A stretch of 64,000 nt of DNA. Origin: Ianthella basta. Its lineage: Eukaryota > Porifera > Demospongiae > Verongiida > Ianthellidae. Where the stretch lies: the NCBI GenBank assembly GCA_964019415.1, contig OZ025871.1, positions 11,170,936 through 11,234,935 of the forward strand, in the 5' to 3' direction. Below, one piece after another: positions 1 to 64,000 of this stretch. The notes under the pieces are model-generated. The model ran no database searches. It was not told the origin of the DNA and saw nothing but the letters and a program-made list of their open reading frames with translations. The translations under genes were made by a program, and so were the position numbers. The first letter of the stretch is position 1. The number at the start of each line of letters is the position of its first letter.

Positions 1-164
1 CATTTTTAGCAGAGTATGTGGATGGAGATATCCTAGCCAGTTGTGATCTACAGTCCTTAGAAGAACTTGGTGTGACAAGTCGTGTTCAGCAGATTTGCCT
101 TACAAAGCTGATAGATGGGACACATCCTGCCTCTACATTCATGAACAAATGGTTTGTAGTATAA
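1..164 (+). CDS. 3' end of a CABIT-SAM-type gene (SAM domain C-terminus)
   Basis: The window opens inside a reading frame (first full codon at base 3) that ends with TAA at 162-164. The 53 visible residues contain FLAEYVDGDILASCD, then ELGVTSRVQQ and LIDGTHPA. They match the last helices of the SAM domain of the complete gene at 984-2501, which has FLAEHIDGDILACCD and ELGVTSHIQQ. It is therefore the tail of a neighbouring paralogue in the same orientation, with the rest outside the window. The tail residues after the SAM domain differ from the neighbour, so this is a separate gene and not a recent exact copy. Homology is seen directly; the CABIT part is only inferred. Confidence 0.8.
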   Translation, partial: FLAEYVDGDILASCDLQSLEELGVTSRVQQICLTKLIDGTHPASTFMNKWFVV

Positions 165-983
165 TTGCATTTGCATGTACGTTGGCATATTTTCGAACTT
201 GTTCCAATGCAGCACCACATTGTAGCATATTTTACTGACTATGAGAATGAATCCTATATACTATATAGTGTGTTATCATTATTCATTTGTAACATGTTAA
301 AGGCTTGTTTTAGTAAATATCAAAGCATGCACTTTGGATTGTAATGGTAATAATTGTAGTATCTGTTCTTTGCAAAATAACGTAACTGGTAATATGAAAC
401 AAGTACAAACTATATACAGAGTAACCGCAGAGAACTTTATTTAATGTGCATGGACTGCTGTAGAATGGGGTTTTCACAATTAATGCTATAACTATATAGA
501 AAGTGTTTCGAATAATTTTAATTATAAGCTATATCAACATTACTGGGACTCCCATGCACACACCAATGCAAAACAGTGCTCTGCATGCCCCAGTCGTGGC
601 CAGTTCAAATTTATATATATATACAAAGAAGTGAATAAGAGCAAGATTGCATTCACACTAGTGTTTATCTAAGAGAACCTGCAAATGTACACCGTGCTCT
701 ATTTTCATGTATTGCACTTGCAAAGTCACCTTAAAAGGAATGCTAGTCTGCCTTTCTTCCACTGCTACAGACCTAACAGCAAGATAAATGACCCAGAGTA
801 CTAGGAAGCCAGGCAAAGTAGGCATGCAGTGGCGGTTCACACTTGCAAGCACATGACGCCACGGAATATGACGTGCTTTGTAATAAAGCCCGCCACGCGC
901 CGAAATAAAATGGCCGTTGGCGCGCTCGTTCATACACACTTTTATATTACAGGTGTACACGTGAGTACAGTGGACAGAGGACA
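165..983. other. intergenic, AT-rich; probable promoter of the next gene at its 3' end
   Basis: About 0.8 kb without a convincing gene. The last 130 bases are GC-richer (cgccacgcgccg near 891-902) and are followed by a TATA-like acttttatatt near 938-948, about 40 bases before the ATG of the next gene. I infer a core promoter there. The rest is AT-rich sequence with no recognised feature. Confidence 0.4.
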
Positions 984-2501
984 ATGACTGAATCAATGGG
1001 TGATTACCGTTCTGTTGGAGCATCGGAGTCTCTTCAGAAATTTGCGCATGACTGCACCTCCCACAGCTTTCCCTTTTATGTATCCATTCGAAAGAAGGGT
1101 TTCAATCTGAAGGGTTCGCAACATTTGCTCTATGTTCATGAAAGAAAGAAGATCGCCTTTGCTGTGTGCGTGAGCGACAAGAATCAATTTGCCTACACTG
1201 TACCCGTAGGGAAGGAATCTGGTCGCCGTCTACTGCCAATAGCACGAACTCCCAACCCTGCGGCCATCTTCCCAAGCGAACTCTTATCGCGTAAGACGGT
1301 TCTTCCGGTTCCCAGCATCTTGCTTGTGAAGAAGAGTTTTGTGGCTGCTACGAAGGGAAAGGGTCCCGGCACCGTAGCACTTAAGGAGGGCGATTTGCTG
1401 TTTCCCCAAGAGATCAAGAACAAGAAGAAGGCGACCGCTTACTTGCTGGCGGTGACAGAAAAGGGTCATGAAGTTATCATTGATCTCAAGTGTCCGGGGA
1501 GTTTCAGCGTCTCCTTTGGACCAGACTTCGACTTGATAAACATTCTGTTGACTTATAAGTCGATCATCAAACTGCCAGTGGAGGTGTCCATCTGTCAGGG
1601 CAGCGCTGGTGAACTTGAGAGTATTGCCCTGCTTCTGGGAATCCAAGAAGAATTGGCATTGTGTGGCGTTATGACTGGTGAGCTTGGAGAACAGAAAGGA
1701 AAGATCCAGTTTATGTACAAGGCCAATGTACCCACAATCCTTTCTTACACCGCACAGAAGATGGTACCTAGAGATCCCACCTCAAAGACAGCAATGAAGT
1801 TGAAAACCAACTATGAGAAAGCTGTGAAAGGACAACGAGCAGAAGACGCATGCACATACGATGACCCATTCCTGGATCACTACGAGACTGTAGACATGGA
1901 ACTGACGTCTAATCCTGCTTATGGTATAGTAGCAGCAGCCAATGTTGTCACTGCAGAGCGGCCTTCTGTAAAGCGTGAAGGATCACATCAAGTACGTGTT
2001 GTGAGTAATTGCAGACCAGCCCCACAAGAAGCCATCCTTCATAAACCAGCAGCAAGAATGCCACTGTTTGATGCTTCTGCTAAAAACAGTGCAGTAGGGA
2101 AGCAGCCAAAATCCCAATCACCTCGGGAAGTGCATACAAATTCTACATCTGAAGATTTGAGATGCGCACATGTTCCAATGAATTTCAAGGTGCCAGTCGC
2201 TGATAAATTGCCCCGTGAACAACACCCAGAAGCTGATGTGCAAAGCCACGAATCACTGTCCCGTGACAAGAATGTGGCATTCCTAAGGTCTCTAGGCATC
2301 GAGATGATTCAAAGGCTTCTTGTTGGGATGCATCTTTCAGAACATAGAGACAGGTTCCTAGCAGAGCATATCGATGGGGACATTCTAGCATGCTGCGATT
2401 CTGATTGCTTGCATGAACTTGGTGTGACAAGTCACATTCAGCAACTACGTCTTGCAAAGCTGATTGATGGGACTCACTCTGCTGTAAAGTTCCTGAACTG
2501 A
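984..2501 (+). CDS. CABIT-SAM adaptor protein, divergent + strand member
   Basis: Single-exon gene of 505 residues starting at ATG 984 in a good context (gacaATGA). Residues about 20-240 form a divergent CABIT-like region. The order FYVSIRKKG, a VPVGKES-type strand and CPGSFSVSFG corresponds to LPCLVKV, PV.T and CKGRFSVLA in the minus-strand paralogues. A linker of about 190 residues carries tyrosine motifs (YDDPF, DHYETVD, SNPAYGIV). A SAM domain fills residues about 430-497 (LLVGMHLSEHRDRF, DGDILACC, LHELGVTSHI). Unlike the other array genes it has no Pro-rich N-terminus. CABIT plus C-terminal SAM is the architecture of GAREM, an adaptor that links receptor tyrosine kinases to GRB2, SHP2 and ERK, so a cytoplasmic adaptor role is likely but inferred. 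It lies downstream of a paralogue fragment in the same orientation, and all other complete members are on the opposite strand. Confidence 0.85.
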   Translation: MTESMGDYRSVGASESLQKFAHDCTSHSFPFYVSIRKKGFNLKGSQHLLYVHERKKIAFAVCVSDKNQFAYTVPVGKESGRRLLPIARTPNPAAIFPSELLSRKTVLPVPSILLVKKSFVAATKGKGPGTVALKEGDLLFPQEIKNKKKATAYLLAVTEKGHEVIIDLKCPGSFSVSFGPDFDLINILLTYKSIIKLPVEVSICQGSAGELESIALLLGIQEELALCGVMTGELGEQKGKIQFMYKANVPTILSYTAQKMVPRDPTSKTAMKLKTNYEKAVKGQRAEDACTYDDPFLDHYETVDMELTSNPAYGIVAAANVVTAERPSVKREGSHQVRVVSNCRPAPQEAILHKPAARMPLFDASAKNSAVGKQPKSQSPREVHTNSTSEDLRCAHVPMNFKVPVADKLPREQHPEADVQSHESLSRDKNVAFLRSLGIEMIQRLLVGMHLSEHRDRFLAEHIDGDILACCDSDCLHELGVTSHIQQLRLAKLIDGTHSAVKFLN

Positions 2502-2844
2502 TGAATCCGTAGAAGAGGCTATGCACATCAACCTATAACTTGATAAGGCTGCACTGCAGAATTATACATGTAATAATTATAGTGTTTCACTGTATTATGA
2601 TGTATAGCATGTATGCCATTTATGTTTACTATGCTATAACCACAGCCACCTATTAGTTATTGCCAGTACAGTGCATAAAAGTTAATGAACGGAAACTAAT
2701 GTTTCATGATAATGAATTCTATAAAAGTATACTTAATATGAAGCTGGGATAGGTGGAGTCAACACGCCTAGGGAAGTAATATATTGTTTTAATATAAACT
2801 GTATTCAATGTATAATATAGCTCAAGATCTGTGCTACACTGTAC

Positions 2845-3130
2845 ATTGGTGCACTAGCTGTTGACCCACATGGAATCCCCACACTCCACTGCAGTGGGAA
2901 TCATGTGCACATAATTTATGCATCCCATTCCACAGCTGTACCCACGACTGGTACAAGATGAGTGCAATGACAACAACACTATGAGTTGACTGGCACTGGT
3001 TGGTAGGCGATGCACACCTTGTAGAGTATATTGGTGCACTAGCTGTCGACCCACATGGAATCCCCACATACACTCCACTGCAGTGGGAACCCTGTGTGTG
3101 CACATATATATGCATCCCACTCCACACGCG
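2845..3130. repeat. local tandem duplication (about 184 bp apart)
   Basis: A block beginning ttggtgcactagctg at about 2845 recurs at about 3029 and includes the words cccacatggaatccccaca and ctccactgcagtggga. Related words (cgactggtacaagatgagtg) also occur at about 3723, 5194 and, inverted, at about 8540. This ties the stretch to the larger three-copy duplication between 3.4 and 8.6 kb. No coding function seen. Confidence 0.6.
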
Positions 3131-3381
3131 TATGGCCAAGAATCATTAAATATTGTAACACTCATGATAGGTGTATAACTCCATGTATGATGCAATACTG
3201 GCAGTACTACAGCAGGTGTCGAAATGCATGTAAGGGTTTACCAAAGGAGAGAGTATGTGAGAATAATCAGACCCAAGCTAATGAAACAGACACACTTTCC
3301 TCTATAATACATTTCTACTGTGTGCACTGGATGCACTAGCTGCCCTCACTGCATGCCTCCCACCACTTCTTGGAGATGCAA

Positions 3382-3483
3382 TTATGCAATTAGACTAGAC
3401 TTTGCCCCAAGGTTGGCACCCAGAGCTGCAAGGTACATAGCACCAGCTCCTAGGAACAGGAAGAGAAGAAGAGCTGTGCTCAT
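3382..3483 (-). pseudogene. signal-peptide exon, copy C (decayed)
   Basis: From an ATG at 3483 the minus strand reads MSTALLLFLFLGAGAMYLAA and then stops after 33 residues. The first 20 residues are a typical signal peptide and align with the exons at 4166-4288 and 7398-7512. Unlike the copy at 7398-7512 it has no GTAAG donor at the matching place and runs into a stop, so it is probably a broken copy of the same small secreted-protein gene. A short functional peptide cannot be ruled out. Confidence 0.4.
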
Positions 3484-3847
3484 TGCAGATCTTGGCCTCT
3501 GAAGACACACATACACTATATATAGAGAGAGAGTCTAAAAGCAATTGATCCCTTGTCAATTTAGATTCTTGCATAGTTATGACTCAATCTGGAAGGCTGC
3601 ATGAGTATTGGATCATATACATACTCCTGTAGGTTGTGTGTTGGCCATTAAACTAATTGCCTGTCCATGCTCAATGTAGTAGGAATCTTGTGTGAGTACT
3701 CCACTCCACACGGCTGCACCCACGACTGGTACAAGATGAGTGCAATTGCCACAAACACCATGAGTTCACTGGCACTGGTTGGGATGCATGCGGTGCACAA
3801 CTTACAGAGTTGAAACTAGGTCCTTTGTCTAATGTACAGCAATGATT

Positions 3848-3954
<107 letters not shown>

Positions 3955-4165
3955 CCACTCTCTCCTCTACGAACAACAGCTGTTTCATCCTATTTGTCAT
4001 TCTTACACAGCATGTTCCCAGACATGTACTGCATGAAGCTGAAAATGGTTCAATAAACCATTTAAAGGAGATCGCAATTTATTTATGAAACCAGTGAAAT
4101 TTAGGGACAAACTTCATTTTATACACACCACAATTCTACTGTGTCACAGGATTCACTAGCTGAAC

Positions 4166-4288
4166 TCAGTGCCACCACCCACCACTACTGGCAGGTCCAG
4201 TTGCACTAGACTGTGCCCCAAGGCGGGGACCCAGAGCTCCAAGGTACACAACTCCAAGGAGCAAGAAGAGAACAAGTGTTGTTGTCAT
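4166..4288 (-). pseudogene. signal-peptide exon, copy B (decayed)
   Basis: ATG at 4288 opens MTTTLVLFLLLGVVYLGALG followed by PRLGAQSSATGPASSGG and a stop after 40 residues. The first 19 residues are a hydrophobic leader homologous to copy A (7398-7512) and copy C (3382-3483). The splice donor seen in copy A is not conserved here, so the copy is probably not able to make the same spliced product. Its upstream flank (about 4400-5340) is duplicated at about 7690-8640, which shows that the gene was copied together with its surroundings. Confidence 0.4.
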
Positions 4289-4399
4289 TCCAGGTCTTGG
4301 TCTCTGCAGACACGTCAAGTTAATGAGTCTCAAGACATTTATTTGATCGTATGATCCTTCATCACTTCATATATTCTAAAATTATTTTATGCAACATAG

Positions 4400-5340
4400 A
4401 CTGAAGAGCTGTAAGAGTATTGGCTCCTGTAATAAGGGTAAAGGTGATAAAATAAATGCCCCAAAACATTGACTATATAGACTGCTTCAATCTTATGATG
4501 CCCATGCATTTCATGACATGTTAATTGGGAAACCATCTTCTATACCAGTCTAACCATCCATCTAGCCACTCATCTAACCACTCATCTAACCACTCTTTTG
4601 TTACTTGTCTAGTTAACCAGCTGCCTAGCCTCCTGTCCAACCACTTGTCTAACCTTCTTTTAGCTACCTGTCTATAGCCACCCATCTACTTAGCTCCATT
4701 TACTTTCACTGTCTCACAAGCACAGCATGTTCACTCGCAGACATTAACTGTAGAAGAACAATTTGATTGTAAAAGTCCATCGGTCTTACAGTAACTGGTT
4801 TGGCTCTTGCAATGTGGAACACTTGTCGCAAGAGCCAAACCAGTTACTGAAAGACAGATGGACTTTACAATCAAGTTGTTCTTCTACAGTTTATTGCATA
4901 TAATTATCGTGTCTGTGTGAGTATGACAAGTACCACCTCTTTTCATCCTGTACTCCTGCTGTACGTTATGTTGGCCTTTAGATAGTCTGGCTTTCTAGAT
5001 TGTCCAATGTATACACCACAGGCCTCTCTACATTTATGTGAACAGTTTCATGCCAACTGGGCATTGATGTGGAATGGTCTAGCTAGCCAGACTAGCTATA
5101 GCCTTTAAACTAATCAGCACTAATTGCCTGCATGCCCACACTCAATGTAGTAGGAATCTTGTGTGGGTACTCCACTCCACACGACTGCACACACGACTGG
5201 TACAAGATGAGTGCAGTTGGCACTAACTCTATGAGTTGACTGGTACTGATTTAGGATGTGGTATACACACCTTACAGAATAGCTAGCCACTATATCCATT
5301 GTCTAATGTACCTATACCATTGAGTGCACACAGACACACA
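4400..5340. repeat. segmental duplication, counterpart of 7690-8640
   Basis: Long collinear similarity with 7690-8640: both contain gactgcttcaatcttat, catgcatttcatgacatg, a run of ctaaccactcatctagccact words, the hairpin of 4747-4890 (only half kept at about 7909) and the ccagactag...gcctgcatgcc region. No gene seen inside. It is the upstream flank of the signal-peptide exon copies. Confidence 0.7.
4747..4890. repeat. hairpin element, 63-bp arms
   Basis: Bases 4747-4810 (actgtagaagaacaatttga onward) are the imperfect reverse complement of 4828-4890, with a loop of about 17 bases. A related sequence at about 7906-7985 keeps only one arm. The shape suits a small foldback or MITE-like element; no transposase is nearby. 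Confidence 0.8.
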
Positions 5341-5663
5341 CACACGCACACACACGCACTTCGGATGCACTCGTGGCGTTTTAATAGATGAAGTTGTGTA
5401 GGGTTCAATTGATCACTTAATTCAATGGAGATCATTAGATTGCCAGCAAAGTAAGACCTAGTAAATAGCAGCTGATCTAGTAAGACTATTTGAGTAATGA
5501 AAGGCTTAGCAGTTTCTATTCCATAGCTAATTCTATTCAAAGTTGTATTGTTATGAGTGCTTGATCTCCATTCTGCCAGCTACAGGTTATGGCCTGAGCT
5601 CACTCCTCGCTACTTGGTACTGGGCTGCAGGGATGTGTATAGAGGGGGAGGAAGGAAAGCGAC

Positions 5664-5827
5664 TCAACGAACATCACAGGGCATGGCAAGTGCATACACT
5701 GACCAAGGAGTGCAGGTCTGTGTCGCAAAGTCCTCGTATGAAAGCCCATTCCCCTCATAGCAGCAGCTTTCTATGGTGCTTGGCCATAGCACAATTCCTG
5801 TGCAGCCTTCACCAGTGTAGCAGTAAA
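5664..5827 (-). CDS. Cys-rich extracellular-type exon, copy 2 (putative)
   Basis: On the minus strand a sequence ending caatgcag (acceptor-like) is followed by VYCYTGEGCTGIVLWPST, ESCCYEGNGLSYEDF and TQTCTPWSVYALAM before a stop. The exon at 5995-6158 is a clear paralogue with the same cysteine spacing (C-x5-C-x11-CC-x14-C). A donor-like ttggtcagtg at 5704/5703 would make a 124-bp exon, the same in both copies. Without that donor the frame runs to the stop at 5664. The CCxxGxGLSY arrangement suggests an extracellular domain; I cannot name the family. It probably belongs to the gene started by the signal-peptide exon at 7398-7512. Confidence 0.4.
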
Positions 5828-5994
5828 CTGCATTGAGCAGACCGTTCAGAGGAGACGCTAAAGTATTGGTGCATTCACACACATTTGCTGCTGATTGCAT
5901 TTAGAATGTGACTGTACTCACCGCGTGGATCAGGTTCAGATGTCGGGCTGCAGAAATAAAGCAAGAATTAAAGGAAGGAAAGGAAGCATGCAGT

Positions 5995-6158
5995 TCAATG
6001 AACATCATGGGACATGTCAATTGCATACACTGACCAATTATAGCATTTCTGAGTGACAAAGCCAATGTATGAAAGCCCATCTCCTCCATAGCAGCAGCTT
6101 TCAAGGGTGCTTGGCCAAAGCTCAATTCCTGTGCAGTCTGCACCACTGATGCAGTAAA
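5995..6158 (-). CDS. Cys-rich extracellular-type exon, copy 1 (putative)
   Basis: After an acceptor-like cccaatgcag the minus strand encodes VYCISGADCTGIELWPST, ESCCYGGDGLSYIGF and TQKCYNWSVYAIDM and then stops at 5995. An alternative end is a donor-like attggtcagtg after base 6035, giving a 124-bp exon. The incoming phase (two bases needed to finish the first codon) fits the phase-1 donor of the signal-peptide exon at 7398-7512. The two together would encode a short secreted Cys-rich protein. The paralogous exon at 5664-5827 has the same boundaries. Splice sites are read by eye and expression is unknown. Confidence 0.45.
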
Positions 6159-7397
6159 CTGCATTGGGCAGACAAGAGGAGAACCAGTGAAGTAGGTACA
6201 TGCATGCACATTTGCTGATTACAGTAGAATATGCCTGTACTCACTGCGTGAATCACTGTCCGGCAGCAAGTTGAGAGTTGCAGTTGCAGGGATGTGAATA
6301 GGTAAGACGGATTGAAGGAAATTTAAAACTGCATGTACTCAGGGACACCATTAACTACTCATTCGTATATACAATGCACTAACCAGGGATAGCACTGTAG
6401 TGAGATAAAACTGAAGAATGCAGCCCCTTCGCTCAGAATGCAACACTGGTCATAGGTGGTTTCCATGTAAGTGCAAAATTTACAGGTGCTGTCACAGCAC
6501 GCACCTGAATGTCAGAGTGACCCAGAAGAGAGAGCATGATTGTAGAGAAAATGAAGACCCATTGGTAAACTAATGAAATGGATAAATAAGACCCAAACTA
6601 ATGAATTGGACACACATAACACAATTCCATGATCTCAACACCATTGTTAAGACGTTCCTCTCCGGAGCACATATACAGATCCTATCTGTGCTGAAACCCA
6701 CGGGTCGCTGTTGCTCGGTTGGTAAACATCCTGATGGTGTCATCATTGCTCTCTGGTAGGTGGGCCAAATTCTTGTCTGGGACGATAGAATAGAGGTTCA
6801 TTACCACGTCCATTATAGATAGGGGAGATGATTTTGAGCGTAATGAGCGTCTTGTCTGGGACGTTGCCTGCCTGGACACTTTTGCGATGTCCCATGCATG
6901 TGTCGTTGACAACAAGGGAGGCGGGGACATTGGCCACATTAGCTGAGGTGAAGAAGAGCAACAAGTACGAATAGCTGGCCTGGACCCATCATGTAGCTCT
7001 ACTCGCAATTGAGACTTCAGGTGTTTGGCGCAGGGACCCAAGAGTTTGTGACAGAGGTTGGCAAATGGCTTATCCAGGTGTTGGGAGATCCATTTGCCAG
7101 ATTCCACATGATTAAAAAAATCTTTTATTACTATTCTGTCACATAGTGTTAATTAATTGGTTTAGTATTTTAGAATGAATTCTTTTAACTAGCACTAGTC
7201 TAAGTACAGATTTTGTGCACATGTCCAACATTATTATATATAATGTGTATTTCATAGGTTTTCAACAACTCACTCCTATTGTATTGTGCAGTTCATAAGC
7301 AATACCCTACGGTAAATCTACACAACTCCACTGTGTCCCAGCTTGCACCAGCTGTTCTTTATGGTGCAGACAACCTGACCTCAGTGTCACCACTTAC

Positions 7398-7512
7398 CTT
7401 TTGCAAATGGATCTCCTTTTGCAGTTGTCTGTGCCTTAAGGCTGGCACCTGGAGCTGCAAGGGACACAGCTGCAGCTCCAAGGAGCAAGAAGAGAAGAAG
7501 TGCTGTGTTCAT
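7398..7512 (-). CDS. signal-peptide exon of a putative small secreted protein (copy A)
   Basis: ATG at 7512 opens MNTALLLFLLLGAAAVSLAA followed by PGASLKAQTTAKGDPFAK, a textbook signal peptide with an AAP-type cleavage region. The reading frame is closed by a strong splice donor (AAAAG|GTAAGTG at 7398/7397) in phase 1. The next minus-strand exons with a matching acceptor phase are the Cys-rich exons at 5995-6158 and 5664-5827. I infer a small secreted Cys-rich protein with one long intron (about 1.2 kb). Copies B and C (4166-4288, 3382-3483) keep the leader but not the donor. Without a transcript the exon linkage stays a hypothesis. Confidence 0.5.
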
Positions 7513-7689
7513 TGTAGTCTTTCTCTCTGAAGACAAGCTGAGTCAGTGAATTTGAAGATGAATGATCTTGCCACCTCTTGTTGACTGAAGAGCCGTATGA
7601 GAATTGAGTGAGCAGTGGTCCTTTTATAGGCACTGCCTGGACTCAGGTGAGGTGTTGCATGTTGTCAATGGGAAATATTGAATAGTGTA

Positions 7690-8640
<951 letters not shown>

Positions 8641-8936
8641 GGCTCAACTAATCATTTATTGGAGATCAGTTAATTGCTAGCAAAGTATAATTATAAGACC
8701 TAGCACAAATGGCAACTGCAGCTCACTATATAGCTCTCTAATCCTATTTCCAGTTACAAGGGCTTGATCTCCATTTTTCTACTGCATGGTTGTACCCTGG
8801 GTTCATTGCATCAAATAATTTGGAGGAAATGTCACGCTTGAGTCTATATAGAGTGTGCCTCTAATAATCACCAAGTCTGGGACACCAACTGTACTTGAAA
8901 CACAAACTCAAACTGTACAATCCAGTCATGTGGTGC

Positions 8937-9110
8937 CCATACGGCAATAAGTACTAATGATAAGTGCAGTACCCATGGCAACAAGTAAATACTTTAGATG
9001 TGTGCCCATGGCAACAAGTACTAAAGATAAGTGCAGTACTGGTACCCATGGCAACAAGTATATACTTTAGGTGTGTGCCCATGGCAGCAAGTACTATAGG
9101 TGAGTGTGTG
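8937..9110. repeat. minisatellite, five units of 33-40 bp
   Basis: Five successive units begin cccatggcaacaagta or a close variant (cccatacggcaataagta, cccatggcagcaagta) and alternate between two spacers, one with gataagtgcagta and one with actttaggtgtgtg. No coding role seen. Confidence 0.75.
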
Positions 9111-9300
9111 TGCTTGGTATTTGTGCACACAATGTATAGTAGCTGTGTACTTGAATAACGTCAAGTAAGTGGCAGTAATTATAATTGTGAAGCCTGTATG
9201 TGCGGGAATGTGCTAGAAGGAATGTATCTAGGCCATAGACTCAACCGTTCCAGCCTGCCCTTGGCGGCTCCTCTTCCATCTCAAAGGCAAGTGGAATCAC

Positions 9301-9437
9301 CTAGTTTGCCTCATCTTCTTTAGCCTGGCTTATTTTGTCGCATGCAGTTCTCTCCAAGGATATGAAGGTGTTCTGATCTTTCTTCATGCACACTCCAGCT
9401 CTGCCGAACATCAATCTGTCAGTGCCAGCACATGGTG
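9301..9437 (-). CDS. possible Cys-containing terminal exon
   Basis: The minus strand from about 9437 reads APCAGTDRLMFGRAGVC, then MKKDQNTFISLERTACDKI, then SQAKEDEAN and a stop at 9301-9303. It is preceded by attatag, which could be an acceptor of the same phase class as the Cys-rich exons at 5.7-6.2 kb. The order of residues (C, a LMFG turn, C, a later C followed by acidic residues) is vaguely like the start of a C-type-lectin-like domain, but this is too short to call. Reported as a possible exon only. Confidence 0.2.
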
Positions 9438-9649
9438 CTATAATATAGACCTTGCCTCAATGTGCTCATCACTCAAGCATCAATAACACCATGTAGCTTC
9501 TATAACGTCACATGTACGTTGGCAGTAGTTATAGCTGCATGTGCAAACCTTTGGTCATTGGCATCTGTTTCTTCTACATAATATATATGAAGTACCAAAA
9601 GCATGCGTGGGTAGCTACTACACTACTGAATTATAGATGATCCATGCAG

Positions 9650-9835
9650 TGAAACCTGTCTAAGACAGCCACCGGTGCTGTGGGTTCTAACTGACCTTTT
9701 TAGAGAGGTGGCTGCATCCTCTAAGTATACAGAGGTAGTTCACACTATCCTTCAGTGCATGCCATTTGAATTTCGGGCCAGATAGGCTGGCTGTTTTAGA
9801 GAGGAGGCTGCCTAACAGTGATCATTTTAAACAGC
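9650..9835. repeat. short interspersed repeat, 'aacctgtctaagacagccac' family
   Basis: Begins cagtgaaacctgtctaagac and contains agaggtggctgcatcc, cagaggta and ggctgttttagagagg. Related copies lie at about 22927, 27321, 36122, 39974 and 43305. The best-preserved copy (36122-36300) has imperfect terminal inverted repeats of about 20 bp, which suggests a MITE. Confidence 0.6.
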
Positions 9836-10281
9836 TTCCATGTAGCATGATAAAGCAGGAACACACTGATCATGATGCTCAGTAACTGTTGAACTGATTA
9901 TATGCTGTACTGAGCAAGAATGTACAGGTGTTCATGCACATTCATCAACATATTATGCGTAACATATAACATATATCACAAATGAGCAGAGTTATGATGA
10001 ACACTGTATTCTCTACCGTTGACATAGCCAATTGAAATTGCAAACTTGTTACTGTTATTTTGTGATACAGGGCTGCTAACCCTGTGGTACATTCCCGCCT
10101 TCGCAAAAATTATCACTATCAAACCCATATAGCCACACAATGTCAAACAGAACATAAATTTACAGTTGATCATGAAAGACCTTAATTAAACAATCAATGA
10201 TAGAATGGTCTCTCAAATTATCTGATCATATACTTTTACAGCTATTGCAACAAGATTGCAGAGAGCTACATGCATAAGGTA

Positions 10282-11301
10282 CTAGGGGTCTTTCTTGATG
10301 AATGCAGCCGACATCATTCCAAAATATGTGGGTGCAACCCGGCATAGAACACGCGCATCATAACAAGCACCTGCTTCAACCTCGGCCACCAGCATAGCAT
10401 TGAGAACACCAATCCCATAGAACCCACAGGAATACAGGGAAGCGGAGTCCTTCAACTTGCTTGCTTTTGCTAGCCATTGTTGGGCAACTTTATAAGTGCT
10501 CTTATCCCATTTGGCTGAGTGCTCTTTGGCAATGTTGACTGATTGTGTCACCTCCTCCGAAGCGATAGGGCTGCATAGCGCCCAGTGCACAAGGCTCAGA
10601 TCAAGGAGGAGTGCATCTGGAGATGCGGGTAAAGTCCACCTTGGGTCAGGGAGGTACAGCGGCACTGCGCAATCCGTCTTGTGGCCGTGGGACAGTTCGC
10701 CTCCTGCGATAAACAACACACGCTGGGGCAATTTATTCAGAAATTTTGCAATTGACGCTCCGACTTTGGGACAGTCTGACAGCGGATCCCGGTCAGTCAG
10801 TTTTGAATTGGGGCAACTGAAAATGACCACCTTCACTCCAGCACTGGTGAGATCGCGCAGGAACCACAGAGGAACGACCTCGCCCCATCGAAGCGGTGCT
10901 TCCCATACTACATCAAAGGTCACTATCCCATCGGCGGGGATATTGTCGCCCTGCAAACGTTGAAGAAACGCTTTCGCAAGGTCCACATCCAAGGCAACGT
11001 CGACGTCATACTCCGTCCAGTTGCCGCTCCATTCCGCGTTTCCTTTAGCCCTCGGGGCAAGATAAACGGAAAAACTACTCCAAAGTGAAATTCCATGCTG
11101 GGTGAGGAGGAATATAACATCTGGCCTAGTTGTTTTGGCTATTTCGGCCGCCTCACGAGTTCCTCTGAAAGCTGTACAAAAGTCTTCCTTGAGTGATTCT
11201 GTGAGAGCCTGTTTCCGTTCAGCTGCGACTGCTGAGCAGCCGTCTCCTCCATCGAATATTGCGGGTGCGTGAGGGATGAACAAGCTACTGACGATCGGCA
11301 T
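10282..11301 (-). CDS. LigB-like (class III extradiol dioxygenase family) protein, copy 1
   Basis: Single-exon gene; the best start is ATG 11301 (MPIVSSLFIPHAP), giving about 339 residues. An upstream in-frame ATG at 11418 would add 39 residues that the second copy lacks. The sequence follows the LigB-type fold of class III extradiol dioxygenases and related bacterial proteins: N-terminal IPHAP, PDVIFLLTQHG at about 60-70, APLRWGEVVPLWFLRDL near the middle, a VLFIAGGELSHGH strand, and a C-terminal CGFYGIGVLNAML. Histidines in PHAP, QHG and SHGH are candidate metal ligands. Family members use non-haem iron to open catechol-type rings, but many have no known substrate, so the reaction is not assigned. 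The tandem copy at 11690-12697 differs in QHG (PHG there) and SHGH (AHSH there). The single exon and bacterial-looking family raise the possibility of old horizontal transfer, which is inference. Confidence 0.75.
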   Translation of the reverse strand: MPIVSSLFIPHAPAIFDGGDGCSAVAAERKQALTESLKEDFCTAFRGTREAAEIAKTTRPDVIFLLTQHGISLWSSFSVYLAPRAKGNAEWSGNWTEYDVDVALDVDLAKAFLQRLQGDNIPADGIVTFDVVWEAPLRWGEVVPLWFLRDLTSAGVKVVIFSCPNSKLTDRDPLSDCPKVGASIAKFLNKLPQRVLFIAGGELSHGHKTDCAVPLYLPDPRWTLPASPDALLLDLSLVHWALCSPIASEEVTQSVNIAKEHSAKWDKSTYKVAQQWLAKASKLKDSASLYSCGFYGIGVLNAMLVAEVEAGACYDARVLCRVAPTYFGMMSAAFIKKDP

Positions 11302-11689
11302 TGCGCATGCATCCTTGCTGTGGTCGCTCCCGGCCCTAATGCGGTCACCAGTCACCACAGGAATTATGGAAGGCGTATATATGTAACCTCTTGTCACGAA
11401 AATTTTGGTCCGCGGCATAGAAAATAGTCGTTTTGGTTAAAAAGCCTTGAACGTATGAAGTTTTTGATGTTGATCACAATAGCCTGGAATGTAAGTTATA
11501 TGGCTGTGACGTTTGAGCAAGACAAAATGCAAGGCATTACAAACTCCAACTTTGGATCACATACACAGTAATTGAGCCATGAAAACATGCTGCAGCAACC
11601 GTAGCAAGACAAGAGTTGTTTTCACTCACAAAAAACATCCATTAGCTAAAATGGGGCATGTAGAAATAGTAGCATTACTACTCCTACAA
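11302..11689. other. spacer between the two LigB-like genes
   Basis: About 390 bases between the start of copy 1 and the stop of copy 2. It should hold the promoter of copy 1 and the 3' UTR of copy 2. No clear signal seen. Confidence 0.5.
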
Positions 11690-12697
11690 TCAATTGTCAT
11701 TGATGAAGGCAACTGCTGCCATTCCATAATATGTGGGTGCCAGTCGGCAAAGAAGATGCGCTTTGTAAGTGGTACCTTCCTCAACCTCCGCCGCAAGTAT
11801 ACCGTGAAGGACACCAAACCCATAGATTCCGCAAGACAGTGCAGAGCCCTTTAGGTCAATTGCTTTCGCCAGCCACTGCTCAGCAACTTTGTAAGTATTC
11901 TTGTCCCATTTGGTAGAGTGCTTATCGGTAGTCTTAGCAGGTTGTGTCAAATCCTGTGCTGCAAGAGGAGTGCATAGCACCCAGTGCTCAACGCACAAAT
12001 CAAAAGGAAGAGCTGTTGGAGACGTGGGCATGTTCCATCTTGGGTCGGCGAGGTACAATGGCAACGTGCATGTTGTCTCATGACTGTGAGCGAGGTCGCC
12101 ACTGACAAGGTACAAGATGCGCTGTTGCAAGCCGTTCAGAAATCTTGCAATGGAGGTTCCCACTTTGGTGACTTCGGACAGAGGTTCATTCTTCCTCATT
12201 TTAGACAAAGGGTTGTTAAATATGACTAGCTTCACTCCAGCACTGGTGAGGTCTCTGAAGAACCACAGAGGAACGACCTCGCCCCATCGAAGTGGGGCTT
12301 CGCATGGACTAAACGGCGCAACCCCTTCGGCAGGGATACTGTCGCCCTGCAGATGTTCAAGAAACGCTTTCGCTAGGTCCACGTCCAAGGCAACGTCGAC
12401 GTCATACTCCGTCCACTGGCTGTTCCACTCCGCGTTTCCTTTAGCCCTTGAGTTAAGATAAACGGCAAAGTGGTCTGAAAGGCGAACTCCGTGTGGCGTG
12501 TTAAGGAAGATGACCTCTGGTTTGGTACATTTGGCCATTTCGGCCGCCTCACGAGTTGCTCTGTACAGAGTCTGAACGTCTTCCTTCAAAGACTCTGGGA
12601 GAGCCTGCTTCCGATCGGCTGCAGCGACGGAACAACCGTCTCCTCCATCGAATACCATGGCACCATGAGGGAGGACCAGGCTGCAGACGATGGGCAT
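11690..12697 (-). CDS. LigB-like (class III extradiol dioxygenase family) protein, copy 2
   Basis: Paralogue of the gene at 10282-11301, same strand and spacing of about 390 bases. The first ATG is at 12697 (MPIVCSLVLPHGA), giving 335 residues; the frame stays open further upstream but without an ATG. Conserved marks are VLPHGA, PEVIFLNTPHGVRLSD, APLRWGEVVPLWFFRDL, ILYLVSGDLAHSHET and CGIYGFGVLHGIL. The PHG and AHSH histidines and the glutamates of EAPLRWGE are likely metal-site or catalytic residues by analogy with LigB-type enzymes. It keeps the more canonical PHG motif, so if only one copy is an active enzyme this is the better candidate. Substrate unknown. An amine- or catechol-related role would fit the family but is not shown. 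Confidence 0.75.
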   Translation of the reverse strand: MPIVCSLVLPHGAMVFDGGDGCSVAAADRKQALPESLKEDVQTLYRATREAAEMAKCTKPEVIFLNTPHGVRLSDHFAVYLNSRAKGNAEWNSQWTEYDVDVALDVDLAKAFLEHLQGDSIPAEGVAPFSPCEAPLRWGEVVPLWFFRDLTSAGVKLVIFNNPLSKMRKNEPLSEVTKVGTSIARFLNGLQQRILYLVSGDLAHSHETTCTLPLYLADPRWNMPTSPTALPFDLCVEHWVLCTPLAAQDLTQPAKTTDKHSTKWDKNTYKVAEQWLAKAIDLKGSALSCGIYGFGVLHGILAAEVEEGTTYKAHLLCRLAPTYYGMAAVAFINDN

Positions 12698-13441
12698 TGC
12701 AATTGCAAATAGAGCGCGTCTGATCGAATGAATGGGAGACTGTTCCAATTAGAGAGCACTATATCATAAGTTAGGCCCCCGGTGTCATAAAAATTTTATG
12801 CCCACCGGTGCACGGCAAAATTTCTCTATAGAGCTGTATGTGATTTACAACCATATGCAATTCTACAATTTTGCATCACTGTGATCATGAAAGTGGTTAA
12901 CTATATACCTATATACTGTCCCAATTTACCATATACCTGGCCCCATTAACTGTAAAAGTATTAGCCACCGCACATAGCTACAGATTTAAAGCATGCAATC
13001 TATGTCTGTACAGCAGCATCTATATTATGGATTCCTAGCTGATGGGTATTGTACAAATGTCCATGATTATTTGGGCGGTGCAGAAGCCCAGCCATATGCA
13101 TACTACAGCTAGTGGTGAATGCACCAGCACTGGTAAGTGGCAGTTCTTCAGGAGCAAGGTCAAATCAATGTAATAATTATGCTATAGATCACCAATCACA
13201 TGAGTCAGTGTTTTGCGTGACGGGTGAAGCAACTCCCATAATAATGTAAAGATGAACCACTGTCATGAGCAGTAGAAACAAATATTAACTTGCAAGAATA
13301 CAATTAGCTACACTAGCAATCAGGGTTGCCTTCATTACAGAAATTAACACACTGTACAAGTAATTATAAGATGCATTTACACATTGGTTTTACTTGTACC
13401 GATAGTTGATTCACTTTCTCACGCACAATGTACATGTGCCA
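12698..13441. other. intergenic, nothing recognised
   Basis: About 0.74 kb of AT-rich sequence containing the upstream region of the second LigB-like gene and the 3' flank of the next CABIT-SAM gene. No ORF, RNA gene or repeat family seen. Confidence 0.5.
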
Positions 13442-15337
13442 TTAAGGGGTTGACTTCAAGATGGTCTTGGCACTGGTCCGGCCAGTTATAATCTTCATTA
13501 GACGCAGCCTGTGCAGGGACTTGGAAACACCGAGTTCAATCAGCATTTCATGACTCAGGCAAGCCATTGTTTCTCCGTCAATCTGCTCTTCATCAAAAGC
13601 ATCCTTGTAGGCATTAAGGTTCATTGCATCGAGCAATTTCAAGATGTCTGTCTTCTGCATTGTCTGCAGGTACTCAATGTTCTTAGCTGTATCTTTCTGG
13701 GCCTCTTGAGGTTCAGTGATGGCAGGTCTATCCTTGCAAGCTGAGACAGGAATATCACCTTCAAAGGTTGGTGCTTCATCTTTGGGAGTAGCAGCTTCAG
13801 TCTCAGACATTGGTCCTTCATTCGTAGATGCATATTCTCTCTTGGGAATAGGCAGTACACTGTCAGAAGTAGGCGTATCATCATCAGAGTTAAAAGGGGA
13901 GTCGGCATTCAGAGTGGCATATGCATTAGGGCTAACAGGCTGATAAATGTTCTCTATCCGATGTTCTGCTGCTGATACCTGCTGATTGCTTGACACCTTC
14001 TGAGCCATAGATGAAAATTCATATGATTGCCTTTCTGCAGGCTGACCTGATGGCATCACATTGGCATAAGGCTTCATCTGGAATGCTTGATCAGCAGGGA
14101 AATCCAAGTATGAAGGATTCAGAGACATAGCAATTTTCACTGGGTTTCTTGCTTCCCTTGTTGGTTGACGACCTACTCGATAATATCCGATATGGACATA
14201 GTCATATATATGATCCAGAATCTCCCGCTCCTTTGGTGCCATGATAACTACAGTGAGGTTGAGGTTGACTGGCACTTCTGCAATTCGTGAGAAACTTGCA
14301 ACGTCTTCAATAGTGGTACCTTCTGTAACTTTCATCATTCCTACAAGGACGCCTTCTTCTTGTGCGTTTTCAACAATGACAACATCTACAAACATGGTGT
14401 CACAGTCAGAGATGGTCCTCATGGTGAAGGGTGGCTTGAGGTGATTGACGGCCTTTTGTAAACTGACCCTCACATCTCTGGCTAGGACACTGAAGCGGCC
14501 TTTGCAATCTAGTGTAATATTCACCATCTCACCACTTTCGCTTTTAGCATGCAGCACTAGTCCATGTTGCTGCTCAGTTCTTTGTTTTGTCTTTTCCTTG
14601 GTAAACAGTAGTGTTCCAACTGGCACTTTCGTCTTAGAACGGTCACTGAGTTCAAACTCTTCACTGACTGCAATGACTGGTGGCACTGATTTACACCGTA
14701 AGAGCTCTTGTGCTGTGATCTTGCCCAAACTGCTGGGACGGACTGGCTCAGTATCCATCCAGTGTGGTGCAAGTTCAAAGGACTTTGTGTTGACTGGAAT
14801 AGAATAAGTGCTTCCATCCGTAGGATCCTTGCATGTAGCTACAAGCATGCTTTTCTTTTCCATCACTACAAACATCTGTTCCTGGCCAAAGCTGTAATGC
14901 TCACATATGGAATGATGTCCGTCGGCCACCTTCACCAAGCAAGGAAGATCGCGTTGTCTCTTTCGTTTACTGAACTCCCTCAGCGACATCGGATTGCCAA
15001 TTACCTCCAGCTCAAGTTCAGAAGCAGATGCTAGTTTGAGGGCACTGTGGTCTAGCGCCTGCGCTTGATTGCCATAAACTGGCATCGTTTTTGCAGACGG
15101 ATTGGTCCCAATCGCTGACGGATGTGATCCCTTGTGATTGCGGTCACCCAGTATTACTGCTGGGCAGGATACGGAGTGTTCGCTAGCTTTGCCGTGATTG
15201 AGGCCCCTAGGCGGAAGGGGTAGCTTGAGCGAGGGAGAGAGTGTACTGGGGCCGATTGATGATGATGATACCGGTGGCGTAGCTGACGGCTTCGGAGGGC
15301 GGGGCGGTATGAAGGCTTCATCTTTCTGCTGTGACAT
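13442..15337 (-). CDS. CABIT-SAM adaptor protein (631 aa)
   Basis: Single-exon gene with ATG at 15337. Residues 9-45 are Pro-rich (IPPRPPKPSATPP, SLKLPLPPRG), with PxxP sites that could bind SH3 domains. The CABIT domain spans about 115-370: LPCLVKVADG at 131-140, cysteines near 145 and 169, PVNTKSFELAP, ELLRCKSVPPVIAVSEEF, and DCKGRFSVLA at 277-286. That last string matches the CKGRFS of vertebrate GAREM. The linker carries tyrosines in HIYDYVHIGYYRV, NPSYLDF, NIYQPVSPNAYATL and REYASTN. A SAM domain occupies about 553-622 (ILKLLDAMNLNAYKDAF, IDGETMACL, IELGVSKSLHRLRLMK). A role as cytoplasmic adaptor for tyrosine-kinase signalling is inferred from GAREM. A LINE has inserted about 0.1-0.15 kb upstream of the ATG, so its promoter may be displaced. 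Confidence 0.9.
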   Translation of the reverse strand: MSQQKDEAFIPPRPPKPSATPPVSSSSIGPSTLSPSLKLPLPPRGLNHGKASEHSVSCPAVILGDRNHKGSHPSAIGTNPSAKTMPVYGNQAQALDHSALKLASASELELEVIGNPMSLREFSKRKRQRDLPCLVKVADGHHSICEHYSFGQEQMFVVMEKKSMLVATCKDPTDGSTYSIPVNTKSFELAPHWMDTEPVRPSSLGKITAQELLRCKSVPPVIAVSEEFELSDRSKTKVPVGTLLFTKEKTKQRTEQQHGLVLHAKSESGEMVNITLDCKGRFSVLARDVRVSLQKAVNHLKPPFTMRTISDCDTMFVDVVIVENAQEEGVLVGMMKVTEGTTIEDVASFSRIAEVPVNLNLTVVIMAPKEREILDHIYDYVHIGYYRVGRQPTREARNPVKIAMSLNPSYLDFPADQAFQMKPYANVMPSGQPAERQSYEFSSMAQKVSSNQQVSAAEHRIENIYQPVSPNAYATLNADSPFNSDDDTPTSDSVLPIPKREYASTNEGPMSETEAATPKDEAPTFEGDIPVSACKDRPAITEPQEAQKDTAKNIEYLQTMQKTDILKLLDAMNLNAYKDAFDEEQIDGETMACLSHEMLIELGVSKSLHRLRLMKIITGRTSAKTILKSTP

Positions 15338-15433
15338 AATTACCTTTGAGAGCGAGGTGATTGCAATTCCTAGTCACATGAGCGTCTTGTGTGGCCAAGG
15401 GCTCAGGGGCGGGGCTTCAGTTGCCAAAGAAAC

Positions 15434-15484
15434 TACTCCTAGACTAGCTCCATCTAAACGCCGTAGGCGCTTGGGGTGGCTATG
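15434..15484. repeat. left copy of a 51-bp direct repeat flanking the LINE
   Basis: The 51 bases from tactcctagactagctcc to ggtggctatg recur exactly at 17122-17172, immediately outside the two ends of the LINE sequence. This is what a target-site duplication looks like, though 51 bp is long for a LINE. Confidence 0.85.
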
Positions 15485-17121
15485 TATTGTATTGTATTGT
15501 ATTGTATTTATTAAGGTTACCCCTTCAGCACAAGGCTGGTGTGAATGGGGGACCCAACAAGATACAGTAGGATAAAGGCAACAGGGAAAACATGAAACAT
15601 AGACAACAGGGAGAACATGAAATAATATACTGTTACTGAATTGTGATAAATTGCATTGTCATAACATAATTCAATGGTTCAATCCAAGGTCATGGTCAAT
15701 GAAATATTGCTTTAAGGCTGATTTAAAAGTAGTGTCACTTGCATCTCTGATTGACAAAGGTAGACTGTTCCAATCCTGCCCTGCACAGTAAGCAAAGGAC
15801 CTGCTCAGCCAATTGGTCTTGCATGGTTTCAAATGCAGATCATTTGGCCTTCTTGCACTCCGCAGCCCAAGGCTCTCATTCGTTGCAAACATTCTCTTCA
15901 TATAGTTCGGTCCCATACCTCTTAAGCATCTTCTGGTGCACACCACCCTCTGCATCCTCCTTCTGTTGTGAAGGGTCATCCAGCCCAGCCTCAACCTCAT
16001 GCTTGCAGACGGACAGCCATAATCTTCATCTAAAATAAATCTCATGCCTCTCTTCTGCACACGCTCCAAAGTTGTGGCATCTTCCCTCGAACATTCAGTC
16101 CAAACAACTGCACAATAATCCAGGTGTGGGAGCACGATCGACTGGTAAAGGAGTTTCCTCAGCCTGGGAGGCAGTGCGCGTTTGACCCTGTAAAGTACTG
16201 CCAAGGCAGACAGACACTTCCTCCTGACTGACTCAATGTGCCTCCTCCAATTTAGCTGTTTGTCAACAATAACACCCAGGTACTTAACAGCATCGTGCCT
16301 TTCTAGCACCTGATTGTCCACCTGAACCTCCAACTTCATGGCTTCCTTCTCCCGGCCCTTTCTGGATAAACACATGAACTGTGTTTTCCTCAGATTCATT
16401 CTTAGGCCGTTCCTAGAGATCCATGATGACAGGTGGTGTAATTCCTCTGTAAGCACATCCTGTACTTCCAGGCAATTCAGATGAGAGTAGTATACTGTGG
16501 TGTCATCAGCATACATCATAACTTTGCATTTGTGTAGGGCTGATGGCAGGTCGTTCACAAATACACTAAAGAGGAGTGGTCCAAGGATGGATCCTTGTGG
16601 AACTCCTGCAGACACATCAGTCCACTCTGATGCCTCTCCACCAATGACAACTCTCTGCCTCCTACCAAGAAGATAGTCTTGGAACCAAAGAACTGAGTCC
16701 CCTCCAAACCCATACCGTGCAAGCTTCCCCAACAGTAGTGTGTGGCATACAGAGTCAAAAGCTTTGCTTAAATCAATAAATACCGATCCCACAATCTCGT
16801 TCCTGTCAAGACTCTGCCTCCAATCATCCACAGTTTTCAGAAGGGCATCCTGCGTGCTATGCTTTGGTCTGAACCCAGACTGAGATTCATGTAGGATGTC
16901 ATGATGTTTGAGGTAACCATAGACTTGGGTGTGGACCAGGGATTCAAATACCTTGGCCACAACAGGCAAAATAGAAATGGGACGATACTCGTCCACACTT
17001 CGAGCATTCACTGACTTGGGAACCGGGATAACATTGGCAGCCTTCCACTCAGTAGGGATCTGAGATGTCTTTAAACTGTAGTTAAACAGCTTGCACAGAC
17101 TGCTGCTGATTGCTGGAGCGG
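15485..17121 (-). mobile_element. 5'-truncated LINE (non-LTR retrotransposon), CR1/Jockey-like
   Basis: About 1.64 kb between two 51-bp direct repeats. The 3' end is at the low-coordinate side and ends in a pentanucleotide tail (AATAC repeats on the minus strand, 15485-15510). The element lacks the 5' UTR, ORF1 and endonuclease: the reading frame is already open at the 5' junction, as expected for incomplete target-primed reverse transcription. The intact reverse-transcriptase frame and the identical flanking repeats point to a young insertion. It lies between the CABIT-SAM genes at 13442-15337 and 17442-19673, in the upstream flank of the first. Confidence 0.85.
15671..17121 (-). CDS. reverse transcriptase, N-terminally truncated (LINE ORF2 remnant)
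   Basis: Open without a stop from the 5' junction of the LINE to 15671, about 480 codons. Motifs in order: WKAANVIPVPK, RPISILPVVAKVFE, SGFRPKHST, FIDLSKAFDSVCH, GVPQGSILGPLLFSVFVNDL, YADDTTVYYS (the catalytic YADD) and YLGVIVDKQLNWRRHI. These are RT domains 1-7, followed by a C-terminal region with LPHLDYCAVVW and a WNSLPLSIRDA-type end found in Jockey/CR1-group elements. No in-frame ATG is seen at the truncated start, so it is not expected to be expressed as a normal protein. The endonuclease half is missing. Confidence 0.85.
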
Positions 17122-17172
17122 TACTCCTAGACTAGCTCCATCTAAACGCCGTAGGCGCTTGGGGTGGCTATG
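17122..17172. repeat. right copy of the 51-bp direct repeat flanking the LINE
   Basis: Identical to 15434-15484. Sequence outside the pair differs (…cggtactcc versus …aactactcc; …ctatggggg versus …ctatgtatt), so the repeat is limited to these 51 bases. Confidence 0.85.
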
Positions 17173-17441
17173 GGGGTGCTCTTCAGCGTGCTGCTATATT
17201 AACCATCACGGCCATGATTGATCACCACTGGCAGTTATATGGGACGGTCTAGTTAACAAATAAGACTTAGAGAACCCAGCAGAGATAAATAGAGCAGAGA
17301 ATCAATTGTCAATCGCCATCCATTCACTCCTTATCGAACATGATGAATTGAACAAATGTAGCTAGCTAGCTATGTACAAGTGAGGCACACACTGTTGATT
17401 AATTATTCATAGTTAGCTATACATTGTGTATATACACAATT

Positions 17442-19673
17442 TCATGTCTGTGTGTGTGAGGCAGATTGCAAGGCAGCTTTGACACTGGTCTGGCCAGATA
17501 CAATCTTCATTAAACGCAGTCTGTGTAGGGACTTGGAAACACCGAGTTCAATCAGCATCTCATCACTCAGGCAAGCCATTATATCTCCATCAATCTGTTC
17601 CTCATCAAAGGTATCCTTGTAAACTGAGAGGTTCATTGCGTCCAACAACTTTAGTATATCTGCCCTCTGCATTGTCTTCAGGAAAGCAATGTTGTCATCT
17701 GTAGCTTTCTGGACTTCTTCATGTTCGGCGATGGGCAGTTCATCCTTGCAAGCTGATGAGACAGGAACAACAACTTCTAAAGCTGGTAATATATTTGCAT
17801 CCTTAGAAGAAAGTGATTCATCCTTGGAGGCAGCTGCATTGGCTGTGGAGGTAAGCACTTTATCCCTGAAGGTAGTTGCTGAATCACTAGAGGTCTCTGC
17901 TTCATCCTTGGAGGTAGCTGCATCATCTGTGGAAGCGAGCTCTTCATCCCGGGTGGTAGGCACTTCATCTTTAGATGGAGGTGGTGCGTTGTTGGAGGCC
18001 GGAGCTTCATCCTTTGAGGTAAAATCTTCCACGGGGGCAAGTGCTTCATTCTTGGAGGTGGGCACTTCATCCTTTGCAGTAAGTGCTTCATTCTTGGAGG
18101 TGGGCACTTCATCTTTTGCAGTAAGTGCTTCATTCTTGGAGGTGGGCACTTCATCCTTTGCAGTAAGTGCTTCATTCTTGGAGCTGTGTATTTCTCCTTT
18201 GGAAGTGGTTGTTCTACTGTTGGAGGTAGTTATAGGTGCTTCAGCCTTGGAGCTAGTAAAGAAGGCGTCTGCCGTAATGACGACTGCTTCTGGGTTAACA
18301 CTGTCATAAATATGCTCCACCCTGACTCTCTGTGACAGATTGCCTGTCGGCTTTCGAGCCATGGGTATAGGTGGTTTCTGCTTTGCAGGCTGGCCTGATG
18401 GCATCACATCAGCACTAGCTATAGGCTTCATCTGCCCGCGATCCTTTGAGAATTGCATGTAAGAGGGATTGGGAGTCAGAGCAATTGCTTTCCCAAGGCC
18501 ACTTGTATCCATCGTTGGTCGGCGCATTACTCCGTAGTAGCCGGTATGGGCATAGTCATAAATGTGATCCAGAATCTCCCGCTCCTTTGGCACCATGGTA
18601 ACTACAGTAAGACTGAGGTTGACTGGCACTTCTGCGATTCGTGAGAAACTTGCAACATCTTCCACGGTTGTACCACCGGTAACTTTCATCATTCCGATAA
18701 GGATGTCTTCCTCTTGTACACTTTCAACAGTGACAATATTGACATACACGGTATCACAGTCAGAGGTGGTCCTCATGGTGAAGGGTGGCGTGAGGTGATT
18801 GAGGGCCTCTTGCAAACTGAGCCTCACATCGCTGGCTAAGATGCTGAAGCGACCTTTGCAATCTGGTGTTATATTCACCATCTCACCACTTTCACTCTTA
18901 GCTAGAAGTACTCCTCGAGGTTGTTGCTTGTCTTTCGTTTGCTTTGTCTCCTCAATAGGAAAGAGAAGTGTACCAATTGGCACAGTCCTTTCTGAGCGCT
19001 CACTGAGTGTAAACTCTCCACTGACTGCAATGGCTGGTGGTAGTGTCTTACACCATAAGAGCTCTTGTGCTGTGATCTTGCCCAAACTGCTGGGACGCAT
19101 TTGCTCAGTATCCATCCAGTGTGGTGTAAGTTCGAAGGACTTTGTGTTGACTGGAATAGCGTAAATGCTTCCATCGGTAGGATCCTTGCACTTGGCCACA
19201 CGTACACATTTCTTCTCCAAGACCACAAACATCTGTTCCTGGCCAAAACTATAATACTCACACATGGAATGATGCCCGTCTGCCACCTTCACCAAGCAAG
19301 GAAAGTCGTGTTGCTTCATTCCTTTGCTGAACTCCCTCAGTGGCATAGGCTTACCGCTTACCTCCAGCTCGAGTTCAGAAGCCGATGCTAGTTTGAGCGC
19401 ATTGTAGTCCTGTGCGTTGCTGTATAACGGCACGACTCTCGAAAATGGGTCAGTCCCAATCACTGGCGGACTGGACCCAATTGCCAGTGCTTTATCTTTC
19501 ATGCGACCAGCTTCGCCTGATGTCGGGTGAGATACATAACGATCGCCAACTTCAACGTGAGTGACGTCCCTAGGCGGAAGGGCAGGAGGGAGCGTGCTGG
19601 TGCCGCCTGACGAACGTCTTTTCGCCGATGGTTTGGGAGGGATGGGCGGAGGCTTAGCTTTCTCTTCAGACAT
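17442..19673 (-). CDS. CABIT-SAM adaptor protein with repeat-expanded linker (743 aa)
   Basis: The start is taken at ATG 19673 (MSEEKAKPPPIPPKPSAK), which aligns with the starts of the other members. The frame is open 14 codons further but has no ATG there. A Pro-rich N-terminus (PPPIPPKPS, LPPALPPRD) is followed by a CABIT domain at about 110-365 (FPCLVKVADG, PVNTKSFELTPHW, DCKGRFSILASDVR) and tyrosine motifs HIYDYAHTGYYGV, NPSYMQF and HIYDSVNPEA. The linker of about 180 residues is unusual: degenerate 7-residue SKDEA-like units rich in Ser, Thr, Lys, Glu and Asp, with an exact 14-residue repeat (SKNEALTAKDEVPT) in tandem. A SAM domain lies at about 661-729 (ILKLLDAMNLSVYKDTF, IDGDIMACL, IELGVSKSLHRLRLMK). 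It is the largest member and the closest relative of the gene at 13442-15337. Confidence 0.9.
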   Translation of the reverse strand: MSEEKAKPPPIPPKPSAKRRSSGGTSTLPPALPPRDVTHVEVGDRYVSHPTSGEAGRMKDKALAIGSSPPVIGTDPFSRVVPLYSNAQDYNALKLASASELELEVSGKPMPLREFSKGMKQHDFPCLVKVADGHHSMCEYYSFGQEQMFVVLEKKCVRVAKCKDPTDGSIYAIPVNTKSFELTPHWMDTEQMRPSSLGKITAQELLWCKTLPPAIAVSGEFTLSERSERTVPIGTLLFPIEETKQTKDKQQPRGVLLAKSESGEMVNITPDCKGRFSILASDVRLSLQEALNHLTPPFTMRTTSDCDTVYVNIVTVESVQEEDILIGMMKVTGGTTVEDVASFSRIAEVPVNLSLTVVTMVPKEREILDHIYDYAHTGYYGVMRRPTMDTSGLGKAIALTPNPSYMQFSKDRGQMKPIASADVMPSGQPAKQKPPIPMARKPTGNLSQRVRVEHIYDSVNPEAVVITADAFFTSSKAEAPITTSNSRTTTSKGEIHSSKNEALTAKDEVPTSKNEALTAKDEVPTSKNEALTAKDEVPTSKNEALAPVEDFTSKDEAPASNNAPPPSKDEVPTTRDEELASTDDAATSKDEAETSSDSATTFRDKVLTSTANAAASKDESLSSKDANILPALEVVVPVSSACKDELPIAEHEEVQKATDDNIAFLKTMQRADILKLLDAMNLSVYKDTFDEEQIDGDIMACLSDEMLIELGVSKSLHRLRLMKIVSGQTSVKAALQSASHTQT
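18042..18180 (-). repeat. coding minisatellite, 42-bp unit, about 3.3 copies
   Basis: A 42-bp unit (starting tgcttcattcttggaggtgg on the + strand) repeats at 18042, 18084 and 18126 with a partial fourth copy. It encodes the 14-residue repeat of the linker. The units differ by single bases only, so the expansion is recent and length variation is likely. Confidence 0.9.
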
Positions 19674-20434
19674 AGCTTCCCTAGCTGTAGGCCTCCTCTG
19701 GCGATTCGGAGTCAAAGGATCTTGTGCGGTTGTATAAGAATGTGAGGCATTTGTTCAATGGGGGCTGAGGGTGATAGCTGCGTATGTGGAATCCGGAGAG
19801 AATGTGCTGGGGTATACGGTCGCGGTGTCCTATTGCTGATAGCTAGCTACCCCCTCAATCACAAGTATGCCATGGCCATACATAAAATGTCTGTCTGTAT
19901 ATAGGTCATAATAGGAATGGATAACATAAGGGTGTCCTGGTACATATCTACCTGTAGATTGGTGTCAGCTAATTATATAGCTAAGCCATACAGATTGCAT
20001 GCATATCCCATTGTTATATGTTTATATTCACACGTGGAAAGTGTACAATGAATAATGACCATATTTAGATTACGATGTCAGGTTGCTTGCAAGTCAAAGT
20101 GCTGTGCTTTCAATGTTGTGAGCTTGTCTGTGATTTGTAGCAACTATAAATTACTATATTTAGCAGTGAATGGGTATACAAGGCAGGTATGTTATCAGTT
20201 TCAAAACTTTCAGTTAGTAATACAAAATATATAAACATATATACACAATTTGCACGATTTCGTTGTGGTGTTGCGATATATATAGTAGATAATGTTATTT
20301 ATACTTGGCAACGTTAACCAAATTAGTATGATTCAGAACTTCTATTATCTTAAACATAGCAAAATCGTTGGATAATAATTAAAGGTACACAACTATATAA
20401 CAATACAGTCCTATAATGCCAGTGCCGTACATAA
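19674..20434. other. intergenic between array genes, nothing recognised
   Basis: About 0.76 kb holding the upstream flank of the 17442-19673 gene and the 3' flank of the next unit. AT-rich, with no ORF, hairpin or known repeat seen. Confidence 0.5.
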
Positions 20435-22283
20435 TTATTGGTTTTGGATCTGTTTACTATACTGTTCTCTTGTTGGGCTGTTCAACATGAAGTATTCAGC
20501 ACTGGTTCGTCCAGTCACAATCTTCATTAGACGCAGTCTGTGTAAGGACTTGGAAACACCGAGTTCAATCAGCATTTCATCACTCAGGCAAGCCATTGTT
20601 TCTCCATCAATCTGTTCTTGTTCAAAGCCATCCTTGTAAGCAGACAGGTTCATTGCTTCCAACAACTTGAGGATGTCCTCCTTCTGCAGTGTCTTCAAGT
20701 AGGCAATGTTTGCTTCTTGACTCACAGACACAGGCACTTCCTCCTTGCAATTGTTTGCTGGTAGGTCACTCACAAAGGGAGTCTCCCTAGCCTTGGAAAT
20801 ACGAGAAGATACATGCTGAGGTCTTGCTATGGTCATTGCATCCATAGAATCATAAATGTGGGCTGTTTGGGTACACAGTTCCGACCCTGATAACTGCATT
20901 TGAGTATTTGGCAATGATCTATTTAAGGGGTTAAATGGTTGCCTTGCCACAAGCCAGCCAGACGTTGCTGGATCTACATTATGCTGCTCTTCAGCACAAT
21001 CCACTGAGACAGCAAGGTACGATGGATTGGAATCCATAGCCACCTTATATGCAGGGCTACTTCGCTGTCTTTCTGGGTGCCGTATCACTCCATAGTATCC
21101 AGTATGAGCGTAATCATAAATCTTATCCATGCAGTGTTTTCTGCTGCTTTGGCACCATCGTCACTACAGTGAGGTTGAGGCTAACCGGCACCTCTGCCAT
21201 GCGTGAGAAGCTTGTAACGTCTTCAACAGTGGTACCTTCTGTAGCTTTCATCATTCCTACCAACATGTCCTCTTTATGAATCCTTTCAACAGTGATAATA
21301 TTGATGTACAAGGTATCACAGTCAGAGATGGTCCTCATGGTGAAGGGTGGCTTGAGGTGATTGAGGGCCCTTTTTAAACTGATCCTCACATCTCTGGCTA
21401 GGACACTGAAGCGGCCTTTGCAATCTGGTGTAATATTCACGATCTCGCCACTTTCACTCTTAGCATGCAGTACACCCTGCACTTGTCGCTGATATTTCGC
21501 TTGTTTCCTCATTTCCTTGGGAAAGAGAAGTGTTCCAACTGGGACTAATCTCTCAGAGTGCGCTCTAAGTGTAAACTCTTCACTGACTGCGATGACTGGC
21601 GGCAGGGACTTACACTGCAAGAGCTCTTTTGCTGTGATCTTGCCCAAACTCTGAGGACGACTATGCTCAAGCATCAAGACGGCTATGGGAGCAAGATCAA
21701 AGGCCTCTGTGTGTACTGGGACGACATAGGTGGACCCGTCTACCTGGGCTCTACAGGTGGCCACTAAAGTGCTCTTCTTCTCCAAAACGACAAACAACTG
21801 TGCCAGACCGAAGCTGTAAGAATCGCATAAAGAGCTCTTCCCATCTCTTACCTTCACTAAGCAAGGCAGATCATGCGTCTTCTTTACTTTAATGAATTCC
21901 TTGAGGGACATAGGCTTACCGCTTGCCAACAGCTCATAATCCGACGACGATGCCAATTCCAGCGCGTGGTGATCTTGCGTCAGTGGCTGATTGCAATCCG
22001 CCTTCGTAGATGAATCTGTTGATACTAATGCTTCCTTAGTGGGTACTACCGCCAGCCGTGAACCAGCCGTTCCTCTGTCATATGCATCCCTGCGGTTACC
22101 GCCGCTTGCCTCAGTAGAAGAAACGAGTCCGCCTCTCCGCACCGTTTCAGTAGCGTTGTCGGTTCTGCTGTCTCTGTGTGTCACTGGCGGTGGTAGTACT
22201 GTCCTGCCTCTGGACCAGCGAGCTGGAGCTGATGGCTTAGGAAGGAGAGGAGGTCGAGTATCTGCTGCTCTGTGCCTGGACAT
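20435..22283 (-). pseudogene. CABIT-SAM gene split by a frameshift (unit 1)
   Basis: The 5' part, ATG 22283 to a stop at 21123, encodes 386 residues: Pro-rich N-terminus (LLPKPSAPARWSRGR) and a full CABIT domain (LPCLVKVRDG, CKGRFSVLARD). Compared with its paralogues (ACACTGGATGAGATTTATG type) four extra bases, CATG, lie at about 21128-21133, which shifts the frame just before the IYDYAHTGYYGV motif. The 3' part (20435-21130) continues in the other frame with tyrosine motifs and a complete, well-conserved SAM domain, and happens to begin with ATG (MDKIYDYAH). Strictly this is a broken gene. Because both halves are otherwise intact the mutation is recent, and the transcript could still yield a CABIT-only protein. 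Confidence 0.8.
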
Positions 22284-22435
22284 GATCTAGACAACTGGAC
22301 GTTCCCCGATCATGAAGTGTTCTATTGATTGTTTACAATTTGTGATGAGATTGTAATATGACAACTACGCATGTGTACGATAATGCTAAGAACGCGTGTG
22401 TGAGAGGGAGGGGCCCGACGCCGAAGGGAATGCAA
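22284..22435 (-). promoter_or_regulatory. conserved 5' flank of array genes (putative promoter)
   Basis: Just upstream of the ATG the + strand word ctggacgttcc..tgatcatgaa recurs in seven units (about 22296, 26685, 31412, 34617, 39240, 42571, 45902). About 110-130 bases upstream comes a GC-rich word, gggaggggcccgacgccg or a variant, again in every unit (about 22407, 26793, 31501, 34725, 39351, 42682, 46012) in otherwise AT-rich DNA. Recent shared ancestry explains part of the conservation; the GC-rich block is a reasonable core-promoter candidate. Confidence 0.4.
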
Positions 22436-22926
22436 TGTGCCGGCAGCCAATTGAATTATATGCGCGTAACAAATATTATATACTTCACACAGATGATCAC
22501 GTGGCTCAGAGGGTAACAGACAATTTATTTGCATGCATGCATGCACATACCGTTCTGCATGGCAATAGAGTATAAACTAATATGACGTACTTTCATCATG
22601 TTACATTACTGGTAGTGTATCAATTGCAAGGTACTATTATATTATATGTTTTAATTTGTTAAAGAAAAACGTAAGTCACATTTATTTTCTGCATGCATGC
22701 ACACACAATGCCATATGTAAAGGTATAAATGCTTGAAATATGTGATACAGGACAGCAATGTTGGCCAGTGTCTCACAGAGATATTTTAACATAATTATAT
22801 TACTTTGTTCACTGCACATCGTCTAAGGGCTATACCTAGCTCCTCTCTGTCATGCAACTTGGCAAAACAACCACCTACTGCAATGTTTTTAAACTACAAA
22901 CTACTACCTTTCTGTAACACATTAGT

Positions 22927-23078
22927 GCAGTGGAACCTACATGTCTAAGGCAGCCACTTGTGGGCTAGTTCTAACTGATCATTATTGAGAGGTGGCTGTT
23001 CTACAGAGGTATACTGTGCAACGCTTTAGTGCTATTTGAGGCCAGGGTAGCTGGCTGTTTTAGAGAGGTGGCCAATGC
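22927..23078. repeat. short interspersed repeat (MITE-like), unit 1
   Basis: Starts cagtggaacctacatgtcta and ends with ggctgttttagagaggtggc. It is the same family as 9650-9835 and 36122-36300. It abuts the SAM-half relic that follows, whose C-terminal end is missing at this border. Confidence 0.65.
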
Positions 23079-23079
23079 A

Positions 23080-23600
23080 AGCTGAGTCAACATTTCGTAC
23101 TCAGGCAAGCCATTGTATCTCCATCAATGTGCTCTTGTGCAAGGCTACTTTTATTAACTGAAAGATTCATTGCTTTCAACAATTGGAGGATGTATATTGA
23201 ATTTCCTTCTGTAGCGTTTTCAAGTAGGCAATGTCTGCATCACAGTCATTCTCTTCTTGAAACTGATTTGTGGAGAGGGACACTTCCTCCTTGGTTTCTT
23301 GTAGGTCACTCACAGGGTGTGTCCCCGTAGTCATGGAGACAATGGAGGGCACATGTTCTGGTACAAGTGAGACCATGTTGTTATATATTACGTAATCCAT
23401 AGATTCATAATTGGGTTCAGCTTTGAGGTCGCAATCATGCAAGCTTCTGTCTCTGATAACTGCATTGGAGTTTTTAGCATGCATTGATCTTGCAGAAGAC
23501 TTTGGTAGTTTCCTAGCCGTAAGCCAGCCATGCAGTGTAGTTGCATATATGTATAGATGCATATAGTTGCACAGATGTATATATATTATTTAATTATACG
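23080..23600 (-). pseudogene. SAM-half relic of a CABIT-SAM gene (unit 1)
   Basis: On the minus strand, sequence homologous to the linker and SAM domain of the array genes can be followed: LPKSSARSMHAKNSN (compare LPKTPVQLS), NYESMDYV, SDLQETKEEVSLS (compare SDLPATKEEVPVS), DADIAYLKTLQKE, then a frame change and a degraded DGDTMACLSEY-like SAM core. No CABIT half precedes it. The same relic stands in six further units, so it was part of the ancestral duplicated block and is long dead. Confidence 0.75.
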
Positions 23601-23866
23601 TATAGGATGCTGTTCTTCAGCATAATATATTCCCATACATTTGCTGACCATGGAGCCTATATATACACGGGCCTGTACTTGTATAATTATAGATCTAGCT
23701 ACAGTATATTATTAAGTACATCTACATGCTCTATATAACAGTCATGTCAATATCATAATTAGTATAGTCATCCATGCAAGTTTTCGGTTGCGCAGCTGCT
23801 TCCTGTACAACAGTATTATTATATATATAATTGTGTAGAACATGAAAACCTTACTACAAATTTGTA

Positions 23867-24194
23867 TCATTTAAAAGTGGCATAACTGTGCTCGATGCTC
23901 TACACAATCTTCAGCTAATTTAAGAAAAAGGCATTAGTCAGGGCTGGTATCAATCTGTTGTAGCCATAGTCCTTTGGATATGCAAAAACTGTACAAACTA
24001 GTGTATAAAAATTCCTTTAGAATTAAAAGGGATTTAGGAATGGCTAGCAGAAAAAGTATAGAAACAAGCAACAGTAACTCAACACCATGATGAACCACAT
24101 TGCCGTGAAGTTCGCTATGCATTCCTAATTTCCTTGTACAGCTACATGGGCCCAAATGTATAGTTAGCTAGTCCCATGTAGCTACAAGGAAAAT
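23867..24194. repeat. hairpin element with its right arm mostly deleted
   Basis: Matches the left arm and loop of the complete hairpin at 28267-28852 (starts tcatttaaaagtggc) and then jumps, after gtagctacaaggaaaat, to the sequence that follows the complete copy. The right arm has been lost by deletion. Confidence 0.8.
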
Positions 24195-24195
24195 G

Positions 24196-24615
24196 GGGAG
24201 GACAAATTTCCTGCCGCTCCAGCGCTGTACTTATCGGATTGCCACCGGCGCTCAGATCCTAGTCCTTGACCTAGGTACGTAAGTCCTCGTACACGATTTG
24301 GGTCCGTAGGTGCCCTGTGTCGTGCGCTAGGAGCGCGCAAAAATTCGGTGGGAAGAACAAGAGGAATATGAAAAGACAAAATGGGGTACGAGCAGCCTAT
24401 GACGCTTTTCTCTTACGTGCACTCTAAGTTGCTTTTTGGTACGCTGCCGTCGTAAATACATCAAAATAAGCCTATCCATGGCCTTTAATTGTTCTTTGCC
24501 ACTGCCGTTTGGCTAGTTTCACTGAAGCGCCCCAATACATTAAGATAGGACGCCATTTTGAACCGGGCACATTCCTAAATAGACGTCACGAGCGTGACGT
24601 CTGATATATAGGAAA
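24196..24615. repeat. GC-richer insert shared by units 1 and 2
   Basis: About 420 bases (ggacaaatttcctgcc to gagcgtgacgtctgatat) with a near-identical copy at 28920-29336. It is absent from units 3-7, where caaatttgtatata runs straight into ggaaacgac. With the adjacent hairpin it forms one block inserted before units 1 and 2 separated. It ends in a small palindrome (agacgtcacg/cgtgacgtct). No gene seen. Confidence 0.7.
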
Positions 24616-24838
24616 CGACCCATTATAGTCTGGAAAGTAAATATAAGCTTGCATGTAATAAAGCATGATATACATAATCTAAATGTGACAATGTTATAAC
24701 CAAAGTAATATGAACTTCAATTATTCACCTATAGCTACATGGCAAAATCCATGGTTACTTAAAGGCACAACTTAACAATACAACCTATATGTCACTGCGC
24801 CAGCTGTATAATTATTGGTTTAGATCTGTTTGCTACTG

Positions 24839-26671
24839 TTATGTTGTTGGGTTATTTAGCATGAAGGAATTGGCACTGGTCTGGCCGGTTACAATCATCA
24901 TTAGACGCAGTCTGTGTAGGGACTTGGAAACACCAAGTTCAATCAGCATTTCATCACTCAGGCAAGCCATTGTTTCTCCATCAATCTGCTTTTGTTCAAA
25001 GCCGTCCTTGTAAGCAGACAGGTTCATAGCATCCAACAATTTGAGGATGTCCTCCTTCTGCAGTGTCTTCAAGTAGGCAATGTTTGCATCATAATCATAG
25101 ATGATTCCTTCTTGACTCTCGGACACAGGCACTTCCTCCTTGGTTGCTGGTAGGTCACTCACAAAGGGAGTCTCCATAGCTGTGGAAACAGAAGATACTT
25201 GCTGAGGTCTTGCTATGGCCATTGAATCCATTGAATCATAAATGTGATCTGTTTGGGCGCACAGTTCCGTCTCTGATAACTGCACTGGAGTTTTTGGCAA
25301 TGATCTAGTTGAAGGACGAGGCAGTTGCCTTGCCACAAGCCAGCCGGACATTGCTGGATCTACATTACGCTGTTCTTCAGCACGATCCACTGGGACAGCA
25401 TGGTGCAATGGATTGGAATACATAGCCACCGTATGTGCAGGGCTACTTCGCTGCTTTTCTGGTTGCCGTATCACTCCATGGTATCCAGTATGAGCAAAAT
25501 CATAAATCTCATCCAGTGTCTTCTGCTGCTGTGGCACCATCGCCACTACAGTGAGGTTGAGGCTAACTGGCAGCTCTGCCATGCGTGAGAAGCTTGTAAC
25601 ATCTTCAACAGTGGTACCTTCTGTAGCTTTCATCATTCCTACCAACATGTCCTCTTTATGAATCCTTTCAACAGTGATAATATTGACGTACAAGGTATCG
25701 CGGTCAGAGATGGTCCTCATGGTGAAGGGTGGCTTGAGGTGATTGAGGGCCTTTCGTAAACTGATCCTCACATCTCTGGCTAGGACACTGAAGCGGCCTT
25801 TGCAACCTGGTGTAATATTCACGATCTCGCCACTTTCACTCTTAGCATGCAGCACACCCTGCACCTGTCGCTGGTATTTTGCTTGTTTCCTAACTTCCTT
25901 GGGAAAGAGAAGTGTTCCAACTGGGACTAACCTCTCAGAGTGGGCTCGAAGTGTAAACTCTTCACTGACTGCGATGACTGGCGGTAGTGACTTACACTGC
26001 AAGAGCTCTTCTGCTGTGATCTTGCCCAAACTCTGAGGACGACTATGATCCAGCATAAAGACGGCTGTGGGAGCAAGATCAAAGGCCACTGTGTGTACTG
26101 GGACGACATAGGTGGACCCGTCTGCCTGGGCTCTACAGGTGGCCACTAGAGTGCTCTTCTTCTCCAAAACGACAAACATCTGTGCCAGACCGAAACTGTA
26201 AGAATCGCATAAAGAGCTCTTCCCAGCTCTCACCTTCACTAAGCAAGGCAGATCACGCATCTTCTTTACTTTACTGAATTCCTTGAGGGACATAGGCTTA
26301 CCGCTTGCCAAAAGCTCATAATCCGACGACGATGCCAATTTCAGCGCGTGATCATCTTGCGTCAGTGTCTGATTGTAATCCGCCTTCGTAGATGAAGCTG
26401 CTGGCATTAGTGCTGCCTTAATGGGTACTCCCGCCAGCCATGAACCAGCTGTTCCTCTGCCATATGCATCCCTTTCCCTGCGGTTAGCGCCACTTGTCTC
26501 AGTAGAAGAAACGAGTCCGCCTCTCCGCACCGTTTCAGTAGCGTTGTCGGTTCTGCTGTCTCTGTGTGGCACTGGCAGCGGTAGTACTGTCCTGCCTCTG
26601 GACCAGCGAGCTGCAGTTGATGGCTTAGGAAGGAGAAGAGGTCGAGTATCTGGTGCTCTGTGCCTGTACAT
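24839..26671 (-). CDS. CABIT-SAM adaptor protein (610 aa, unit 2)
   Basis: Single-exon gene, ATG 26671 (MYRHRAPDTRPLLLPKPS). The N-terminus is Pro- and Arg-rich (RGRTVLPLPVPHRDSR). The CABIT domain covers about 125-380: LPCLVKVRAG at 141-150, SYSFGLAQMFVVLEKKSTLV, PVHTVAFDLAP, ELLQCKSLPPVIAVSEEF, GCKGRFSVLARD at 289-300. The linker holds EIYDFAHTGYHGV, NPLHHAVPVD (the usual NPSY tyrosine is lost here), HIYDSMDSM and GIIYDYDANI. The SAM domain spans 530-598 (ILKLLDAMNLSAYKDGF, IDGETMACL, IELGVSKSLHRLRLM). It is close to the protein of unit 3 (29567-31396), and both share the extra IIYDYDA motif before the SAM domain. Probable cytoplasmic tyrosine-kinase adaptor, by analogy with GAREM. Confidence 0.9.
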   Translation of the reverse strand: MYRHRAPDTRPLLLPKPSTAARWSRGRTVLPLPVPHRDSRTDNATETVRRGGLVSSTETSGANRRERDAYGRGTAGSWLAGVPIKAALMPAASSTKADYNQTLTQDDHALKLASSSDYELLASGKPMSLKEFSKVKKMRDLPCLVKVRAGKSSLCDSYSFGLAQMFVVLEKKSTLVATCRAQADGSTYVVPVHTVAFDLAPTAVFMLDHSRPQSLGKITAEELLQCKSLPPVIAVSEEFTLRAHSERLVPVGTLLFPKEVRKQAKYQRQVQGVLHAKSESGEIVNITPGCKGRFSVLARDVRISLRKALNHLKPPFTMRTISDRDTLYVNIITVERIHKEDMLVGMMKATEGTTVEDVTSFSRMAELPVSLNLTVVAMVPQQQKTLDEIYDFAHTGYHGVIRQPEKQRSSPAHTVAMYSNPLHHAVPVDRAEEQRNVDPAMSGWLVARQLPRPSTRSLPKTPVQLSETELCAQTDHIYDSMDSMAIARPQQVSSVSTAMETPFVSDLPATKEEVPVSESQEGIIYDYDANIAYLKTLQKEDILKLLDAMNLSAYKDGFEQKQIDGETMACLSDEMLIELGVSKSLHRLRLMMIVTGQTSANSFMLNNPTT

Positions 26672-27320
26672 GATCTAGATAACTGGACGTTCCCTGATCA
26701 TGAAGTGCTGCTTTGATTGTTTCAGTGCAATTTGTAATGAAGTTGTAATATGAGAATGTGGACGATAATGCTAAGAACGCGTGTGTGAGAGGGAGGGGCC
26801 CGACGCCGGCCGAAGGGAATGCAATGTGCCGGCAACTAATTGAATAAACATAATTACGCGCATATATATGCGCGTAACATAATACTTCACACAGATGATC
26901 ACGTGGCTCAGAGGGTAACAGACAATTTATTTGCATGCATGTGTGTGTGCATGCATCCATGCATGCACATACCGTTCTGCATGGCAATAGAGTATAAACT
27001 AATACGACGTACTTTCATCATGTTACAGTACTGGTAGTGTATCAAGGTTATATGTTTTGTTAAAGAAAACGCAAGTCACAGTTATTTTCTGCATGCATGC
27101 ACACACAATGCCATATGTAAAGGTATAAATGCTTGAAATATGTGATACAGGACAGTGATGTTGGCCATGCAGTGTCTCACACAGATAATTTAACATAATT
27201 ATATTACTTTGTTCACTGCACATCGTCTAAGGGCTATACCTAGCTCCTCTCTGTCATGCAACTTGGCAAAACAACCACCTACTGCAATATCTTTAAACTA
27301 CAATTTTCTGTAACACATTA

Positions 27321-27466
27321 GTGCAGTGGAACCTACATGTCTAAGGCAGCCACTTGTGGGCTAGTTCTAACTGATCATTATTGAGAGGTGGCTGTTCCAC
27401 AGAGGTATACTGCGCAATGCTTTAGTGCTATTTGAGGCCAGGGAAGCTGGCTGTTTTAGAGAGGTG
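27321..27466. repeat. short interspersed repeat (MITE-like), unit 2
   Basis: Near-identical to 22927-23078, at the same place in the unit and again abutting the SAM-half relic. Confidence 0.65.
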
Positions 27467-27469
27467 GCC

Positions 27470-27990
27470 AATGCAAGCTGAGTCAACATTTCGTACTCAG
27501 GCAAGCCATTGTATCTCCATCAATGTGCTCTTGTGCAAGGCTATTTTTATAAACTGAAAGATTCATTGCTTTCAACAATTGGAGGATGTATATTGAATTT
27601 CCTTCTGTAGCGTTTTCAAGTAGGCAATGTCTGCATCACAGTCATTCCCTTCTTGAAACTGACTTGTGGAGAGGGACACTTCCTCCTTGGTTTCTTGTAG
27701 GTCACTCACAGGGTGTGTCCCCGTAGTCATGGAGACAGTAAAGGGCACATGTTCTGGTACAAGTGAGACCATGTTGTTATATATTACGTAATCCAAAGAT
27801 TCATAGTTAGGTTCAGCTTTGAGGTCGCAATCATGCAAGCTTCTGTCTCTGATAACTGCATTGGAGTTTTTAGCATGCATTGATCTTGCAGAAGACTTTG
27901 GTAGTTTCCTAGCCGTAAGCCAGCCATGCAGTGTAGTTGCATATATGTATAGATGCATATAGTTGCACAGATGTATATATATTATTTAAT
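27470..27990 (-). pseudogene. SAM-half relic (unit 2)
   Basis: Nearly the same sequence as the relic at 23080-23600, with the same frame damage after DADIAYLKTLQKE. It is therefore part of the block duplicated between units 1 and 2. Confidence 0.75.
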
Positions 27991-28266
27991 TATACGTATA
28001 GGATGCTGTTCTTCAGCATAATATATTCCCATACATTTGCTGACCATGGAGCCTATATATACACGGGCCTGTACTTGTATAATTATAGATCTAGCTACAG
28101 TATATTATTAAGTACATCTACATGCTCTATATAACAGTCATGTCAATATCGTAATTACTATAGTCATCCATGCAAGTTTTCGGTTGCGCAGCTGCTTCCT
28201 GTACAACAGTATTATTATATATATAATTGTGTAGAACATGAAAACCTTACTACAAATTTGTATATA

Positions 28267-28852
28267 TCATTTAAAAGTGGCGTAACTGTGCTCGATGCTC
28301 TACACAATCTTCAGCGAATTTAAGGAAAAGGCATTAGTCAGGGCTGGTATCAATCTGTTGTAACCATAGTCCTTTGGATATGCAAAAACTGTACAAACTA
28401 GTGTATAAAAATTCCTTTAGAATTAGAAGGGATTTAGGAAGGGCTAGCAGAAAAATATAGAAACAAGCAACAGTAACTCAACACCATGATGAACCACATT
28501 GCCGTGAAGTTCGCTATGCATTCCTATTTTCCTTGTACAGCTACATGGCCCAAATGTATAGTTAGCTAGTCCCATGTAGCTACAAGGAAAATAGGAATGC
28601 ATAGCGAACTTCACGGCAATGTGGTTCATCATGGTGTTGATTTACTGTTGCTTGTTTCAATACTTTTTCTGCTAGCCCATTCCTAAATCCCTTTTAATTC
28701 TAAAGGAATTTTTATACACTAGTTTGTACAGTTTTTGCATATCCAAAGGACTATGGTTACAACAGATTGATACCAGCTCTGACTAATGCTTTTCCTTACA
28801 TTAGCTGAAGATTGTGTAGAGCATCGAGCACAGTTACGCCACTTTTAAATGA
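28267..28852. repeat. long hairpin (foldback/MITE), 283-bp arms
   Basis: Bases 28267-28549 are the near-perfect reverse complement of 28570-28852, with a loop of about 20 bases (caaatgtatagttagctagt region). Total length 586 bp, no ORF of note. The high arm identity suggests either youth or ongoing arm homogenisation. A half-deleted copy is at 23867-24194. Confidence 0.9.
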
Positions 28853-28919
28853 AGCGGCTACCGTGTACCGTACGGTATACCAGCGCAACATAATGGCGGC
28901 ACTGGGGTATCTTTAATCC

Positions 28920-29336
28920 ACGGGAGAGGACAAATTTCCTGCCCGCTCCAGCGCTGTACTTATCGGATTGCTACCGGCGCTCAGATCCTAGTCCTTGACC
29001 TAGGTACGTAAGTCCTCGTACACGATTTGGGTCCGTAGGTGCCCTGTGTCGTGCGCTAGGAGCGCGCAAAAATTCGGTGGGAAGAACAAGAAGAATATGA
29101 AAAGACAAAATGGGGTACGAGCAGCCTATGACGCTTTTCTCTTACGTGCACTCTAAGTTGCTTTTGGGTACGCTGCCGTCGTAAATACATCAAAATAAGC
29201 CTATCCATGGCCTTTAATTGTTCTTTGCCACTGCCGTTTGGCTAGTTTCACTGAAGCGCCCCAATACATTAAGATAGGGACGCCATTTTGAACCGGGCAC
29301 ATTCCTAAATAGACGTCACGAGCGTGACGTCTGATA
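28920..29336. repeat. GC-richer insert, second copy
   Basis: Near-identical to 24196-24615. Between the hairpin and this block lies a short stretch (about 28853-28919, with accgtgtaccgtacggtata) that is missing from the unit-1 copy, so the unit-2 copy shows the fuller insert. Confidence 0.7.
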
Positions 29337-29566
29337 TATAGGAAACGACCCATTATAGTCTGGAAAGTAAATATAAGCTTGCATGTAATAAAGCATGATA
29401 TACATAATCTAAACGTGACAATGTTATAACCAAGTTAATATGAACTTCAATTATTCACCTATAGTTACATGGCAAAATCCATGGTTACTTAAAGGCACAA
29501 CTTAACAATACAGCCTATATGTCACTGCCAGCTGTATAATTATTGGTTTAGATCTGTTTGCTACTG

Positions 29567-31396
29567 TTATGTTGTTGGGTTATTTAGCATGAAGGAATTG
29601 GCACTGGTCCGGCCGGTTACAATCATCATTAGACGCAGTCTGTGTAGGGACTTGGAAACACCAAGTTCAATCAGCATTTCATCACTCAGGCAAGCCATTG
29701 TTTCTCCATCAATCTGCTTTTGTTCAAAGCCGTCCTTGTAAGCAGACAGGTTCATAGCATCCAACAATTTGAGGATGTCCTCTTTCTGCAGTGTCTTCAA
29801 GTAGGCAATGTTTGCATCATAATCATAGATGATTCCTTCTTGACTCTCGGACACAGGCACTTCCTCCTTGGTTGCTGGTAGGTCACTCACAAAGGGAGTC
29901 TCCATAGCTGTGGAAACAGAAGATACTTGCTGAGGTCTTGCTATGGCCATTGAATCCATTGAATCATAAATGTGATCTGTTTGGGCGCACAGTTCCGTCT
30001 CTGATAACTGCACTGGAGTTTTTGGCAATGATCTAGCTGAAGGGTGAGGCAGTTGCCTTGCCACAGGCCAGCCAGACATTGCTGGATCTACATTACGCTG
30101 TTCTTCAGCACGATCCACTGGGACAGCATGGTACGATGGATTGGAATACATAGCCACCGTATGTGCAGGGCTACTTCGCTGCTTTTCTGGTTGCCGTATC
30201 ACTCCATGGTATCCAGTATGAGCAAAATCATAAATCTCATCCAGTGTCTTCTGCTGCTGTGGCACCATCGTCACTACAGTGAGGTTGAGGCTAACTGGCA
30301 GCTCTGCCATGCGTAAGAAGCTTGCAACGTCTTTAACAGTGGTACCTTCTGTAGCTTTCATCATTCCTACCAACATGTCCTCTTTATGAATCCTTTCAAC
30401 AGTGATAATATTGGCGTACACGGTATCACAGTCAGAGATGGTCCTCATGGTGAAGGGTGGCTTGAGGTGATTGAGGGCCTTTCGTAAACTGATCCTCACA
30501 TCTCTGGCTAGGACACTGAAGCGGCCTTTGCAATCTGGTGTAATATTCACGATCTCGCCACTTTCACTCTTAGCATGCAGCCCACCCTGCACCTGTCGCT
30601 GGTCTTTCGCTTGTTTCCTCACTTCCTTGGGAAAGAGAAGTGTTCCAACTGGGACTAACCTCTCAGAGTGGGCTCGAAGTGTAAACTCTTCACTGACTGC
30701 GATGACTGGCGGTAGTGACTTACACTGCAAGAGCTCTTCTGCTGTGATCTTGCCCAAACTCTGAGGACGACTATGCTCGAACATCAAGACGGCTGTGGGA
30801 GCAAGATCAAAGGCCTCTGTGTGTACTGGGACGACATAGGTGGACCCGTCTGCCTGGGCTCTACAGGTGGCCACTAGAGTGCTCTTCTTCTCCAAAACGA
30901 CAAACATCTGTGCCAGACCGAAACTGTAAGAATCGCATAAAGAGCTCTTCCCAGCTCTCACCTTCACTAAGCAAGGCAGATCACGCATCTTCTTTACTTT
31001 ACTGAACTCCTTGAGAGACATAGGCTTACCACTTGCCAAAAGCTCATAATCCGACATCGATGCCAATTTCAGCGCGTGATCATCTTGCGTCAGTGTCTGA
31101 TTGTAATCCGCCTTCGTAGACGAGTCTGCTGGCATTATTGCTGCCTTAGTGGGTACTCCCGCCAGCAGTGAACTAGCTGTTCCTCTGCCATATGCATCCC
31201 TTTCCCTGCGGTTAGCGCCGCTTGTCTCAGTAGAGGAAACGAGTCCGCCTCTCCGCACCGTTTCAGTAGCGTTGTCGGTTCTGCTGTCTCTGTGTGTCAC
31301 TGGCGGCGGTAGTACTGTCCTGCCTCTGGACCAGCGAGCTGCAGTTGATGGCTTAGGAAGAAGAGGTCGAGTATCTGGTGCTCTGTACCTGGACAT
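29567..31396 (-). CDS. CABIT-SAM adaptor protein (609 aa, unit 3)
   Basis: Single-exon gene, ATG 31396 (MSRYRAPDTRPLLPKPS). Same layout as the unit-2 protein: Pro/Arg-rich N-terminus, CABIT domain at about 124-379 (LPCLVKVRAG, DCKGRFSVLARD), linker tyrosines in EIYDFAHTGYHGV, NPSYHAVPVD, HIYDSMDSM and GIIYDYDANI, SAM domain at 529-597. It keeps the NPSY tyrosine that the unit-2 protein has lost. Differences between units 2 and 3 are scattered single substitutions, so both are probably functional and of recent common origin. Confidence 0.9.
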   Translation of the reverse strand: MSRYRAPDTRPLLPKPSTAARWSRGRTVLPPPVTHRDSRTDNATETVRRGGLVSSTETSGANRRERDAYGRGTASSLLAGVPTKAAIMPADSSTKADYNQTLTQDDHALKLASMSDYELLASGKPMSLKEFSKVKKMRDLPCLVKVRAGKSSLCDSYSFGLAQMFVVLEKKSTLVATCRAQADGSTYVVPVHTEAFDLAPTAVLMFEHSRPQSLGKITAEELLQCKSLPPVIAVSEEFTLRAHSERLVPVGTLLFPKEVRKQAKDQRQVQGGLHAKSESGEIVNITPDCKGRFSVLARDVRISLRKALNHLKPPFTMRTISDCDTVYANIITVERIHKEDMLVGMMKATEGTTVKDVASFLRMAELPVSLNLTVVTMVPQQQKTLDEIYDFAHTGYHGVIRQPEKQRSSPAHTVAMYSNPSYHAVPVDRAEEQRNVDPAMSGWPVARQLPHPSARSLPKTPVQLSETELCAQTDHIYDSMDSMAIARPQQVSSVSTAMETPFVSDLPATKEEVPVSESQEGIIYDYDANIAYLKTLQKEDILKLLDAMNLSAYKDGFEQKQIDGETMACLSDEMLIELGVSKSLHRLRLMMIVTGRTSANSFMLNNPTT

Positions 31397-31558
31397 GATC
31401 TATAGAACTGGACGTTCCCTGATCATGAACTGTTCTATTGATTGTTTGCAATTTGTGATGAGTTTGTAATAACGATAGTGCAAAGAACGCATTTGTGGGA
31501 GGGAGGGGCCCGGCGACGAAGGGAATGCAGTGGGCCGGCAACTAATTGATTAGTTATA

Positions 31559-31586
31559 TCAATCAATCAATCAATCAATCAATCAA
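31559..31586. repeat. (TCAA)n microsatellite, 7 units
   Basis: An exact tetranucleotide run in the upstream flank of unit 3. Confidence 0.95.
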
Positions 31587-31599
31587 TGATATTAGAGTG

Positions 31600-32149
31600 C
31601 ATCATGCCACACAGGCACTAGGACACAATGTGGATCATCCATGTGTTGGTACCATGACAGTTTTATCAACAGACCAACACCTCCTGACCCATCGTACAGC
31701 TTTATGAGACAAGTTCAGCCTGTCGTGACTTAATCACTTGTAGTCATCAACATATGCAACTTCATCATCTTTGAGCCATGTTTCCACCATGCCCATTATG
31801 TCTGGCTGGTAACACTTGATAATCTTCGCTCTTATATCATTGTCATCGACACACCTTTCCAGTCCATTTGAGGGTCCTCTAGCCCATGCACCCAGCTACA
31901 TTCTAACAAAGCATAGATGCCTTGTCTGTGGGGACAGACTTGTCATTATCACTTGCATAAGACTTCACACTATACCCTCCCCCATTAAGAGAGCTACTGC
32001 CTTGCACTGCCTCCCTTTCCCTTTCTACCGACCCAGAGCATGCACCACAGCAGAGTCTAAAAAAGGGGACTGTTGTAATTAGATGTATATATTAAGTTGG
32101 TCAACCCTTCAGTGTATTAATTCTGAGTCAGCTTGCTACTGTGCTGATG
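31600..32149. other. unit-3-specific spacer, nothing recognised
   Basis: About 0.55 kb with no match to the corresponding flank of the other units (which carry agtataaactaat, hairpins or MITEs here). No convincing ORF. It looks like an insertion or a retained older spacer. Confidence 0.4.
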
Positions 32150-32760
32150 ATGCATATGGACTCTTAAACATGACGGATTTGGCACTGTTGAGGCCAGATG
32201 CAATCTTCATCAGTCGCAGTCGGTGCAGGGACTTGGAAACGCCGAGCTCAGTCAATATTTTGTACTCAGGCAAGCCATTGTATCTCCATCAATGTGCTCT
32301 TGTGCAAGGCATCCTTATATAAACTGAAAGGTTCATTGCTTTCAACAATTGGAGGATGTATACTCCTTCTGTAGTGTCTTCAAGTAGGCAATGTTTGGAT
32401 CACAGTCATTCACTTCTTGAAACTGACTTGTGGAGAGGGACACTTCCTCCTTGGTTTCTTGTAGGTCACTCACAGGGTGTGTCCCCGTAGTCATGGAGAC
32501 AATAGAGGGCACATGTTATGGTACAAGTGAGACCATGTTGTTACGTAATCCATAGATTCATAATTGGGTTCAGCTTTGAGGTCGCAATCATGCAAGCTTC
32601 TGTCTCTGATAACGTTAACTGCATTGGAGTTTTTAGCATGCAGTGATCTTGCAGAAGACTTTGGTAGTTTCCTTGCCGTAAGCCAGCCATGCAGTATAGT
32701 TGCATATATGTATAGATGTATATAGTTGCACAGATGTATATATAATATTATATAAATTTA
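32150..32760 (-). pseudogene. SAM-half relic (unit 3), with C-terminal end preserved
   Basis: Same relic as in units 1 and 2 but not truncated by the short repeat: the region 32165-32330 retains the C-terminal SAM helix (minus strand of ggcactgttgaggccagatg and cgcagtcggtgcagggactt, which correspond to the TGRT and SLHRLRL parts of live genes). Degraded elsewhere. It shows what the relic looked like before the repeat was next to it. Confidence 0.75.
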
Positions 32761-33183
32761 TATACGGATCTGTACATGTATGATTACAGATCTAGCTACA
32801 GTATATTATTAAGTACATCTACATGCTCTATATAACAGTCATGTCAATATCATAATTAGTATAGTCATCCATGCAAGTTTTCGGTTGCGCAGCTGCTTCC
32901 TGTACAACAGTATTATTAATATTATATATGTGAACATCAAAACCTTACTACAAATTGTATATATAGGCAACAACCCATTATAGTCTGGAAAGTAAATATA
33001 AGCTTGCATGTCTTAAAGCATAATGTGCATAATCTAAACTTGACAATGTTATAACCAAATTAATATCAATTTCAATTATTCACCTATACATAGCAAAATC
33101 CTTGGTTACTTAAAGGCACAACTTAACAATACAGCCTATATGTCACTGCGCCAGCTGTATAATTATTGGTTTGGATCTGTTTG

Positions 33184-34606
33184 CTACTGTTCTGTTGTTG
33201 GGTTGTTTAACATGAAGGATTTGGCTTCCTGGATCTGCTCCATTGTCTTCTGCTGCTTTGCCACTTTCCCCACAGGCCAGTCGGACGTTGCTGGATCTAC
33301 ATTACGCATTTCTTCAGCACGATCCACTGGGACAGTAAGGTACGAAAGATTAGAATCCATAGCCACCTTATCTGCAGGGCTACTTTGCTGCTTTTCTGGG
33401 TGTCGTATTACTCCATAGTATCCACTGTGAGCAAAGTCATAAATCTCATCCAGTGTCTTCTGCTGCTTTGGTACCATCGTCACTACAGTGAGGTTGAGGC
33501 TAACTGGCAGCTCTGCCATGCGTGAGAAGTTCGCAACGTCTTCAACAGTGGTACCTTCTGTAGCTTTCATCGTTCCTACCAACATGTCCTCTTTATGAAT
33601 CCTTTCAACAGTGATAATATTGGCGTACACGGTATCACAGTCAGAGATGGTCCTCATGGTGAAGGGTGGCTTGAGGTGATTGAGGGCCTTTTGTAAACTG
33701 ATCCTCACATCACTGGCTAGGACACTGAAGCGGCCTTTGCAATCTGGTGTAATATTTGCGATCTTGCCACTTTCACTCTTAGCATGCAGCACACCCTGCA
33801 CCTGTCGCTGGTCTTTCGCTTGTTTCCTCACTTCCTTGGGAAAGAGAAGTGTTCCAACTGGGACTAACCTCTCAGAGTGGGCTCGAAGTGTAAACTCTTC
33901 ACTGACTGCGATGACTGGCGGTAGTGAATTACACTGCAAGAGCTCTTCTGCTGTGATCTTGCCCAAACTCTGAGGACGACTATGCTCAAGCATAAAGACA
34001 GCTGTGGGAGCAAGTTCAAAGGCCTCTGTGTGTACTAGGACGACATAGGTGGACCCGTCTGCCTGGGCTCTACAGGTGGCCACTAGAGTGCTCTTCTTCT
34101 CCAAAACGACAAATATCTGTGCCAGACCGAAGCTGTAAGAATCGCATAAAGAGCTCTTCCCATCTCTCACCTTCACTAAGTAAGGCAGATCACGCGTCTT
34201 CTTTACTTTACTGAATTCCTTGAGAGACATAGGCTTACCGCTTGCCAAAAGCTCATAATCCGACATCGATGCCAATTTCAGCGTATGATCGTCTTGCGTC
34301 AGTGTCTGATTGCAATCTGCCTTCGTAGATGAATCTGCTGGCATTAGTGCTTCCTTAGTGGGTACTCCCGCCAGCCATGAACCAGCTGTTCCTCTGCCAT
34401 ATGCATCCCTTTCCCTGCGGTTAGCGCCGCTTGCCTCAGTAGAAGAAACGAGTCCGCCTCTCCGCACCGTTTCAGTGGCGTTGTCGGTTCTGCTGTCTGT
34501 GTGACGCTGGCGGTGGTAATACTGTCCTGCCTCTGGACCAGCGAGCTGCAGTTGATGGCTTAGGAAGGAGAAGAGGTCGAGTATCTGGTGCTCTGCGCTT
34601 GGACAT
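33184..34606 (-). pseudogene. SAM-less CABIT gene with a frameshifted N-terminus (unit 4)
   Basis: The homologous ATG is at 34606 (MSKRRAPDTRPLLLPKPS...) but a net loss of two bases near 34497 relative to its sisters puts the Pro-rich N-terminus out of frame and leads to an early stop. The CABIT frame is open from about 34467 and has its first ATG at 34344 (MPADSSTK), so an N-terminally short CABIT protein of about 386 residues remains possible. The CABIT domain is intact (LPYLVKVRDG, DCKGRFSVLASD). After EIYDFAHSGYYGV and NLSYLTVPVD the protein ends KQQKTMEQIQEAKSFMLNNP without a SAM domain, the same truncated form as units 5-7. Confidence 0.75.
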
Positions 34607-35059
34607 GATCTATAGGACTGGACGTTCCCTGATCATGAACTGTTTTACTTGCTTGCAATTTGTGATGAGGTTGTAATATAACTATATGTACGATAATGCT
34701 AACAACGCTTGTTTGGGAGCTAGGGGGGGCCCGCCGCGGAATGCCCGCAACAAATTGCATACATGCGTGCGTGCATGAACATACCGTTCTGCATGGCAAC
34801 AGAGTATAAATTAATACGACGTACTTTCATCATGTTACATTACTGATAGTGTATCAAGGTACTATTATATTATATGTTTTGTTAAAGAAAAAGTAACTAA
34901 AGTCACAGTTATTTTCTGCATGCATGCACACACAATGCCATATGTAAAGGTATAAATGCTTGAAATATGTGATACAGGACAGCAATGTTGGCCAGTGTCT
35001 CACACAGATAATTTAACATAATTATGTTACTTTGTTCACTGCACATCATCTAATGGGTA

Positions 35060-35321
35060 CTAGAAATAATAAAAATTTTCTACAAAAATTGTAAGGATGT
35101 AGGGATGGCATAAAAAGGACAGAAACAAGTAAAGGCTGTTACACAGTGGAGCATTAACCATGATCCCTACATGCAAGAATGCTGCACCTTATAGTCCTAC
35201 ATCCTTGAATGTAGGGACGATGGTTAATGCTCCACTGTGTAACAGCCTTTACTTGTTTCTGTCCTTTTTATGCCATCCCTACATCCTTACAATTTTTGTA
35301 GAAAATTTTTATTATTTCTAG
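35060..35321. repeat. hairpin element, about 112-bp arms
   Basis: Bases 35060-35175 (ctagaaataataaaaatttt onward) are the reverse complement of about 35210-35321, with a loop of about 34 bases that itself contains a smaller pairing (cctacatgcaa/...). MITE-like; found only in unit 4. Confidence 0.85.
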
Positions 35322-35449
35322 TTTCTGTACTTTTTATAGTGGGCAGCTAAGCTTAAGCAACACACAGTCACTTTATCTCAACCATAGGGCATTAGTGAAG
35401 GCATTATACCTCATTTCTGTAATCCTAGAACTCAAGGTGTGGGCTAGCA

Positions 35450-35960
35450 CCTAGGTTCCGCGTTAACCCAGCGAGGAACGGCGACCGGAAGCCAACCGTG
35501 GCTGGGAAATGCACGCACGAGGGCGAAAGTCCTTCAAACGGCGCGCAAGCTAACTGCTGCAGCTGCTAATAAATGGCACCAGTCACTCCGGTTTCATCCG
35601 GTTTAATTACGTAATTTGAAAATGGCGTCCGTCCCGCTTGGCCAAGCAACACGGCAGGAGTCGTGGCAAGCGCCGTCTTCCGCACTAACTCGCGCCGCCT
35701 TCTAACCTACAAAGGAATGCAGCCAGCCAAAAATGGTGCAATATGGTGGGTGAAGTATTCTCCTGGTTCCTCTGGTTCGTGCGCTACGGCTGTCAAAGAA
35801 GAAGAAGAAGAAGAAGAAGAAGACGAAACGTGGGAAATGTCGAGGGCGCTATCTGCGTGTAGGCGCACCTTCGCTGTGAAGTAAGGTTAGTTATGTGCAC
35901 TGTTTAGTCCCCGCTTCGTCATGGTAAGCTTCGTTTGCCGGTTTTCGGTCCTGTTCAGGA
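35450..35960 (+). other. CpG-rich block in unit 4, possible promoter or first exon
   Basis: About 0.5 kb much richer in CpG than its surroundings (ggcgaccggaagcc, aaaatggcgtccgtcccgct, ctcgcgccgcc), with a (GAA)n run at 35799-35822. Two short + strand frames start here: 35622 (27 codons, aaaATGG context) and 35663 (73 codons with poly-Glu). A possible donor, gtgaagtaagg, is at about 35875. None of the other units has this block. I cannot tell a real promoter from an inserted GC-rich repeat. Confidence 0.35.
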
Positions 35961-36121
35961 GTAGCGCGACTTTTCGTTTGTATTACAGCATACAAACAAC
36001 CACTGCCATCCCTACATAGACAGCACTACCGTGCTGTCTGATACCTCCTCTTTGTCATGCGACTTGGCTAAACAATCACCTACTGCAATGTTTTTAAATA
36101 ACTATTTTCTGTAACATATTA

Positions 36122-36300
36122 GTGCAGTAGAACCTGTCTATGACAGCCACTTGTGGGCTAGTTCTAAATGACCTTTATCGAGAGGTGGCTGTTCTACAGA
36201 GGTATACTGCAATGCTTTAGTGCTATTTGAGGCCAGGGAGGCTGGCTGCTTTAGAGAGGTGGCTGCCTAATGCATACAGTGACCGTCTTAGACAGGCTCC
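36122..36300. repeat. best-preserved copy of the short interspersed repeat (MITE-like)
   Basis: Begins agaacctgtctatgacagcc and ends gtgaccgtcttagacaggct, an imperfect terminal inverted repeat of about 20 bp around a 140-bp body (ggtggctgttctacagaggt, ggctgctttagagaggtggc). Other copies are listed under 9650-9835. Confidence 0.7.
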
Positions 36301-36699
36301 ATGCACAGTATCCGAACTTGGGTCTGTTGCATGTAGTGGAGTGCATATGTTGTATGTGTACATATGTATGAGTGCCACACAGTAAAGTCGGACAAGATGA
36401 CCAAGAATAGCAGTGCATGTTTATAGGCACGTGTAATATTATGAGTAAATATGTCCTTCAAAGTTCTATATACTATTATGTGTGATCTGTTTATTTACAG
36501 CAAATCGTAGTAATTATATATAGCCAATCTGTGCCCTAGTGCCAATGGGCATGGTGCACTTTAATAATAATGATTGATTAAAACTGTTGTAATTAGATGT
36601 ATATGTTACGCGCATACCTCCAACCTGTTTGTTATAATTATATAAGTTGATCAATTCTTCAGTGTATTAATTCTGAGTCAGCTTGCTACTGTGCTGATG
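36301..36699. other. spacer, nothing recognised apart from a small repeat
   Basis: About 0.4 kb of AT-rich DNA. The only shared word is tatatgttacgcgcatacct at about 36600, which recurs at about 60918 and 63904. Confidence 0.4.
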
Positions 36700-37350
36700 A
36701 TGCATATGGACTCTTAATCATAACGGATTTGGCACTGCATGGTGAGGCCAGATGCAATCTTCATCAGTCGCAGTCTGTGCAGGGACTTGGAAACACCAAA
36801 CTCAGTCAACATTTCGTACTCAGGCAAGCCATTGTATCTCCATCAATGTGCTCTTGTGCAAGGCATCCTTGTATAAACTGAAAGATTCATTGCTTTCAAC
36901 AATTGGAGGATGTATACTCCTTCTGTAGTGTCTTCAAGTAGGCAATGTTTGCATCACAGTCATTCACTTCTTGGCTTGTAGAGAGGGGCACTTCCTCCTT
37001 GGTTTCTTGTAGGTCACTCACAGGGTGTGTCCCCGTAGTCATGGAGACAATAGAGGGCACATGTTATGGTACAAGTGAGACCATGTTGTTACATAATCCA
37101 TAGATTCATAGTTAGGTTCAGCTTTGAGGTCGCAATATTAATCATGCAAGCTTCTGTCTCTGATAACGTTAACTGCATTGGAGTTTTTAGCATGCAGTGA
37201 TCTTGCAGAAGACTTTGGTAGTTTCCTTGCTGTAATCCAGCCATGCAGTATAGTTGCATATATGTATAGATGTATATAGTTGCACAGATGTATATATAAT
37301 ATTATATATATTATACGTATAGGATGCTGTTCTTCAGCATAATATATTCC
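36700..37350 (-). pseudogene. SAM-half relic (unit 4)
   Basis: Same relic as at 32150-32760, including the C-terminal SAM part (cgcagtctgtgcagggactt at about 36770). It can be followed on the 5' side to gatgctgttcttcagca at about 37325-37341, which corresponds to the AEEQ part of the linker. No CABIT half. Confidence 0.75.
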
Positions 37351-37804
37351 CATACATTTGCTGACCATGGAGCCTATATATACACGGGCCTGTACTTGTA
37401 TAATTACAGATCTAGCTACAGTATATTATTAAGTACATCTACATGCTCTATATAACAGTCATGTCAATATCATAATTAGTATAGTCATCCATGCAAGTTT
37501 TCGGTTGCGCAGCTGCTTCCTGTATAACAGTATTATTAATATTATATATGTGAACATCAAAACCTTACTACAAATTTGTATATATAGGAAACGACCCATT
37601 ATAGTCTGGAAAGTAAATATAAGCTTGCATGTCTTAAAGCATAATATACATAATCTAAACTTGACAATGTTATAACCAAATTAATATCAATTTCAATTAC
37701 TCACCTATACATAGCAAAATCCTTAGTTACTTAAAGGCACAACTTAACAATTCAGCCTATATGTCACTACGCCAGCTGTATAATTATTGGTTTGGATCTG
37801 TTTG

Positions 37805-39229
37805 CTACTGTTCTGTTGTTGGGTTATTTAACATGAAGGATTTGGCTTCCTGGATCCGCTCCATTGTCTTCTGCAGCTTTGCCACTATCCCCACAGGCCA
37901 GTCGGACGTTGCTGGATCTACACTATGCATTTCTTCAGCATGATCCACTGGGACAGCAAGGTACGATAGATTGGAATCCATAGCCACCATATCTGCAGGG
38001 CTACTTCGCTGCTTTTCTGGGTGCCGTATTACTCCATAATATTCAGTATGAGCAAAATCATAAATCTTATCTGGTGTCTTCTGCTGCCTTGGCACCATCG
38101 TCACTACAGTGAGGTTGAGGCTAACCGGCAGCTCTGCCATGCGTGAGAAGTTCGCAACATCTTCAACAGTGGTACCTTCTGTAGCTTTCATCATTCCTAC
38201 CAACATGTCCTCTTTATGAATCCTTTCAACAGTGATAATATTGGCGTACAAGGTATCGCGGTCAGAGATGGTCCTCATGGTGAAGGGTGGCTTGAGGTGA
38301 TTGAGGGCCTTTTGTAAACTGATCCTCACATCTCTGGCTAGGACACTGAAGCGGCCTTTGCAATCTGGTGTAATATTCACGATCTCACCACTTTCACTCT
38401 TAGCATGCAGCACACCCTGCACCTGTCGCTGGTCTTTTGCTTGTTTCCTCACTTCCTTGGGAAAGAGAAGTGTTCCAACTGGGACTAACCTCTCAGAGTG
38501 GGCTCGAAGTGTAAACTCTTCACTGACTGCGATGACTGGCGGTAGTGACTTACACTTCAAGAGCTCTTCTGCTGTGATCTTGCCCAAACTCTGAGGACGA
38601 CTATGCTCAAGCATAAAGACAGCTGTGGGAGCAAGTTCAAAGGCCTCTGTGTGTACTGGGACGACATAGGTGGACCCGTCTACCTGGGCTCTACAGGTGG
38701 CCACTAGAGTGCTCTTCTTCTCCAAAACGACAAACATCTGTGCCAGACCGAAGCTGTAAGAATCGCATAAAGAGCTCTTCCCATCTCTCACCTTCACTAA
38801 GCAAGGCAGATCACGCGCCTTCTTTACTTTACTGAATTCCTTGAGAGACATAGGCTTACCGCTTGCCAAAAGCTCATAATCCGACATCGATGCCAATTTC
38901 AGCGCGTGGTGATTTTGCGTCAGTGTCTGATTGTTATCCCCCTTCGTAGATGAGTCTGCTGGCATTATTGCTGCCTTAGTGGGTACTCCCGCCAGCCATG
39001 AACCAGCTGTTCCTCTGTCATATGCATCCCTTTCCTTGCGGTTAGCGGCGCTTGTCTCAGTAGAGGAAACGAGTCCGCCTCTCCGCACCGTTTCAGTAGC
39101 GTTGTCGGTTCTGCTGTCTCTGTGCGGCGCTGGCGGCGGTAGTACTGTCCTGCCTCTGGACCAGCGAGCTGCAGTTGATGGCTTAGGAAGGAGAAGAGGT
39201 CGAGTATCTGGTGCTCTGTGCCTGTACAT
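37805..39229 (-). CDS. SAM-less CABIT protein (474 aa, unit 5)
   Basis: ATG 39229 (MYRHRAPDTRPLLLPKPS). Pro/Arg-rich N-terminus, full CABIT domain at about 125-380 (LPCLVKVRDG, PVHTEAFELAP, KCKSLPPVIAVSEEF, DCKGRFSVLARD), tyrosine motifs KIYDFAHTEYYGV and NLSYLAVPVD. It then ends DWPVGIVAKLQKTMERIQEAKSFMLNNP. The last residues (AKSFMLNNP) are those that normally follow the SAM domain, so an internal deletion removed the linker end and the SAM domain and rejoined in frame. Such a protein could still use its CABIT and tyrosine sites but could not oligomerise through SAM, so a dominant-negative or modulating role is conceivable. Nearly identical to unit 6 apart from a few residues near the C-terminus. 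Confidence 0.85.
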   Translation of the reverse strand: MYRHRAPDTRPLLLPKPSTAARWSRGRTVLPPPAPHRDSRTDNATETVRRGGLVSSTETSAANRKERDAYDRGTAGSWLAGVPTKAAIMPADSSTKGDNNQTLTQNHHALKLASMSDYELLASGKPMSLKEFSKVKKARDLPCLVKVRDGKSSLCDSYSFGLAQMFVVLEKKSTLVATCRAQVDGSTYVVPVHTEAFELAPTAVFMLEHSRPQSLGKITAEELLKCKSLPPVIAVSEEFTLRAHSERLVPVGTLLFPKEVRKQAKDQRQVQGVLHAKSESGEIVNITPDCKGRFSVLARDVRISLQKALNHLKPPFTMRTISDRDTLYANIITVERIHKEDMLVGMMKATEGTTVEDVANFSRMAELPVSLNLTVVTMVPRQQKTPDKIYDFAHTEYYGVIRHPEKQRSSPADMVAMDSNLSYLAVPVDHAEEMHSVDPATSDWPVGIVAKLQKTMERIQEAKSFMLNNPTTEQ

Positions 39230-39794
39230 GATCTAGAAAACTGGACGTTCCTGATCATGAACTGTTGCTTTGATTGCTTCAGTGCAATTTGTGATGAGGT
39301 TGTAATATGATAGCTATACGCTTGTGTATGATAGAGCGCGTGTGTGAGAGGGAGGGGCCCGACGCCGAAGGGAAGGCAGTGTGCCCGCAACTAATTGAAA
39401 AATAATTATACTGCCCACAGTTGATCACGTGGCTCAGAGGGTAACAGACGATTTACGTGCATGCATTTGTGCATGCGCATACCGTTCTGCATGGCAACAG
39501 AGTATAAACTAATGCGACATATTTTCATCATGTTACAGTACTGGTAGTGTATCAAGGTACTATTATATTACATATTTTGTTAAAGAAAAAGTAACTAAAG
39601 TCAGTTATTTTCTGCATGCATGCACACACAATGCCATATGTAAAGGTATAAATGCTTGAAATATGTGATACAGGACAGTGATGTTGGCCAGTGTCTCACA
39701 CAGATAATTTGACATAATTATATTACTTTGTTCACTGCACATTGTCTAAGGATTATACCTCCTCTCTATCATGCAACCTGGCAAAACAACCACC

Positions 39795-40118
39795 TACAGT
39801 GGAACCCCGCCTTGCCGACACTCCTGAAAAGCGGACACCTTGATTATGCAGACACTTTCTAAAGTCCCAACGATTGGCCCTATTCTACCTGTATAAATGT
39901 CCCCTTGAAATGCGGTCATCCCGTTATTCTGTATTGCAATGTTTTAAAATTACAATTTTCTGTAACACAGTAGTGCAGTGGAACCTACATGTCTAAGGCA
40001 GCCACTTGTGGGCTAGTTCTAACTGATCGTTATTGAGAGGTGGCTGTTCTACAGAGGTATACTGCGCAATGCTTTAGTGCTACTTGAGGCCAGGGAGGCT
40101 GGCTGTTTTAGAGAGGTG
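39795..40118. repeat. two adjacent short repeats in unit 5/6 spacer
   Basis: First cagtggaaccccgccttgcc to attctgtattgcaatg (39795-39943), a second short-repeat family reminiscent of the first (same cagtggaacc start). Then 39974-40118 is the acctacatgtctaaggcag family. Both recur 3331 bases later at 43126-43449. Confidence 0.6.
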
Positions 40119-40119
40119 G

Positions 40120-40680
40120 CCAATACCAAGCTCAGTCAACATTTCGTACTCAGGCAAGCCATTGTATCTCCATCAATGTGCTCTTGTGCAAGGCATCCTT
40201 GTATAAACTGAAAGATTCATTGCTTTCAACAATTGGAGGATGTATACTCCTTCTGTAGTGTCTTCAAGTAGGCAATGTTTGCATCACAATCATTCACTTC
40301 TTGAAACTGACTTGTGGAGAGGGACACTTTCTCCTTGGTTTCTTGTAGGTCACTCACAGGGTGTGTCCCCGTAGTCATGGAGGCAATAGAGGGCACATGT
40401 TCTGGTACAAGTCAGACCATGTTGTTACGTAATCCATAGATTCATAATTGGGTTCAGCTTTGAGGTCGCAATATTAATCATGCAAGCTTCTGTCTCTGAC
40501 AACGCTAACTGCATTGGAGCTTTAAGCATGCAGTGATCTTGCAGAAGACTTTGGTAGTTTCCTTGCTGTAATCCAGCCATGCAGTATAGTTGCATATATG
40601 TATAGATGTATATAGTTGCACAGATGTATATATAATATTATATATATTATACGTATAGGATGCTGTTCTTCAGCATAATA
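40120..40680 (-). pseudogene. SAM-half relic (unit 5/6 spacer)
   Basis: Same relic, truncated at its C-terminal side by the short repeat as in units 1 and 2. Recognisable by catttcgtactcaggcaagc, tcctccttggtttcttg-like words and the KLPKSSARSLHA frame. Recurs at 43451-44011. Confidence 0.75.
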
Positions 40681-41135
40681 TATTCCCATACATTTGCTGA
40701 CCATGGAGCCTATATATACACGGGCCTGTACTTGTATAATTACAGATCTAGCTACAGTATATTATTAAGTACATCTACATGCTCTATATAACAGTCATGT
40801 CAATATCATAATTAGTATAGTCATCCATGCAAGTTTTCGGTTGCGCAGCTGCTTCCTGTATAACAGTATTATTAATATTATATATGTGAACATCAAAACC
40901 TTACTACAAATTTGTATATATAGGAAACGACCAATTATAGTCTGGAAAGTAAATATAAGCTTGCATGTCTTAAAGCATAATATACATAATCTAAACGTGA
41001 CAATGTTATAACCAAATTAATATCAATTTCAATTATTCACCTATACATAGCAAAATCCTTGGTTACTTAAAGGCACAACTTAACAGCCTATATGTCACTG
41101 CGCCAGCTGTATAATTATTGGTTTGGATCTGTTTG

Positions 41136-42560
41136 CTACTGCTCTGTTGTTGGGTTATTTAACATGAAGGATTTGGCTTCCTGGATCCGCTCCATTGTCT
41201 TCTGCTGCTTTGCCACTTTCCCCACAGGCCAGTCGGACGTTGCTGGATCTACACTATGCATTTCTTCAGCACGATCCACTGGGACAGCAAGGTACGAAAG
41301 ATTAGAATCCATAGCCTCCTTTTCTGCAGGGCTACTTCGCTGCTTTTCTGGGTGCCGTATTACTCCATAATATTCAGTATGAGCAAAATCATAAATCTTA
41401 TCTGGTGTCTTCTGCTGCCTTGGCACCATCGTCACTACAGTGAGGTTGAGGCTAACCGGCAGCTCTGCCATGCGTGAGAAGTTCGCAACATCTTCAACAG
41501 TGGTACCTTCTGTAGCTTTCATCATTCCTACCAACATGTCCTCTTTATGAATCCTTTCAACAGTGATAATATTGGCGTACAAGGTATCGCGGTCAGAGAT
41601 GGTCCTCATGGTGAAGGGTGGCTTGAGGTGATTGAGGGCCTTTTGTAAACTGATCCTCACATCTCTGGCTAGGACACTGAAGCGGCCTTTGCAATCTGGT
41701 GTAATATTCACGATCTCACCACTTTCACTCTTAGCATGCAGCACACCCTGCACCTGTCGCTGGTCTTTTGCTTGTTTCCTCACTTCCTTGGGAAAGAGAA
41801 GTGTTCCAACTGGGACTAACCTCTCAGAGTGGGCTCGAAGTGTAAACTCTTCACTGACTGCGATGACTGGCGGTAGTGACTTACACTTCAAGAGCTCTTC
41901 TGCTGTGATCTTGCCCAAACTCTGAGGACGACTATGCTCAAGCATAAAGACAGCTGTGGGAGCAAGTTCAAAGGCCTCTGTGTGTACTGGGACGACATAG
42001 GTGGACCCGTCTACCTGGGCTCTACAGGTGGCCACTAGAGTGCTCTTCTTCTCCAAAACGACAAACATCTGTGCCAGACCGAAGCTGTAAGAATCGCATA
42101 AAGAGCTCTTCCCATCTCTCACCTTCACTAAGCAAGGCAGATCACGCGCCTTCTTTACTTTACTGAATTCCTTGAGAGACATAGGCTTACCGCTTGCCAA
42201 AAGCTCATAATCCGACATCGATGCCAATTTCAGCGCGTGGTGATTTTGCGTCAGTGTCTGATTGTTATCCCCCTTCGTAGATGAGTCTGCTGGCATTATT
42301 GCTGCCTTAGTGGGTACTCCCGCCAGCCATGAACCAGCTGTTCCTCTGTCATATGCATCCCTTTCCTTGCGGTTAGCGGCGCTTGTCTCAGTAGAGGAAA
42401 CGAGTCCGCCTCTCCGCACCGTTTCAGTAGCGTTGTCGGTTCTGCTGTCTCTGTGCGGCGCTGGCGGCGGTAGTACTGTCCTGCCTCTGGACCAGCGAGC
42501 TGCAGTTGATGGCTTAGGAAGGAGAAGAGGTCGAGTATCTGGTGCTCTGTGCCTGTACAT
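41136..42560 (-). CDS. SAM-less CABIT protein (474 aa, unit 6), crossover chimera
   Basis: ATG 42560. From the N-terminus to HPEKQRSSPA the protein is identical to unit 5. From there on (AEKEAMDSNLSYLAVPVD, WPVGKVAKQQKTMERI) it is identical to unit 7 and differs from unit 5. The gene is thus a junction product: its 5' part, 5' flank and upstream spacer are unit-5 type, and its last 40-odd codons are unit-7 type. The switch lies in the tract tctgcagggctacttcgctg at 41323-41355, which all three genes share. Domain content is as in unit 5, with no SAM domain. Confidence 0.85.
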   Translation of the reverse strand: MYRHRAPDTRPLLLPKPSTAARWSRGRTVLPPPAPHRDSRTDNATETVRRGGLVSSTETSAANRKERDAYDRGTAGSWLAGVPTKAAIMPADSSTKGDNNQTLTQNHHALKLASMSDYELLASGKPMSLKEFSKVKKARDLPCLVKVRDGKSSLCDSYSFGLAQMFVVLEKKSTLVATCRAQVDGSTYVVPVHTEAFELAPTAVFMLEHSRPQSLGKITAEELLKCKSLPPVIAVSEEFTLRAHSERLVPVGTLLFPKEVRKQAKDQRQVQGVLHAKSESGEIVNITPDCKGRFSVLARDVRISLQKALNHLKPPFTMRTISDRDTLYANIITVERIHKEDMLVGMMKATEGTTVEDVANFSRMAELPVSLNLTVVTMVPRQQKTPDKIYDFAHTEYYGVIRHPEKQRSSPAEKEAMDSNLSYLAVPVDRAEEMHSVDPATSDWPVGKVAKQQKTMERIQEAKSFMLNNPTTEQ

Positions 42561-43125
42561 GATCTAGAAAACTGGACGTTCCTGATCATGAACTGTTGCT
42601 TTGATTGCTTCAGTGCAATTTGTGATGAGGTTGTAATATGATAGCTATACGCTTGTGTATGATAGAGCGCGTGTGTGAGAGGGAGGGGCCCGACGCCGAA
42701 GGGAAGGCAGTGTGCCCGCAACTAATTGAAAAATAATTATACTGCCCACAGTTGATCACGTGGCTCAGAGGGTAACAGACGATTTACGTGCATGCATTTG
42801 TGCATGCGCATACCGTTCTGCATGGCAACAGAGTATAAACTAATGCGACATATTTTCATCATGTTACAGTACTGGTAGTGTATCAAGGTACTATTATATT
42901 ACATATTTTGTTAAAGAAAAAGTAACTAAAGTCAGTTATTTTCTGCATGCATGCACACACAATGCCATATGTAAAGGTATAAATGCTTGAAATATGTGAT
43001 ACAGGACAGTGATGTTGGCCAGTGTCTCACACAGATAATTTGACATAATTATATTACTTTGTTCACTGCACATTGTCTAAGGATTATACCTCCTCTCTAT
43101 CATGCAACCTGGCAAAACAACCACC

Positions 43126-43449
43126 TACAGTGGAACCCCGCCTTGCCGACACTCCTGAAAAGCGGACACCTTGATTATGCAGACACTTTCTAAAGTCCCA
43201 ACGATTGGCCCTATTCTACCTGTATAAATGTCCCCTTGAAATGCGGTCATCCCGTTATTCTGTATTGCAATGTTTTAAAATTACAATTTTCTGTAACACA
43301 GTAGTGCAGTGGAACCTACATGTCTAAGGCAGCCACTTGTGGGCTAGTTCTAACTGATCGTTATTGAGAGGTGGCTGTTCTACAGAGGTATACTGCGCAA
43401 TGCTTTAGTGCTACTTGAGGCCAGGGAGGCTGGCTGTTTTAGAGAGGTG
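43126..43449. repeat. two adjacent short repeats, copy of 39795-40118
   Basis: Exact recurrence 3331 bases downstream of 39795-40118, carried along by the tandem duplication. Confidence 0.6.
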
Positions 43450-43450
43450 G

Positions 43451-44011
43451 CCAATACCAAGCTCAGTCAACATTTCGTACTCAGGCAAGCCATTGTATCT
43501 CCATCAATGTGCTCTTGTGCAAGGCATCCTTGTATAAACTGAAAGATTCATTGCTTTCAACAATTGGAGGATGTATACTCCTTCTGTAGTGTCTTCAAGT
43601 AGGCAATGTTTGCATCACAATCATTCACTTCTTGAAACTGACTTGTGGAGAGGGACACTTTCTCCTTGGTTTCTTGTAGGTCACTCACAGGGTGTGTCCC
43701 CGTAGTCATGGAGGCAATAGAGGGCACATGTTCTGGTACAAGTCAGACCATGTTGTTACGTAATCCATAGATTCATAATTGGGTTCAGCTTTGAGGTCGC
43801 AATATTAATCATGCAAGCTTCTGTCTCTGACAACGCTAACTGCATTGGAGCTTTAAGCATGCAGTGATCTTGCAGAAGACTTTGGTAGTTTCCTTGCTGT
43901 AATCCAGCCATGCAGTATAGTTGCATATATGTATAGATGTATATAGTTGCACAGATGTATATATAATATTATATATATTATACGTATAGGATGCTGTTCT
44001 TCAGCATAATA
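43451..44011 (-). pseudogene. SAM-half relic (unit 6/7 spacer)
   Basis: Copy of the relic at 40120-40680 within the second 3331-bp unit. Confidence 0.75.
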
Positions 44012-44466
44012 TATTCCCATACATTTGCTGACCATGGAGCCTATATATACACGGGCCTGTACTTGTATAATTACAGATCTAGCTACAGTATATTATTAAG
44101 TACATCTACATGCTCTATATAACAGTCATGTCAATATCATAATTAGTATAGTCATCCATGCAAGTTTTCGGTTGCGCAGCTGCTTCCTGTATAACAGTAT
44201 TATTAATATTATATATGTGAACATCAAAACCTTACTACAAATTTGTATATATAGGAAACGACCAATTATAGTCTGGAAAGTAAATATAAGCTTGCATGTC
44301 TTAAAGCATAATATACATAATCTAAACGTGACAATGTTATAACCAAATTAATATCAATTTCAATTATTCACCTATACATAGCAAAATCCTTGGTTACTTA
44401 AAGGCACAACTTAACAGCCTATATGTCACTGCGCCAGCTGTATAATTATTGGTTTGGATCTGTTTG

Positions 44467-45891
44467 CTACTGCTCTGTTGTTGGGTTATTTAACATGAAG
44501 GATTTGGCTTCCTGGATCCGCTCCATTGTCTTCTGCTGCTTTGCCACTTTCCCCACAGGCCAGTCGGACGTTGCTGGATCTACACTATGCATTTCTTCAG
44601 CACGATCCACTGGGACAGCAAGGTACGAAAGATTAGAATCCATAGCCTCCTTTTCTGCAGGGCTACTTCGCTGCTTTTCTGGGTGTCGTATTACTTCATA
44701 GTATCCACTGTGAGCAAAGTCATAAATCTCATCCAGTGTCTTCTGCTGCTTTGGTACCATCGTCACTACAGTGAGGTTGAGGCTAACCGGCAGCTCTGCC
44801 ATGCGTGAGAAGTTCGCAACGTCTTCAACAGTGGTACCTTCTGTAGCTTTCATCATTCCTACCAACATGTCCTCTTTATGAATCCTTTCAACAGTGATAA
44901 TATTGGCGTACACGGTATCGCAGTCAGAGATGGTCCTCATGGTGAAGGGTGGCTTGAGGTGATTGAGGGCCTTTTGTAAGCTGATCCTCACATCTCTGGC
45001 TAGGACACTGAAGCGGCCTTTGCAATCTGGTGTAATATTCACAAGCTCGCCACTTTCACTCTTAGCATGCAGCACACCCTGCACTTGTCGCTGGTCTTTG
45101 GCTTGTTTCCTCTTTTCCTTGGGAAAGAGAAGTGTTCCAACTGGGACTAACCTCTCAGAGTGGGCTCGAAGTGTAAACTCTTCACTGACTGCGATGACTG
45201 GCGGTAGTGACTTACACTGCAAGAGCTCTTCTGCTGTGATCTTGCCCAAACTCTGAGGACGACTATGCTCAAACATCAAGACAGCTGTGGGAGCAAGATC
45301 AAAGGCCTCTGTGTGTACTGGGACGACATAGGTGGACCCGTCGGTCTGGGCTCTACAGGTGGCCACTAGAGTGCTCTTCTTCTCCAAAACGACAAATATC
45401 TGTGCCAGACCGAAACTGTAAGAATCGCATAAAGAGCTCTTCCCAGCTCTCACCTTCACTAAGCAAGGCAGATCACGCATCTTCTTTACTTTACTGAACT
45501 CCTTGAGAGACATAGGCTTACCGCTTGCCAAAAGCTCATAATCCGACATCGATGCCAATTTCAGCGCGTGATCATTTTGCGTCAGTGTCTGATTGCAATC
45601 TGCCTTCGTAGATGAATCTGCTGGCATTAGTGCTTCCTTAGTGGGTACTCCCGCCAGCAGTGAACCAGCTGTTTCTCTGTCATATGCATCCCTTTCCTTG
45701 CGGTTAGCGCCGCTTGTCTCGGTAGAGGAAACGAGTCCGCCTCTCTGCACCGTTTCAGTAGCGTTGTCGGTTCTGCTGTCTCTGTGCGGCGCTGGCGGCG
45801 GTAGTACTGTCTTGCCTCTGGACCAGCGAGCTGCAGTTGATGGCTTAGGAAGGAGAAGAGGTTGAGTATCTGGTGCTCTGCGCTTGGACAT
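44467..45891 (-). CDS. SAM-less CABIT protein (474 aa, unit 7)
   Basis: ATG 45891 (MSKRRAPDTQPLLLPKPS). CABIT domain as in the other members (LPCLVKVRAG, DCKGRFSVLARD, ELVNITPD instead of EIVNITPD). Tyrosine motifs EIYDFAHSGYYEV and NLSYLAVPVD. The C-terminus KQQKTMERIQEAKSFMLNNP lacks the SAM domain. The N-terminus and 5' flank are close to those of the damaged unit 4 (both MSKRRAPDT, both with the gctagggggggcccgccgcg flank), so units 4 and 7 are sisters and units 5/6 form another pair. Confidence 0.85.
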   Translation of the reverse strand: MSKRRAPDTQPLLLPKPSTAARWSRGKTVLPPPAPHRDSRTDNATETVQRGGLVSSTETSGANRKERDAYDRETAGSLLAGVPTKEALMPADSSTKADCNQTLTQNDHALKLASMSDYELLASGKPMSLKEFSKVKKMRDLPCLVKVRAGKSSLCDSYSFGLAQIFVVLEKKSTLVATCRAQTDGSTYVVPVHTEAFDLAPTAVLMFEHSRPQSLGKITAEELLQCKSLPPVIAVSEEFTLRAHSERLVPVGTLLFPKEKRKQAKDQRQVQGVLHAKSESGELVNITPDCKGRFSVLARDVRISLQKALNHLKPPFTMRTISDCDTVYANIITVERIHKEDMLVGMMKATEGTTVEDVANFSRMAELPVSLNLTVVTMVPKQQKTLDEIYDFAHSGYYEVIRHPEKQRSSPAEKEAMDSNLSYLAVPVDRAEEMHSVDPATSDWPVGKVAKQQKTMERIQEAKSFMLNNPTTEQ

Positions 45892-46404
45892 GATCTATAG
45901 GACTGGACGTCCCCTGATCATGCATGAACTGTTTTACTTGCTTGCAATTTGTGATGAGGTTGTAATATAACTATATGTACGATAATGCTAACAACGCTTG
46001 TTTGGGAGCTAGGGGGGGCCCGCCGCGGAATGCCCGCAACAAATTGCATACATGCGTGTGTGCATGAACATGCCGTTCTGCATGGCAACAGAGTATAAAT
46101 TAATACGGCGTACTTTCATCATGTTACATTACTGGTAGTGTATCAAGGTACTATTATATTACATGTTTTGTTAAAGAAGAAGTAACTGAAGTCACAGTTA
46201 TTTTCTGCATGCATGCACACACAATGCCACATGTAAAGGTATAAATGCTTGAAATATGTGATACAGGACAGCGATGTTGGCCATGCAGTGTCTCACACTG
46301 ATAATTTAACATAATTATATTACTTTGTTCACTGCACATCGTCTAAGGGCTATACCTCCTCTATGTCATGCAACTTGGCAAAACAACCACCTACTGCAAT
46401 GTTA

Positions 46405-46700
46405 GGTCACTCACAGGGTGTGTCCCTGTAGTCATGGAGACAATAGAGGATACTTGTTTTGGTACAAGTGAGACCATGTTGTTACGTAATCCATAGATTC
46501 ATAGTTAGGTTCAGCTTTGAGGTCGCAATCATGCAAGCTTCTGTCTCTGATAACGTTAACTGCATTGGAGTTTTTAGCATGCAGTGATCTTGCAGAAGAC
46601 TTTGGTAGTTTCCTTGCCGCAAGCCAGTCATGCAGTATAGTTGCATATATGTATAGATGTATATAGTTGCACAGATGTATTATATATACGTATAGGATGC
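46405..46700 (-). pseudogene. SAM-half relic (unit 7/8 spacer), shortest
   Basis: Only the linker part survives (KLPKSSARSLHAKNSN, NYESMDYV); the SAM part is absent, joined to the cctactgcaatg spacer word near 46400. Confidence 0.7.
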
Positions 46701-46723
46701 TGTTCTTCGGCATATATACATTT

Positions 46724-46864
46724 ATACCGTTACCAAGGAAACCATGCTTATATCACCTATTTGCACATGGTTTCCTTGGTATTGGTATATATATTATATA
46801 GACCTCTTGAAGGGGCTGTATTGGTGATATATCACCTAATACAGCCCCTTCAAGTGGTCTATAT
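46724..46864. repeat. two adjacent palindromes
   Basis: The first pairs 46724-46746 with 46766-46788 (taccaaggaaaccatg / catggtttccttggta) around a 19-base loop. The second, 46797-46830 with 46831-46864, is almost perfect and has essentially no loop (ccttgaaggggctgtattgg type arm, centre gatatatc). Between them is a short AT stretch. Both could form cruciforms or RNA hairpins. Confidence 0.85.
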
Positions 46865-47303
46865 ATATTACGTATCCCCATGCATTTGCTGACCATGCAG
46901 CCTATATATGGGCCTGTACATAATTATAAGTCTAGCTACAATATATTATTATAGTCATTCATGCAAGTTTTCGGTTGCGCAGCTGCTTCCTGTACAATAG
47001 TATAATTATATCATTATTTAATTATGGAACATGAAAGTACAAAACTGTAAAGAAAATGACTCATTATAGTCTGGAAAGTAAAATATAAGCATGCATGTCA
47101 TTATATATTATAATTATATTATAAAACATAATGTATACATAATCTAAACTTGACATTTGACAATGTTATAACCAAATTTATCTGAATTTCAATTATTCAC
47201 CATACAAAGTAAAATCCTTGTTTACTTAAAGGCACAAACTACTAATACAGCTTTAATGTCACTGCTGGCTGTATAATTATTGGTTTAGATTTGTTTGCTA
47301 CTG

Positions 47304-49100
47304 TTATGTTGCTGGGCTGTTCAACATGAAGTATTCAGCACTGGTTCGACCAGTCACAATCTTCATTAGACGCAGTCTGTGTAGGGACTTGGAAACACCG
47401 AGTTCAATCAGCATTTCATCACTCAGGCAAGCCATTGTATCTCCATCAATCTGCTCTTGATCAAAGCCATCCTTGTAAGCGGACAGGTTCATTGCTTCCA
47501 ACAACTTGAGGATGTCCTCCTTCTGCAGTGTCTTCAAGTAGGCAATATTTGCTTCAGAATTCATTAATCCTTCTTGACTCACAGATACAGGCACTTCCTC
47601 CTTGGTTACTGGTAGGTCACTCACAAAGGGAGTCTCCATAGCCTTGGAAACAGGAGAAGATACTTGCTGATGTCTTGCTATGGCCAATGGTGGACTATCC
47701 ATAGAATCATAAATGTGATCTGCTTGGGTGCACAGTTCCGTCTCTGATAACTGCATTGGAGGTTTTGGCAATGACCTAGTTGAGGGGTTAGATGGCTGTT
47801 TTGTCACACGCCAGTTGGTAGTTTCTGATTGTGCACTATGCTGCACTTTGCCCATAGGGATAGCACTGTATGATGGATTGGAATGCATAACCAGCTTTTT
47901 TGTTGAGGTACTGGGTTGCCTTTCTGTGTGACGTGCTACTCCATAGTATCCAGTATGAGCATAGTCATAAATCTGCTCCAGTGTCTTTTGTTGCTTTGGC
48001 ACCATCATCACTACAGTGAGATTGAGGCTAACTGGCAGCTCTGCCATGCGTGAGAAGCTTGCAACGTCTTCAACAGTGGTACCTTCTGTAGCTTTCATCA
48101 TTCCTACCAACATGTCCTCTTTATGAACTCGTTCAACAGTGACAGAATTGACATACACGTTGTCACAGTCGGAGATGGTCCTCATGGTGAAGGGTGGCTT
48201 GAGGTGATTGAGGGCCCTTTGTAAACTAAGCCTCACATCACTGGCTAGGACACTGAAGCGGCCATAGCTACCTGGCGTAATGTGCACCATCTCACCACTT
48301 TCGCTCTTAGCGAGCAACACCTCCTGCACCTGTCGCTGGTCTGTCACTTGTTTCTTCAATCCTTTGGGAAAGAGCAGTGTTCCAACTGGCACTTTCTTCT
48401 CAGAACCTTCACTGAGTCCAAACTCTTCACTGACTGCGATGACTGGCGGCAGTGACTTACACTTCAAGAGCTCTTCTGCTGTGATCTTGCCCAAACTCTG
48501 AGGACGACTATGCTCAAACATCAAGACAGCTGTGGGAGCAAGATCAAAGGCATCTGTGTGGACCGGGACGACATTGGTTGGCCCGTCTACCTGGTCTCTA
48601 CAGGTGGCCACTAGAGTGCTCTTCTTCTCCAAAACAACAAACATCTGTGCCTGGCCGAAGCTGTATGAATCGCACAAAGAGTGCTGCCCGCCCGCCACCT
48701 TCACTAAGCAAGGGAGATCACGCGCTTTCTTCCCCTTACTGAACTCCTTCAGTGACATTGGCTTGCCACTTGGAAAAAGCTCATAATCCGACGCCGATGC
48801 CAACTTTAGTGCTTCAGTGTCGTCTTGCGTCAGTACTGGTGTTTGATCGTATGTCGCCTTCGCAGATGAGCCGGAAGCTGCTTTAGTAGCTACTCCCATC
48901 GGTGAAGCAGCTGTTTCTCTGCAATCCTTTCTCCTGTGGCTGGTACCGCGTGCCCCAGAGGAAACAAGTTCGCCTCTAACACTTTCAGTTCTACTGTCTC
49001 TGTGCGGCTTTAGCCGAGGTAGTTTTCCGGTTAGGCGTGTTGCGACTGGCGCGATAGGAGGGACGGGTGGTGTAGTATCTGGTGCTCTGTGCCCGGACAC
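47304..49100 (-). CDS. CABIT-SAM adaptor protein (about 598 codons, unit 8) with GTG in place of the start ATG
   Basis: Closest to the gene at 56718-58709 (MSGHRAPGTTPP there). At the homologous start position this copy has GTG (49098-49100) and no in-frame ATG upstream, so translation must begin at a non-AUG codon or at the next Met, codon 68 (48899). That would remove the Pro-rich N-terminus but leave the CABIT domain whole. CABIT about 115-370 (LPCLVKVAGG, GSYGRFSVLASD, where the usual DCKGRFS is GSYGRFS and the cysteine is lost). Tyrosines in QIYDYAHTGYYGV, NPSYSAIPMG and HIYDSMDSP. SAM domain at 518-586 (ILKLLEAMNLSAYKDGF, IDGDTMACL). Confidence 0.8.
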   Translation of the reverse strand: MSGHRAPDTTPPVPPIAPVATRLTGKLPRLKPHRDSRTESVRGELVSSGARGTSHRRKDCRETAASPMGVATKAASGSSAKATYDQTPVLTQDDTEALKLASASDYELFPSGKPMSLKEFSKGKKARDLPCLVKVAGGQHSLCDSYSFGQAQMFVVLEKKSTLVATCRDQVDGPTNVVPVHTDAFDLAPTAVLMFEHSRPQSLGKITAEELLKCKSLPPVIAVSEEFGLSEGSEKKVPVGTLLFPKGLKKQVTDQRQVQEVLLAKSESGEMVHITPGSYGRFSVLASDVRLSLQRALNHLKPPFTMRTISDCDNVYVNSVTVERVHKEDMLVGMMKATEGTTVEDVASFSRMAELPVSLNLTVVMMVPKQQKTLEQIYDYAHTGYYGVARHTERQPSTSTKKLVMHSNPSYSAIPMGKVQHSAQSETTNWRVTKQPSNPSTRSLPKPPMQLSETELCTQADHIYDSMDSPPLAIARHQQVSSPVSKAMETPFVSDLPVTKEEVPVSVSQEGLMNSEANIAYLKTLQKEDILKLLEAMNLSAYKDGFDQEQIDGDTMACLSDEMLIELGVSKSLHRLRLMKIVTGRTSAEYFMLNSPAT

Positions 49101-50439
49101 GGTGTTTCTTCTGCCTCAATCGTAAGCCAAGGTCATGAGATTGTGAGAAAGCGAAGGACGCATAATGTAATTATGCATGCACGTGTGGGGGGCGCTTATG
49201 CTCTCCTAGAAGCATACAAAGTGCGGGGCTCTCATGCAGGCATATTGATATGCGCCCCAATGAGGTCGGTGAGCGTATATATGCTCCCTTCTACTGCTTT
49301 ATGCTAGCTTCCTACGTACATCTATAAGTAATCTCTATAATGGATACGTTATATTCTTTGTAATAGCTAGCTACCCATGCAGAAGTCAGACTTGCATGGG
49401 TATTCAACTCACTGTGTTTAGACTTGAGGCTCACCTCAATCAGCATGCACCAGCTAACTGTCTGTGAAACTGTGTTAGTAACTTACTTGTAGCTTGCTTT
49501 TACTGGTTTTGACTGGTCATTCATCTGATTAAAGTAAATTTTAAGATGATGGTAAATTGTCAGTTGCAGTTTTGGTGTGTAATCTCATCTGAGTTGACTC
49601 AGTTGAGTTCCCCTATACATGTGCACAGTTAGTGAATTGGGAAGTTCCATTGCATGCATGCATGCCCAGTGTGTTATATCAATCAATCAACCAATCAATC
49701 ACACCTTCACCTTGTAATATGTAGCCTCGCAAACCAGATTATTCCATGCATAATACCTCAACAGTGTGGCTCACTAGACTACAATTATATTATGTCTCCC
49801 AAAGTGTTTTTTCACTGTACATCCTTGAATTTGAAGATGGGTACACAGGTACATGTACTCTTGGGCAGAAAGGGTACATTTAAGATAGCATCAAACCCGA
49901 CAAATTAAACCACTAAATTATACCATTGTATATTTGATGTGCCAATGTTGAGGACACCGGTGCTTTGATGTATCAGAGCTGTGTTCATATTATGCATCTA
50001 AGATGTAGTGTATGCATTAACCTGGCATGGTGTTACAGTGTGTTTTATGTTATTTCCTGTGTGTGTTTTATATTTTTCCCTGTGTGTGTTTATATATAGT
50101 ATTTCCTGTAATGCATCATTAGCTGTTTCGTTTTACCTGTATTTCCTGTTCTTTTATGCACGTGACATGTGATTTTTTATTGTTCCGCATGGTTGTATTG
50201 CCTTTGTGCTTTGTGCCTTTGTCTGGAAGTTGAATTATTGAAGTTCCTAGTAACTAAGCGTGTGGAAGTTTAGTTCTCGTCATTGTTTAGTTATGGTTAT
50301 AACTGTTCATGTTCAATCACATATCCGATGGGTGGATTGTGATATAATATCATAATTAAAACTTCCAACTTTAATTGCATGGATTGAAAGTGATGCTACT
50401 GGTTTTCAAGTAGATATATAATGTGAATGTGCATGCATA
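49101..50439. other. gene-free stretch, nothing recognised
   Basis: About 1.3 kb of AT-rich DNA with a short imperfect (TCAA)n near 49678-49700 and a T-rich stretch with repeated tttcctgtgtgtgtttta words at 50041-50110. The conserved promoter words of units 1-7 are not recognisable upstream of unit 8. Confidence 0.5.
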
Positions 50440-51062
50440 CTCCATAGAGAACATAGAGGCATTTCGAGCAATTTCATGCAACATATAATAATTATTATAA
50501 ATGTCTTGTAACAATTCAGGACGTTCAACCCAAGGGTCTTTGTCAAGTGAACAACTGAAGAATGAGGGAGAGGTAGCTAATAAATACTAAGTAAACTATT
50601 GGGGTCATGAAGGGAGATGAGTGATAATTAAGGCTGTTTCAATGAATATAAACAGAATAATTAAGGCGGGAAAGTACGGTCATGGCAGGAAGGGATGTTG
50701 ACTGCTGTCAAGGATGGGGTTCCGCACAGATGGGAGATAAAGTCCGTGGTCTAGTGTTCATAGTGGGATTCCACTGCTGGATGAGGATGGCTTCTACAGT
50801 TCTCCTTTTCCAGTAGTTGGGGCTCACCTGCTCAACTTGGGTACCTTCCCAATCAATGGGGTGATCACACTACTGTACGTGTGCTGCAATTCTGTTCTTG
50901 TCATTGCCTTGATCGTTGTACTGCTTGCATGTCTGTGCTCAACAAATCAGTTCTGTAAGTTCCTCTTGGTCTCTTCTAATGACCACTATGGAGTATCATA
51001 CTCCATAGTAGCCAATAGTCTCGTGAGCCCTATGGAGGGGATTACCTCCCCTCCATATATTT
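50440..51062 (-). mobile_element. degraded Penelope-like retroelement 3' fragment, copy 1
   Basis: On the minus strand the segment around 50756-50826 encodes NYWKRRTVEAILIQQWNPTM, very like the C-terminal part of the GIY-YIG endonuclease found at the end of Penelope-like reverse transcriptases. About 0.2 kb upstream a VEHRHASS-like stretch fits the same domain. The remainder is non-coding. It is a broken, clearly old piece. A second copy with the same flanks lies at 62875-63480. Confidence 0.45.
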
Positions 51063-51540
51063 TACATAATAATGACTAACGCTACAGCCACTTGCAATAG
51101 TACGTCACAAATATCACAACGTTGTGCAAAGCTGGAAATGTTGCCAAATGTAGGGATGATGAAAACTTATTCAAAGCCAGTGATGGTTGACCTGGGTTGT
51201 TGCATGGACCTGCTGGCCCTCCTCTTTGCATGGACCGGTCCTCCTCCCTTGCTGCTTGGACCTTCCCCCTCCTTGTTCCTGAGATTTTCTGCAAGCTTTC
51301 AGTAAGCCAGAAATTGTTTTCTTGATGCACAAATTGCAAAATAATTGCCAACCATACATCACTGATGCATACACAAAGTACATGTATATAATTATGATCA
51401 GAGAAGCAGCCCTTGTAATTGGGTGTATAGGTATAATATTTATTGTGTCATGCATATGTATGCTATAGATGCAGTGTGAATCAGCTGGTTATAGTATTAC
51501 TCTGTACTGACAATGGGCTGCATGTGGAGTCTGCTCTATC
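51063..51540. repeat. direct repeat continuing the Penelope-like block, copy 1
   Basis: About 0.48 kb (ccacttgcaatagtacgtca through gggctgcatgtggagtctgc) with a collinear copy at 63481-64000. Together with the preceding fragment the direct repeat is about 1.1 kb long and the copies are about 12.4 kb apart. The second copy runs off the window. Confidence 0.75.
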
Positions 51541-51614
51541 ACGGCTGTTTAGCTTAGTTTTTGCGAGTAAATTGGAAACGGGAATCCAACAGTTGGCGTA
51601 TTCGGAAGGACGGC

Positions 51615-52046
51615 ATGGGTTTTAGCCTTTTTCTCCGTGATCTCTTGGACAATCACTACGTTACGGAAAGGACAGGTAAGCTTGATAGTTTTTAATGTGA
51701 TTGTAGTTTTAAAAGCATTGTTAACGCCTTTTCACTTGTGATATATGGACATATACTTTCTTATGTTCAATTGCTTGTAGCGCGATTCTCCGGGTTTTCC
51801 TGCAATGATGTTATACGTTTTGGGATAGTCCAGCCATCATATAACACTGCACTGTTGAGAGTGTTCTACTGCCATTTTCCTACAACCCGTTTTAAGAGCA
51901 AATGTTTTGGTTATTATTGTGAACAGTGCAGCCATCTTTGTTGGGCTGACTGCATATCAATGCTTCTTTACAGGATGCCAGATTGCATCAGAGCAGTGCA
52001 TTCTTTGAAATGCAAACTGCTGTACCATGTGGCCAATTTTATATGA
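51615..52046 (+). CDS. possible two-exon gene inside a long inverted repeat (108 aa)
   Basis: A first exon from ATG 51615 (MGFSLFLRDLLDNHYVTERT) ends at a good donor (GGACAG|GTAAGC at 51675). After a 105-base intron ending ttgcttgtag, a second exon (51781-52046) stays in frame: ARFSGFSCNDVIRFGIV, LLRVFYCHFPTT, GYYCEQCSHLCWADC, and stops at 52046. Joined length 108 codons. The cluster CxxCxxxCxxxC (YYCEQCSHLCWADC) suggests metal binding. The same sequence, splice sites included, is present in the opposite arm (about 54191-54604). I do not recognise the family; it may be an exon captured by, or part of, a repeat element. Confidence 0.35.
51620..52033 (+). repeat. left arm of a long inverted repeat (414 bp)
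   Basis: Reverse complement of 54191-54604 with only scattered mismatches and equal length. The 2.16-kb interval between the arms contains AT-rich DNA and the nested palindromes of 53325-54056. Confidence 0.9.
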
Positions 52047-53324
52047 TAATTATGGATTTATTGGACTGATTGGATGTGGATGGTAACGTCAAAGGAATCT
52101 AAAGTATGCTAAAGTAGTTATCACCTAGCGATAACTTAGTTATCACCCGGTGATAACTAGTGTCGTCTAATGATAACTAGAAATACTTGTTGAAAAAGGA
52201 GATGAATAGCAGTCACTATCAATATAATTATATTTATCACCTCTTGACTTCTAGTTGTTACCCTGACAAGATGTTTGTAGTTGCCCTGATGCATGCTTCT
52301 CAGTCATTTGCAAGTAGAACACATGCTCATCCTTGCCCTGACCCAAATGATGCTAGTTTGGGTAGTCCTTCTGGTTGTGCCAAATGAGACTAAGTGTCAT
52401 ACCAATGACAAGGTTACTCTAAGTGACCGTGGAAGTACTGTTCACTGAGTCAGTCATGCATGTTGAACTGTTATGGCAACAGCAACATGGATTTTGTTCC
52501 ATTGTAATTGCTGCATGTACTGTAGGGTGTGAAAGCAGTGGAGCACAGGCACGGGGCATTAAATATAAGGTAAAGTGGGAGGTTCCTAACAAGACAGGGT
52601 TTCTCAACATGATGCACCGCCTATTGCTTGTAAGTGAGGGAACAGCTTCTGTGTTTGCATGTGTTTAGCACAGGTGTCAATGTGACACCAGCCTGGGTGT
52701 TCCTTCGCATACAGGCAAACAGTGGTGCCCTGTTTAGGTCACCCTATCTTGTTCCAAGCCCCCAATTTACTTTACTCATCCTTCAAACGGTTTGCGGGCA
52801 TCTTCAGACCAACTGGAAGCTTCTCAAGGTCCTATGGGAATCTTCTGCTGGGGTCTGGTGTCCCCACCTTAGCAACACTTTTGTTCGCCAGCGACAGGAG
52901 AAACTGTTATAGCTCACCCTAAGCAGAAGATGCATCTCTTCAACGGTGCGTGATGAAGTTGAAGTCACACGCTGAACAGGATTTAAATGCATGCCCGATG
53001 AGCCAGTTGACAATGACAATTACCTGTATAAAGAGGAATGGGGGCCGGGGGTGGAAACAGCTGCAGAGGACATCCCCCCAACATATCTATCTGGCTCTGA
53101 TTGGGTGTTTGTGAAAGGAAGTGTTGTAACCAGGTATAAGCTAAGGAAGGACAAGATAAAACAAATTAGATTACAAAATATAGCTATAGCAACCTACTAA
53201 CATCAGATGCATTAGCTATACAGTATTGTTCATAATGTGTTGATTTTAATGATACTTTCCATGCAGCCAACTGCGGTGCAATCCCCACACATGTTTCAAT
53301 ACAATTTATACAATACAGTACAAT
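52034..53324. other. loop of the long inverted repeat, left part; nothing recognised
   Basis: About 1.3 kb. Short run of repeated words taactagtgtcgtctaatga/ttatcacccggtgataacta near 52120-52170 (small imperfect palindromes of the TTATCACC type). No convincing gene: the longest frames are under 95 codons and unlike anything I know. Confidence 0.4.
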
Positions 53325-54056
53325 GAGAGGTCGGTTCATTGCAGTAAGCCACTGCAACGGCCAGGCCGGGCTAGGTTGAACAAGGGTTAATCACTGGATA
53401 TTACGCCTACCAGCCTTCTACACCGAAGTGTTTCAGGAGGCTGGGGGGCCGGAGCCCTATTGACGGCAACCAGTGATCGCCCTCCCCCATTACTAGTCAT
53501 CCTACAAAGATGGAAGAGCCACAGACAGCTGTTTCGCCCTGATTGGGGCTCATCAGTGTGGCGTACTGATGGAACTAGTAATGGGGGAGGGCGATCACTG
53601 GTTGCCATCAATAGGGCTCCGGCCCCCCAGCCTCCTGAAACACTTCGGTGTAGAAGGCTGGTAGGCGTAATATCCAGTGATTAACCCTTGTTCAACCTAG
53701 CCCGGCCTGGCCGTTGCAGTGGCTTACTGCAATGAACCGACCTCTCAACAATCCCACACAAGTCACGCTCATGACTTAGCCTTCCCCCATTAATATTCAC
53801 TCTTGTTGAAACCACAAGTGTTTCACTGGTGGGGGATACAAGAGTGACTAGTCATCCTGCATTCCATCAGTACGCCACACTGATGAGCCCCAATCAGGGC
53901 GAAACAGCTGTCTGTGGCTCTTCCATCTTTGTAGGATGACTAGTAATGGGGGAGGGCGATCACTGGTTGCCATCAATAGGGCTCCGGCCCCCCAGCCTCC
54001 TGAAACACTTCGGTGTAGAAGGCTGGTAGGCGTAATATCCAGTGATTAACCCTTAT
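53325..54056. repeat. nested inverted-repeat mosaic
   Basis: Block A (53325-53497) and its reverse complement A' (53574-53746) enclose a 76-base centre B (catcctacaaagatgg to gtactgatgga). At 53862-54056 there follows B' and part of A', so the order is A-B-A'-spacer-B'-A'. The spacer (53747-53861) holds another small hairpin (cactcttgttgaaacc / ggggatacaagagtg). Element type unknown; it suggests repeated hairpin-mediated copying. Confidence 0.85.
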
Positions 54057-54190
54057 TCAATACAGTACAATGTTTGAAAAAGCAGCACTGCCACGCTGCA
54101 TGCATGCAGAGTGTTTCTAGGATGCATAGTTGAAATTGCATTTTAGTACTATAAGTATAACAACAGTAACTATATGTACATAAATTTTCA

Positions 54191-54604
54191 GCCACATGGT
54201 ACAGCAGTTTGCATTTCAAAGAATGCACTGCTCTGATGCAATCTGGCATCCTGTAAAGAAGCACTGATATGCAGTCAGCCCAACAAAGATGGCTGCACTG
54301 TTCACAATAATAACCAAAATATTTGCTCTTAAAACGGGTTGTAGGAAAATGGCAGTAGAACACTCTCAACAGTACAGTGTTATATGATGGCTGGACTATC
54401 CCAAAACGTATAACATCATTGCAGGAAAACCCGGAGAATCGCGCTACAAGCAATTGAACATAAGAAAGTATATGTCCATAAATCACAAGTGAAAAAGCGT
54501 GAACAACGCTTTTAAAACCATAAGCACATTAAAAACTATCAAGCTTACCTGTCCTTTCCGTAGCGTAGTGATTGTCCAAGAGATCATGGAGAAAAAGGCT
54601 AAAA
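54191..54604 (-). repeat. right arm of the long inverted repeat (414 bp)
   Basis: Reverse complement of 51620-52033. It also keeps the donor (GGACAGGTAAGC) and the acceptor (gcttgtag) of the two-exon reading frame, and the second exon is open in the same frame on the minus strand. Outside the arms the two sides differ. Confidence 0.9.
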
Positions 54605-54739
54605 TATATTGCGCGTGTCTTTGCGAGGGAGATACCCAGCACCTCGAGGCCAGTTCCCAAACCCAAACTAAACTGCTGCCATTTATATTGTGCGAAACAG
54701 CCGTGCTATACAACTGTCATGTCTGATTTGTAGTTATCC

Positions 54740-55030
54740 AAACTTTGGGTCACTCAGCTGTTTCTTGTACGCAGTATTATATATGTGAAACATGAAAGTA
54801 CCAATTTGTTATGAAATGACCCATCATAGTTTGAACAGATGCTGCAGGAATAAGAGTTTAACATGTAGCAATATAGCAGCTAGGGTGATTTAAGAACGAC
54901 AATGCCAAACTAGTATGAACTTCCATTATTCACTTAACCATAGTAAAATCCTTAATAATTGAAGGCACACAATTAACTAACAATGTAGCCTATAATTTAT
55001 GTCACAGCCGGCTACAATTATTATAGTTAT
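54740..55030 (-). repeat. stray copy of the 3' flank of the array unit
   Basis: The words cagctgtttcttgtacgcagtattatatatgtg, aaatgacccatcatagtttg and acacaattaactaacaatgt parallel the 3' flank of the array genes (for example gcagctgcttcctgtacaac, ggaaacgacccattatagtc, ggcacaacttaacaatacag). It is the downstream flank of the 56718-58709 gene, pushed 1.7 kb away by later insertions. Confidence 0.6.
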
Positions 55031-55329
55031 ACATACAGTGCAAGTTACAATATACACCACTAATCTAAAGTAAATAATATAATATAAATAAATAAATAAA
55101 TAACTCCCAAGGGGGGTTGGCGACCCTCATGAACATGTGCTATGTATGGCTTTGAAGTATGGGAGATTTTAAGACTTTTAAATGAGACAAAATTTTTAAT
55201 TAAGTCTTCATTCTTCTAGCTATAAGCAGCCTGCAAAATGCTAATATAAATGCACATAGGAGAACACTTAATATATGGCGCATTTATATTGATGCATAGT
55301 GGTATGTTGTATATTAATGCAACTGGGCT

Positions 55330-55674
55330 CGTTGAGATGTGTAACTTGGTGGACACGTCCAAATGGTCCACCTTCCTATGTTATTAGGAGGATTTCTTAA
55401 TTTGTCTCAAAATGGCCGACATATGCGAGGTGTATTATTTATTCAACCAGCCAGGCCTGCTCAGTCCTGACACTTGGTGGACCTAGCCAGATAATCCAAC
55501 TGTTCATGTCGTTAGCAGGATTTCTTAATTAGTCACAAAATGGCCGAGAAAAGTGAGGTTCATTGCATATCCCACCAACCCAGCCCCACTAAGTCGTGAT
55601 ACTAAGTGGAAATAGTTAGATGGCCTATTTGCTCATGTCATTAGCAGGATTGCTTAATTAGTCACAAAATGGAG
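55330..55674. repeat. tandem repeat, about 128-bp unit, 2.7 copies
   Basis: The word ttagcaggatttcttaatta (or ttaggaggatttcttaattt), followed by gtcacaaaatgg, recurs at about 55384, 55512 and 55641. Units differ at many places, so the array is old. Confidence 0.8.
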
Positions 55675-56029
55675 GCAATGTTTTGAACTATCACATTTTG
55701 ACACCAATTTGTAGGCATTTGCCACTATGCTGGAGCAGAGCAGCACCCACATGTACACTTGCTCACAACTATCCAGCCACAATATCCAGCTACTATACCA
55801 CCAATAGATAAATACAACCACCATCACCACCACCACAGTGGAAGTTGCAATGAGTAGTATATTATGTGCTAGAGCTGCAAGAAAACAGACCATCACATCA
55901 GGCGCTGCTACCACCTACTACTACCACCACCACACAATGCAAGTTACAATACTACGGCCACCACATGCATTCCTAGATGAAAATGACCGCCACCACCACC
56001 ACACAGTGCAAGTTACAATATTGCAGTCA
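55675..56029. repeat. CACCAC-rich repeat region
   Basis: Several loosely spaced copies of accaccacacagtgcaagtta or variants at about 55826, 55925 and 55990. They prefigure the arm sequence of the hairpin that follows and recur at 61085-61310. Confidence 0.6.
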
Positions 56030-56552
56030 CCACCACCTGTGCCAGTAGAGTATCTGCGCTAGTTAGTCATAGAAAAAGACCACCAGTGCAAGTTACAGTG
56101 GCCCTGGGCCAGCACATGCACGCACCATTCGCACCACCACATGTGCCTGAAAGTAAATGCGCTCAATGGCTGAAGAAAAAGGCCACCAGCGCAAGTTACA
56201 GCCGGTCAGAACCTGCACCGCCGCCATTGGAGTGCACGCTGCAGCAAGCAAATGTAAGCTTGCCTAAGGGCATGCCATTGAATTGAGAGTGCATGGGAAG
56301 AAATTCAATGGCATGCCCTTAGGCAAGCTTACATTTGCTTGCTGCAGCGTGCACTCCAATGGCAGCGGTGCAGGTTCTGACCGGCTGTAACTTGCGCTGG
56401 TGGTCTTTTTCTTCAGCCATTGAGTGCATTTACTTTCTGGCACATGTGGTGGTGTGAATGGTGCATGTGCTGGCCTGGGGCCACTGTAACTTGCACTGGT
56501 GGTCTTTTTCTATGACTAACTAGCGCAGATACTCTACTGGCACAGGTGGTGG
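56030..56552. repeat. hairpin element, about 253-bp arms
   Basis: Bases 56030-56284 are the reverse complement of 56302-56552, with a 17-base loop (gagagtgcatgggaaga). Identity is very high. The arms contain the ccaccagtgcaagttaca motif twice and gcagcaagcaaatgtaagct near the loop. The same caagcaaatg/catttgcttg end is seen at about 61513-61550, so the family has another, collapsed copy there. Confidence 0.9.
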
Positions 56553-56717
56553 CAGATAGTATAAATAAAATTATTTAATGAAATTTCACAGTTTAAATAA
56601 ATAATAATATATAAGCTACTACAAATGCTTCCTACAGTAGATCTGCACTAAAACATGCAGTAGCACAAAAATAGGCTATATATTGCTGGCTATAATAATT
56701 GATTTTGGATCTGTTTG

Positions 56718-58709
56718 CTACTGTTCTGTTGTTGGGCTGTTCAACATGAAAGATTTGGCACTGTTCTGGCCGGTTACAATCTTCATTAGACGCAGTCTGT
56801 GTAGAGACTTGGAAACACCGAGATCAATCAGCATTTCATCACTCAGGCAAGCCATTGTATCTCCATCAATGTGCTCTTGTGCAAAGCCATCCTTGTAAGC
56901 TGACAGGTTCATAGCATCCAACAATTTGAGGATGTCCTCTTTCTGCAGTGTCTTCAAGTAGGCAATGTTTGCATCAGAACTCATTATTCCTTCTTGACTC
57001 ACGGACACAGGCACTTCCTCCTTGGTTGCTGGTAGGTCACTCACAAAAGGAGTCTCCATACCCTTGGAAACTGAAGAAGATACTTGCTGAGGTCTTGCTA
57101 TGGCCAATGGTGGACTATCACACAGTTCCGTCTCTGATAACTGCATTGGAGTTTTTGGCAATGATCTATTCGGAGGGTTAGGTGGCTGCTTTGCCACACG
57201 CCAGTTGGCAGTTTCTGACGGCTGCACTTTGCCCATAGGGACAGCACTGTATGATGGATTGGGATGCATCACCGGCTCTTTCGCTGAGGTACTGCATTGC
57301 CTTTCTGTGTGATGTGCTACTCCATAGTATCCAGTACGAGCGTAATCATAAACCCGCTCCATTGTCTTCTGCTGCTTTGGCACCATTCCCACAGGCCAGT
57401 CAGACATTGCTGGATCTACACTACGCTTTTCTTCAGCATGATCCACTGGGACAGCAAGGTACGATGGATTGGTATACATAACCACCTTATCTGCAGGGCT
57501 ACTTCGCTGCTTTTCTGGTTGCCGTTTCACTCCATAATATCCAGTATGAGCATAATCATATATCCGCTCCAGTGTCTTCTGCTGCTTTGGCACCATCGTC
57601 ACTACAGTGAGGTTGAGGCTAACTGGCAGCTCTGCCATGCGTGAGAAGCTTGTAACGTCTTCAACAGTGGTACCTTCTGTAGCTTTCATCATTCCTACCA
57701 ACATGTCCTCTTTATGAATCCTTTCAACAGTGATAATATTGGCGTACACGGTATCGCAGTCAGAGATGGTCCGCATGGTGAAGGGTGGCTTGAGGTGATT
57801 GAGGGCCTTTTGTAAACTAATCCTTACATCACTGGCTAGGACACTGAAGCGGCCATAGCTACCTGGTGTAATGTGCACCATTTCACCACTTTCACTCTTA
57901 GCGAGCAACACCTCCTGCACCTGTCGCTGGTCTGTCACTTGTTTCTTCAATCCTTTGGGAAAGAGCAGTGTTCCAACTGGCACTTTCTTCTCAGAACCTT
58001 CACTGAGTCCAAACTCTTCACTGACTGCGATGACTGGCGGTAGTGACTTACACTGCAAGAGCTCTTCTGCTGTGATCCTGCCCAAACTCTGAGGACGACT
58101 ATGCTCATTGATAAATTTCAAGGAGGTTGTGGGAACAAGATCAAAGGCCTCTGTGTGTACTGGGACGACATAGGCTGACCCGTCTACCTGGTCTCTACAG
58201 GTGGCCACTAGCGTAGTCTTCTTCTCCAAAACGACAAACATCTGTGCCTGGCCGAAGCTGTATGAATCGCACAAGGAGCGCTGCCCGCCTGCCACCTTCA
58301 CTAAGCAGGGAAGATCACGCGCTTTCTTCCCTTTACTGAACTCAATCAGTGACATTGGCTTGCCACTTGGAAAAAGCTCATAATCCGACGTCGATGCCAA
58401 CTTTATTGCTTCAGTGTCGTCTTGCGTCAGTACTGGTGGCTGATCGTATGTCGCCTTCGTAGATGAGCCCGAAGCTGCTTTAGTAGCTACTCCCACTCTA
58501 CTCGGTGAAGCAGCTGCTTCTCTGCAATCCTTTCTTCTGTGGCTAGTGCCATCTGCGCCAGAGGAAACAAGTCCGTCTGTATGGCTTTCACTTCTACTGT
58601 CTCTGTGCGACTTTAGAGGAGGTAGTTGTCCGGCTAAGCGTGCTGCGACTGGCAAAATAGGCTTGGGAGGGACGGGTGGTGTAGTACCTGGTGCTCTGTG
58701 CCCGGACAT
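56718..58709 (-). CDS. CABIT-SAM adaptor protein with duplicated tyrosine module (663 aa, unit 9)
   Basis: ATG 58709 (MSGHRAPGTTPPVPPKP). Pro-rich N-terminus (PPVPPKPILPV, LPPLKSHRD). CABIT about 115-375 (LPCLVKVAGG, PVHTEAFDLVP, GSYGRFSVLASD). A segment of about 65 residues is duplicated: RIYDYAHTGYYGVKRQ...NPSYLAVPVD...VPKQQKTMER is followed by VYDYARTGYYGVAHH...NPSYSAVPMG. SAM domain at about 581-645 (ILKLLDAMNLSAYKDGF, HIDGDTMACL, IDLGVSKSLHRLRLMK), tail AKSFMLNSP. This is the architecture from which the SAM-less genes of units 4-7 can be derived by one deletion, because they carry the same KQQKTMER segment and the same AKSFMLN tail. It sits alone, beyond the repeat-rich block. Confidence 0.9.
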   Translation of the reverse strand: MSGHRAPGTTPPVPPKPILPVAARLAGQLPPLKSHRDSRSESHTDGLVSSGADGTSHRRKDCREAAASPSRVGVATKAASGSSTKATYDQPPVLTQDDTEAIKLASTSDYELFPSGKPMSLIEFSKGKKARDLPCLVKVAGGQRSLCDSYSFGQAQMFVVLEKKTTLVATCRDQVDGSAYVVPVHTEAFDLVPTTSLKFINEHSRPQSLGRITAEELLQCKSLPPVIAVSEEFGLSEGSEKKVPVGTLLFPKGLKKQVTDQRQVQEVLLAKSESGEMVHITPGSYGRFSVLASDVRISLQKALNHLKPPFTMRTISDCDTVYANIITVERIHKEDMLVGMMKATEGTTVEDVTSFSRMAELPVSLNLTVVTMVPKQQKTLERIYDYAHTGYYGVKRQPEKQRSSPADKVVMYTNPSYLAVPVDHAEEKRSVDPAMSDWPVGMVPKQQKTMERVYDYARTGYYGVAHHTERQCSTSAKEPVMHPNPSYSAVPMGKVQPSETANWRVAKQPPNPPNRSLPKTPMQLSETELCDSPPLAIARPQQVSSSVSKGMETPFVSDLPATKEEVPVSVSQEGIMSSDANIAYLKTLQKEDILKLLDAMNLSAYKDGFAQEHIDGDTMACLSDEMLIDLGVSKSLHRLRLMKIVTGQNSAKSFMLNSPTTEQ

Positions 58710-58799
58710 GATGTTTCTTCCGCCTTAATCGTAAGCCAAGGTCATGAGGTTTTATAGTGTTAGAGCGGGGTGAGGGGTTGCACACCTGCGTATAAGGCA

Positions 58800-59035
58800 T
58801 ATTACATTATACTATTCGGGACCCGGCCACTATCCGGGACCCGGCCACTATTCGGACCCGGTGTAACGTACAGGATATCAGTTCCCCCCCGGATATCAGT
58901 TCCTCTCGGAACAGGAGTCCTAGGACTGGAGGTCCCCCTCTAGGATTTCAGTTTCCCCTTGCGAATCCGTGCGGCGGAACGCCTGTCCTATAGTACGGGA
59001 GTTCCGCGTGAGAAGTCAGTTGGTGCTGGGAACAT
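58800..59035. repeat. GC-rich repeat with 'ggacccggccactatt' words
   Basis: Short tandem words gggacccggccactatccgg, then ccggtgtaacgtacaggata and a series of C-run words (cagttccccccc, ggtccccctctaggatttca). A similar series, reverse-complemented, lies at 62540-62850. No ORF. Much more GC-rich than the surroundings. Confidence 0.6.
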
Positions 59036-61080
59036 AGCGGCGTTTCAGATGTGCGCAAACCTACGTAGCTATCGCTACCTCAACGACCGCGTACATGTGG
59101 GGCAGCCGGCTGAGACAAAGTGTAGGTGACACAATACGAACCATTACGTGATAGTAGACGCCAGGTGTTACAATGATCGAAGACATATTTGTCTCCTCCT
59201 CTGGCCTTGCTTATAGCTATAGCGAGTTTATATGACGAAATACAGCTTGAGAGAGAGAGAGAGAGAGAGCTTGAATGTAGAAGTGTATCAACCAAAGTAA
59301 ACTTTAATTATAGTAGAGCTGCAGCTGCAAGCTAGTGCACGTTATTGTGAATGGTCGTTATCACCATATGCATATTCAGCTGACCATGTCTCTGCACTGA
59401 CTGAAAATCATACTGCATGCATGCATGCAGTAGCTATTGGCAGATTTTCATTGTCCCAAATAAGCCACTAAGTTTGGTGTTATTAATCGATCACGCATGT
59501 ATGGTGGTCTATTACCATGGCGCACCATGCTTGGTTGTTCATTGCACACCAAATGTGGTGGTAACACTACACCAGTAAATAGCCATGCAATCTATTCTAA
59601 TTCCAATTTCAATCAGGTTCAATACAAAATACAGAAAATGGCAAGATGCCTGTAATATGCACATAATCACAACTCATGCACACGTACAAAGTGTTCCCAT
59701 TCCAACATGACCTCAACACACTACATACAACTGATTTATCTATTAAGTATAAAAGCAATGTTGTTCTGTCTAGCATAGTTGCCACGGACACCAGCTTTGA
59801 TTTCCTTTGAGAATAACTGACATTGCTATCTGCAGAGAATGGGAATGGACAGGTATGTTCAATGGCCGGCTAGCATTCTGATTGGCTCATGTGACCTGTC
59901 TCCCACACCAGCTGCATGCAGGTCATGAGATTGTGTAGGCTGTGGAGGTAGTTTGGATTGGCTCTTACTAATGCAATTTTTGGGCCAAACATCAATTAGG
60001 AGAGAGGTGAGTCCATATGAGGAGAGGCACCAAACTATGTTGGAAGGTAGAGTAAACTGCACCTCTCCAGTCACACTGGTGCAGCCTTCTTGTAATAGCA
60101 TTCCCAAGTTGTGATTGTTTCCTGCTGAAAGGTTACCTTGGTCAGGAGGTACAGTGAGGGTATTCATGGCTTACACAGTGGTACACAATATCTCAGCAAA
60201 CAATACAAAGAACAGTAAATATTCCGTATTCCGTGTTTCGAAGACTCCCAAATATTAGTGTAGTCAGTAACATCATAAAGTGAGATCGTTGACTACTGCC
60301 ATAGCAACCACCCATTGCCATAGCAACTGCCCTTCTGCTAGATCAACAGATTCCTAACATAACCTACAATGCTTCACCATTAATTTTATACTAGGGCATA
60401 CATTAAAATGCAACCAGCCTCGCTTGAATGTATATAGCTAGCTATTTCAGTAAAGTACAGTTCATGAGCATAACTCGGCTAGGGCAAGTACATTTTGGGC
60501 AATAGAACTGTAATCTGCTTTCACTGGCTGTCAGAAAGAAGGGATAGCAAGCCAGACAAAGCACTGGATGGCAGCTGTGCAATCGACACCTGCATATTTG
60601 GAGCTGCGCAGGGAAGCCCGTCCCTGCTGAGCAAACACAGTGCGTGTTGTGCGCTTCACCCGAGGGAATAGTGTTACCGGCCACACAGGGCAAATGACGT
60701 CAGCCAATATGGTGGAATGGCCAACAGGAGTGTAGCCCTCGCTGAAGCAATGGGCGACGTTAACAACAATCTGAACGCAGGTTGCAGCGATGACGTGGAG
60801 TGTTGAGCTGTTTCGTGGCCGATGGTGGCCAAGTAGAGCGTTTTGTTGTCGTGAGCCCCTGCGGAGAACACCGGGTTATTGCGCAATCTAGGGGTTGACT
60901 GGGACGGATATACATATATATGTTACGCGCATACCTCCAACTATTGCCCACGTGACCGGAATGGGGTTACGTCATTTACGCAAAGCTTTAACCTTGCCCG
61001 CGCAAAGCTTTAACGTATGTTATACATACATACATATATACAAACGGGGGACGACAACACGTCACGATTACTTGCCTCGC
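59036..61080. other. gene-poor stretch with one GC-richer patch
   Basis: About 2 kb. A (GA)n run at 59249-59269 and common words only. At 60660-60900 the GC content rises and aaatgacgtcagccaatatg combines a CRE-like TGACGTCA with a CCAAT box, which could be a promoter, but no gene with a recognisable product starts on either side. Frames here are all under 105 codons and not recognised. Confidence 0.4.
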
Positions 61081-61084
61081 CTTT

Positions 61085-61295
61085 CGGCTCGGCAATTACC
61101 ACCACACAGTACAAGTTACAAAATGCCTCACTAGTAGCTATATGTGCCACTGCTACAAGGACAACACCCACCAGTGCAACCACCACCACCACCTCCACCA
61201 CGCACCACCATACAGCCCAGGTTACAATCGCTGTAGCCAGTATATGCGGCAGAACACACCAGAAAAAACGCCACCTGTACAAGTTACACAGGGTG
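61085..61295. repeat. CACCAC-rich repeat region, second locus
   Basis: Words such as accaccacacagtacaagtt and caccagtgcaaccaccacca relate this stretch to 55675-56552. Confidence 0.55.
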
Positions 61296-61499
61296 ACCAC
61301 CACCAGTGCATGTAGAGTAGTTGGGAATATTGCTGGAAGTCCACCACCACCAGTGCATGTAGAGTAGTTGGGAATATTGCTGGAAGTCCACCACCACCAG
61401 TGCATGTAGAGTAGTTGGGAATATTGCTGGAAGTCCACCACCACCAGTGCATGTAGAGTAGTTGGGAATATTGCTGGAAGTCCACCACCACCAGGGCAC
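61296..61499. repeat. 47-bp tandem repeat, about 4.3 copies
   Basis: A 47-bp unit (ttgggaatattgctggaagt, then the CACC-rich part and gtgcatgtagagtag) repeats at 61321, 61368, 61415 and 61462 without visible differences in the complete units. The unit derives from the CACCAC repeat family. It is a plain minisatellite: no spacers, hence not a CRISPR array. Confidence 0.95.
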
Positions 61500-61573
61500 C
61501 AGAGCATTATGCAGCAAGCAAATGGGTACAAGTCACATTTGCTTGCCGCAAGTCAAGCACAAAAGAGGGGGAA

Positions 61574-61650
61574 TGGGTGAAGTAGGATTTGGACCCTGCA
61601 CCATAGGGATTGTCAGGCAACTGTGCTAAGGGCTAGGCTACTGCATAGGT
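61574..61650 (-). repeat. tRNA-like segment, possible SINE head
   Basis: On the minus strand a B-box-like gcagggtccaaatcctac is preceded, at tRNA-like distance, by agtagcctagcccttagcac (A-box-like) and the stem-loop gcctgacaatccctatggtg. The ends do not pair well enough for a tRNA gene, so I read it as the head of a tRNA-derived SINE or a decayed tRNA. Confidence 0.3.
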
Positions 61651-62539
61651 GTTGATTCCTCAGGCTGGTAATTGGTGCTGATTTGGTACTATAATTATAT
61701 TACCCCCGTTTATCTGGTCATCTTGAAGGGCAGTATGCAATTGTGCCCATGCCATGGGTGACCCTGTGTAACTTTTACTGGTGGTATAATTGTTATAATA
61801 TTTGGGCACATAACATTATAGGTGTATGGTGATGTTGGCTGTATTTTGTATAAGTCATAGAATGGGTGTCAAGCTAGGCGAATGATTGTTTGGACCATAC
61901 AAAATAATGAGAGTGACAAAGCCTGGACTATACAAGATGGAAAACAAAAGTGGGAAACCACTAAAGGCGACAGTAAACTCCTGCAGACTAAAGATGTACT
62001 ATGAACGTAAAGACAAATTAACCACGCTACTGACATTTGCCACCATCACTGCCAATCCTTAATCCACTCATAGCAATTTAGTCTACCCCAAGACACCATC
62101 TGCCCCACCACTGCTACACCTTCATCCTTCCCTAGCAAGTGTACCATGTGAATGTCAATGTAGAACATGCAAAAACACGTTATCATGTCATAAAATCACG
62201 TAGCTATCCCGTAGGCACTAGATTGAACATAAATTAAAATTCCCTTAATGTAACTGGTACTTTACAGAAGTTAGCTAGCTAGCTAATAGCAACATTTTAA
62301 CGGCAAACTTTAATAGCATATTGCGTGTTATACCATCTATTACTTACATGTATTGTCCTGTAATGAGCAAAATTGCGATGTCATAAATATCTGGGAAGCC
62401 AGTTTGCATGTGCAGTGCTTGTATTAGAAGGCTGGAAGCCAATTCCCAAAAGATAAGAAACGGTAGTCATCATACCAAGTATCTAAGGCACTTTAATCCC
62501 AAAGTCGCCAGTCACTGTGGAAGAACACAATGACTCCCC
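61651..62539. other. intergenic, nothing recognised
   Basis: About 0.9 kb of AT-rich DNA without a gene, hairpin or repeat that I can identify. Confidence 0.5.
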
Positions 62540-62850
62540 TAGCAGCGCCTGACATGGGGGGAACTGGTATCCTAAAGGGGGGAACCATGGTCCTAAGCGT
62601 CAAACCCAACAGGGGGGGACTCGAATCCTAAGGCGGAACCCATCGATCTCCTAAGAGGCACGTTCCGGGGGGAACCGTAATCCTAGGAGACCATGCAGGT
62701 CCACCGGAATCCGTATACTAGAATTGGAGTTCCGGGGGAACTGAAGTAGGGGGGAAATGAAATCCTGTTACACCGGCCTCTATTAATGAACTGGCCTCCT
62801 GACCCCCGGCCACTATTCAAGCCCGGCCTCTATACAGACAAATACGTATA
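62540..62850. repeat. GC-rich G-run repeat, inverted relative of 58800-59035
   Basis: G-run words (ggggggaactggtatcctaa, aacagggggggactcgaatc, ggggggaaccgtaatcctag) are followed by ctgttacaccgg and ctggcctcctgacccccggc. The reverse complement matches the order of words at 58800-59035 (ccggtgtaac, then C-run words with aggat). The two are either the ends of one 4-kb element or two independent copies facing each other. Confidence 0.55.
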
Positions 62851-62874
62851 CTTGTAGCTAGCTGTATTATAGCT

Positions 62875-63480
62875 CCATAGTGAACATAAAGGCTTGTTGA
62901 GCAATTTCACTCAACATAGAATTAATGTCTCACAACAATTCAGGATGTTTTGACCCAGGCAGCTGAACAACTGAAGAATGAGGGGGAGGGAGCTAATAAA
63001 TACTAAGTAAACTATTGACGTCATGAAGGGAGATGAGTGAAAAGGCAGAAGGTTTAAATGGATAAAATAGAATACTTAAGGCGGGTAAGTACAGTCATGG
63101 CAGGAAAGGATGTTGACTGCTGTCAAGGGTGGGGTTCTACACGGATGGGAGATGAAGTCCACGTGCACGGTTTAAGTTCATGGTGGGGCTCCACTGCTGG
63201 ATGAGGATGGCTTCTACAGTTCTCCTTTTCCAGTAGTTGGGGCTCACCTGCCCAACTTGGGCACCTTCCCAATCAATGGGGTGATCACACTTTTGTACAT
63301 GCGCTGCAATTCTGTTCTTGTCATTGCCTTGATTGTTGTACTGCTTGCATGTCTGTGCTCAACAAATCAGTTCTGTAAGTTCCTCTTGGTCTCTCCTAAT
63401 GACCACTATGGAGTATCATACTCCATAGTAGCCATAGTCTCGCGAGCCCTGTGGAGGGGATTACCTCCCCTCCATATATT
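62875..63480 (-). mobile_element. degraded Penelope-like retroelement 3' fragment, copy 2
   Basis: Collinear with 50440-51062. The YWKRRTVEAILIQQW-like stretch is on the minus strand at about 63175-63248. Broken and old; the two copies differ by small indels and substitutions throughout. Confidence 0.45.
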
Positions 63481-64000
63481 TTATATAATAACATCTATAG
63501 CCACTTGCAATAGTACGTCACAAAACATCACAACGCTGTGCAATGCTGGAAATGTTGCCAAATGTAGGGATGATGAAAACTTATTTAAAGTCAGTGAATG
63601 TTGACCTGGGTTGTTGCATGGACCTGCTGGCCCTCCTCTTTGCATGGACCGGCCCTCCTCCCTTGCTGCTTGGACCTTCCCCCTCCTTGTTCCTGACTCA
63701 GAGATTTTCTGCAAGCTTTCAGTAAGCCAGAAGTTGTTTTCTTGATGCACAAATTGCAAAATAATTGCCAACCATACATCATTCATGCATACACAAAGTA
63801 CATGTATACCATTATTATCAAGGATGCTGCTCTTGCAATTGGGTCTATAGGTGTCGTGATCATGTATGCTATAGATGTAGTGTGAATCAGCTGGCTATAA
63901 TATATATGTTACGCGCATACCTCCGACCTGTGCAAACTTCCAACTATTGCCCATGCGACCTACTGTACTGACGATGGGCTGCATGTGGAGTCTGCTCTAT
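63481..64000. repeat. direct repeat continuing the Penelope-like block, copy 2 (runs off the window)
   Basis: Collinear with 51063-51540 except for about 55 extra bases at about 63901-63960 (tatatgttacgcgcatacct...ttgcccatgcgacc), a small insertion whose sequence also occurs at about 60915-60956 and, in part, at about 36599. Confidence 0.75.

Follow-up and report, generated by a model that had tools for sequence, protein, structure and literature searches.

Results

Loci and Relics in the Window

The window, i.e., the whole stretch of 64 kb that was analyzed, contains 11 same-strand loci of one family (A) at 13442-58709 on the minus strand, as recognized from ORFs, tblastn, and DNA alignment, and one diverged relative (B) on the opposite, plus strand. 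The tandem array of one family described by a first-pass annotation is thus recovered as 11 A loci on the same strand plus B on the other, and the 3' fragment mentioned there is of B type. Of seven relics claimed, six were found at E ≤ 1e-3, each of them a linker-plus-SAM remnant bearing stops or frameshifts; they were considered as hidden exons and rejected, since all six frames are broken. The features are as follows.

3..146, plus: 3' fragment of B type, SAM end; tblastn 66.7% to B residues 458-505, E 5e-14; found again in a second search
984..2501, plus: B, diverged CABIT-SAM gene, 505 aa; ORF, SAM_1 23.9 bits, barely above the cut-off of 23
13442..15337, minus: A1, 631 aa, Pro-rich N-terminus, CABIT ~99-366, Tyr-motif linker, SAM ~562-617; CABIT model E 5.2e-14
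17442..19673, minus: A2, 743 aa, order of A1, linker extended by ~42-bp repeats; CABIT model E 2.4e-12
20435..22283, minus: A3, broken copy; CABIT part E 1.5e-10 (CABIT model)
23099..23535, minus: relic 1, linker and SAM remnant; tblastn, DNA alignment
24839..26671, minus: A4, complete, 610 aa; CABIT model E 1.2e-10
27495..27931, minus: relic 2; tblastn, DNA alignment
29567..31396, minus: A5, complete, 609 aa; CABIT model E 1.0e-11
32264..32694, minus: relic 3; tblastn, DNA alignment
33184..34632, minus: A6, CABIT without SAM, N-terminal frameshift; CABIT model E 4.6e-11
36707..37248, minus: relic 4; tblastn, DNA alignment
37805..39229, minus: A7, CABIT without SAM, 474 aa, open from ATG; CABIT model E 1.6e-12
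40103..40584, minus: relic 5; tblastn, DNA alignment
41136..42560, minus: A8, CABIT without SAM, 474 aa, open from ATG, unit nearly that of A7; CABIT model E 1.6e-12
43434..43915, minus: relic 6; tblastn, DNA alignment
44467..45891, minus: A9, CABIT without SAM, 474 aa, open from ATG; CABIT model E 9.1e-13
47304..49115, minus: A10, CABIT and SAM open, core cysteine lost (SYGRFS); CABIT model E 1.2e-8
56718..58709, minus: A11, complete, 663 aa, Tyr-motif block doubled, core cysteine lost (SYGRFS); CABIT model E 5.2e-9

From the conserved ATG to the SAM domain the frame is unbroken in 6 of the 12 window loci (A1, A2, A4, A5, A11, and B), while the other six are without SAM, without start, or interrupted in frame. 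A frameshift or lost start is found in A3, A6, and A10. In A3, N-terminus and CABIT are encoded in one frame (21123-22283) and linker and SAM in a second, overlapping one (20435-21130), and A10 has GTG at the position of the start ATG of A11.

Family copies share ~75-98% DNA identity across 0.5-5.9 kb, and their likeness is therefore far beyond chance. Across 3331 bp, the units of A7 and A8 show only 14 mismatches along with 10 gap columns and are thus very young copies. On the same chromosome the array extends past the window with A12, A13, two copies of a family C, and four further B copies; at least 32 CABIT loci exist in the 209-Mb genome, 20 of them inside 281 kb of the array's chromosome. 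The host is an animal, probably a demosponge, judging from its mitochondrial contig, where COX1 contains nine internal TGA codons and 4.3 kb include four tRNA genes, the adjacent genes and the resemblance to sponges having been assessed by eye. In a tree built from this single genome, all A loci lie on one side of a branch with support 93/96, an observation that bears, as far as one genome allows, on the lineage-specific system suggested in the first-pass annotation. Coding regions of A and B can be read directly as long open frames without intron, in contrast to an intron-bearing paralogue in the same genome, so that the earlier designation as single-exon genes is appropriate for the coding frames. 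Retroposition, an old retroposed founder apart, is unsupported as source of the array because the same-strand units have common flanks beyond the coding frame. Neighboring genes met in the 264 kb around the array encode an amidohydrolase, an ATP-grasp protein, and LigB.

CABIT and SAM Domains

A Pfam scan covered nine family proteins of the window (A3, A7, and A9 were left out), none of which matched CABIT (PF12736, cut-off 24 bits), even at E 0.1; this cut-off is a detection threshold and no structural feature. Two C copies on the same chromosome (11253497 and 11256610) score 25.6 and 24.2 with their neighbors, above the CABIT cut-off, and one of them 23.9 alone. A model derived from five CABITs that Pfam does recognize, located on other chromosomes (C10, C12, and C2), matched all 13 A loci at E 5e-14 to 1.3e-8 and four B loci at 0.001-0.0076, with E 0.98 for the best other frame and 5.7 for the best reversed decoy. 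The CABIT of the window's B gene is weak on its own (E 0.0076 with this model), and its profile match to A amounts to 99.7%. When a joint profile of families A, B, C, and D was compared by hhalign with three Pfam-positive CABITs, the match reached 98.8% (E 8e-17), the best of 20 column shuffles giving 0.4% and the reversed profile 0.6%; single families gave 62.6% (A), 1.4% (B), and 1.2% (C). A mismatch of the profiles had been named in the first-pass annotation as evidence against its reading: whereas SAM matches in most proteins, plain Pfam fails for CABIT, a failure that is overturned by the matches in the remote profile tests. Judging from these comparisons, the assignment of the domain as a remote member of CABIT is right. 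A search of PDB sequences with the CABIT profile gave no match at E 1, and prokaryotic or viral collections yielded no relatives in a search that reaches close relatives only.

The core motif CKGRFS, which we take to resemble the GAREM core, had been ascribed to every intact copy; it is present in A1-A9 and replaced by SYGRFS in A10 and A11. The core cysteine is kept in A1-A9 and B, is replaced in the same way in A12 outside the window, and is lost in D1. Each family protein has one CABIT domain and not the two that would mark a THEMIS.

SAM (PF00536) is above the Pfam cut-off in seven of the nine proteins scanned and was found neither in A6 nor in A8. In four of the 11 A loci (A6-A9) linker and SAM have been lost by the same in-frame deletion, and the usual C-terminal tail is retained. 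The earlier statement that each intact copy combines CABIT and SAM consequently holds for A1, A2, A4, A5, A11, and B and not for A7-A9, which are open without SAM. The GAREM-type combination of CABIT, proline-rich region, and SAM is encountered in A1, A2, A4, A5, and A11, the N-terminal prolines of A4 and A5 being less canonical, and is absent from A6-A9.

Motifs, Selection, and Mosaicism

Tyrosine and proline motifs are more frequent than in shuffles of the same proteins, an excess that is inflated by the relatedness of the sequences compared. Each of the 12 A proteins examined has a [TSI]xYxxV site directly after CABIT. Many matches to [STIVL]xYxx[IVL], a short motif like the others, fall within CABIT and are unlikely to work there, and NPxY is absent from A4 and A6-A9. 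Pooled pN/pS values are 0.26 for SAM, 0.40 for CABIT, 0.67 for the linker, and 0.76 for the N-terminus: CABIT and SAM are under purifying selection and the linker is loose. For pairs of CABIT-only copies pN/pS is 0.48-0.69, based on few changes, and low pN/pS could reflect older selection. In five of nine trios a mosaic breakpoint was obtained that none of 2000 permutations reached; several copies are mosaic, via gene conversion or unequal crossing-over.

Relatives and Candidate Partners Elsewhere in the Genome

A second cluster, on chromosome C14, has kept six CABIT loci. On chromosome C2, locus L013 encodes CABIT and SAM, both above Pfam cut-offs, in a single open frame of 891 aa; it shares its two domains with the window array but is a single locus with a long middle part and is possibly a conserved GAREM-like gene. 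SHP-type exons exist in the same genome, the exon order SH2-SH2-PTP occurring twice at C16:693-714 kb. The one SH2 exon tested is closest to SHP2, and for the PTP exon the top PDB matches are receptor PTPs, with SHP2 behind. Src-like frames combining SH2 and kinase are located on chromosome C4.

Discussion

CABIT proteins are known mostly from lymphocyte and growth-factor signaling. Copy counts, mosaics, remote CABIT matches, and selection support the earlier description of a dense, fast-turning array of CABIT-SAM adaptors. We think that the array is probably a birth-and-death set of cytoplasmic GAREM-like scaffold genes of tyrosine-kinase/SHP-type phosphatase signaling, a reading based on the remote CABIT, loose flanks with tyrosines and prolines, SAM in most copies, purifying selection, mosaics, decay, and further relatives. 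An active receptor or Src-type kinase would phosphorylate linker tyrosines, which would then recruit proteins with SH2 or PTB domains, among them a tandem-SH2 phosphatase of SHP type, while the prolines would bind SH3 adaptors, e.g., GRB2. By analogy with what is reported for THEMIS, CABIT might act on the recruited phosphatase, and SAM might cluster the scaffold. SAM-less copies could work as soluble competitors or as monomeric forms, those that lack the core cysteine may influence the phosphatase differently, and the array would supply dosage and graded variants of one signaling part. Among the functions that the first-pass annotation had offered as examples, receptor-kinase control is the best supported, by analogy and by the kinase, SH2, and SHP-type exons of the genome.

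Since half of the 12 window loci are without SAM, start, or unbroken frame, some of the array is possibly no longer functional. A mostly neutral churn of copy number, in which the function resides in one or two ancestral genes and the others are redundant or dying, would fit these losses, the six relics, the nearly equal, very young A7/A8 units, and pN/pS values of young pairs that are not clearly below 1. However, in older copies (A1, A2, A4, A11, and others) both the CABIT and the SAM region have remained open, with pN/pS of ~0.15-0.4 in the listed pairs, and the second cluster retains its six loci, so that we regard churn as a rather doubtful explanation of the whole. An assembly artefact might underlie part of the repetition, either the A7 and A8 units, which show no difference in the final 2.5 kb of their 3.3 kb, or a pair of nearly equal B copies that lie 119 kb from each other and have similar scores. 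This is very improbable, and the array as such is no artefact because many sites distinguish A9 and the other copies from A7/A8.

Quick turnover, mosaicism, and a loose linker are also the expected marks of variable adaptors for immunity or self-recognition, of which individuals or cells would differ in the copies carried or used, and THEMIS, a CABIT relative, is described as acting in T-cell selection (PMC3931654). None of the four regions reaches a pooled pN/pS of 1, so no diversifying selection is seen in the pooled data, and such a role appears quite improbable. Returning to GAREM-like scaffolds, it is conceivable, if unlikely, that SAM-less copies (from one in-frame loss, later amplified), cysteine-less copies, and full scaffolds, recombined in one array, serve different cells or individuals of a non-bilaterian animal in adjusting how much SHP-type phosphatase activity results from its large repertoire of tyrosine kinases, and so parallel, inside the cell, a family of variable receptors.

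The first-pass annotation had called such adaptors few in vertebrates, which agrees with the five CABIT proteins, two of them GAREMs, that are described for mammals (PMC4082722) and that compare with at least 32 CABIT loci in this one genome. Tandem arrays in which some copies have lost SAM and others the core cysteine would offer a ready-made series of natural mutants for studying what each module does, and much CABIT-family diversity would shift to an animal without lymphocytes. Among the open-licence PMC papers listed, none dealt with CABIT expansion in sponges. The origin of CABIT is stated to be as deep as cnidarians (PMC4082722) or protozoa (PMC3931654), and within the papers cited here its action on a phosphatase is reported for vertebrate proteins only: the CABIT of THEMIS is reported to bind SHP-1 at its phosphatase domain and to promote oxidation there (PMC10987373).

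Like the A proteins, members of the THEMIS family contain CABIT, a proline-rich stretch, and tyrosine sites, and CABIT-based control of SHP-1 is reported for THEMIS (PMC10987373); THEMIS, as described, has two CABIT domains and no SAM (PMC4082722), whereas the window proteins have one CABIT. GAREM1 and GAREM2 (FAM59A/B) resemble the A proteins in having one CABIT, SH3-ligand-like prolines, tyrosine motifs including an ITIM-like site, and a C-terminal SAM (PMC8086153, PMC4082722), a likeness drawn from the published descriptions of GAREM. Y453 of GAREM1 is described as fitting an ITIM and Shp site, and the proline-rich region of GAREM as binding Grb2 (PMC8086153). Unlike GAREM1 and GAREM2, the window array consists of many tandem copies with intronless coding frames, SAM is missing in four of the 11 A loci, the core cysteine is lost in two, and in the A proteins the proline-rich stretch precedes CABIT.

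Array Layout and Copy State

The window spans C4:11170936-11234935. The main CABIT-SAM family (A) and its diverged relative (B) occupy it as follows.

Window 13442-58709, minus strand: 11 loci of family A (A1-A11)
Window 984-2501, plus strand: one B locus
Window 3-146: B fragment

The reading frame is open from ATG through the SAM domain in A1, A2, A4, A5, A11, and B. A7, A8, and A9 are open from ATG and lack SAM, A6 lacks SAM and has a frameshift in its N-terminus, CABIT and SAM of A3 lie in different frames, and A10 has GTG at its start position. Six relics adjoin the repeated units, each consisting of a broken piece of SAM plus linker, i.e., the tyrosine-motif stretch that joins CABIT to SAM. 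Beyond the window lie A12, A13, two copies of a group termed C, and four further B copies. The dense array proposed in the first-pass annotation is real, with six relics rather than seven, and a SAM domain in every intact copy does not hold for A6-A9.

Between A1 and A2 a reverse-transcriptase frame is found (PF00078, E 2.5e-36; window 15674-17131, minus strand). Two tandem LigB-type dioxygenase-like genes (window 10282-11418 and 11690-12697, minus strand) are 74% alike in DNA, and a third similar-looking frame lies upstream at C4:11148820, on the contig bearing the window. A 47-bp tandem repeat (window 61296-61498) has 4.3 copies with 99% matches. Two type I hammerhead ribozymes of 38.7 bits each (window 53518-53562, minus; 53874-53918, plus) sit in a repeat at window 53300-54050 that recurs genome-wide (at least 285 matches, with 40 of 1041 candidates scored), is partly head-to-tail at 365 bp spacing (C7:2399056-2400902), and resembles retrozyme-type elements.

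CABIT Identity and Genome-Wide Count

Pfam profiles identify SAM in seven of nine window family proteins and CABIT in none of the nine, so that the profile check suggested for the initial reading bears out SAM directly and CABIT only through remote profiles. Across the whole genome the Pfam CABIT model matches eight places, none inside the window; two are the C copies, 18-22 kb past its end, and the remaining ones are on C10, C12, and C2. With five Pfam-positive CABITs from chromosomes other than C4 as seeds, a model finds all 13 A loci at E values between 5.2e-14 and 1.3e-8, both C copies at 8e-6 and 3.6e-5, and four B loci between 0.001 and 0.0076. The next-best frame reaches E 0.98 and the best reversed decoy 5.7; adding the C copies to the seeds improves A to 1e-24 to 2e-17. 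In profile-profile comparison, 20 rows from A, B, C, and a further CABIT group of this genome (D) match three CABITs at 98.8% (E 8e-17); the best of 20 column shuffles reaches 0.4%, and reversing the profile gives 0.6%. Single-group profiles match the same three CABITs more weakly (A alone 62.6%, B alone 1.4%, C alone 1.2%), and B matches A at 99.7%. One C14 CABIT matches A loci (E 5e-12) as well as Pfam-positive C2 and C10 loci (1.6e-7 and 3.5e-6). On the five-seed, profile-profile, and C14 matches, A is assigned to CABIT with good support, and B is assigned to it chiefly via its tie to A.

Merged searches of the whole genome (209,087,449 bases, 96 contigs) give at least 32 CABIT loci, broken ones included, a lower bound because a subset of first-look candidates was scored and 22,500 N lie in the 264 kb joined. 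C4 holds 20 (13 A, 5 B, 2 C), all inside 281 kb, C14 six, C10 four, and C12 and C2 one each. The six C14 loci form a second cluster (6.102-6.132 Mb; stretches L037 and L038), with SAM in most and a mutual divergence greater than that among A copies. Two B copies with near-equal scores, 119 kb apart (C4:11320936-11322459 and C4:11439611-11441134), are perhaps a segmental duplication. In stretch L039 of C17 (positions 1389-2507), a single frame encodes a helix-turn-helix domain of Brinker/transposase type followed by an array-like SAM, a possible domain capture.

On contig C96, COX1 has nine in-frame TGA codons and four tRNA genes lie in the 4.3 kb around it; frames read by eye are presumably nad6, nad3, nad4L, cox1, cox2, and atp8. 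A mitochondrial code with TGA as tryptophan plus many tRNA genes is consistent with a demosponge.

Selection and Turnover

For the 12 A loci other than A3, compared in pairs that are not independent, pooled pN/pS rises from 0.26 in SAM and 0.40 in CABIT to 0.67 in the linker and 0.76 in the N-terminus; in pairs of CABIT-only copies, the CABIT region gives 0.69 (A6-A7) and 0.48 (A8-A9) from few changes. A6-A9 share an in-frame loss of most of the linker and SAM with the last residues kept, suggesting that SAM was lost in a single event and amplification followed. Over 3331 bp, the units of A7 and A8 are separated by 14 mismatches and 10 gap columns, every one of them within the first 785 bp, and the two show no difference within CABIT. 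A mosaic breakpoint is present in five of nine trios, reached by 0 of 2000 permutations, and the signal is weaker or null for A4 (15), A2 (22), A1 (145), and A10 (409).

A tree was built from 29 of the 32 loci, without two B loci and a C10 locus that is nearly identical to another. A single branch (93/96) sets apart all 13 A rows, and the B rows and the C rows are each set apart in this way too (100/100). D rows are not grouped by one branch among these 29 loci, where long branches meet and deep forks are open. A GTAAGT...AG intron, read by eye, interrupts the SAM of a C10 paralogue, and array frames are unbroken at that position.

Motifs and Proposed Mechanism

In 26 proteins, motif counts exceed those of shuffles, figures that shared descent inflates: [STIVL]xYxx[IVL] 52 versus 29.0 (sd 5.4), NPxY 11 versus 0.7, IY[DEQ] 38 versus 6.8, and SH3-like PxxP 51 versus 20.9. 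ITIM/ITSM motifs, NPxY as a PTB site, and YxN for GRB2 are the corresponding known meanings. [TSI]xYxxV directly follows CABIT in every one of the 12 A proteins; NPxY occurs in seven of these 12 and in all three B proteins, and 11 of the 12 A proteins have at least one SH3-like motif. The core cysteine is present in A1-A9 and A13 and absent from A10-A12. The closest solved sequences to the A1 SAM are SHANK2/3 and tankyrase, whose SAMs are polymer-forming.

SH2-SH2-PTP exon order occurs in at least two sets on the minus strand at C16:693-714 kb (150 of 689 PTP and 99 of 99 SH2 candidates scored). In the one of two sets compared, the SH2 exon tested is nearest SHP2 and next SHP1, and the PTP exon matches two-domain receptor PTPs best, SHP2 coming lower at 7.8e-24. 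Of 2397 first-look candidates from the kinase search, 130 were scored; the total does not measure the number of tyrosine kinases. Kinase-domain matches are densely clustered on C3, C8, C11, C16, and C22, many in single open frames.

Domains, selection, copies, and partner exons are the observed part of a mechanism in which A-family proteins would be tyrosine-phosphorylated, the scaffolds would bind partners, SAM would cluster the scaffold, and CABIT might affect a phosphatase, as modeled on THEMIS. The models are the action of the THEMIS CABIT on SHP-1, as described in PMC10987373, and the binding of Grb2 by GAREM, described in PMC8086153, which also terms GAREM1 Y453 an ITIM match. For mammals, one paper gives five CABIT proteins (PMC4082722). 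The array is real, young, and partly decayed; its architecture is already known, the surprise being the number of copies and the animal that carries them.
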